Assembly (NCBI RefSeq): GCF_900078665.2
Contig: NZ_LT546207.1
Span: 5,288,926-5,321,739 of the forward strand
Direction: 5' to 3'
DNA from: Mycolicibacterium houstonense
GTDB taxonomy: Bacteria > Actinomycetota > Actinomycetes > Mycobacteriales > Mycobacteriaceae
DNA length: 32,814 bases
Shown: positions 1 to 32,814 of the stretch, piece by piece
Layout: every line of letters begins with the position of its first letter
Numbering within the stretch: position 1 is the stretch's first letter
Position numbers and translations under genes: made by a program
The notes under the pieces: model-generated
Databases searched by the model: none
What the model saw: only the letters and a program-made list of their open reading frames with translations
What the model was told of the DNA's origin: nothing

Positions 1-253
1 GCTTGTCGATGCCCAGCCGGGCCAAGCTGCCGTCGATGCGGGGCAGCGACGGGGTCAGCTTGCGCAGGCCGACGCTCAGCAGATCCGGCCGGGAGAAGAA
101 CCCGTCGGTCAGCACCGCCGACGTGCCGTCGGACACCAGCAGGGTGCTGACCCCGGCCCACGCGACGGTGACCGGTGATTGCGGTGTGGCCGACGGGACA
201 TCGAAGAACCGCGCATAGGGGGCCAGGTCGGGTCTGCCGGGCTTGAGCCGCAT
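1..253 (-). CDS. Metallo-beta-lactamase-fold hydrolase, N-terminal part (cut by window edge)
   Basis: Partial gene, reading leftward off the window; 84 codons are visible from an ATG at 253. The protein begins MRLKPGRPDLAPYARFFDVP and continues with a VAWAGVSTLLVSDG...LTDGFFSRP stretch. This matches the first beta strands of UlaG/RomA-like metallo-beta-lactamase-fold proteins, where 'GHSTxLI...LTDPxFS' is usual. The HxHxD metal site would lie beyond the window, so activity cannot be judged. It starts 15 bp after rpmE2 and is probably the third gene of an mrf-rpmE2 transcript under the Zur-type operator at 1736-1758. Substrate is unknown. The family call rests on the N-terminal motif only. Confidence 0.65.
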   Translation of the reverse strand, partial: MRLKPGRPDLAPYARFFDVPSATPQSPVTVAWAGVSTLLVSDGTSAVLTDGFFSRPDLLSVGLRKLTPSLPRIDGSLARLGIDK

Positions 254-268
254 GGGGTCAGCGTAGAG

Positions 269-523
269 CTACCTCTGCCCGTATCGACGCCGGAACTTCT
301 CCACCTGGCCGGCGGAGTCGAGGTGGCGTGCGGTGCCGGTCCAGAACGGGTGGGAGTCGCTAGTGACGTCGACGACGATCAGCGGGTAGGTCTTGGTCCC
401 ATCCGGGGTGGGCCAGTCGATGGTCCGGTCGCTGGTGGCCGTGGATCGGGTGAGGAACTGGGTGCCGGTCGCGGCATCCTGGAACACCACGGGGTGGTAG
501 TCGGGGTGGATTCCGGGTTTCAC
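269..523 (-). CDS. rpmE2: Ribosomal protein L31 type B, zinc-independent paralogue
   Basis: The 84-residue product starts [20 protein letters not shown] and ends FRRRYGQR, typical of L31 type B (about 80-90 residues). It contains no cysteine, so it lacks the Zn-ribbon of the housekeeping L31 and should replace it in the 50S subunit when zinc is scarce. I chose the GTG at 523 because the L31 fold begins there; the longer upstream reading lies inside mrf. The start overlaps the mrf stop by 4 bp (GTGA), so the two are translationally coupled and should share Zur control. The identification is firm; the zinc-sparing role is known for the family. Confidence 0.92.
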
Positions 524-1707
524 CGGGATTCTCCTTCCTGGTGGGCGTCCTGACGGACGGAAGCGGGTTCGTCGGTTCCGGGCTGGCAGGGTTCTTCGTG
601 CCAGTCGCCGAACGGGTCCGGGTAGTCGGCCCATTGGTCGGGCCGGGCCAGTTCCTCGTCGGTCAGCAGCGCGGCGTCCAGTGCCTCGATGATTTCGCCG
701 GGCCGGGCGCCGCAGACCAGGACGGTCAGCGAGATGTGGCGATCACCGAACTCGGGGTGCCAGTCGATTGCCGCGATGGCCCGACGTTCGGGGTCGGTGT
801 AGGCCAGTTCGGTGGAATCCATGGCCGCCAGCCATCTTCCGGCATTGCTGAAATGCATTCCGCCGCCGGCGGATTCGATCCACATGACGTCGGTCGGGCG
901 GTTGGCCAACCAGGCCCGTCCGCGGGTGCGCACCACGCCGTCGAGCAGGGCGTCGATCGCGGTGTGCAGGCGCTGGGGGTGAAATGGTCGGCGCGCGGCG
1001 AATTCGACGATGATGACCTCGTCGTCGGGTTCCAGCGGAGGTTCGCCCGCCAACAGCGGATCGTGCGGGGCAGTCGTCCGTCCGCGCCGGCTGTCCGGTT
1101 CGAGGTGGGCCAGGGCGAGCTCGACCCGTTCGGGACCGACGGTGATCCGGGCGCGGGGCGCCAGGCGGCGCAGCACCGCGAGGGTGGGGGCGTCGGGCTC
1201 GTTGAGCACCAGCACATCGGCGAATTCGGCCTGGCCGACCACCACCTGGGCGACGGTGCGTCCGTCGGCCAGTTCGTCGTCGCCGATGGCTTGTTGCAGC
1301 CAGACGGTCGCATCCAGGCACGCGATCACTGCCTCGATCTCGACATCGCGGGCGGCCGGGCCGTCGATATAGCCCGGGCCGACGCTGACCCGGATGGTGT
1401 CGATCGCCCAGCACACCGGCTCGGCCTCCAGCCAGGGCATCAACTGGACGACGATTCGGTCCACATCGCTGCGCCGGTGCAGGCGCCGCAGCAGGATCAG
1501 CAGGTCGTCGCGCACGGTGCAGGACACGCAGCCGTGGGAGAGCTCGAGGGCGAGTTCGGAGGCGCCGCCGGCATCGGACACCGTCCGCAACACGACCTGG
1601 CCGTCGAAGGTGTGACGCACCAGCACTGTTCCTGGCTTGCGGCTCAATTCGGCCGCCACGCCGTCGGGTTCGCCTTGCCCGGCGATCAGCACTACAGGGG
1701 TTCGCAC
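520..1707 (-). CDS. mrf: CobW/COG0523-like protein, Mrf-type (ribosome hibernation recruitment factor)
   Basis: A 395-residue protein of the CobW-like COG0523 group. In mycobacteria the member divergent from the cysteine-free ribosomal genes is Mrf, which recruits the hibernation factor Mpy to 70S ribosomes under zinc starvation. The sequence shows a GCVSCTVR element near residue 60, corresponding to the GCxxC metal-binding motif of the family, and a CobW C-terminal domain (around residues 230-370, with WLANRP and GRWLAA). The N-terminal loop is [12 protein letters not shown], without the GKT of a normal Walker A. The GTG start at 1707 has a strong GGAGGAGG ribosome site a few bases upstream. 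The Zur-type operator at 1736-1758 covers its promoter region. It overlaps rpmE2 by 4 bp. Confidence 0.88.
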
Positions 1708-1735
1708 CGTACCTCCTCCCGGGAGAACTTGTTGT

Positions 1736-1758
1736 TGAAAACGATTATCATTATCGTA
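1736..1758. promoter_or_regulatory. Zur-type operator, divergent mrf / rpmB2 promoter region
   Basis: An AT-rich imperfect palindrome (TGAAAACGATTATCATTATC and three further bases) in the 79-bp gap between mrf and rpmB2. Its core GATTATCATT matches two other sites in this window (8104-8126, 11628-11650). The palindrome type and its place in front of cysteine-free ribosomal genes fit the mycobacterial zinc repressor Zur (FurB). It could control both directions. IdeR, the iron regulator, uses a different GGTTAGGCTAACC-like box. Confidence 0.85.
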
Positions 1759-1786
1759 AGTACGATACCTCATCCAAAGGAGACCG

Positions 1787-2023
1787 ATGTCCGCCCACTG
1801 CCAAGTCACCGGGAGATCGCCCGGGTTCGGCAACACGGTGTCGCACTCGCACAAGCGCAGTCGCCGACGCTGGAACCCCAACATCCAGACCAAGACCTAC
1901 TTCCTGCCCTCCGAGGGGCGCCGGATCCGGCTGCGGGTCAGCGCCAAGGGCATCAAGGTGATCGACCGAGACGGCATCGAGGCCGTCGTGGCCCGGCTGC
2001 GTAGCCAGGGGGAGAAAATCTGA
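1787..2023 (+). CDS. rpmB2: Ribosomal protein L28, zinc-independent paralogue
   Basis: A 78-residue L28 beginning [20 protein letters not shown] and containing the family's RWNPNIQ and [13 protein letters not shown] segments. It has a single cysteine (C5), so it cannot form the four-cysteine zinc site of the C+ form. The ATG at 1787 follows an AAAGGAG ribosome site. It is the first gene of a four-gene alternative ribosomal operon, 29 bp downstream of the Zur-type operator. Its stop overlaps the next start (TGATG). Family role: takes the place of zinc-bearing L28 in zinc-poor cells. Confidence 0.94.
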
Positions 2024-2187
2024 TGGCGCGCACCGATATTCGGCCGATCGTGAAACTCAAGTCCACCGCGGGGACCGGCTACACCTACGTCACCCGCAAG
2101 AACCGGCGCAACGACCCGGACCGGATCGTGCTGCGCAAGTACGACCCGGTGATCCGCCGCCACGTCGACTTCCGGGAGGAGCGCTGA
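2023..2187 (+). CDS. rpmG2: Ribosomal protein L33, zinc-independent paralogue
   Basis: A short gene of 54 residues: [20 protein letters not shown], then [20 protein letters not shown] and ending FREER. This is the L33 pattern (K-L-x-S-T-A-G-T-G-Y-x-Y-x-T-x-K-N) without any of the cysteines of the zinc-ribbon form. The start overlaps the rpmB2 stop by one base and the stop overlaps the rpsN2 start by one base, so translation is coupled along the operon. Confidence 0.94.
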
Positions 2188-2492
2188 TGGCCAAGGTGTC
2201 CAAGATCGTCAAGAACGAGCAGCGCCGCCAACTCGTCGAGCGTTACGCAGAACGTCGCAACGAGCTCAAGGCCGTGATCCGCAATCCGGAGAGCACGCGC
2301 GAGCAGAAGCAGGCCGCGGTATCGGCGCTGCAGCGGCTGCCGCGTGATTCGAGTCCGGTCCGGCTGCGCAACCGGGACGCCGTCGACGGCCGACCGCGCG
2401 GGCACCTGCGCAAGTTCGGCCTGTCGCGGGTCCGGGTGCGCGAGATGGCGCACCGCGGTGAACTCCCCGGCGTGCGGAAGTCGAGCTGGTGA
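2187..2492 (+). CDS. rpsN2: Ribosomal protein S14, zinc-independent long form
   Basis: A 101-residue S14, starting [20 protein letters not shown] and ending with the conserved [20 protein letters not shown](R)KSSW tail. The length of about 100 residues and the lack of cysteines mark the C- form; the zinc-binding C+ S14 is about 61 residues with CxxC pairs. It lies third in the alternative ribosomal operon, with one-base overlaps at both ends. Confidence 0.95.
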
Positions 2493-2752
2493 TGGCCAAG
2501 TCCGGAAAAGATTCCAAGAAGCGCCTGCGGTCGACCGACGTCAAGAAACCCAGGCGCAATCAGCTGGCCGCGCTCGGAGTCACCGAGGTCGATTACAAGG
2601 ACGTGCAGCTGCTGCGCACGTTCATCAGTGAGCGCGGCAAGATCCGGTCCCGGCACGTCACCGGCCTGACCCCGCAGCAGCAGCGACAGGTCGCCGCGGC
2701 GATCAAAAATGCCAGGGAGATGGCGCTGCTGCCGTACGTCGGCAACCGCTGA
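2492..2752 (+). CDS. rpsR2: Ribosomal protein S18, zinc-independent paralogue
   Basis: The 86-residue product ([20 protein letters not shown] ...) has the S18 core: [25 protein letters not shown] followed by [22 protein letters not shown]. No cysteines are present. I use the ATG at 2492, which overlaps the rpsN2 stop; a GTG three bases earlier is also possible. It is the last gene of the four-gene operon. Twenty bases after its stop the cobalamin riboswitch of the next unit begins. Confidence 0.95.
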
Positions 2753-2772
2753 CCTACCATCGACGGCGATAG

Positions 2773-2877
2773 GGCGACTGCGGATCGCGGAAGCCGGTGT
2801 GAATCCGGCGCGGTCCCGCCACTGTGATCGATCCTCAGCTGCTGAGAATCGAGAGCCAGATACGCACCGCAGTCGCC
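2773..2877 (+). ncRNA. Cobalamin (adenosylcobalamin) riboswitch aptamer
   Basis: The sequence shows the hallmarks of the class: GGAAGCCGGTG...AATCCGGC forming an internal hairpin, the B12-box core GTCCCGCCACTGTGA, and the downstream GAGAGCCAGATAC element. The ends close with a perfect 11-bp P1 stem, GGCGACTGCGG (2773-2783) with CCGCAGTCGCC (2867-2877). Between 2878 and 2913 lies the expression platform; TCTCC/GGAGA at 2900-2911 could hide the ribosome site of the next gene. By family knowledge, bound cobalamin switches the downstream genes off, so the ABC importer that follows is most likely for cobalamin or another corrinoid. Confidence 0.94.
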
Positions 2878-2913
2878 ACCTCGCACGCGCTGGGGCGGAT
2901 CTCCCCGGAGAGG

Positions 2914-3891
2914 ATGGGTAGGCCTGTGGCTGCTCGTTGGATCGTCGCCGGGCTGACGGCGCTTTTGGTATCGGGATGTGGATCGGGCGCCCCACCGCCC
3001 GCCGAGAGTGCGGCGGCGGGCTTCCCGGTCACCGTGGACAACTGCGGCGTCAGCACCACCTACGAGCGGCCGCCGACCCGGGCGGTGGCACTCAACCAGC
3101 ATGCGATCGAAACGCTGCTGGCATTGGGACTGGAAAAATCGATGGTCGGCACGTCCTACCTCGACGACCGGATCCTGCCCGAATATCAGGCCGCCTATGA
3201 CGGGCTGCCGGTGCTGGCCAAGGAGTACCCGTCCTACGAATCGCTGCTGGCCGCCGAACCCGATTTCGTCTACGGCGGCTGGGACAGCGCTTTCGACGAG
3301 AAGGAGGGCCGGGGCAGGCAACGGCTGACCGACGCCGGGGTCCACACCTACCTCAACATCGAGGACTGCCTGGACAAGCCGGTCAGCCTGGCCACCGTGG
3401 ACGACGAAATCCGCAATATCGGAACGATTTTCGGTGTCACTGACCGCGCCGAACAGCTGATCTCACAGATCCGCGGCGAGCTGGGGCGGTCCGCGGACAA
3501 ACTGCGTGGGGTCGACCCGGTCCGGGTCGGCGTCTACGACAGCGGTGAGGCGACGGTGTTCACCTCGGGTGGCAAGGGCATCGGTAACCGGATGATCGAA
3601 GCGGCGGGCGGAGTGAACGTGTTCGCCGATGTGCCCAAGGTCTGGGGCGATGTGTCGTTCGAGCAGTTCGCCGAGCGCGCGCCCGAGGTCGTCGTGATCT
3701 ACGACTACGGTGACCAACCGGTCGAGGACAAGAAGAGATTCCTGACCGAACACCCGCTGCTGCAACATGTTCCGGCAATCCAGCAGCGGCGGTTCGCCGT
3801 GCTGCCGCTGTCGTCGGTGGTGGTCGGGGTGCGGGCGGGCCGAGCCGTCGAGGCGCTGGCCCGGCAGCTGCACCCGGACCGGTTTTCGTGA
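2914..3891 (+). CDS. Substrate-binding lipoprotein of a BtuF/FecB-type ABC importer, probably corrinoid
   Basis: A 325-residue class III periplasmic binding protein. It has a short signal peptide with a lipobox, ALLVSGC, at about residues 15-21, then the usual RAVALNQHAIETLLALGL, EPDFVYGGW, GVYDSGEATVFTSGGKG and FAERAPEVVVIYDYG segments of iron-siderophore and cobalamin binding proteins. The ATG at 2914 (or GTG at 2926) follows GGAGAGG; earlier in-frame codons lie inside the riboswitch aptamer. The stop overlaps the permease start (GTGA). Homology alone cannot tell Fe-siderophore from B12, but the cobalamin riboswitch upstream favours a corrinoid. Confidence 0.85.
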   Translation: MGRPVAARWIVAGLTALLVSGCGSGAPPPAESAAAGFPVTVDNCGVSTTYERPPTRAVALNQHAIETLLALGLEKSMVGTSYLDDRILPEYQAAYDGLPVLAKEYPSYESLLAAEPDFVYGGWDSAFDEKEGRGRQRLTDAGVHTYLNIEDCLDKPVSLATVDDEIRNIGTIFGVTDRAEQLISQIRGELGRSADKLRGVDPVRVGVYDSGEATVFTSGGKGIGNRMIEAAGGVNVFADVPKVWGDVSFEQFAERAPEVVVIYDYGDQPVEDKKRFLTEHPLLQHVPAIQQRRFAVLPLSSVVVGVRAGRAVEALARQLHPDRFS

Positions 3892-4907
3892 TCTCCTACC
3901 GGGTGGTCGTGGCCGGGCTGGTGGGGCTGTTGGTGGCGGCGATGACCGCCGGCGTCGCGATCGGCTCGGTGTCCATCGCGCCGGGCCAGGTGTGGGCCAT
4001 CGTCCTGCACGCCGTCCACCCGGGCCTGGCCGAGCAGACCTGGCCCGCGGTCAGGGAGTCCATCGTGCTGGATGCCCGACTGCCACGGGTGGTGCTGGGT
4101 GCGGTGATCGGCGCCGGACTGGCCGCGTGCGGCATGGTGCTGCAAGCCGTGGTGCGCAACCCGCTCGCCGATCCCATGCTGCTCGGGGTGTCCTCGGGGG
4201 CCGCGGTCGGCGCCGTCGCGATGTTGGTGCTCGGCGCCGGTGCGCTGCAGATGCTGACGCTGCCACTGGCGGCCTTCCTCGGCGCCTTCCTCGCGCTCGT
4301 GGCGGTGTACTTCCTGGCCCGCTCGGGCGGACGGATGACGACGGTGCGACTCGTCCTGGCCGGAGTGGCGGTGGCCGAGGTGCTGTCGGCGTTGGCCAGC
4401 CTGCTGATCGTCACCTCCGACGATCCGCACAAGGCGCAGGCCGCGATGCGGTGGATGCTCGGTGGCCTGGGCGGCACCACCTGGCGCATGGTCTGGGTGC
4501 CCGCCGCCGTGGTGTTCGTCGGCGTGCTGGTGCTGCTGGCCGTCACCCGGTCGCTGAACCTGCTCTACACCGGCGAGGAGGCGGCCGCCTCGCTTGGTCT
4601 GGAGGTGCACCGGTTCCGGGCGGCGATGTTCGTGGTGGTCGCGCTCATGGTCGGAGCCATGGTCGCGGTCAGCGGAACCATCGGGTTCGTCGGGCTGATC
4701 ATGCCGCACGTGGTGCGCCTGCTGGTCGGAGCCGACCACCGCAGGGCGCTGCCTGCCGCGGCCCTGTTGGGAGCGGCCTTCCTGGTGCTGTGCGACATTG
4801 TGGCCCGGACCGTGGCCGCCCCAGAGGAACTGCCCGTCGGGATCCTGACCGCGCTGATCGGCGGTCCATTCTTCCTGTGGCTGATGCGGCGAAAGGCCCG
4901 GACATGA
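3888..4907 (+). CDS. FecCD/BtuC-family ABC transporter permease
   Basis: A 339-residue polytopic membrane protein with the FecCD pattern: DARLPRVVLGAVIGAGLAACG near residue 65, VVRNPLADPMLLGVSSGAAVG near 90, and the C-terminal SGTIGFVGLIMPHVVRLLVGADHR around residues 260-285 that contacts the ATPase. Several hydrophobic spans cover most of its length. The GTG start overlaps the binding-protein stop and the stop overlaps the ATPase ATG (ATGA). It should form the homodimeric channel of the importer. Confidence 0.93.
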   Translation: MISYRVVVAGLVGLLVAAMTAGVAIGSVSIAPGQVWAIVLHAVHPGLAEQTWPAVRESIVLDARLPRVVLGAVIGAGLAACGMVLQAVVRNPLADPMLLGVSSGAAVGAVAMLVLGAGALQMLTLPLAAFLGAFLALVAVYFLARSGGRMTTVRLVLAGVAVAEVLSALASLLIVTSDDPHKAQAAMRWMLGGLGGTTWRMVWVPAAVVFVGVLVLLAVTRSLNLLYTGEEAAASLGLEVHRFRAAMFVVVALMVGAMVAVSGTIGFVGLIMPHVVRLLVGADHRRALPAAALLGAAFLVLCDIVARTVAAPEELPVGILTALIGGPFFLWLMRRKART

Positions 4908-5689
4908 CGGCGGCGGTGGCGTTCGACGCGGTGTCGGTCTCGGTACGGGGCCGGCGGCTGATCGCCGATATCTCGCTGTCGGTCAGCCCGGGGGAGATGC
5001 TGGCCGTGGTCGGACCCAACGGGGCAGGCAAGACCACGCTGTTGCGGACGCTGTACCGAGCCCAGCGACCGAGCACCGGCCACGTTCTGGTCGATGGCAC
5101 CGACGTGTGGAAACTGCCGGGCAAGCAGGCCGCCCGCCGGATTGCGGCGGTATTGCAGGAAGCCACCGGCGATTTCGAGCTCACCGTGTTCGACGTGGTG
5201 GCCATGGGCCGCACCCCGTACAAGCGGTCGTTCGAGGCGGACAACCTCGAGGACCGCGCGATCATCGGATCGGCGCTGGCGGCACTGGACATCGCCGAAC
5301 TGAGCGGGGCCCGGTACGGCCGGCTGTCCGGAGGTCAGAAGCAACGCGTGCTCATCGCGCGGGCGCTGGCACAACGCACGCAGGTGATCGTGGTGGACGA
5401 GCCGACCAACCATCTCGACCTGCGCCACCAGCACGAGGCGCTGCACCTGTTGCGGGAGACGGGGGCGACGGTGATCGCCGCGCTGCACGATCTCAACCTC
5501 GCTGCCGCCTACTGCGATCGGATCTGTGTGCTCGACGCCGGTCGCGTGGTGGCCGTCGGTACCCCGGCCGAGGTGCTGACCACCGGCCTGCTGGCCGACG
5601 TCTACGGGGTCGACGCCCGCATCACCCACGATCCCGACCACGGCGTGCCACAGCTCGCGGTGCTGCCGAGAAAGGCCGCGGCACGGTGA
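4904..5689 (+). CDS. ABC transporter ATPase, FecE/BtuD type
   Basis: A 261-residue ATPase with Walker A GPNGAGKTT near residue 35, Q-loop LQEATGDFELTVFDVV, signature LSGGQKQRV, Walker B VIVVDEPTNHLDLRHQ and switch histidine in ALHDLNLAA. These are the canonical elements of the BtuD/FecE/FhuC group. I chose the ATG at 4904 (overlap ATGA with the permease); the much longer upstream open frame merely reads through the permease gene in another frame. It powers import with the preceding two genes. Confidence 0.94.
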   Translation: MTAAVAFDAVSVSVRGRRLIADISLSVSPGEMLAVVGPNGAGKTTLLRTLYRAQRPSTGHVLVDGTDVWKLPGKQAARRIAAVLQEATGDFELTVFDVVAMGRTPYKRSFEADNLEDRAIIGSALAALDIAELSGARYGRLSGGQKQRVLIARALAQRTQVIVVDEPTNHLDLRHQHEALHLLRETGATVIAALHDLNLAAAYCDRICVLDAGRVVAVGTPAEVLTTGLLADVYGVDARITHDPDHGVPQLAVLPRKAAAR

Positions 5690-6360
5690 ACATCGAGGCC
5701 GCACTCGCTGAAAGTGCCTCGTACGGTGGGTTTTTCGCGATCACCGTGGGTGGGGATCCCGACGGCTGGATACCCGTGCGGCGCTGCTACGCCGACGGCT
5801 GCGCGGACCTGGTCCGTACCACGGCCGAGCGCTATGGCACCACTGACCTACGGATCAGCGCATCCCTGGTCCAGTTCAGCCACGCATCGCGGCTGTGGTC
5901 ACCGATCCTGGCGACCGCCCTGGGGCACGGCGTACTGCCCGATCTGGGCGATCTCCAACGTGCCCGTACCGGAACCGATCTCAGGCTGCCCGCGCCGCGA
6001 GGTCGAGCCGTCGATCGTGACCGGTCCCTGCCGGAGCAGCTGTATCGCCTCGTCGTCGAGGACCACCTGGAGCCACTGGCCGCGGGGCTGCGGGTCAAGA
6101 TGGCGCCCGGGCTGCTCTACGGCAATGCCGCGGCGGCCCTGGTCGCGGCGGCCGATCAGCTGGCGCGCGCCCGCCCGGAGTTACACGCCGAGGCTGTTGC
6201 GATGGTCGAATCACTTTTGGCCACCGGCAAACTGGCCCGAAGTGGCGAGCTAACCGGCCTATCCTTCCGGCGGCGCAGTTGCTGCCTGTTCTACCGCACC
6301 CCGGGCGGGTCGTATTGCGGCGACTGTGCGCTGGCCGGGCGAAAGGCCACGCGTCAGTAG
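5686..6360 (+). CDS. FhuF-like [2Fe-2S] protein, possible metal-complex reductase
   Basis: The 224-residue product ends with RRRSCCLFYRTPGGSYCGDC, that is C-C-x10-C-x2-C, the cluster-binding signature of FhuF ferric-siderophore reductases. The remaining part (VRRCYADGCADLV..., SASLVQFSHASRLWSPIL) also suits this family. The GTG at 5686 overlaps the ATPase stop by four bases, so it belongs to the riboswitch-controlled unit. Relatives reduce ferric siderophores in the cytoplasm. Next to a corrinoid-type importer it could instead act on cobalt in the imported corrinoid, which is inference. Its stop overlaps the convergent gene on the other strand by 7 bp. Confidence 0.8.
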   Translation: MNIEAALAESASYGGFFAITVGGDPDGWIPVRRCYADGCADLVRTTAERYGTTDLRISASLVQFSHASRLWSPILATALGHGVLPDLGDLQRARTGTDLRLPAPRGRAVDRDRSLPEQLYRLVVEDHLEPLAAGLRVKMAPGLLYGNAAAALVAAADQLARARPELHAEAVAMVESLLATGKLARSGELTGLSFRRRSCCLFYRTPGGSYCGDCALAGRKATRQ

Positions 6361-7070
6361 GCGTAGGGATGCTTCGGCGGATCGGTGCGGGTCACACTCA
6401 GTGCCGTCATGGTGGGGATCGTGCTGCGGCTCGAATCGCCTTGCCCCGCAGGAACGGTGCCCTGGACCTTGATCCAGGTGTTCTCCGGGTAGCCGGCGAG
6501 CTGGGCGGCCGCCGGCCCGGAAAGGTGAATGCGGGCCAGTTGGGCGTCGGCCGCGCAGCAGATGATCACCACCCGGGCCAGGTCGGTGCGGTCACCGTCG
6601 CGCATGGTGAACCCGGTGACGGTGATCGTGCGGTCGTTCAGGGTGTTCGCGCTGTCCTGCGCGACGCGGATCAGCACGTCGGGCAGCGAGATCTCGGGTG
6701 CCGGGCCGCCGGGGAGGGGTGGGAACGGGCGCCGCAGCACATCGGTGGACACGGCCGTCACCGACGCCGCCTGCGGCCGGATCGCCGGTGGCACCACGAA
6801 GGCCAGCAGCGCGATCGGGATGAGCAACAGCCAGGCCGCGCCGCGGGAGTGCGGATGGTCATGGGCCTCCCCGGAGCCGTCGTCATGGCCGCCGCGCCGG
6901 ATGTCGCGCACGATCGAGGCCAGCGCCAGCAGGATCAACAGCACCGAGGTGGCCGCCAGGTACGGCAGCAGGGACGGTTTCACGTACCGGGTGAAGACGC
7001 CGGTGACGGTGATGATCGCCGTGCTGACCCCGATCAACAGCAGTAGGGCATTCTCGGTCTCGCGGCTCAT
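6354..7070 (-). CDS. TIGR03943/DUF1980 (YcgQ-like) membrane protein
   Basis: A 238-residue protein with two N-terminal membrane segments (about residues 8-27 and 35-52), a third at about 80-95, and a C-terminal domain with the VVIICCAADAQ motif (C171, C172, D175) characteristic of TIGR03943/YcgQ. The loop at residues 62-74 is rich in His and Asp (GGHDDGSGEAHDHPHSRG) and could bind metal. The ATG at 7070 overlaps the stop of the permease upstream (ATGA). YcgQ and the YcgR permease form a conserved pair often found near Zur-controlled genes. The molecular function is not known; a role in metal or cofactor handling is inference. Confidence 0.85.
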   Translation of the reverse strand: MSRETENALLLLIGVSTAIITVTGVFTRYVKPSLLPYLAATSVLLILLALASIVRDIRRGGHDDGSGEAHDHPHSRGAAWLLLIPIALLAFVVPPAIRPQAASVTAVSTDVLRRPFPPLPGGPAPEISLPDVLIRVAQDSANTLNDRTITVTGFTMRDGDRTDLARVVIICCAADAQLARIHLSGPAAAQLAGYPENTWIKVQGTVPAGQGDSSRSTIPTMTALSVTRTDPPKHPYAY

Positions 7071-8068
7071 CGGGCTCCCAGGACCAACAGGCCCACGCCG
7101 GTCGCGACCACCGTGGCGACCAGGAAGGTGGTGGGCGCGAACCGGACCGCGAAGGCACGACCGAACATTCCGGCCTGCATCGCGAACAGTTTGATGTCGA
7201 CGGCGGGCCCGACCACCAGGAACACCAACCGTGGCAGCAGCGGCAGCATGGTCAGGCTCGCCGCGACGAACGCGTCGGCCTCCGAACACAACGCCAGGAC
7301 CACGGCGAGCAAGGCCATGGTGATGACACCGAGCACGATCTGCCCGGCCAGGTGCTCGTACACCCAGGCCGGAACCAGGACGTGCAGGGCGGCCGCGGCG
7401 GCCGCCCCGATCACCAGGTAGGACGCCGCGGACAGGAAGTCGTGGCGCGCCGCTTCGGTGAACACGGACCACCGGGATTCGTCGTCATGGTGGGGTTTGG
7501 GCAGGCGGCGGGTGATCCAGTCCGGCTTGCCGAACCGGGCCCACAGGGTGCCCATGATGAGCGCCGTGAGCAGCGACGCGGCACACCGGGCGACCACCAT
7601 CTGCGGATGCCCGGGGAAGGCCACGGCGGTCGCGACCAGTACGACGGGGTTGACCGCGGGCGCCGCGAGCATGAAGGTCAGCGCCGCCGCGCCCACCGTG
7701 CCGCCGTCACCGAACAGCCTGCGCGCCACCGGTACCGAACCGCACTCGCACCCGGGTAGGGCCGCGCCCCCGATGCCCGCGGCCAGGATGGCCGCGCCGG
7801 TTCGTCTGGGTAGCCAGCGCGCCAGCCGGTCGGGCGTGACGAACACCGCGATCAGCCCACTGATCACGACGCCCAGCGCCAGGAAGGGCAAGGCCTGTAC
7901 GAACACCCCACAGAACACCGTGGCCGCTGTCGCCACATCGGGCGTGTTCTCGACGAACGCGCGCAGCGTGTTGCCGGCCAGCGCGAGGGCGAGGACGCCG
8001 AACACGAGTACCTGCATGGAACTCGGCCGCCAACGTGTCACCGCCGGGTTCGCCACCACGGCGGACAT
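7067..8068 (-). CDS. YcgR/YraQ-family permease
   Basis: A 333-residue polytopic membrane protein. It carries the two family marks: GAALPGCECGSVPVARRL (C107 and C109) and LALCSEADAFVAASL, both in predicted membrane-proximal regions, as in the predicted permeases of the YraQ/YcgR family. It precedes its usual partner, the TIGR03943 protein, with a 4-bp overlap. The ATG at 8068 is chosen because the longer in-frame start (8125) lies inside the Zur-type operator at 8104-8126. Substrate unproven; Zur control points to zinc or a zinc complex. Confidence 0.83.
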   Translation of the reverse strand: MSAVVANPAVTRWRPSSMQVLVFGVLALALAGNTLRAFVENTPDVATAATVFCGVFVQALPFLALGVVISGLIAVFVTPDRLARWLPRRTGAAILAAGIGGAALPGCECGSVPVARRLFGDGGTVGAAALTFMLAAPAVNPVVLVATAVAFPGHPQMVVARCAASLLTALIMGTLWARFGKPDWITRRLPKPHHDDESRWSVFTEAARHDFLSAASYLVIGAAAAAALHVLVPAWVYEHLAGQIVLGVITMALLAVVLALCSEADAFVAASLTMLPLLPRLVFLVVGPAVDIKLFAMQAGMFGRAFAVRFAPTTFLVATVVATGVGLLVLGAR

Positions 8069-8103
8069 GATGCCAGCCGTAGTTGGGGCACAGCTGTGCG
8101 GCA

Positions 8104-8126
8104 CGCAAATGACTATCATTTTCATT
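8104..8126. promoter_or_regulatory. Zur-type operator between YcgR-like permease and pacL1-ctpC
   Basis: The core GACTATCATT followed by TTCATT aligns base by base with the sites at 1736-1758 and 11628-11650, and AAATGA...TCATTT forms an inverted repeat. It lies 36 bp before the permease start on the minus strand and 21 bp before pacL1 on the plus strand. Control of the permease arm is the expected use; control of the efflux arm would be unusual. Confidence 0.8.
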
Positions 8127-8147
8127 CGGTGGGGCTAGGCTTGGCAG

Positions 8148-8432
8148 ATGGTGTGGCATGGCTTGCTGGCGAAGGCGGCGACAACGGTCGTCACGGGCGC
8201 GGTCGGAGTCGCGGCGTATGACGGTTTACGTAAAGCGGTGGCCAAGGCGCCGATCCGGGAGGCCGCGGTGACCACCACCGCGTGGGCATTGCGCGGTGCC
8301 CGCAAAGCCGAAGTGAGTGCTGAGGCGGCCCGGTTGAAGGTCGCCGATGTGATGGCCGAGGCGCGGGAACGGATCGGTGAGGAAGTACCACCGCCCGCCG
8401 TCGCCGACCCCGGACATTCCCACGATCACTGA
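8148..8432 (+). CDS. pacL1: PacL-type (DUF1490) chaperone of a P-type ATPase
   Basis: A 94-residue protein with one N-terminal membrane segment (LAKAATTVVTGAVGVAAYDG, residues 7-26), a helical amphipathic middle (EVSAEAARLKVADVMAEARERIG), and a His/Asp C-terminus ending GHSHDH. This is the architecture of PacL1 (Rv3269) of M. tuberculosis, a scaffold that stabilises the zinc exporter CtpC and binds zinc through a C-terminal DLHDHDH-like tail. It lies 5 bp before ctpC. The ATG at 8148 is 21 bp from a Zur-type operator. Confidence 0.88.
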   Translation: MVWHGLLAKAATTVVTGAVGVAAYDGLRKAVAKAPIREAAVTTTAWALRGARKAEVSAEAARLKVADVMAEARERIGEEVPPPAVADPGHSHDH

Positions 8433-8437
8433 GCGCT

Positions 8438-10582
8438 GTGGGCACCTCAGAGGTGGTATCCGACGCCGCGGGCCGGATGCGCGTGCACGCGCACTGGTTC
8501 CGGAATGATGCCATTCGCGCTGTCGCCATAGAGGATGCCGTCGATCAGGTGCCGGGTGTGCGGGCCGTCCACGCGTATCCGCGGACGGCCTCGGTCGTGG
8601 TGTGGTACTCGCCCAAGCGCTGCGACCGGGCCGCGATACTGGCGGCGATATCGGCTGCCGCCGAGGTGAGGCGGCATCTGGTGCCTGTCCGGACTCCCCG
8701 TTCGGCCGACATCCACAACGCCGACATTCTGCGGATGGCGATCGGCGCCCTCGCCCTGGTGCTGCTGGGGGTGCGCCGCTATGCGTTTGCCAGGCCGCCG
8801 TTGCTCGGGCCGACCAGTCGGATGTTCGCCACGGGAGCCACGGTCTTCACCGGTTATCCGTTCCTACGCGGCGCGCTGCGGACCCTGACCGGCAACCGGA
8901 GCGCGGGCACCGATGTCCTGGTGTCCGCTGCCACGGTGGCCAGCCTCGTGCTGCGGGAGAACGTCGTCGCGCTGACGGTCTTGTGGCTGCTGAACATCGG
9001 CGAGTATCTCCAGGACCTCACCCTGCGACGGACCCGTCGGGCGATCGCCAATCTGTTGCAGGGAACTCAGGACACGGTGTGGCTGCGCCTGGCCGATGGC
9101 ACCGAGGTCGAGTTCCCCGTGGACGGGCTTCGGGTCGGTGACGAGGTCGTGGTGCACGAGCAGGTCGCGATCGCGGTCGATGGTGTGGTGAGCGACGGCG
9201 AAGCCATCGTCGACCAGTCGGCGATCACCGGCGAGAACCTGCCGGTCGCGGTCACGACCGGCGCCAAGGTGTACGCCGGTTCGGTTGTGGTCCGAGGAAA
9301 ATTGGTGATCACCGCCGAGGCGGTCGGGCGCCACACCACGATCGGCCGGATCATCACCCGGGTCGAGGAGGCGCAGCACCACCGCGCACCCATTCAGACT
9401 GTCGGCGAGACCTTTTCGCGGCGCTTCGTGCCCGCCTCGTTCCTGTTGTCGGCCCTGACGCTGGTGGTCACCCGCGACGTGCGCCGGGCGATGACGATGC
9501 TGCTGGTCGCCTGCCCCTGCGCGGTGGGGTTGGCGACGCCCACGGCGATCAGCGCCGCCATCGGCAACGGCGCCCGGCGCGGGATCCTCATCAAGGGCGG
9601 TTCCCATCTGGAGGAAGCCGGCCGCGTCGACGCCGTCGTCTTCGACAAGACCGGAACCCTGACCATCGGCCGCCCGATCGTCACCAATGTGGTGGCCTTC
9701 CACAAGGACTGGGAGCCCGAACAGGTCCTGGCCTATGCGGCGAGCTCGGAGATCCACGCCCGTCACCCGCTCGCCGACGCAGTCCTGCGGTCGACCAAGG
9801 AGCGCCATATCGAGATACCTCCACATCAGGAGTGCGAGGTGCTCGTCGGGTTGGGGATGCGGACCCGGGCCGACGGGCGAACACTGCTGCTCGGCAGTCC
9901 TTCGCTGCTGGCCCAGGAGAAGGTGCGGGTGACCAAACGGGCCTCGGAGTGGGTGGACAAACTACGCCGGAGCGCCGAAACGCCCCTGTTGTTGGCCGTC
10001 GACGGAAAACTGGTCGGCCTCATCGGTTTACGGGACGAGGTCCGGCCCGAGGCCATCGGCGTGCTGCAGGCACTTCGGGCCGGCGGTGTCCGCCGCATGG
10101 TGATGCTGACCGGCGACCACCCGGATGCCGCCGCTGCCGTCGCCGAGGAACTCGGCATCACCGAGTGGCGCGCCGAGGTGATGCCGGAGGACAAGCTCGC
10201 GGTGGTGCGTGAGCTGCACGGCGAGGGGCATACCGTCGCGGTCATCGGCGACGGCGTCAACGATGCGCCGGCGCTGGCTGCGGCCGACATCGGCATCGCC
10301 ATGGGACTCGGCGGCACCGACGTGGCGGTCGAGACCGCCGATGTGGCGCTGGCCAGTGACGACTTGCGACGACTGCTCGACGTGCGGGCTCTTGGCGGTC
10401 GGGCGGTGGACGTGATCCAGCAGAACTATGCGATGTCGATCGCGGTGAATGCCATCGGTCTGCTCATCGGTGCCGGTGGCGCGCTCTCGCCGGTTCTCGC
10501 CGCGGTCCTGCACAACGCATCGTCGGTGGCCGTGGTGGCCAACAGTGCCCGGCTGATCCGCTATGAGCTCGATCAGTTGTGA
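8438..10582 (+). CDS. ctpC: CtpC-type metal-transporting P1B ATPase
   Basis: A 714-residue heavy-metal P-ATPase. The N-terminal ~80 residues (SDAAGRMRVHAHWFRND..., VHAYPRTASVVVWY) form an HMA-like domain without CxxC, as in M. tuberculosis CtpC, which it resembles throughout. The TGEN actuator loop lies near residue 262, the membrane metal site is C359-P360-C361, the phosphorylated aspartate is D403 in DKTGT, and the hinge GDGVNDAP begins at residue 604. CtpC exports zinc (manganese has also been proposed). The GTG start is 5 bp after pacL1. Its last 10 bp overlap the convergent cysteine-rich gene. Metal specificity here is by homology. Confidence 0.92.
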   Translation: MGTSEVVSDAAGRMRVHAHWFRNDAIRAVAIEDAVDQVPGVRAVHAYPRTASVVVWYSPKRCDRAAILAAISAAAEVRRHLVPVRTPRSADIHNADILRMAIGALALVLLGVRRYAFARPPLLGPTSRMFATGATVFTGYPFLRGALRTLTGNRSAGTDVLVSAATVASLVLRENVVALTVLWLLNIGEYLQDLTLRRTRRAIANLLQGTQDTVWLRLADGTEVEFPVDGLRVGDEVVVHEQVAIAVDGVVSDGEAIVDQSAITGENLPVAVTTGAKVYAGSVVVRGKLVITAEAVGRHTTIGRIITRVEEAQHHRAPIQTVGETFSRRFVPASFLLSALTLVVTRDVRRAMTMLLVACPCAVGLATPTAISAAIGNGARRGILIKGGSHLEEAGRVDAVVFDKTGTLTIGRPIVTNVVAFHKDWEPEQVLAYAASSEIHARHPLADAVLRSTKERHIEIPPHQECEVLVGLGMRTRADGRTLLLGSPSLLAQEKVRVTKRASEWVDKLRRSAETPLLLAVDGKLVGLIGLRDEVRPEAIGVLQALRAGGVRRMVMLTGDHPDAAAAVAEELGITEWRAEVMPEDKLAVVRELHGEGHTVAVIGDGVNDAPALAAADIGIAMGLGGTDVAVETADVALASDDLRRLLDVRALGGRAVDVIQQNYAMSIAVNAIGLLIGAGGALSPVLAAVLHNASSVAVVANSARLIRYELDQL

Positions 10583-10962
10583 GAACTGACGCGGCTGAGG
10601 TTCACGTCGGCTCGTAGCTGTGCCGGCAGTGTGGCGCCGTCCCAACTGCCGGCTGCGATCCACGCGCAGGCATCCAGGGCGTCGGCATCGGTGCTGATCG
10701 GCCCGATCCAGATCGCGGGTGCGTTGGGATTCCGGTCTCTGGAGCAGGGCTGCAGCACGAGTACGGGACTGAGGTCGGCACGCCGGGTCGCGCAGGTGAG
10801 CTCACCGAGCAGGCATTGGGTGCTGACCAGAACGCCGTGCGGGCAGCGGCGTACCACGTTCCTCAACATGTGCACCAGCAGCGACTCGGGATCGGCTGAC
10901 GAGCAGTGCATGCAGAGGGCGACGGTGAACGGTTCGCCGGTGTAGCAGCGTTCGCGGCTCAT
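10573..10962 (-). CDS. Small cysteine-rich protein, possible thioredoxin-fold [2Fe-2S] or metal-binding protein
   Basis: Unrecognised 129-residue protein with eight cysteines (C6, C17, C20, C40, C50, C57, C73, C99), including an early CMHC and an RRCPHGVLVSTQCLLGELTC stretch. The Cys spacing together with an alternating hydrophobic pattern loosely recalls thioredoxin-like [2Fe-2S] ferredoxins, but I cannot assign a family. There is no signal peptide or membrane segment. The ATG at 10962 overlaps the stop of the Mce-associated gene by 4 bp, so the two are co-translated and probably share the Zur-type operator at 11628-11650. Confidence 0.72.
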   Translation of the reverse strand: MSRERCYTGEPFTVALCMHCSSADPESLLVHMLRNVVRRCPHGVLVSTQCLLGELTCATRRADLSPVLVLQPCSRDRNPNAPAIWIGPISTDADALDACAWIAAGSWDGATLPAQLRADVNLSRVSSHN

Positions 10963-11540
10963 GCGAGCTCGACTTTGCTTGCCAGCCAGCGCCCGTCGAT
11001 CTTCTTCATGGTCATCCTGATTCTGCTGCGGTCGATCCTCGGATCGGGCATGGCGCTGTTGGTCACCGACTGATCGACCATGAGAAGGACGACGACTTCG
11101 TCGGTCGACTTGGATTTGACTGCTGAATCCACCACGGTCCCATGCGCTGTCGCCTTGTTGTCGACGAGAAGTTGGCGAAGCCGAACGCTCGACTGGCTGT
11201 ACATGTCCTTGAACTCCCCGGTGGCGCCGTTGAGGATGCGGCTGAAGTTGTCGTCGACCTTGGTGCTGTCGATGCTCGTCAGGGTTTCGGCGTAGACGCG
11301 CGCCGTCGCCTGGGCCTGGTCCGCCGCCGTGTCGACCCGGTGGTGCTGCCACACCTGCCAACCCAGAAGTGCCGATGTCATGGCGGTGGCGATGAGTCCG
11401 GCTGCCCCTGCGGCCACGAAGAGCTGGCCGAGGCGGCCTGGTTGGGGATCGGCTGCATCGGCCCCCGGAAGGTCGGTGGTGTCGTCATCGAGCGTTGCCG
11501 TCACGGTGCTTCCTGTCGAATCTTGTTTCCGGGCAGGCAT
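10959..11540 (-). CDS. Mce-associated membrane protein (Mam/NTF2-like fold)
   Basis: A 193-residue protein with a disordered acidic N-terminus, one membrane segment at about residues 39-60 (LGQLFVAAGAAGLIATAMTSALLGW), and a C-terminal domain with ARVYAETLTSIDSTKVDDNFSRILNGATGEFKDMY and WLASKVELA. This is the pattern of mycobacterial Mam proteins, which stabilise Mce complexes. The ATG at 11540 has GAGGA a few bases upstream; an upstream in-frame ATG at 11615 would approach the operator and lacks a clear ribosome site. It diverges from the 21-gene Mce operon, with the Zur-type operator in between, so it probably serves that Mce system. Confidence 0.85.
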   Translation of the reverse strand: MPARKQDSTGSTVTATLDDDTTDLPGADAADPQPGRLGQLFVAAGAAGLIATAMTSALLGWQVWQHHRVDTAADQAQATARVYAETLTSIDSTKVDDNFSRILNGATGEFKDMYSQSSVRLRQLLVDNKATAHGTVVDSAVKSKSTDEVVVLLMVDQSVTNSAMPDPRIDRSRIRMTMKKIDGRWLASKVELA

Positions 11541-11627
11541 ATTCCTCGCGCCTGTGGCGGTCCCCACATTCCGGCCGGCCCCGTGAGATCGGCGTTGACA
11601 GGGGCCGGTGCCCACTCTACGTTAATT

Positions 11628-11650
11628 CGATAACGATAACCATTTTCATT
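11628..11650. promoter_or_regulatory. Zur-type operator of the amine-lipid/Mce operon
   Basis: Core GATAACCATT followed by TTCATT, preceded by CGATAAC; it aligns with the two other sites in the window, the one at 1736-1758 being in front of zinc-independent ribosomal genes. It lies 35 bp before the first gene of the plus-strand operon and 87 bp before the Mce-associated gene on the minus strand. It is the only promoter-like gap before 21 tightly packed genes. It is somewhat less symmetric than site 1. Confidence 0.78.
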
Positions 11651-11685
11651 AGTGCCCGTATCTGGGGCCGCGGGGAGGGATTGGG

Positions 11686-12792
11686 ATGACCGCTGGAACG
11701 CCCGTCGGGATGGCCGGGACCGCCGCGGACACTCGACAGCCACGACTGAAAGACGGCGAGCACCAGCCGGGTTGGTTCGTCAGCCGCCGCGTCGACATCT
11801 ACTTCGTATTCGGTCTGGGTGCACTGCTGTCCGCGATCCTGTTCGCGGCGGAAAGCCACAAGGGCGTGTTTCTGGTTGGAGCGGTGGCGTTTTCGCTACT
11901 GTCCGACCTTCCGCACGTGCTGACCACGACGGTGCGGGTGTGGCTGGATCCCCGCGAGCGGGCCCGGTACCGGTTGCATTACGTGCTGAGCTTCGCCGTC
12001 GTCGCCACGATCGTCGGCGTGCTCTGGTTCGGTGGCTGGTTGGTGCCGCTGTTGGCGATCTGGGCGTACTGGCAGGTCTTCCACGTCCTCAAGCAGCACT
12101 TCGGCATCATGAACATCTACGCCGCCAAGAACGGGTACAAGGGCCCCCGGAACCGGCTCAAGTACGCGCTGTATGCCGCCTGCCTGGCCCCGGTTCTATA
12201 CCGGGCAAGCCACGGGCTGCACTTCTCCGAGTACGAGGTGTTCGGCCACCGGCTGCCGTTCTCGAACCTGAGTGTTCCGGTACCGCCGATACCCAACGCG
12301 CTCATCGTCATCGCCTACGCCGTCGCCGCCGTACTGGTTGCCATGGCGGTGGCCGAACAGATCAAGCTGCGCCGGGACGGGCAGACCCCGCTGCCCACGA
12401 TGGCAGTGGCCACCTTCATCATCGCGGTCCTGTCCTACAACCTGTCCTACCTGCTGGTGTCGGACCTGTTCGCGCTCATCCTGATCGCCACTACCACCCA
12501 CAGCCTGCAGTACCACCTGATCAACTGGACCAGGAACAACACCCGGTTCGCGGCCTCGACCGACCCGAGCGAGAAGAAGCTGCTGCTGGCCCGGCTCTCG
12601 ACGCGCAAGGCGCTTCCGTTCTACGTGGCCGGGCTGGCGTTGCTGGGCATTCTCGCCGGACAGTTGGACACCGTCATCTTCGCGGTGCCCCTGATGTTCG
12701 TCCTGCACCACTTCTACATGGACGGCGCGCTCTGGAAGAGCAAGGGCAACCCGGAATTGGCCTATGACCTGGGAATCGTTCGTGCCAAGTGA
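11686..12792 (+). CDS. Polytopic membrane protein with conserved-looking histidine clusters, possible membrane oxygenase
   Basis: I do not recognise this 368-residue protein. It has about eight hydrophobic spans and histidines grouped near membrane ends: H77 (PHVLTT), H133/H138 (HVLKQHFG), H272/H277 (HSLQYH) and H341/H342 (HHFYMDGALW). Such HxxxxH and HH sets are used by membrane di-iron desaturases and hydroxylases to hold iron, so an oxidative step on a lipid is plausible but unproven. The ATG at 11686 follows GGGAGGG. It is the first gene of the operon and sits 35 bp after the Zur-type operator. Alternatives: a heme-binding or metal-transport membrane protein. Confidence 0.7.
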   Translation: MTAGTPVGMAGTAADTRQPRLKDGEHQPGWFVSRRVDIYFVFGLGALLSAILFAAESHKGVFLVGAVAFSLLSDLPHVLTTTVRVWLDPRERARYRLHYVLSFAVVATIVGVLWFGGWLVPLLAIWAYWQVFHVLKQHFGIMNIYAAKNGYKGPRNRLKYALYAACLAPVLYRASHGLHFSEYEVFGHRLPFSNLSVPVPPIPNALIVIAYAVAAVLVAMAVAEQIKLRRDGQTPLPTMAVATFIIAVLSYNLSYLLVSDLFALILIATTTHSLQYHLINWTRNNTRFAASTDPSEKKLLLARLSTRKALPFYVAGLALLGILAGQLDTVIFAVPLMFVLHHFYMDGALWKSKGNPELAYDLGIVRAK

Positions 12793-13927
12793 TTTGAAGA
12801 CCTCGCTGGATGTCCGGGAGGTCACCTCGCCCGCGGAGGCGAGACGGTTCGTGGACCTGCCGTGGCATCTCTACCGTGGTGATGCCCGGTGGCGGCCGAT
12901 GCTCCGCCGGGTCATGCGGACGAAGATGGACGCGCGGAAGAATCCACTGCACCGTGAGGTCGAGGTCGCCAACTTCGTTGCGTACCAAGGTGAGCGACCG
13001 GTCGGCCGGATCTCGGCGAGCATCGACCACGAGTACGTCAAGCGGTACGGAGACTGCGGGTTCTTCGGGCACTTCGAGAGCACCGCGGACGACGACGTGG
13101 CGGGTGCCCTGCTGGAAACCGCGGAGAACTGGGCGCGCCGCCGCGGCATGGTCAAGATGGTCGGACCGTACAGCTATTCGACTCGTGAGGAGGTGGGGCT
13201 GCTCGCCGAGGGGTACGACACCCCGCCGACCCTCATGCAGCCGTACAACCCGCCGTACTATCTACGTCTCGTCGAGGCTGCGGGTTACCGCAAGAAGTTC
13301 GACAGTGCCTCCTACCGCTGGAACACCGGAGCGGCAAGTGCCGTGCAGCAGCGCCTCGTCAAACGTGCCGACGCGGTGCTCGAGGCCCAGGGCGCCACGG
13401 TGCGTCCCGTGCGAATGAAGAGTTTCGGCACCGAACTGGAAACCCTTCGGGTGCTTTACAACGACTCGTTCGGCCACCACCCGGAGAACGTCCCGCTGAG
13501 CAGGGCGGTGTTCGCCGGGATGGCCGCGGAGATGCGACCGTTGATCGATCCCCGCATCGTCAGGATCGTCGAGGCGGACGGCGCTCCGGTCGGGTTCCTC
13601 TTGATGCTGCCCGACGTGAACCAGATCGCCGGTCGGTCCGGCAGACTGACCCCCTCGACGTTGTTGCGCATCGCGGCCAAGCGCCACGGACGGATCCGCG
13701 GGGTCGACACCGCGGTCGTCGTTCTCATCGGCGCCGTCGAAACGCGGTTCGGGGCGGGTATCGGCCGGATCCTGGCCGGCGAGATCGTCAGGGCGAGCAC
13801 GGGCAGTGGCTATTCGTCGGTGGCGACCACCTGGGTACACGAGGACAATGTGTGGTCGAATTCCCTGGCCGCACAGATGAAGACGGAGCCCGATAAACGG
13901 CATCGCGTCTACCAGAAGGCACTGTGA
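12764..13927 (+). CDS. YghO-like GNAT-fold acyltransferase
   Basis: A 387-residue protein with the YghO-type pattern: WHLYRGDARWRPML near the N-terminus, then GRISASIDHEYVKRYGDCGFFGHFES, and KMVGPYSYSTREEVGLLAEGYDTPPTLMQPYNPPYY around residues 130-165, with a second GNAT-like half. YghO-like proteins often stand beside amino-lipid genes; bacterial ceramide synthase (bCerS) of Caulobacter is also a GNAT-fold N-acyltransferase. N-acylation of an amine is therefore a reasonable guess. It overlaps the preceding gene by 29 bp from the ATG at 12764; a GTG at 12782, with GGGAA upstream, is an equally good start. Confidence 0.75.
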   Translation: MTWESFVPSDLKTSLDVREVTSPAEARRFVDLPWHLYRGDARWRPMLRRVMRTKMDARKNPLHREVEVANFVAYQGERPVGRISASIDHEYVKRYGDCGFFGHFESTADDDVAGALLETAENWARRRGMVKMVGPYSYSTREEVGLLAEGYDTPPTLMQPYNPPYYLRLVEAAGYRKKFDSASYRWNTGAASAVQQRLVKRADAVLEAQGATVRPVRMKSFGTELETLRVLYNDSFGHHPENVPLSRAVFAGMAAEMRPLIDPRIVRIVEADGAPVGFLLMLPDVNQIAGRSGRLTPSTLLRIAAKRHGRIRGVDTAVVVLIGAVETRFGAGIGRILAGEIVRASTGSGYSSVATTWVHEDNVWSNSLAAQMKTEPDKRHRVYQKAL

Positions 13928-14907
13928 TGGCCGGTCGAATCCTGGTCACCGGGGGCGCCGGGTATCTGGGCAGTGCGCTCGTCGCCGAGCTGGTGGGCAA
14001 TGGCGAAGCGGTCACCGTGATGGCCGGACCCGACGACCGCACGGTCCAACCGGGGAGTTTGGGCGGTGGTGTCGAGGTGGTCTGCGCGGACGTCACCGAT
14101 GCGGCCGGCGTCGACGCGGCCATGCGTGGTATCTCGCACGTGTATCACCTGGCTGGCATCGCGTCTCCGAATTCACGGCTGGCTCACAGCATCTGGAACG
14201 CCAATGTCCTCGGCGCCTACCAGGTCGCCCACAGCGCACTGCGCCACGGCGTTCAGCGCATCGTCCATGTGTCGTCGACGGCCGCCATCGGCTATCCACC
14301 TGACGGAGTGGTGGCCGACGAACAGTTCGACATCGGGAATTCGGTGCTCGACAACGTCTACGCCGCCACCAAACGGGCCGGCGAACGCGTGGTGCTCGAC
14401 TTCGGTGAGCGCGGACTCGACGTCGTCGTGGTAAACCCCGCAGCGGTTTTCATACCGGCATCGGGTAGGCCGCGGTCCTGGCAGGGCTTGTTGGCGGCCG
14501 CGCGCCGCGGGATGTTGCGGGGTGTACCACCCGGCGGGACTGCGGTGTGCTCGGCCCGCGACTTCGTCGCCGGAACCACCGCCGCCATGGCCAAGGGCAG
14601 ATCCGGCGAGCGGTACATCCTCTCGAGCGCGAACCTGACCTATCGCCGGATCGCGGAATTGCTGGTGGAAGCCGTCGGCCGCAGCCACGGCGTCCGCACG
14701 CTGCCCATGGGTCTGTTCCGGGCCGCCGGAGCCGGCAACCGGGCCGTCCGCGACCTCTTCGGCAATCCCCGCCACGACGACGCGCTGGTGCCAGAGAACG
14801 TCGAATTGATGGCTCGCCACGTGTACTACGCATCCGGCAAGGCCGAGCGGGAGCTCGGGGTTCCGAGAATGTCCGCCGCCGAATTGATCACGGAGTTCGC
14901 TCGATGA
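13927..14907 (+). CDS. NAD(P)-dependent epimerase/dehydratase, extended SDR
   Basis: A 326-residue extended short-chain dehydrogenase. It begins MAGRILVTGGAGYLGSALV with the nucleotide-binding GGAGYLG at residues 9-15, has VYHLAGIASP, HVSSTAAIGYPP and the catalytic Y145-x3-K149 (VYAATK). The type is that of 3-beta-hydroxysteroid/dihydroflavonol-4-reductase-like enzymes, which often reduce or oxidise lipid keto/hydroxy groups rather than sugars. The ATG overlaps the previous stop (TGATG) and the stop overlaps the desaturase ATG. In bacterial sphingolipid clusters an SDR of this type (CerR) reduces the long-chain base. Substrate here unknown. Confidence 0.85.
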   Translation: MAGRILVTGGAGYLGSALVAELVGNGEAVTVMAGPDDRTVQPGSLGGGVEVVCADVTDAAGVDAAMRGISHVYHLAGIASPNSRLAHSIWNANVLGAYQVAHSALRHGVQRIVHVSSTAAIGYPPDGVVADEQFDIGNSVLDNVYAATKRAGERVVLDFGERGLDVVVVNPAAVFIPASGRPRSWQGLLAAARRGMLRGVPPGGTAVCSARDFVAGTTAAMAKGRSGERYILSSANLTYRRIAELLVEAVGRSHGVRTLPMGLFRAAGAGNRAVRDLFGNPRHDDALVPENVELMARHVYYASGKAERELGVPRMSAAELITEFAR

Positions 14908-15965
14908 CCACTGATATCCGCCAGGCAGCGGCCGGGCCGGGTTCCAAAGACGCACTCGGCATCTCGATGGCTCAGGCGCGGGCGCTGATCGCCGACCTGA
15001 GCGCGCGGCGCCAGTGGATCTATTGGGTTGACCTCGCCGTGTGCGTGGTGGTCGGCTACACCGCGTTCCTGTTGTGTCCGGCCGATCGTCTGCTCTCGCC
15101 GGTCGCCATCGGCTGCATGGCGATCGCCGCGCTGGCGTTCTACCGGGCAGTGTTGTTCGTCCATGAGATCGTCCATGCACCCGAAGAGTTGCGCTGGTTC
15201 TCGGTGGGGTGGCACGTGGTGTGCGGAATTCCTTTGCTGGTACCGCAGTTCACCTACGAGTTCCATCAGGATCATCACGGGTCGCGCACCTACGGCACCG
15301 CGGAGGACGGTGAGTACGTCCCCTACGCGACGGAACCGCGTTGGCGGGTGCTCGCGTTGCCGTTCACCGCGTTGCTCGGCCCGCTCGTCTTCGTGCTGAG
15401 GTTTCTCGTGTTGGCGCCGCTGAGCTGGTTGATCCCGGGCATCCGGTCGTACGTACTGACCCGGGCCTCGGCGCTGATGATCGACGCCGACTTCGTCCGC
15501 AGGCTTCCGGAGGGGCGCACCCCACGGTCTTGGCTGGTACAGGAATTCGCCTGCTTCGCCTACCTGGTGGTGATGCTGGCATTGCTGGCCGGCGGGGTGT
15601 ACTCCCCGAATCGTCTCGCTGAGGCGTACGTGATCGTCGCGGCGGTGCTGTTCGTCAACTGGGTGCGCGTGTTGGCCGCGCATCGCTACGAGAGCCGCAA
15701 CGAGCGGATGACGTTCCCAGAGCAGGTACTCGACTCCATCGACCACCCGTCGTTGCCGGTCATCGGAGAACTGTGGGCCCCGCTCGGGCTGCGCTACCAC
15801 GCGGTGCACCACCTGTTTCCGAAGCTGCCCTATCACCAACTCGGAAAGGCTCGCCGTCGCCTGGCCGAGGTGATTCCGCGCGACGGCGGCTTCTGGACTA
15901 CCGAGGATCGCTCACTGACCAGCTCTTTGAGACGGCTTCTCGCGCACCCACGGGAGGCTCGATGA
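14904..15965 (+). CDS. Membrane fatty acid desaturase/hydroxylase
   Basis: A 353-residue integral membrane protein with the three histidine boxes of the desaturase superfamily: H87-EIV-H91, H121-QD-H124-H125 and H299-AV-H302-H303. Hydrophobic spans lie at about residues 38-80, 150-185 and 205-250. It would introduce a double bond or hydroxyl into an acyl chain, using a di-iron centre and oxygen at the membrane. It starts at the ATGA overlap with the SDR gene; the longer upstream frame is only read-through of the SDR gene. It ends with a 4-bp overlap (ATGA) with the aminotransferase start. Confidence 0.9.
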   Translation: MTTDIRQAAAGPGSKDALGISMAQARALIADLSARRQWIYWVDLAVCVVVGYTAFLLCPADRLLSPVAIGCMAIAALAFYRAVLFVHEIVHAPEELRWFSVGWHVVCGIPLLVPQFTYEFHQDHHGSRTYGTAEDGEYVPYATEPRWRVLALPFTALLGPLVFVLRFLVLAPLSWLIPGIRSYVLTRASALMIDADFVRRLPEGRTPRSWLVQEFACFAYLVVMLALLAGGVYSPNRLAEAYVIVAAVLFVNWVRVLAAHRYESRNERMTFPEQVLDSIDHPSLPVIGELWAPLGLRYHAVHHLFPKLPYHQLGKARRRLAEVIPRDGGFWTTEDRSLTSSLRRLLAHPREAR

Positions 15966-17290
15966 TGCGGGATTCGTCCGCGGTGACCTACTCCCGGCGC
16001 CTGCCGATCCGGCCGATCGAGGCGGCCGGGGCTCGGCTACGCGACGCCGATGGCCGCTGGTACGTGGACTGTCTGGCCGCGGCCGGCGCGATGTCCCTGG
16101 GCTGGAATCACCCGGTTGTCCGCGAGGCGGTGATCAAGACTCTCGAATCGGGAGAACCGTGGCAGTCCCTGGACTTCCACACCCCGACCAGGGAACGATT
16201 CGTCGAGGATCTGTTGTCCATCCTGCCGCCGGGTCTGGCGCGCGAAGGCCGGGTGCATCTGTGCTCGCCGAGCGGTGCCAGCGCCGTCGAGGCGGCGCTG
16301 ACGCTTGCCGAGATCGCCACCGGCGGAAGCGAACACATCGGCGTGCAGGGCGGCTTCCACGGTTGTACCCGGGCCGCGCGGGCAGCCAGTTCCGGCGGCG
16401 GACTGCGCCGCCAACCAGTAGTGCTGGCGCCGCGGGTCACATTCCTGCCCTACCCCCAGGATTACCGCTGCCCGTTCGGGGTCGGGGGAGAACCCGGTGT
16501 TGACCTGGCGGTCGCCGCCACCGAGAACGTGGATCGCCCCCACTCCGGCGTCACCGCGCCGGCTTCGGTCCTGGCGGAGTTCGTGCTGGGGGAGGGGGGA
16601 GTCATCCCCGCGCCGTACCGGTGGGGCAAGGCGTTGCGGACCATGGCAAGCCGGCTCGATGTCCCGTTGATCGCCGACGAGGTGCAGGCGGGGATGTTCC
16701 GGACCGGGCCGGCCTGGGCGTTCCAGCGGTGTGACGTCGAGCCCGACATGATGGTGATCTCGAAGGGGCTGGGTTCCGGGCTGCCCATCGCGGTTCTGGT
16801 GATCCGGGAACGCTATGACGTGTGGGAGCCCGGGGCCTTCACGGGCACGTTCCGCGGCAATGCGATGGCCTTCGCCGCGGCCGGCGCGGTGATCCGCTTC
16901 GCCGTCGCGACAGATCTGTCGGCCCGCGTCCAGGCGACGGGTAGTGCCTTTCTCGACGGGCTCAAGTCGGTCGCCGCGCAATCCGAGGTCGTCGGTGACG
17001 TGCGGGGTGCCGGGCTGATGCTGGCCGCCGAGATCGTCGACCCCGCGGGCGCGCGCCACCACGACGTGCCCGCGCCCGACGCGGCACTGGCCGAGCGGAT
17101 CCAACGGGCCTGTCTTGCACACGGCCTCATCGTCGAAACCGGTGGGCAATATGGGAATGTGGTGCGCTTCCTGCCGCCGTTGACCATCGACGAGGTCGAC
17201 ATGTCGGCCGCGCTCACCGCCTTCGCCGCCGCGGTGCGGCAGGTAGAGCGGCAGCGGCCGGCGGACAGCGTGTTGCTGGGGGCGCGATGA
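15962..17290 (+). CDS. dat: Class III aminotransferase, probably L-2,4-diaminobutyrate:2-oxoglutarate aminotransferase
   Basis: A 442-residue PLP enzyme of fold type I. Visible are CLAAAGAMSLGWNHPVV, the phosphate-binding SGASAVEAAL, IADEVQAGMFRTGPAWAF and the PLP lysine K268 in ISKGLGSGLP. The combination DEVQ-x-G-x-x-RTG with SKGLGSGLP and the 440-residue length fit the Dat/EctB branch, which makes L-2,4-diaminobutyrate from aspartate semialdehyde and glutamate. The next gene, a matching decarboxylase, supports this. The ATG at 15962 follows GGGAGG. Alternative: another omega-amine aminotransferase. Confidence 0.85.
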   Translation: MMRDSSAVTYSRRLPIRPIEAAGARLRDADGRWYVDCLAAAGAMSLGWNHPVVREAVIKTLESGEPWQSLDFHTPTRERFVEDLLSILPPGLAREGRVHLCSPSGASAVEAALTLAEIATGGSEHIGVQGGFHGCTRAARAASSGGGLRRQPVVLAPRVTFLPYPQDYRCPFGVGGEPGVDLAVAATENVDRPHSGVTAPASVLAEFVLGEGGVIPAPYRWGKALRTMASRLDVPLIADEVQAGMFRTGPAWAFQRCDVEPDMMVISKGLGSGLPIAVLVIRERYDVWEPGAFTGTFRGNAMAFAAAGAVIRFAVATDLSARVQATGSAFLDGLKSVAAQSEVVGDVRGAGLMLAAEIVDPAGARHHDVPAPDAALAERIQRACLAHGLIVETGGQYGNVVRFLPPLTIDEVDMSAALTAFAAAVRQVERQRPADSVLLGAR

Positions 17291-18789
17291 CAATGGGCAC
17301 CGGTTCGTTCGCGGACGACTTTCTCACCCCGCGCGGACTCAGCGGATATCGCGAGGCGCTGACCCTGGCCGCCACCTGGGCCGGCACGGAGCTGGCCGAC
17401 CCGGCCCAACCGGGCGTGGTGGCAGGCTACGCCGAAATCGAAGCGACCGTCGGGAAGATCGCCCTCGACAACGTGGCGGGCATCGGGCTGCCCCAGGCAT
17501 TGGGCGAGGCGGTCGCCCTGTTGTCGGGACGGTCCGCGGTGGTGACCCACCCCGGCTATCTGGCCCACCTGCACTGCCCGCCGACGGTACCGTCGCTGGC
17601 CGCCGAGATCCTCGTCAGCGCGTTCAACCAGTCGCTGGACTCCTTCGATCAGGCCCCGGCGGCCACGGCGCTCGAGCAGAAGGTCATCGGCGACCTCTGC
17701 GCCACAATGGGTTACGGCGTCGGCGCCGACGGCACATTCACCAGTGGGGGAACGCAATCCAACCTGCAGGCACTGCTGATGGCCCGAGACCTGTTCGCCC
17801 GGGGCAGGTTTGGATCCGACCTGGCGGCCGGGCTGCCGGCCGAGGCCGGATCCTGGCGCGTGCTGTGTACCGGCCAGACGCATTTCTCGGTGCGGCAGGC
17901 GCTGCGGATCCTCGGGCTGTCGGGTGCGGTGGTCGAGGTGCCCACCGACGAGGCTGGACGGATGCGTATCGACGGGCTCATCCACTGTGTCGATCGTGCC
18001 GTCGAGACCGGCACACCGATCATGGCACTCGTACTCACCGCCGGGACGACGGACTTCGGCGCGATCGATCCGCTGCCGGAGGCGATCGCCATTGCCCGCG
18101 AGCACGGTATCTGGACCCATGTCGACGCCTGTGCAGGTGGCTGCCTGGCGTTCAGCGCCACCCATCGTGACCTCCTCGGTGGGATCGAGCAGGCCGACTC
18201 CATAGCCATCGACTTCCACAAGCTGTTGTTCCAGGCGATCAGCTGTAGCGCGCTGCTGGTGCGGCGGGGGGAATCCTTCGAGATACTGGCCGACCACGCC
18301 GATTACCTGAACCCGCTGCGGGATTCGGCCGAAGACGTGGTCAATCTGGTCGGAAAGTCACTGCAGACCACCCGTCGGTTCGACGCCCTCAAGGTGTTCG
18401 TGACGCTGCGGGCACTGGGTAGGCAGCGGGTGGGCGAGATGATCGACGCCACCTGTGCGGCGGCGGCTGCGGCCGCGTCCGCGGTGTCCGATCACTCACG
18501 TCTGGCACTGGTGGCCCCCGTCGCGACCAACACGGTGGTGGTGCGCTGGCGGCATCCGGACCTGTCCGACGCCGAATGCGACGACGTGAACCAGGAGATC
18601 CGGATCGCCCTCGCCGAGTCGGGCCGCGCAGTTCTCGGCCGGTCGACGGCGGGCGGCAGTCAGGCCCTCAAGCTCACGTTCGTCAACCCGCTGGTCAATC
18701 CCGAAGCGGCGGCCGACGTGATCGCCGCCATCGCCGCTGAGGGGCAACGGATCCTGCGGTCTCGCGGAAGGGAATTCACCAACGCATGA
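17287..18789 (+). CDS. ddc: Group II PLP decarboxylase, probably L-2,4-diaminobutyrate decarboxylase
   Basis: A 500-residue PLP-dependent decarboxylase. It shows TSGGTQSNLQALLMARD near residue 155, HVDACAGGCLAF near 278, and the PLP lysine K312 in IDFHKLLFQ. The replacement of the HxDAA/W and HKW of aromatic amino acid decarboxylases by DACAGG and FHKLLF is typical of diaminobutyrate decarboxylases. With the aminotransferase upstream (ATGA overlap) it would form the Dat-Ddc pathway to 1,3-diaminopropane, known from Acinetobacter and others. The product here is predicted, not shown. Confidence 0.86.
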   Translation: MTMGTGSFADDFLTPRGLSGYREALTLAATWAGTELADPAQPGVVAGYAEIEATVGKIALDNVAGIGLPQALGEAVALLSGRSAVVTHPGYLAHLHCPPTVPSLAAEILVSAFNQSLDSFDQAPAATALEQKVIGDLCATMGYGVGADGTFTSGGTQSNLQALLMARDLFARGRFGSDLAAGLPAEAGSWRVLCTGQTHFSVRQALRILGLSGAVVEVPTDEAGRMRIDGLIHCVDRAVETGTPIMALVLTAGTTDFGAIDPLPEAIAIAREHGIWTHVDACAGGCLAFSATHRDLLGGIEQADSIAIDFHKLLFQAISCSALLVRRGESFEILADHADYLNPLRDSAEDVVNLVGKSLQTTRRFDALKVFVTLRALGRQRVGEMIDATCAAAAAAASAVSDHSRLALVAPVATNTVVVRWRHPDLSDAECDDVNQEIRIALAESGRAVLGRSTAGGSQALKLTFVNPLVNPEAAADVIAAIAAEGQRILRSRGREFTNA

Positions 18790-19445
18790 ACACCAGAGCA
18801 CTGCGGGTCGACCGGGTCCGGCCCGACGATGAGCGGTTCGGCTGGGCGAAGGGTGTGGAATACCGCATTTTCGGCCTGGAGAACGATTACGCGAGCGAAT
18901 CGGACATCGCGGCCGGTGAAATGGTGCACTACCGGCCGTGGGAGCGGAGCTCGGAGATCTTCGTGGGGTTCAGCGAGGACTCGGACGAACCGGTCGGCGT
19001 CCTGCGGGCACTGCGGGCCGATACCGATCTCGGTCTGGACAGCTTCAGCACATTGCGCGACGGCCGCAGGTATGCGCCGGCAGGCGGGGTGCCGAGAAAC
19101 TTCCTGTATCCGGAGTGGAATTCGTTCTTCGACGACATCGCGCCTGAGCGCATCGCCGAGCTCGCCACCCAGGGCGTGCGCAAGAAACACCGGCGCGTGG
19201 GCATGATCGAGCAGATCTGGCAGGTGTTCTTCGGAAGCTTGGCTGCCGACGGCGTCGACTACGTGACCGTGGCGCTCGTGGTCCCGCTGTTCGAGTGGTA
19301 CAGCCAGCTGTTGTCGACGCGGATCCACCAGATCGGTGAGGTCATGCCGGACTACATCGGGGCCGACAGCGTGCCGGCCGTGGTCGACATCAGCGGGTCC
19401 TTCATCGCCGATGCCACCAGAACCCTTCTACCGTCCAGCAATTAG
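18786..19445 (+). CDS. N-acyltransferase of the FeeM/LuxI-like GNAT group
   Basis: A 219-residue GNAT-like protein. WAKGVEYRIFGLENDYASESD, then EIFVGFSEDSDEPVGVLRALRAD (beta-4/5), and GVRKKHRRVGMIEQIWQVFFGSLAADGVDYVTVALVVP follow the N-acyl amino acid synthase/autoinducer synthase layout. Members transfer an acyl group from acyl-ACP to an amine. The operon also supplies an ACP, an acyl-AMP ligase and a predicted diamine, so N-acyl-1,3-diaminopropane is a plausible product. The ATG overlaps the decarboxylase stop. Acceptor specificity cannot be read from the sequence. Confidence 0.72.
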   Translation: MNTRALRVDRVRPDDERFGWAKGVEYRIFGLENDYASESDIAAGEMVHYRPWERSSEIFVGFSEDSDEPVGVLRALRADTDLGLDSFSTLRDGRRYAPAGGVPRNFLYPEWNSFFDDIAPERIAELATQGVRKKHRRVGMIEQIWQVFFGSLAADGVDYVTVALVVPLFEWYSQLLSTRIHQIGEVMPDYIGADSVPAVVDISGSFIADATRTLLPSSN

Positions 19446-19457
19446 AGGAACACTTCG

Positions 19458-19964
19458 ATGCGATCGATTCACACGCAAGAGCACGTCTTCCGGAAGGTCA
19501 GCGAGATCGACTGTCACGTCGACCGGGTGTGGGACCGGGTGACCACCCAGGAGGGCATCAATGACGAGATGGGCCCCTATCTCAAGATGACGATGCCGCG
19601 TCAGTTCCGGGGGCAGTCGATCGCCGACGTCACGCCGGGTACCCGCATCGGCAAGAGCTTCCTGCTGTTGTTCGGCATCTTGCCGTTCGGCTTCGACGAC
19701 ATCACCATCGCCGAGATCGATCCCGGCCGCTTGTTCCGGGAGGAGTCGATCATGACAGGGATGCGGATCTGGGTTCATCACCGCACCCTGGAACCGTTGG
19801 GGGACAAGACGATCGTCACCGATGAGATCACGCTGGCCCCGCAGGCGCCGATGGGCCTGATCCCTGGCTGGGGCAAGGTGATGAGCCGGGTCCTGTCGGC
19901 GTTCTTCAGCCACCGGCACCGCCGACTGAACCGGACGCTGACCGGCGCGGGCACGGCACGGTGA
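19458..19964 (+). CDS. SRPBCC/START-like small-molecule-binding protein
   Basis: A 168-residue protein with the SRPBCC layout: HVFRKVSEIDCHVDRVWDRVTTQEGINDEM at the N-terminus, central GKSFLLLFGILPFGFDDITIAEIDPGRLFREES beta strands, and a long C-terminal helix. Such proteins bind hydrophobic ligands or catalyse cyclisations in lipid and polyketide pathways. GAGGA precedes the ATG at 19458. It could carry or present the lipid intermediate; that is inference. The last four bases overlap the lipoprotein start. Confidence 0.75.
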   Translation: MRSIHTQEHVFRKVSEIDCHVDRVWDRVTTQEGINDEMGPYLKMTMPRQFRGQSIADVTPGTRIGKSFLLLFGILPFGFDDITIAEIDPGRLFREESIMTGMRIWVHHRTLEPLGDKTIVTDEITLAPQAPMGLIPGWGKVMSRVLSAFFSHRHRRLNRTLTGAGTAR

Positions 19965-20713
19965 GGCGGATTCTCGCGGCCGCCGGAGCAGGTTTGCTCG
20001 GGTCCGGCCTGCTGGCCGGCTGCGCACCGGTGAACGAAGAGGCCGGAAGGCCGGTGGGGCACGCCTACGAACTGTTGAAGTATCCCGGCGCGGTGGGTGA
20101 GCCGGCGGCCGAACCCCGCGCCGGATCACCCTTCGGGAGTTATCCGTTGGAGATTTCGGGCTCGGTCACCTACCTCGACGAGAAGACGTCGCTGCCCACT
20201 TCGGGTGTACTCACCATCGGCCCGGGACCGCGGCACGGCGAGTTGCAGGTCGAGCAGTACTACTCCGGCGACCGTTTCCCGTATGAGACCGGCATCGTCT
20301 CCACCGGGTCCGATGAGGCCGGGGCCGGCACTCTCGATGCGATAACGATCGTCAACCCGCTCGACTCGCGCGTCTCGTTGCAATGCGCGGTCGACGGTGG
20401 AATCGACTTGGGAGATACCGGGGAACCGCGTGAACTGACCGGTTCGTGCGGTGGCGGTGCGGCGGTGCGCGGCAACGTGCGTTCAGAAGGCACTCGCAAC
20501 AGCACCTGGCGCGGCAAGCCTGTCGAACTGGTGCGCACCGTAGTCGATCTCGACGTGACCGGGGTGAGCGCCGGCACGATCCACCAGGTCAACGAGACGC
20601 CGAAGGGCGGCAGTTTCCCGCTCTACACCGAGCTCAAGGTGGACCTGACCGCACAGGGCATCCGTCTGACCGAAGAGCTGGAGCGCCACGTCCTTCCCAG
20701 AGTCGGAGAGTGA
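19961..20713 (+). CDS. Secreted lipoprotein of unknown function
   Basis: A 250-residue protein with a short signal peptide and lipobox LLAGC ending at C21 (MRRILAAAGAGLLGSGLLAG-C). The mature part has beta-rich segments (YPLEISGSVTYLDEKTSLPTSGVLTIGPGPRHGELQVEQYY) and two cysteines that could form a disulphide (QCAVDGG, GSCGGGA). I recognise no family. The GTG at 19961 overlaps the SRPBCC stop (GTGA). Its position between a lipid-binding protein and an exporter suggests an extracytoplasmic carrier or tether for the product. Confidence 0.8.
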   Translation: MRRILAAAGAGLLGSGLLAGCAPVNEEAGRPVGHAYELLKYPGAVGEPAAEPRAGSPFGSYPLEISGSVTYLDEKTSLPTSGVLTIGPGPRHGELQVEQYYSGDRFPYETGIVSTGSDEAGAGTLDAITIVNPLDSRVSLQCAVDGGIDLGDTGEPRELTGSCGGGAAVRGNVRSEGTRNSTWRGKPVELVRTVVDLDVTGVSAGTIHQVNETPKGGSFPLYTELKVDLTAQGIRLTEELERHVLPRVGE

Positions 20714-20720
20714 ACGGCCC

Positions 20721-21668
20721 ATGTCCGAACAAAAACAAGACAATTCGTCGCCGGCATTGCTCGCGGACGCCGTCACCAAGGCATATCCGGGCGCACAGAC
20801 CAGCGCCGTCGACGGACTCAGCCTGACGGTGCCTCGCGGGGTGGTCTACTGCTTGCTCGGCCGCAACGGTGCCGGCAAGACCACCACCATCCGCATGGCC
20901 ACGACACTGCTCGCACCGACCAGCGGCCGATTGGAAGTGCTCGGCATACCCGTCGCCGAGACCGACGAGCTGCGTCCACAGATCGGCGTGGCACTGCAGG
21001 AGGTGGCGCTGGACCTGTGGATGTCGCCGGTCGAACAGATCCGTATGAGCTTGGCGATGGCGGGCTGGCCGAAATCCGAAAGACGCAGGCGGGAAGACGA
21101 ACTCGTGGAACAGTTCGGGCTGGGCAAGTACCTCACCCGTAAGGTCGGCGCGCTGTCGGGTGGCATGCGCCGCCGGGTCGACGTGGCGCTCGCGGTCGCG
21201 CACGACCCGAAGATGCTGTTCCTCGACGAGCCGTCCAGCGGCCTCGACATCGAGGGCAAGCAAGAGGTGTGGAACGCCATCCGGTCCCTGCGCTCGCAGG
21301 GCCGCACGGTGGTGCTGACCACCCATGACATGGACGAAGCGGTCTCGCTGGCCGACGAGGTCGGAATCATCAAGGACGGCAGATTGGTCGCATCTGGATC
21401 GACGCAGGAATTCACCAGAAGCCATGGGTTCGTCGCGTCGATCTCGTCGGGCACGCCGATCCCCGATACCTCGGTGCAGGGATTGTCCGCAACCGGTTAC
21501 ACCGTGGAACGCACGAGTGACACGGCCCTGACGACGACACTTGAGTCGGCGACGGCCGCTGCCCTCGGCAAGCTCAGCGCCGAGCTGGAGCGAGTCGGAC
21601 TGGGCGAGGCCGACATCGAGGTCCGGTCGACCTCCCTACGTGATGCGTTTCTGGAGGCCACCCGATGA
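20721..21668 (+). CDS. ABC exporter ATPase, DrrA-like
   Basis: A 315-residue ATPase with Walker A GRNGAGKTT (residues 47-55), signature LSGGMRRRV, Walker B MLFLDEPSSGLD and switch TTHDMDEA. The C-terminal ~80-residue extension (LESATAAALGKLSAELERVGLGEADIEVRSTSLRDAFLEAT) is typical of the DrrA/CcmA drug and lipid exporter class. It overlaps the ABC-2 permease by 4 bp. In mycobacteria DrrABC exports the lipid PDIM, so a lipid substrate here fits. It is not the MceG-type ATPase, which is usually encoded elsewhere. Confidence 0.93.
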   Translation: MSEQKQDNSSPALLADAVTKAYPGAQTSAVDGLSLTVPRGVVYCLLGRNGAGKTTTIRMATTLLAPTSGRLEVLGIPVAETDELRPQIGVALQEVALDLWMSPVEQIRMSLAMAGWPKSERRRREDELVEQFGLGKYLTRKVGALSGGMRRRVDVALAVAHDPKMLFLDEPSSGLDIEGKQEVWNAIRSLRSQGRTVVLTTHDMDEAVSLADEVGIIKDGRLVASGSTQEFTRSHGFVASISSGTPIPDTSVQGLSATGYTVERTSDTALTTTLESATAAALGKLSAELERVGLGEADIEVRSTSLRDAFLEATR

Positions 21669-22435
21669 ACTCGTTGTCGAACACCCTGCGGCTGTTCCGT
21701 CGCTATGTGATCGTGGGCCTGCGGCAGCCGGTCTTCGGGTTCATCTTCCCGATCGTCTTCCCCGTGGTCCTGGTGATCTTCGTGCGATCCATGTTCCAGC
21801 GGGTCGCCGACCTACCCGGATTCCCACTGTCGTCGTATACCGCCTACATCGCGCCGGGCCTGATCATGCTGATCCCGATGCTCGGGGCCGGCTACGGCGC
21901 GGGCACCCTGATCGACGAGATCCGGTCCGGCTTCACCGATCGGCTGCGGCTCTACGGTGTGTCGACCAGTCAGATCATGGCTGCCAAGTTCGGCTTCGAG
22001 ATGTTCCGGATCCTGCCCGCGGCGGTCATCGTGATCGCCCTGCTGGCCCTGCTCGATGCCCCGCTGCGAGCCGGGATCCTCACAGCCGCATTGCTCGTCG
22101 TGCTGATGTTCCTGTGGTCGGCGGCCTACAGTTCGTTGTTTTACCTGGTGGCGCTGCGCACGCTCAACCCGCAGGCGCCGGTGGCGATGTTGCCGTTGGC
22201 GCTGCCGGTGTTGTTCATCAGCCAGGCGCTCATGCCGTCGGTGTTCCTGTCGGACTGGCTTCGGTTCAGCATCAACCTGAACCCGTTCTCTCACATCGTG
22301 GCGGCAGCGTCGACCATCATGTACGGCGAGTTCGACATCGCAACCGTCGTCACGGGTTGCCTTGTCGCCGTTGGCATGTTCGCCATTCTCCAGATCCCCA
22401 TTCACCTGGTGATTCGCCGCAAGATCGGAAGGTAG
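21665..22435 (+). CDS. ABC-2 type permease, DrrB-like
   Basis: A 256-residue membrane protein with about six spans, an N-terminal LRLFRRYVIVGLRQPVFGFIFPIVFPVVLVI segment, and the ABC-2 signature region MLPLALPVLFISQALMPSVFLSDWLRFSINLNPFSHIV around residues 175-215. It pairs with the preceding ATPase (ATGA overlap), giving a two-gene exporter. Substrate is most likely the lipid made by the surrounding genes (inference). Confidence 0.92.
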   Translation: MNSLSNTLRLFRRYVIVGLRQPVFGFIFPIVFPVVLVIFVRSMFQRVADLPGFPLSSYTAYIAPGLIMLIPMLGAGYGAGTLIDEIRSGFTDRLRLYGVSTSQIMAAKFGFEMFRILPAAVIVIALLALLDAPLRAGILTAALLVVLMFLWSAAYSSLFYLVALRTLNPQAPVAMLPLALPVLFISQALMPSVFLSDWLRFSINLNPFSHIVAAASTIMYGEFDIATVVTGCLVAVGMFAILQIPIHLVIRRKIGR

Positions 22436-22442
22436 TCAGGCC

Positions 22443-22718
22443 GTGTCAGAAGTACGGGAGTTCCTCATCGAGTTCATCACCGACGAACTCGAATTGCCCG
22501 CCGAAGACGTCAACGATTTCTCGGAGCTGGTCGGGGACCTGGGATTCGACTCGTTGTCGTTCGCCCTCGGGGTATCCGAGATCAAGAACCGATTCGGTGT
22601 CGTGCTCAACAAGGACGATGTGTTCGAATGTAAGACCGTCGGCGCCCTGGTCGAGCTGGTGGAGAACCGCCGGCTCGCCGCCTCGGGGACGGCGGGCAAC
22701 CCGCCGGGACAGCCGTGA
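22443..22718 (+). CDS. Acyl carrier protein
   Basis: A 91-residue carrier protein: acidic helix 1 (EVREFLIEFITDELELPAEDV), the phosphopantetheine-bearing serine S37 in LGFDSLSF, and EIKNRFGVVLNKDDVFECKTVGALVELV. The FDSL sequence is the usual variant of the DSL site. The GTG at 22443 lies 7 bp after the permease. Being directly followed by a fatty-acyl-AMP ligase (GTGA overlap) shows that it is a dedicated ACP, separate from the one of fatty acid synthesis. Confidence 0.92.
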   Translation: MSEVREFLIEFITDELELPAEDVNDFSELVGDLGFDSLSFALGVSEIKNRFGVVLNKDDVFECKTVGALVELVENRRLAASGTAGNPPGQP

Positions 22719-24343
22719 ACCGGATATTGGCGAGACTTCAAGGCGGCGTTGACATCACGTCGCGGGGTCTCACGGCGGCGCCGGTCGGCCCGGACGGCCG
22801 GTCGCGGCTCGAACATCTGACCACGGCAAGCTGGGCGCAGGTGCACCGATCCGGCCGTGCCGCCGCGGGTGGGGTGCAGCGGGCCGGGGTACGGCCGGGA
22901 GACGCGGTGGCCGTGCTCGCCGGCGCACCGGGCGAGATCGCCCCGCTGGTACAGGGCATCTGGATGTCCGGGGCGGCGGTGACCATGCTGCACCATCCGA
23001 CGCACCGCACCGATATCTCGGTGTGGGCGGCGGATCTGATCCCGACGCTGTCGACCATCGGTGCCTCGACCGTCGTGGTCGGTAGCCCCTTCCTGGCCGC
23101 CGGCGAGGCGCTGTCCGCGGCCGGGGTGCGCACGCTACCGCTCAGCGAGTTGCTCGACGCGCTGCCGGGTCAGATCGTGGAATCAGACGAGGACGCGATC
23201 GCGTTCGCACAGTTGACCTCCGGATCGACCGGCAGTCCCAAGGCCGTCGCGATCAGCTACCGCAACATCGAGGCCAATCTGGTCGGGATGGCGGCCGCCT
23301 CGGGCGCGAACCCCGAGAGCGATGTCGTGGTGAGCTGGCTGCCGCTCTTTCACGACATGGGCATGATGGGCTATCTGATCACGCCGATGTGCCTGGGGAT
23401 CGAGACCGTGAAGGTCACCCCGGTCGACTTTCTCGGCGATCCGCTGGTGTGGGCCGAGCTGATCACCAGATATCGCGGAACCATGACCGCGGCGCCGAAT
23501 TTCGCCTACTCGGTGCTGGCGCGCCGGCTCGGCAAGTCCGCCGACGGCGCCTACGACCTGTCGACCTTGCGGTTCGCGCTCAGTGGTGCCGAGGCCATCG
23601 ATGTCGGGACGCTGCATCGGTTGGCCACCGAGGGAGTGCGATTCGGTCTGCGCAAGCACGCCATCGTGCCTGCCTACGGGATGGCGGAGGCGACGCTGGG
23701 AGTGTCGTTCGTCCGTCCGGGCGACGAATACCGTGTGTGCGATCAACGGGTGGCGCTCGGACCACCGCTGCCGGGTTGCCAGGTCCGCGTGGTGGCCGAG
23801 GACGGCTCGGTGGTCGAGTCGCCTGGCATCGGCGAACTGGAGATCCGCGGGGAGAACGTGTCCCGCGGCTACCGCACCCCCGAGGGGTTCGAGGCCATCA
23901 CCGACCCCGACGGATGGTTCCGTACCGGCGATATCGGCTATCTGACCGACGACGGCCAGCCCGTCATCTGCGGTCGCAAGAAGGACATCCTGATCATCTC
24001 TGGCCGCAACGTCCATCCCGAAGACATCGAACGAAGCGTGGCCGGGGTGACCGGGGTGCGCCCGGGCGGCGTCGCAGCGGTGCGTCTTTCCACCGCGGCT
24101 GTCGGCGAAGGATTCACCATGGTGGCCGAATCGGCGCTGCACTCCGACAGTGCCGAGACCGCGCGCATCCGTGCCGAGATCGCCGATCGAATCTACCGTC
24201 GGCTCGGGCTCAGCCCGCGGGCCGTGCACGTGGTCCCGGCCGGCTGGCTGCCCAAGACCTCGTCGGGCAAGTTGCGACGGTTGGAGACGACCGCGCGACT
24301 GGCCCGGCTCGGGCGCCCCGGGGAGCGTGAACTCGCCAGATGA
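22715..24343 (+). CDS. Fatty-acyl-AMP ligase (FAAL/FadD-like)
   Basis: A 542-residue acyl-adenylate-forming enzyme. The P-loop is LTSGSTGSPKAV (from residue 167); SWLPLFHDMGMMGYL is the motif shared by FAALs; YGMAEATLG, DGWFRTGDIGYL and KTSSGKLRR (catalytic lysine near the C-terminus) complete the set. By gene context it adenylates a fatty acid and loads it on the neighbouring ACP. Length is slightly below the usual 560-580. The GTG overlaps the ACP stop and its stop overlaps the yrbEA ATG, tying lipid activation to the Mce transporter in one transcript. Confidence 0.9.
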   Translation: MNRILARLQGGVDITSRGLTAAPVGPDGRSRLEHLTTASWAQVHRSGRAAAGGVQRAGVRPGDAVAVLAGAPGEIAPLVQGIWMSGAAVTMLHHPTHRTDISVWAADLIPTLSTIGASTVVVGSPFLAAGEALSAAGVRTLPLSELLDALPGQIVESDEDAIAFAQLTSGSTGSPKAVAISYRNIEANLVGMAAASGANPESDVVVSWLPLFHDMGMMGYLITPMCLGIETVKVTPVDFLGDPLVWAELITRYRGTMTAAPNFAYSVLARRLGKSADGAYDLSTLRFALSGAEAIDVGTLHRLATEGVRFGLRKHAIVPAYGMAEATLGVSFVRPGDEYRVCDQRVALGPPLPGCQVRVVAEDGSVVESPGIGELEIRGENVSRGYRTPEGFEAITDPDGWFRTGDIGYLTDDGQPVICGRKKDILIISGRNVHPEDIERSVAGVTGVRPGGVAAVRLSTAAVGEGFTMVAESALHSDSAETARIRAEIADRIYRRLGLSPRAVHVVPAGWLPKTSSGKLRRLETTARLARLGRPGERELAR

Positions 24344-25176
24344 CAGTGCGGGACACCAGCTCCCGTGTTGTCCAGTTCGGTGCGGGATACCTGCGGCGCC
24401 ATCCGGTGGCGGCGCTCGCCACAGTCGGTGAGCAGGTGGGACTCGGGTTGACCACGATCCGGTTCTGCGTCACCGATCTGGTGGCCGGACGATTTCAGTG
24501 GGCCGAGTTCGTACGGCAGGCGGCGTTCATGGCCGGGGCGGCCGTCATGCCGACGGTCTTGGTGGCGCTGCCGATCGGGGTCACCTTGTCGATCCAGTTC
24601 GCGCTGTTGGCGGGACAGGTCGGCGCGACCTCGCTGGCCGGTGCGGCCAGCGGGTTGGCCGCCGTGCGACAGGCCGCCTCGCTGGTCGCCGCACTGCTGT
24701 TGGCCGCGGCGGTGGGAGCGGCGATGACGGCGGATCTGGGTTGCCGGACCATGCGCGAGGAGACCGCCGCGATGGAGGTGATGGGCGTTTCGGTGGTTCG
24801 GCGGCTGGTCGTGCCCCGGTTCGCGGCCGCGATCGTCGTCGGCATCGCCCTCACCGGGGTGGTGTGTTTCGTCGGCTTTCTGTCGAGCTATCTCTTCAAC
24901 GTCTACGTACAGGGCGGTGCGCCAGGAAGTTTCATTGCCACCTTCGCCTCGTTCGCCACCACAGGGGACATGCTGCTCGCATTGTTCAAATCGGCCATCT
25001 ACGGAGCGATCGTCGCGGTGGTGTCGTGTCAGAAAGGGCTCGCGGCTGGACAAGGTCCGGCCGGGGTGGCCAATGCGGTGAACGCCGCAGTGGTCGAATC
25101 GGTCCTGGTCCTGATGACGGTCAATGTCGCGGTGAGCCAGCTCTACACCATGCTGTTCCCACGGACGGGACTGTGA
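24340..25176 (+). CDS. yrbEA: YrbEA, MlaE-type permease of the Mce system
   Basis: A 278-residue MlaE-family membrane protein: QAAFMAGAAVMPTVLVALPIGVTLSIQ, AMTADLGCRTMREETAAMEVMGVSVVRRLVVPR (the EExxAMxxMG coupling motif) and five hydrophobic spans. The ATG overlaps the FAAL stop, so the Mce part has no separate promoter. YrbEA and YrbEB form the inner-membrane channel to which the Mce ring attaches; the ATPase MceG is expected elsewhere in the genome. Confidence 0.95.
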   Translation: MTVRDTSSRVVQFGAGYLRRHPVAALATVGEQVGLGLTTIRFCVTDLVAGRFQWAEFVRQAAFMAGAAVMPTVLVALPIGVTLSIQFALLAGQVGATSLAGAASGLAAVRQAASLVAALLLAAAVGAAMTADLGCRTMREETAAMEVMGVSVVRRLVVPRFAAAIVVGIALTGVVCFVGFLSSYLFNVYVQGGAPGSFIATFASFATTGDMLLALFKSAIYGAIVAVVSCQKGLAAGQGPAGVANAVNAAVVESVLVLMTVNVAVSQLYTMLFPRTGL

Positions 25177-25177
25177 G

Positions 25178-25990
25178 ATGACCGAGCCCGTGATGACGCG
25201 ACCGGTGGCACGCTTCGGCCATTTCGTCGCCTTCTCGGCGCATGCCCTTGCCGGTGCTCCGCTGGCCATGAGCCGGTATCGCAGAGAGTTCCTCAGGCTG
25301 GTATCCGACATCACCTGGGGCAACGGATCGATCGTGGTCGGCGGTGGCACGGCCGGGGTGATCCTCGTCCTCGGAATCACCACCGGCGCCCTGATCGCGG
25401 TCGAAGGGTACGACTTCCTGAACCTGCTCGGCCTCGGCCCGGCGACCGGGATCGTCTCGTCGCTGGTCACCACTCGTGAGCTGGCCCCGATCATGGCGGC
25501 TCTGGCGTTCGCGGTACAGGCGGGCTGCCGCTTCACCACCCAGATCGGCTCGATGCGGATCTCCGAAGAGATCGACGCGATGAATTCGCTTGCCATCAGG
25601 CCGATCCCGTACCTCATCACCACCCGCCTGCTGGCGTCGGTGGTCGCGATCGTTCCCCTGTACGCGGCGTGCCTCGGCATCTGCTATCTGTCCTGCCAGT
25701 TCATGGTGGGTTTCATCAGCGGCGGATCGCTCGGCCCTTACCTGCACTACTTCACATTGCTGATCAGCGGCCCCGACATCGTGTACTCGATGGTCAAGGC
25801 CGTGGTGTTCGTCTGGATCGCGGCAACGGTGCAGTGCTACTACGGATTCTGCGCGGGCGGTGGCCCGGAGGGCGTGGGTGTCGCCGCGGGGCACGCCATG
25901 CGGGCCAGCATAACCGTGGTGATCATCGCCAACATGCTGCTGACCATGGCGCTGTGGAGCGTGGACTCCGGTGCAAGGCTGGGAGGTTGA
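25178..25990 (+). CDS. yrbEB: YrbEB, MlaE-type permease of the Mce system
   Basis: A 270-residue MlaE-family permease with GVILVLGITTGALIAVEGYD, ELAPIMAALAFAVQAGCRFTTQIGSMRISEEIDAMNSLAIRPIPYLITTR (the complete EEIDAM motif) and C-terminal membrane spans. The ATG at 25178 lies one base after the yrbEA stop; an in-frame ATG six codons on (25193) is a possible alternative. It partners YrbEA. Confidence 0.95.
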   Translation: MTEPVMTRPVARFGHFVAFSAHALAGAPLAMSRYRREFLRLVSDITWGNGSIVVGGGTAGVILVLGITTGALIAVEGYDFLNLLGLGPATGIVSSLVTTRELAPIMAALAFAVQAGCRFTTQIGSMRISEEIDAMNSLAIRPIPYLITTRLLASVVAIVPLYAACLGICYLSCQFMVGFISGGSLGPYLHYFTLLISGPDIVYSMVKAVVFVWIAATVQCYYGFCAGGGPEGVGVAAGHAMRASITVVIIANMLLTMALWSVDSGARLGG

Positions 25991-25992
25991 CC

Positions 25993-27390
25993 GTGGCGAG
26001 CATGGTCGATCTGGACGGGAACCACCTCACCGGCAGGCAGTTGATCCGGCGCGGTGCGGCGGCGCTCGTCGTCGTGGGTGTGGTGGCGTCGGTCTTGCTG
26101 GTGAAATCGACCGGCTGGTTCGACCGCGGCCTGCACGTGGTCGCCGAACTGCGCAACATCGGCGACGGCCTACCGGCCCGGTCGGATGTAAAGTTCCGCG
26201 GCGTCCTCGTCGGCGCGGTGGAAAGTGTCACGCCCGGAACCGGCGGTCAGCCCAGTCAGGTCCACCTCCGGCTGAATTCGGCCTATGCGCAGGGCATTCC
26301 GGCGAGTGTGGCGGCCCGGGTGGTGCCCAGTAACGCCTTCGCGGTGTCGTCGTTGCAGTTGGTCGAGTCGGAGAACGGCTCGGCCGACCCGATCCGCGAC
26401 GGCGGGCGGATCACCGAGGACACGACCCTGCCGACGGTACTGTTCCAGACCACCCTCACCAAGCTGCGCGACATTCTCGCGGCGGCGGGTCGCGGACGCG
26501 GTGACCACACCGACGGCGTGCTGGCGGCCGTCGCGGCGGCCACCAACAACCGTCGCGGGAAACTGCTGACGTCGGCGGCCGAACTCGATCGGATCATCGA
26601 CGACCTGAACGCCGTCGTCGCGACCGATGAAGGGCCGTCGACGATCTCGGCGCTGTCTGAAGCCGCGCGCGGACTGTCGGCAACGGCGCCCGACCTCGTC
26701 TCGGCGTTGCATGAGGCGGTCGGGCCGATGCGAACCCTGGTCGAGCAACGCCGAAGCCTCGACGATTTCCTGTCGGCGGCCGCACGCACCACCGGAACCA
26801 GTGCGGAGGCACTCGACAATCAGACCGACCGGCTGGTCCATATCACCACCGACCTGACCCCGGTGCTCGGTGTCCTGGCCCAGAACGCCCAGCACTTCGT
26901 GCCGATCAGCCAGCGGATGGCCAGGTTCTCCGACACCTTCTTCGCCGAGGTCTGGGACTCCGAGCTCGACACCGCGCGTGGACGCGTGAATCTCTCGTTC
27001 ACGCCGTCGTACACCTATACCCGCGCCGACTGCCCGCGATACGGAGCGTTGGCGGGGCCGAGCTGCTTCACCGCACCCGAGGTGCCCGTGCGGGCCGACC
27101 TACCCGAAGTCCTGATGCCGCAGAACTATCAGCCGCCGCCGGATCTGGCGCCCCCGCCGGGCACCGCCATCGGGGAGAACGGAAACCTGGTCGCGGTGGG
27201 GCCGCCACTGCTGGCACCCGCCTCGTTCGGCGGCAATGTCGGCCCGGTCGGCAGCAGCCAGGAGCGTGACCGGTTGGCCGAGATCACCGGAGAGTCCGTG
27301 ACGGTGGCCACACAACTGATTCTCGGTCCCGTCGCGCGCGGCACCGTCGTCACGCGAACACCGCTGCCCGCAACCGAACCCAAGCCGTAG
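25993..27390 (+). CDS. mceA: MceA-family lipid-transport subunit
   Basis: A 465-residue protein with one N-terminal membrane anchor (about residues 22-38), the MCE domain (VVAELRNIGDGLPARSDVKFRGVLVGAVESV, about residues 45-125), a long helical region and a proline-rich tail (YQPPPDLAPPPGTA). I chose the GTG at 25993, six bases after GGGAGG; the ATG at 26002 would shorten it by three residues, and the longer upstream frame reads through yrbEB. MceA-F assemble as a heterohexameric tube that carries lipids across the periplasm. Confidence 0.93.
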   Translation: MASMVDLDGNHLTGRQLIRRGAAALVVVGVVASVLLVKSTGWFDRGLHVVAELRNIGDGLPARSDVKFRGVLVGAVESVTPGTGGQPSQVHLRLNSAYAQGIPASVAARVVPSNAFAVSSLQLVESENGSADPIRDGGRITEDTTLPTVLFQTTLTKLRDILAAAGRGRGDHTDGVLAAVAAATNNRRGKLLTSAAELDRIIDDLNAVVATDEGPSTISALSEAARGLSATAPDLVSALHEAVGPMRTLVEQRRSLDDFLSAAARTTGTSAEALDNQTDRLVHITTDLTPVLGVLAQNAQHFVPISQRMARFSDTFFAEVWDSELDTARGRVNLSFTPSYTYTRADCPRYGALAGPSCFTAPEVPVRADLPEVLMPQNYQPPPDLAPPPGTAIGENGNLVAVGPPLLAPASFGGNVGPVGSSQERDRLAEITGESVTVATQLILGPVARGTVVTRTPLPATEPKP

Positions 27391-27400
27391 GAGACCAACG

Positions 27401-28486
27401 ATGTCCAGATCTGCCCTGGGGGCCGACTCGATGCGACGCCGCGGCCCGCTGCTCGGGCTGTGCCTGTTCCTGGTGGTGTCGACCGTGCTGACGTGGCTGG
27501 TCTATGTCACGCTTCGGCGCGACGTCAGCGGGCCGGTCGGGTCCTACTCCGCGGTGTTCACCGATGTATTCGGATTGCGCGAGGGCGACGACGTCCGCGT
27601 GGCCGGGGTCAGGGTCGGCCGCGTACAGGCGGTCGAATTGCAGGGCACGCTGGCAAAGGTGTCGTTCGTCGTGCAGGAGGGCCACCGCCTCACCACTGCC
27701 ACCGTCGCATCGGTCAACTACCAAAACATCGTGGGACAACGATATCTCGCGTTGGACCGCGGTCGCGAAGGTCCGGCTTCCGAACTTCCGGCCGGGGCGG
27801 TGATCGGGACGGATCGCACCGAGCCGTCCTTCGACATCGGCACCCTGCTCAACGGTTATGAGCCGCTGTTCACCGTCTTGGATTCCGAGCAGGTGAACAA
27901 CCTCACCAATGCGGTCGTCGGATCTCTGCAGGGAGACAGCGCCGCCATCACCCTGCTGGTCGACCAGACATCGGTTCTCACCGAGACTTTCGTGGGCCAG
28001 GACCGCTCCTTGGACCGGATCATCGCCGGGTTGGACGGCGTGGTCGGCAATCTGGCCGGTCAGAACGACCATTTCGAGCGCACGCTCACGGCCGCCCGAA
28101 ACACCGTGGCGGCCTTCGACAATCGCCGCGAACCGCTGGTGTCGTCCCTGGGCACGATGACGGCGGTCGCCGGCAATCTGTCGCGGATCGCGCAAGACGT
28201 GCAACCGACCATCAGGGGCATGCTCAACCGTGAGCCCGGCTACACCCGCCACATGCTCGAGATCGAACCGCAGATCGCCTACACGGGGCTCAACACACCG
28301 CTGCTGTTGAAGGGGTTGTCGCGCGTGTTCGGGGAAGGGGCCTACATGAATGCCTACGCGTGTGACGTCAACGCCTACGGGTTCTTCCCCGGGCTCAATG
28401 ACGTGGTGCCGATCATCGTCGATGCGGCGACGCCCGGTGGTACTGCCAAGCACACCCCCAAGTGCAGGAGCATGGCCAATGGCTGA
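27401..28486 (+). CDS. mceB: MceB-family lipid-transport subunit
   Basis: A 361-residue protein with a membrane anchor (residues 17-37), the MCE domain (YSAVFTDVFGLREGDDVRVAGVRVGRVQAVEL, then VNYQNIVGQRYLAL) and a helical C-terminal domain rich in QD/L repeats. It ends with ACDVNAYGFFPGLNDVVP and CRSMANG, the cysteine pair usual in MceB. The start is 10 bp after mceA. Confidence 0.94.
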   Translation: MSRSALGADSMRRRGPLLGLCLFLVVSTVLTWLVYVTLRRDVSGPVGSYSAVFTDVFGLREGDDVRVAGVRVGRVQAVELQGTLAKVSFVVQEGHRLTTATVASVNYQNIVGQRYLALDRGREGPASELPAGAVIGTDRTEPSFDIGTLLNGYEPLFTVLDSEQVNNLTNAVVGSLQGDSAAITLLVDQTSVLTETFVGQDRSLDRIIAGLDGVVGNLAGQNDHFERTLTAARNTVAAFDNRREPLVSSLGTMTAVAGNLSRIAQDVQPTIRGMLNREPGYTRHMLEIEPQIAYTGLNTPLLLKGLSRVFGEGAYMNAYACDVNAYGFFPGLNDVVPIIVDAATPGGTAKHTPKCRSMANG

Positions 28487-29489
28487 CCTGATACCGAGGA
28501 AGGCTTGGCTCGGACTGCTGGCCGTGCTGACGGTCGGAGGCCTGATCGCCGGGATGCTCCTCGTCAAGGAGGCCGGCATCGGATATCACCGTTTCACCGC
28601 GAAATTCCTCCAGGCCGCGGCGTTGCGCGCCGACGACATCGTGGCGGTCGCGGGCATCCCGGTGGGAACGGTCACCGCCGTTCGTCTCGCCGGGGACCAC
28701 GTCGAGGCCGATATCCGGGTGCGCGACGACGTGCCGGTGGGCCGCGACACCCGCGCCGCGATCAAGGTGACGACACTCTTCGGCTCCCGTTATCTCGACC
28801 TTCGCCCGGGCGGCGACGGGGTGCCCGACAACGGAACCATCGACCTGGCCCACACCGAGGTGCCCTACGATCTGCAAGCCGCCCTTGCTGATTCGACCAG
28901 AACCTTCGAACAGGTCGACGCGAACCGCATCGCCACGTCACTCGATGTGCTGAGCCGGCAGCTGCACGGACTCCCCGCCGTGGTGCCCCAGGCGATGGTC
29001 AACGTGCGCGCGCTCTCGTCGGTGATCGCACAACGACGCGACCAGCTGGGCAATCTGTTGGTCAACACCGAGCACGTCACCAGCATGCTGCGGCGCCAGC
29101 AGTCCGAGATCGGCAACTTCATCCGCCAAGGACAGGAATTGGTGGGGGAATTCGTGGCGCGCTCGGCTGCGTTCCACGCGCTGATGCAGTCCCTGCGGTC
29201 GGTGGTGAGCTCGCTGCACACCATCGCCGTGCACGACCGGGACGCACTCGACGACGTACTTGCCACCATGGAGCAGCTGAGCGGGAAGTTCGCCGAGCAG
29301 GATGCGCTGTTCCGGAACCTGTTGCAGATCGCGCCCGTTCCGATCCGTCAGATCGCGAATGCCACCGGTTCCGGCAACGCGATCGAGACCAACGCCCCGG
29401 CAGGCGCCCTGATCGATTCCTGGATGTGCGCCATCAGCGGCCGAGCCGAACAGTTCGGGATGATTCCGTATCTGAAGGACTGCAAATGA
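28479..29489 (+). CDS. mceC: MceC-family lipid-transport subunit
   Basis: A 336-residue protein: membrane anchor (residues 8-28), MCE domain (HRFTAKFLQAAALRADDIVAVAGIPVGTVTAVRL, TTLFGSRYLDLRP) and a helical needle region. It ends without the long proline-rich tail seen in several MceC proteins. The ATG at 28479 overlaps mceB by 8 bp. The stop overlaps the mceD ATG. Confidence 0.93.
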   Translation: MADLIPRKAWLGLLAVLTVGGLIAGMLLVKEAGIGYHRFTAKFLQAAALRADDIVAVAGIPVGTVTAVRLAGDHVEADIRVRDDVPVGRDTRAAIKVTTLFGSRYLDLRPGGDGVPDNGTIDLAHTEVPYDLQAALADSTRTFEQVDANRIATSLDVLSRQLHGLPAVVPQAMVNVRALSSVIAQRRDQLGNLLVNTEHVTSMLRRQQSEIGNFIRQGQELVGEFVARSAAFHALMQSLRSVVSSLHTIAVHDRDALDDVLATMEQLSGKFAEQDALFRNLLQIAPVPIRQIANATGSGNAIETNAPAGALIDSWMCAISGRAEQFGMIPYLKDCK

Positions 29490-30601
29490 TCGGCCGGCAC
29501 AAGCGCCTGATGATTGCCGGCGCGCTGATTGCCGTGTTGGCGGTGGTCGCCGGTGTGGGGCGGCACGTGATCACCCATCGCGACCGCAGCATCACCGTCA
29601 CCGCGCAGTTCGACAGTGCGGCGGGACTGTACGTCGGAAATGTGGTGGCAGTACTGGGGGTTCCGGTGGGCCAGGTCACCAGAGTGACACCGAAGGCCAG
29701 TTATGCCGAAGTGGACTTCAGCGTCGACGAGGCTGTCGCGATACCGGCGGACGTCGAGGCGGTGACCTTGTCCACCTCGATCCTCACGGACCGCCAGATC
29801 GAGCTGTCGCCGCCGTACCGCGGGGGACCGACTCTGCGCAACGGCGACACCATCGGACTACATCGCACCAAGACCCCGGTCGAGTTCGACCGGGTGCTCG
29901 GGATGCTCGACAAGCTGGCGACGTCGCTGCGGGGCGACGGGGCAGGGGGTGGACCCGTGGCCGACCTGCAGAACGCGGGCGACGGTGTGGTCTCCGGGCA
30001 CGGTGAGCAGATCAGGGGTGCCCTCGACGAACTGTCGCGGGCACTGCGGTTGAGTTCCGACGGCGGCACCCGCACCCGGCAACAGGTGACCACGATCATC
30101 ACCAACCTCGGGTCGCTGCTGGATGCGGCGGCGGGCAATGACGCGAAACTGCGCGAATTCGGTTCCACGGTGCGCCAACTCAGCCAGATCCTGGCCGCCG
30201 AGGACTTCGGGTCGGGGACCACCGGCAGGCAACTCAACGAGGTGGTCGAGAAGACCGGACAGATCCTCTCGGCAAACCGGGATCTGATCAAACAGGGAAT
30301 CGCCAACGGCGACACCAGCATGCAGACCCTGCACGACCGCCAGCGTGAGCTTGCGGAGTTCTTCGACGTGCTTCCGCTGATGGCCGACAACCTCTATAAC
30401 GCGATCGATCAGCGAAACGGTGCGATCCGCGCACATTTCCTGGCCGACCGCATGGTGTTCGACGGCCAGATGGCCAAGGAGGTCTGCAACATGATGGGTC
30501 TGCGCCAACTCGGGTGCAGCACCGGCACGCTACAGGATTACGGGCCGGACTTCGGGCTGACGAACATGCTCGACGGTCTTGCGGCGATGGGCCAGAAATG
30601 A
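29486..30601 (+). CDS. mceD: MceD-family lipid-transport subunit
   Basis: A 371-residue protein: membrane anchor (residues 8-28), MCE domain (ITVTAQFDSAAGLYVGNVVAVLGVPVGQVTRV; LSTSILTDRQIELSPPY) and helical C-terminal part ending MLDGLAAMGQK. The ATG at 29486 overlaps the mceC stop and its stop overlaps the mceE ATG, both by four bases. Confidence 0.93.
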   Translation: MIGRHKRLMIAGALIAVLAVVAGVGRHVITHRDRSITVTAQFDSAAGLYVGNVVAVLGVPVGQVTRVTPKASYAEVDFSVDEAVAIPADVEAVTLSTSILTDRQIELSPPYRGGPTLRNGDTIGLHRTKTPVEFDRVLGMLDKLATSLRGDGAGGGPVADLQNAGDGVVSGHGEQIRGALDELSRALRLSSDGGTRTRQQVTTIITNLGSLLDAAAGNDAKLREFGSTVRQLSQILAAEDFGSGTTGRQLNEVVEKTGQILSANRDLIKQGIANGDTSMQTLHDRQRELAEFFDVLPLMADNLYNAIDQRNGAIRAHFLADRMVFDGQMAKEVCNMMGLRQLGCSTGTLQDYGPDFGLTNMLDGLAAMGQK

Positions 30602-31722
30602 CTGCCGCACAAGCACACCTGCGCCGGTTGCTGGGACTGTTGTCGGCAACCCTGCTGACCGCGGGGTGTGCCACGAACGGTCTGGCCGATCTGCCGTTGC
30701 CCGCGCCGGGGCTCGGGTCGGGCGGTTACCGGCTGACCGCGGTGTTCGCCAATGCGCTCAATCTGCCCGAGCATGCCAAGGTCAAGCTCGGCGGCGCCGA
30801 CATCGGTCAGGTCGAGGCCATGACCGCCCACGATTTCACCGCGGTCACCACGCTGCGCATCAGTGACGACGTCCGACTCCCGGTGGGGAGCACAGCCGAA
30901 CTCCGTTCGGCCACACCGCTGGGTGATGTGTTCGTCTCGATCGTTCCGCCCCGCACTGCCCAGGCGGGGACGCGTTCGCTCGGAGAGGGTGACCGCATCG
31001 GGCTCGACTCCACCACGGCGGCGGCGACGGTCGAGTCGGTGCTGAGTTCGGCGGCGGTCCTCGTCAACGGCGGTGCCGTCCACAACCTGACCAACATCGT
31101 CAACGGCATGGGTAAGGCGGCCGGACCGGACGGCCGGGCCTTCGGTGACCTGGTGGCCAAGTCCAACCGACTGCTCGGCACGGTGAATGCCCGCTCGGCA
31201 CAACTTGATTCCGCGATGACCGAGACTACCCGGCTGGCCGAGCTGTTGGAGGCCAAGAATCAAGAGGTCGGTGAACTCCTGCGGGCGGCAGCGCCGGCCA
31301 CCGAGACACTGGCCGACAACACCGGCCGGGTGACCGATCTCGTCCTCACGCTCGGTGACGTATCGCAGAACCTGGCCAAGTTCCCGTCCATCGCCGGAAC
31401 GGATTCCAGCGGCCGCAGCGTCATCGCGGATGCGGACACGATCGCGAGCGCGTTCAACGACGTCGTGGTGGACCCGCAGACCAGCCTGGTCTCGCTGAAC
31501 CGGCTGTACGCGCCGTTCATCAAGATGACGGCGGGCACGTCGATGGCAGGCGCGGCCGGGATCGACCGGCTGGTCCTCGGATCCATTCCCGATGCCGGAT
31601 TCTCGGGGGATCCCGGGCTGCACGGTCCGAAGCGGGCGGACTGGCACCAGTTCGTGGGATCGATCAAGTTCGTGCTCTGGCGGTTGCAGGAGCGTGTAGT
31701 CGGCAGAGGACCACAACCGTGA
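30598..31722 (+). CDS. mceE: MceE-family lipoprotein subunit (LprK-like)
   Basis: A 374-residue protein. A lipobox, LLTAGC, ends the signal peptide at about C24, so this subunit is lipidated as usual for MceE. The MCE domain follows (YRLTAVFANALNLPEHAKVKLGGADIGQVEAM; LRSATPLGDVFVSIVPP), then a long helical domain and a C-terminal segment (RADWHQFVGSIKFVLWRL). The ATG at 30598 overlaps mceD by 4 bp. Confidence 0.94.
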   Translation: MTAAQAHLRRLLGLLSATLLTAGCATNGLADLPLPAPGLGSGGYRLTAVFANALNLPEHAKVKLGGADIGQVEAMTAHDFTAVTTLRISDDVRLPVGSTAELRSATPLGDVFVSIVPPRTAQAGTRSLGEGDRIGLDSTTAAATVESVLSSAAVLVNGGAVHNLTNIVNGMGKAAGPDGRAFGDLVAKSNRLLGTVNARSAQLDSAMTETTRLAELLEAKNQEVGELLRAAAPATETLADNTGRVTDLVLTLGDVSQNLAKFPSIAGTDSSGRSVIADADTIASAFNDVVVDPQTSLVSLNRLYAPFIKMTAGTSMAGAAGIDRLVLGSIPDAGFSGDPGLHGPKRADWHQFVGSIKFVLWRLQERVVGRGPQP

Positions 31723-32814
31723 GCGGGTCCCCGCGCAGTGCCTGGGTCGCGCTGGCCGCGTTGGCGCTCACCCTGGTGGTGTCGGTCGCCTACCTGATGG
31801 CCGGTGTGCTGCACGTCCGGCCGTTGTCGGCGACCTACCTCGTGACGGTGCAGCTTTCGCAATCCGGCGGGTTGCTGCCCAATCAGGATGTGACCATGCG
31901 TGGAGTGCGGGTGGGCAAAGTCGAGCGGCTCGCGTTCACGCCGCGAGGCGTCGAGGCCGTGCTACGTGTGTCGGATGACGTGCGTATTCCGGCGTCCAGT
32001 TCGGTGCGGGTCTCGGCGCTGTCGGCGGCAGGCGAACAGTACGTCGACTTCACCGCGTCGTCCGAGGGCGGGCCGTATCTGGCCGACGGCGACGTGATCG
32101 CGGACGACCGCACCGCCGTGCCGGTGCCGATGGCCGAGCTGCTGGCCAATGCCGACGGCGTGCTGGCACAGGTGGATCCGCAGAAGATCGAGCGGGTCAA
32201 GGCCGAACTGAGCCTGACGGGTGCCGGGCCGGACAAGCTCGCCGCGATCGTGGACGGCGGGACGTTCCTGCTGTCGACGCTGGATTCGGTGCTACCCGAA
32301 ACCGTGAGCATCATCCGCAGCAGCCGGATCGTGTTGTCCTCGGCGGTGGATGTCAACAACGGAATCGCCCAGACGGCAACCAATCTGCGTCATACGTTGG
32401 CGGGCATGGCCGGGATGCAGGATGGTTACCGAGCGCTACTCGGCCGATCCCCGGCGACGCTCGGCGCGATCGACGATCTGTTCACCGACAACTCCGACAC
32501 CATGGTGCAGTTGCTGGGAAATCTGGCGACGGTAGCGCGGCTGTCCTACGTCCGGGTGCCTGCCCTCGATGCGCTCTTCCCCGACTACCGCGGTTCGGCG
32601 CTGGAGGCCTTCATCGGCACGATGCACGAACACGGATTGTGGGTGACCGCCGACATCTATCCGCGGTACGCCTGCGATTACGGCACGACCCGGCGCCCAC
32701 CGTCGGCCGCGGACTATCCCGAGCCGTTCCTGTACACGTACTGCCACGATGACGATCCGAGCCTGCTGGTGCGTGGCGCCCGCAACGCGCCTCGGCCGGC
32801 CGGCGACGACACCG
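31719..32814 (+). CDS. mceF: MceF-family lipid-transport subunit, 3' end outside window
   Basis: The visible 365 codons begin at a GTG overlapping the mceE stop. They show a membrane anchor (residues 8-30, VALAALALTLVVSVAYLMAGV), the MCE domain (YLVTVQLSQSGGLLPNQDVTMRGVRVGKVERL; VSALSAAGEQYVDF) and the helical region with NNGIAQTATNLRHTLAGMAG, followed by CDYGTTRRPPSAADYPEPFLYTYC near the edge. No stop is reached, so length and any genes after it are unknown. The complete set A-F confirms a full Mce system. Confidence 0.93.
   Translation, partial: MSGSPRSAWVALAALALTLVVSVAYLMAGVLHVRPLSATYLVTVQLSQSGGLLPNQDVTMRGVRVGKVERLAFTPRGVEAVLRVSDDVRIPASSSVRVSALSAAGEQYVDFTASSEGGPYLADGDVIADDRTAVPVPMAELLANADGVLAQVDPQKIERVKAELSLTGAGPDKLAAIVDGGTFLLSTLDSVLPETVSIIRSSRIVLSSAVDVNNGIAQTATNLRHTLAGMAGMQDGYRALLGRSPATLGAIDDLFTDNSDTMVQLLGNLATVARLSYVRVPALDALFPDYRGSALEAFIGTMHEHGLWVTADIYPRYACDYGTTRRPPSAADYPEPFLYTYCHDDDPSLLVRGARNAPRPAGDDT

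Follow-up and report, generated by a model that had tools for sequence, protein, structure and literature searches.

A predicted Zur-controlled operon joining a putative diamine-lipid pathway to an Mce transporter in Mycolicibacterium houstonense

Few Mce transporters have a known cargo, and a locus in which a complete set of Mce genes follows biosynthetic genes and a candidate zinc-responsive site raises the question of what is made there, what is moved and in which direction. We analysed a stretch of 32,814 nt from Mycolicibacterium houstonense (the window), in which 21 genes on the same strand run head-to-tail from position 11686 to the window end (Table 1). Twenty are complete; mceF extends past the window edge, where an N follows after two bases in the genome and makes its 3' end uncertain.

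Gene run and zinc control

The spacings from gene 1 to gene 21 are -29, -4, -4, -4, -4, -4, 12, -4, 7, -4, 7, -4, -4, 1, 11, 10, -8, -4, -4 and -4 nt (negative values are overlaps). Together with the gene calls and the box upstream, they bear out the earlier description of 21 genes on one strand behind a single Zur-type site; the overlaps of 1-4 bp given there hold for most pairs but not for the two largest, of 29 nt and 8 nt, and the maximal gap of 12 nt stands. The 21 genes likely form one zinc-starvation operon.

The box, which agrees fully with the published mycobacterial Zur consensus (PMC8951752), ends 34 nt before the ATG of gene 1 (11686). All 16 related loci have a box with at most one mismatch in the approximately 300 nt preceding gene 1, compared with 5 of 892 control tiles from those same loci (tiles less than 1 kb from gene 1 excluded), which places it above chance; an earlier, looser control allowing two mismatches gave 41/840 windows and 7/280 shuffles. 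Seven of the 13 Zur-like sites in the 6.45 Mb genome cluster in 36 kb around the operon, forming a zinc island whose other members include genes for L28/S14/S18 ribosomal proteins, CobW proteins, AztD and ZnuA; zinc importer genes follow the window at a distance of a few kb. The genome also encodes a Zur (68% match to the Mycobacteroides-type protein, at C1:1901514), itself preceded by a consensus box at about 0.36 kb, and smtB-zur adjoins the operon in 6/6 Mycobacteroides-type loci.

The same box is common to the operon and a divergent gene for an Mce-associated (Mas/Mam-type) protein, whose start codon is uncertain, an ATG near 11540 being the alternative. No Pfam or NCBIfam family matched this protein; it is 64% identical over 154 aa to the product of a gene just 3' of mceF in a sister mce operon and 28% to that of a Nocardia gene downstream of mceF. 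Of the 14 named loci, five (L016-L020) have a divergent homologue.

The operon looks like that of M. abscessus MAB_1680-MAB_1701, which a 2022 paper called a "Zur-regulated Mce operon" for "putative Zn-siderophore biosynthesis and transport"; a zur box precedes MAB_1680, and the 22 genes all change jointly in a zinc-linked manner (PMC8951752). By the published gene list, the two have in common the order hypothetical protein, SDR, desaturase, Dat, decarboxylase, DrrA, ligase, YrbE and Mce. They differ in setting: the M. abscessus operon lies near zur (MAB_1678c; PMC6734328), whereas that of M. houstonense lies in the ribosomal-protein/ZnuA zinc island; and in a Mycobacteroides-type relative (L041) a PF10118 protein gene follows mceF, whereas here the divergent Mce-associated gene precedes the operon. 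The island itself resembles MSMEG_6045-MSMEG_6071 of M. smegmatis, where clustered genes for ZnuABC, CobW, a P-type ATPase and alternative ribosomal proteins are zinc- and Zur-dependent (PMC7174638); the 21-gene operon is an addition to this arrangement, the term "mce" being absent from the main text of that paper. We found no report in the literature on the product of the operon. With the box, the zinc island, the smtB-zur adjacency and the co-change in M. abscessus, zinc control of the operon is well supported. The earlier note's gene run, zinc control, enzyme assignments and pathway-Mce link survive, but its claim that no Mce operon of this composition had been described was wrong (PMC8951752). 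Added here are the LuxI/FeeM-type model of gene 7, the sharing of the box with the Mce-associated gene, and a transport module that varies by lineage.

Table 1. Features of the Zur-boxed gene run and the divergent gene, with the family matches or other basis of each assignment
Feature	Position	Strand	Basis
Mce-associated (Mas/Mam-type) protein gene	10959..11615	-	divergent from operon; Zur box common to both
Zur box	11631..11651		0 mismatches to TRWYGRNAAYSRTNNNCRWYW, both strands (consensus from PMC8951752)
Gene 1, candidate membrane metalloenzyme	11686..12792	+	multi-helix membrane protein
Gene 2, GNAT-type acyltransferase	12764..13927	+	PF00583, 24.8 bits (cut-off 20.7)
Gene 3, SDR (3beta-HSD/epimerase type)	13924..14907	+	PF01370, PF01073
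Gene 4, membrane fatty acid desaturase/hydroxylase family	14904..15965	+	PF00487 (scan on 14892-15965)
Gene 5, diaminobutyrate--2-oxoglutarate aminotransferase-like (Dat)	15962..17290	+	NF005393, TIGR00709, both under cut-off
Gene 6, PLP decarboxylase, diaminobutyrate decarboxylase-like (Ddc)	17287..18789	+	NF052646, below cut-off
Gene 7, predicted N-acyl synthase	18786..19445	+	predicted LuxI/FeeM-type fold
Gene 8, small conserved protein, possibly SRPBCC-like	19458..19964	+	weak YndB match, E 0.016
Gene 9, putative secreted lipoprotein	19961..20713	+	lipobox-like N-terminus
Gene 10, DrrA-like ABC ATPase	20721..21668	+	PF00005; TIGR01188 E 1e-69, below cut-off
Gene 11, DrrB-like ABC-2 permease	21665..22435	+	PF12698; TIGR00025 E 9e-9, below cut-off
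Gene 12, acyl carrier protein	22443..22718	+	PF00550
Gene 13, fatty acyl-AMP/ACP ligase (FAAL-type)	22715..24343	+	NF005850
Gene 14, YrbEA permease	24340..25176	+	PF02405
Gene 15, YrbEB permease	25178..25990	+	PF02405; trees
Gene 16, MceA	26002..27390	+	PF02470, PF11887 (longer ORF 25669-27390); PDB 8fed E 4.5e-6
Gene 17, MceB	27401..28486	+	PF02470, PF11887
Gene 18, MceC	28479..29489	+	PF02470, PF11887 (longer ORF 28350-29489)
Gene 19, MceD	29486..30601	+	PF02470 (longer ORF 29426-30601)
Gene 20, MceE	30598..31722	+	PF02470, PF11887 (longer ORF 30514-31722)
Gene 21, MceF	31719..32814, beyond window	+	PF02470, PF11887 on L003:2645-3736

Predicted enzymes and transporters

Profile scans assign GNAT, SDR, FA_desaturase, Dat-like, Ddc-like, DrrA/DrrB-like, ACP, AMP-binding ligase, YrbEA/B (MlaE) and MceA-F (MlaD) families, and leave genes 1, 7, 8 and 9 without a Pfam match at E 0.001. 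The earlier assignments of Dat, Ddc, FAAL-ACP and a FeeM-like enzyme stand as predictions, although the Dat and Ddc scores fall below the NCBIfam cut-offs. For gene 5, scanned as a longer ORF (15773-17290), the best families are Dat (NF005393, E 5e-141, 470 vs 671 bits at cut-off; TIGR00709, E 5e-109, 365 vs 402 bits) and the top PDB match is a diaminobutyrate transaminase (6rl5). The best family of gene 6 is RhbB (E 1e-109, 367 bits against a cut-off of 900), and its nearest solved relatives are a desferrioxamine-pathway decarboxylase, which is the closest, and a diaminobutyrate decarboxylase (PDB matches 5o5c, E 1.7e-99, and 2qma, E 4e-90). Considering these sub-threshold scores and that closest relative, the diamine could differ from 1,3-diaminopropane. 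The adjacent aminotransferase and decarboxylase genes, each best in its respective family, recall the Dat-Ddc pathway of rhizobactin (RhbA/RhbB), but both are under the cut-off and the predicted acylation is of the LuxI/FeeM type. NRPS-independent hydroxamate siderophores are marked by an IucA/IucC synthetase and an amine N-hydroxylase, and neither family was matched among the 21 genes by Pfam at E 0.001.

Since a sequence search of gene 7 against PDB found nothing, we turned to a fold search with its predicted structure, from which the LuxI/FeeM-type assignment, new here, is drawn; Foldseek ranks general GNATs first, with BjaI at 13, LasI at 15 and FeeM at 23, and Z gaps below 1 in the fold comparison count as ties. 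Pfam matches in the gene 7 family are weak, each GNAT family appearing in at most 3 of 20 members. The gene 2 product had no match among PDB sequences. Gene 1 is a candidate membrane metalloenzyme: D74, H77, H133, H138, D260, H272, H277, H342 and D346 are invariant in an alignment of 39 homologues, and its structure model (pLDDT 89.4) found no match of weight in a fold search. Three histidine boxes can be read in gene 4. Gene 8 is present in all 14 named loci, and the lipobox cysteine of gene 9 is invariant in 11/11 members, none of which has a Pfam match even at E 5.

Gene 13 scores above the cut-off of NF005850, named a CoA ligase, and next matches NF004510 MbtM (E 5e-98, 328 vs 621 bits at cut-off); 7 of its 18 PDB matches are named FAAL or FadD23/28/32, the top ones not being among these. 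An ACP gene directly 5' of a fatty acyl ligase gene is also seen in mycobactin lipid loading (MbtM-type), and this genome has two loci of that kind, whose ligases exceed the MbtM cut-off and whose ACPs are 36% and 41% identical to gene 12. Unlike mycobactin loading, the operon has a ligase below that cut-off, a predicted diamine as the amine and no NRPS match. Isonitrile lipopeptides and kupyaphores of mycobacteria are likewise lipidic metal carriers with ACP and FAAL, and their clusters are marked by NRPS and an isonitrile-forming Fe/2OG oxygenase; neither family was matched in the 21 genes (Pfam, E 0.001).

Genes 14-21 keep the complete actinobacterial order yrbEA, yrbEB, mceA-F (two MlaE and six MlaD domain proteins), as in the Mce1/Mce4 lipid importers, and MceA matches a solved Mce chain (8fed, "Virulence factor Mce family protein"). 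The closest Mce paralogue in this genome (YrbEB 71%) has no adjacent pathway genes and no Zur box with fewer than two mismatches within 20 kb, implying that the pathway is not required for this Mce lineage to work.

Distribution and transport partners

Occurrence is patchy (5/148 genomes of the genus). The earlier note had proposed a search for conservation of the whole block: the order of genes 1-13 is indeed kept in mycobacteria, Segniliparus and Nocardia, but the transport module varies, with one Mce lineage beside the pathway in mycobacteria, another in Nocardia, and PE/PPE genes in Segniliparus. The operon YrbEB forms a separate clade (100/98 support) alongside other Mce operons from these genomes, and in both YrbEB trees the pathway-linked Nocardia YrbEB falls outside the mycobacterial clade. 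The first tree (37 rows) carried a long-branch warning; the second drops SEN_1134k, SEN_187k, NOC_C34 and OWN_4039k and adds two Nocardia rows. The trees cover 8 of the 11 named mycobacterial loci (L022 and L024 left out; M. senegalense row from G476). Outside the trees, G050 and G088 were analysed as short loci only, and G561 and G598 entered as search matches. A single clade for pathway-linked Mce was rejected (p-AU 0.0001). Two separate Mce lineages beside the pathway strengthen the link between pathway and transporter. A Nocardia YrbEB that is closer to the mycobacterial one (65%, approximately 23 kb from the pathway) is part of a full mce operon with no pathway genes and no box with fewer than two mismatches.

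In one Nocardia cluster Ddc is missing from its place, and the best candidate elsewhere in that genome is a 40% match about 1.6 Mb off, so not every cluster need make diaminopropane; gene 9 went undetected in two Nocardia clusters. Two YrbEB genes lie elsewhere in the Segniliparus genome, and therefore the lack of an adjacent Mce does not mean the lack of Mce. Its PE gene belongs to the PE family (E 1.4e-17); its PPE could not be taken as an orthologue of the Zur-boxed PPE of the M. houstonense genome, which ranks only third by E-value among eight matches (62% over 176 aa). Separately, one genome (G407) carries a gene 7 relative and a distant ligase within 20 kb and no other operon gene there.

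Possible product and role of the Mce transporter

As a tentative reading, to which we give slightly less than even chances, genes 1-13 would build an N-acylated 1,3-diaminopropane lipid and send it out as a zinc carrier, and the last eight genes would form an Mce transporter bringing it back. Dat and Ddc would convert aspartate semialdehyde to 2,4-diaminobutyrate and then 1,3-diaminopropane, while the FAAL would put a free fatty acid onto the ACP; the desaturase, the SDR and the gene 1 membrane protein may alter the acyl chain or the amine. The gene 7 enzyme would acylate one amine and the GNAT may add a second group to the other; export of the lipid would fall to DrrAB. Lipoprotein 9 and Mce, aided by the divergent Mce-associated protein, would return the zinc-loaded lipid through the envelope, and the neighbouring ZnuABC/AztD-type system would take zinc into the cell. 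Against the carrier reading, no hydroxamate, catechol or isonitrile metal-binding group is readable from the enzymes.

The transporter might instead feed the pathway. FAALs take free fatty acids as substrates and Mce1 is a fatty acid importer in mycobacteria, so Mce could supply the FAAL with fatty acids of external or matrix-lipid origin while DrrAB exports an acyl-diamine that is not Mce cargo. Two Mce lineages beside the pathway are compatible with this; however, the Segniliparus PE-PPE pair in place of Mce and lipoprotein 9 are left unexplained, and the cell's own synthesis is an alternative source of fatty acids, and we regard the proposal as unlikely. DrrAB-type exporters handle envelope lipids, and the acylated diamine could also stay in the envelope and replace a zinc-dependent function, with Mce and DrrAB placing and recycling it. 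Zur regulons contain replacements besides scavengers (ribosomal protein genes adjoin the operon), and the M. abscessus operon is also up in biofilms (PMC8586431, PMC8951752). Yet the patchy occurrence suits a secondary metabolite better than general envelope repair, and a zinc importer adjoins the operon, leaving this role equally improbable. A signalling role, in which gene 7 would supply a diffusible N-acyl amine that, like the products of LuxI, acts as a low-zinc or density signal, is highly unlikely, since no receptor or regulator family was matched among the 21 genes by Pfam, and two transporters and a lipoprotein exceed the needs of a small signal.

Beyond the zinc-carrier reading itself, a more doubtful but conceivable proposal is a new class of metal acquisition, in which a self-made acyl-diamine lipid fetches zinc and is returned by a dedicated Mce, with Mce and PE-PPE as interchangeable gates for a lipid metallophore; the interchangeability is suggested by the pairing of one 13-gene pathway with two Mce lineages and, in Segniliparus, a PE-PPE pair. 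Here a single operon ties Mce to enzymes that probably produce or consume what it carries, under a signal that can be imposed at will (zinc starvation), and two Mce lineages are paired with the pathway. Deletions combined with lipidomics could therefore test the cargo and direction of an Mce machine directly. A product that binds zinc would add a non-peptide lipid metallophore to mycobacterial zinc nutrition, including that of opportunistic species.

The operon, its Zur box and the surrounding zinc genes

The gene run described in the earlier note was confirmed: 21 successive genes (13 pathway genes, then yrbEA, yrbEB and mceA-F) follow one another on the plus strand with spacing never exceeding 12 nt, and 20 of them are complete. 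The window covers C1:5288926-5321739 of a 6.45 Mb genome. The last gene, mceF, extends past the window end, and its 3' end is uncertain because the second genome base after the window, position 3742 of locus L003, is a single N. Sequence unlike that of the relatives and another Zur-like box come after this N, which is possibly an assembly fault. The closest named relatives of gene 7 (the predicted N-acyl synthase) are Mycolicibacterium and Mycobacterium proteins with 88-91% identity.

The claim that a Zur-type operator leads the operon also held, as the box agrees with the M. abscessus consensus at 0 mismatches whichever strand is read, and stands in a zinc-linked setting. A genome-wide search used a pattern slightly different from the published consensus with up to 3 mismatches, which was partly modelled on the operon box, so that the operon's own match is discounted; it gave 26 match rows, merging by overlap into 13 sites, and the reversed pattern gave no matches in the whole genome. 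Seven of the 13 sites cluster in a 36 kb stretch that surrounds the operon, and three of the remaining six match the published consensus perfectly. A zinc-linked, zur-boxed PPE gene has also been reported in M. abscessus (MAB_0809c; PMC8951752).

To the left of the operon, the window encodes a CobW protein and ribosomal proteins L28, S14 and S18, and a riboswitch with a binding protein gene separates these zinc-linked ribosomal protein genes from the operon. Beyond the right end of the window, several Zur-like boxes accompany AztD (449 bits against a cut-off of 400), a more remote AztD relative, CobW, ZnuA and an ABC-3 permease. A similar cluster in M. smegmatis, MSMEG_6045-6071, is reported to be zinc- and Zur-dependent (PMC7174638), and the word mce is absent from the main text of that paper. 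The operon thus seems to have been added to a zinc island of a known type.

Features of the window and perfect Zur boxes elsewhere in the genome
Feature	Position	Strand	Remarks
Cobalamin riboswitch RF00174	window 2764-2885		45.2 bits (gathering 31.5); ahead of periplasmic binding protein gene
Periplasmic binding protein gene	within ORF 2824-3891		PF01497
Zur-like box	window 8107-8127		1 mismatch; between ArsP-type permease (minus) and DUF1490/P-type ATPase genes (plus)
DUF1490 protein ending in His-rich tail and heavy-metal P-type ATPase	window 8148-10582	plus	
Mce-associated gene	window 10959-11615	minus	64% identity to gene after mceF in sister operon
Zur box of the operon	window 11631-11651	both	
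Operon of 21 genes	window 11686 to end	plus	
Perfect Zur consensus box	~0.36 kb before genome's own zur		
Perfect Zur consensus box	C1:2174.6-2175.3k (L007)		beside PPE gene
Perfect Zur consensus box	C1:4728.67k (L005)		far from island

Conservation and distribution of the operon

Conservation of the whole block, which the earlier note proposed to look for, was examined by scanning genome contigs with 20 gene-7 proteins via short conserved words, a strategy that further loci may escape. Fourteen loci were found, and genes 1-13 are collinear in all of them as far as visible (L029 stops before gene 13), while gene 9, a putative secreted lipoprotein, was not detected in one of the 14 (L028). The yrbE-mce genes come next in 12 of the 13 loci in which this place is visible, as well as in two further Nocardia genomes, and in Segniliparus rugosus the same place is occupied by PE and PPE genes (PF00934, E 1.4e-17; PF00823, E 2e-59). 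A box with at most 1 mismatch is located ~300 nt or less upstream of gene 1 in 16/16 loci (the 14 and the two Nocardia loci) versus 5/892 control tiles. Among the further boxes are two closely spaced pairs upstream of gene 1, in L016 and L019, an arrangement expected of genuine boxes that serve an adjacent gene. Homologues of smtB and zur adjoin the operon in all six Mycobacteroides-type loci (FUR and ArsR domains being confirmed in L021) and in none of the other eight.

Few genomes carry the operon: searches detected gene 7 in 5/148 genus genomes, 6/401 family genomes (one of the 6 not being the operon) and 1/396 phylum genomes, the own genome counted in each, and in 5/128 Nocardia-genus genomes. 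In a pathway cluster of the Nocardia-genus genome G541 (L082), Dat and gene 7 have no Ddc gene between them, and the best Ddc match of this genome (40%) lies ~1.6 Mb away; diaminobutyrate itself may be the substrate in this variant. Genome G407 (L036) has an isolated relative of gene 7 (47%) that adjoins an acyl ligase, with the rest of the operon absent within 20 kb, and possibly belongs to another N-acyl amine pathway. In a Mycobacteroides-type locus, a PF10118 metal-dependent hydrolase gene (L041:6694-7593) lies directly 3' of mceF, in the place of MAB_1701.

Two Mce lineages and a divergent Mce-associated gene

Phylogenetic analysis placed the 11 pathway-linked mycobacterial YrbEB proteins in a single clade (support 100/98), next to other Mce operons that these genomes carry; the three pathway-linked Nocardia proteins grouped elsewhere in the tree, in a clade of their own (100/99). 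A single clade of all 14 was rejected (p-AU 0.000108), the question having been posed after the first tree was seen. In the single Nocardia genome that was searched, a YrbEB more closely related to the mycobacterial one (65%) is encoded in a separate mce operon ~23 kb away from the pathway. Of the further mycobacterial Mce operons, the sister operon of the window genome was examined; within 20 kb it showed neither pathway genes nor any box with fewer than 2 mismatches. The core pathway is thus constant, with an Mce module that was either gained on two occasions or exchanged on one; this argues for selection on the transport of something that belongs to the pathway.

The Mce-associated gene on the minus strand, which was missed in the first reading, has the operon's intergenic Zur box in common with the operon. 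Divergent homologues are present in L016-L020 and in none of the other nine named loci. Mce-linked genes of this type have been named Mas (PMC1810536).

Earlier reports and the possible role of the operon

The earlier note's statement that no Mce operon of this composition had been described did not stand, as MAB_1680-MAB_1701 of M. abscessus, with the same gene order and a zur box before MAB_1680, was already labelled "putative Zn-siderophore biosynthesis and transport" in 2022 (PMC8951752). Under a zinc-carrying compound, log2 changes there were -9.76 for the first gene and -5.82 for the last at 3 h (largest -10.30), and -8.14 and -3.61 at 24 h (PMC8951752); such a gradual fall from first to last gene is consistent with a single transcript. 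MAB_1680 has also been inferred as a Zur target (PMC6734328), and MAB_1693-1699 are up in biofilms (PMC8586431). Judged by titles and abstract starts of open-licence literature, no paper describing the operon product was found.

The operon is real, well conserved and zinc-linked, and was noticed before in M. abscessus. New, as far as the literature was searched, are the transport modules that differ between lineages, the divergent Mce-associated gene, the modelling of gene 7 as a LuxI/FeeM-type protein and the finding that the operon occurs in two distinct zinc-related settings. PE-PPE pairs have a role in metal-carrier uptake in mycobacteria. Considering the zinc neighbours, the presence of both an export module and a likely import module, the replacement of Mce by PE-PPE and the likeness to mycobactin lipid loading, we infer that the predicted Zur-controlled acyl-diamine pathway, with its exporter and Mce transporter, may serve a lipidic zinc carrier.
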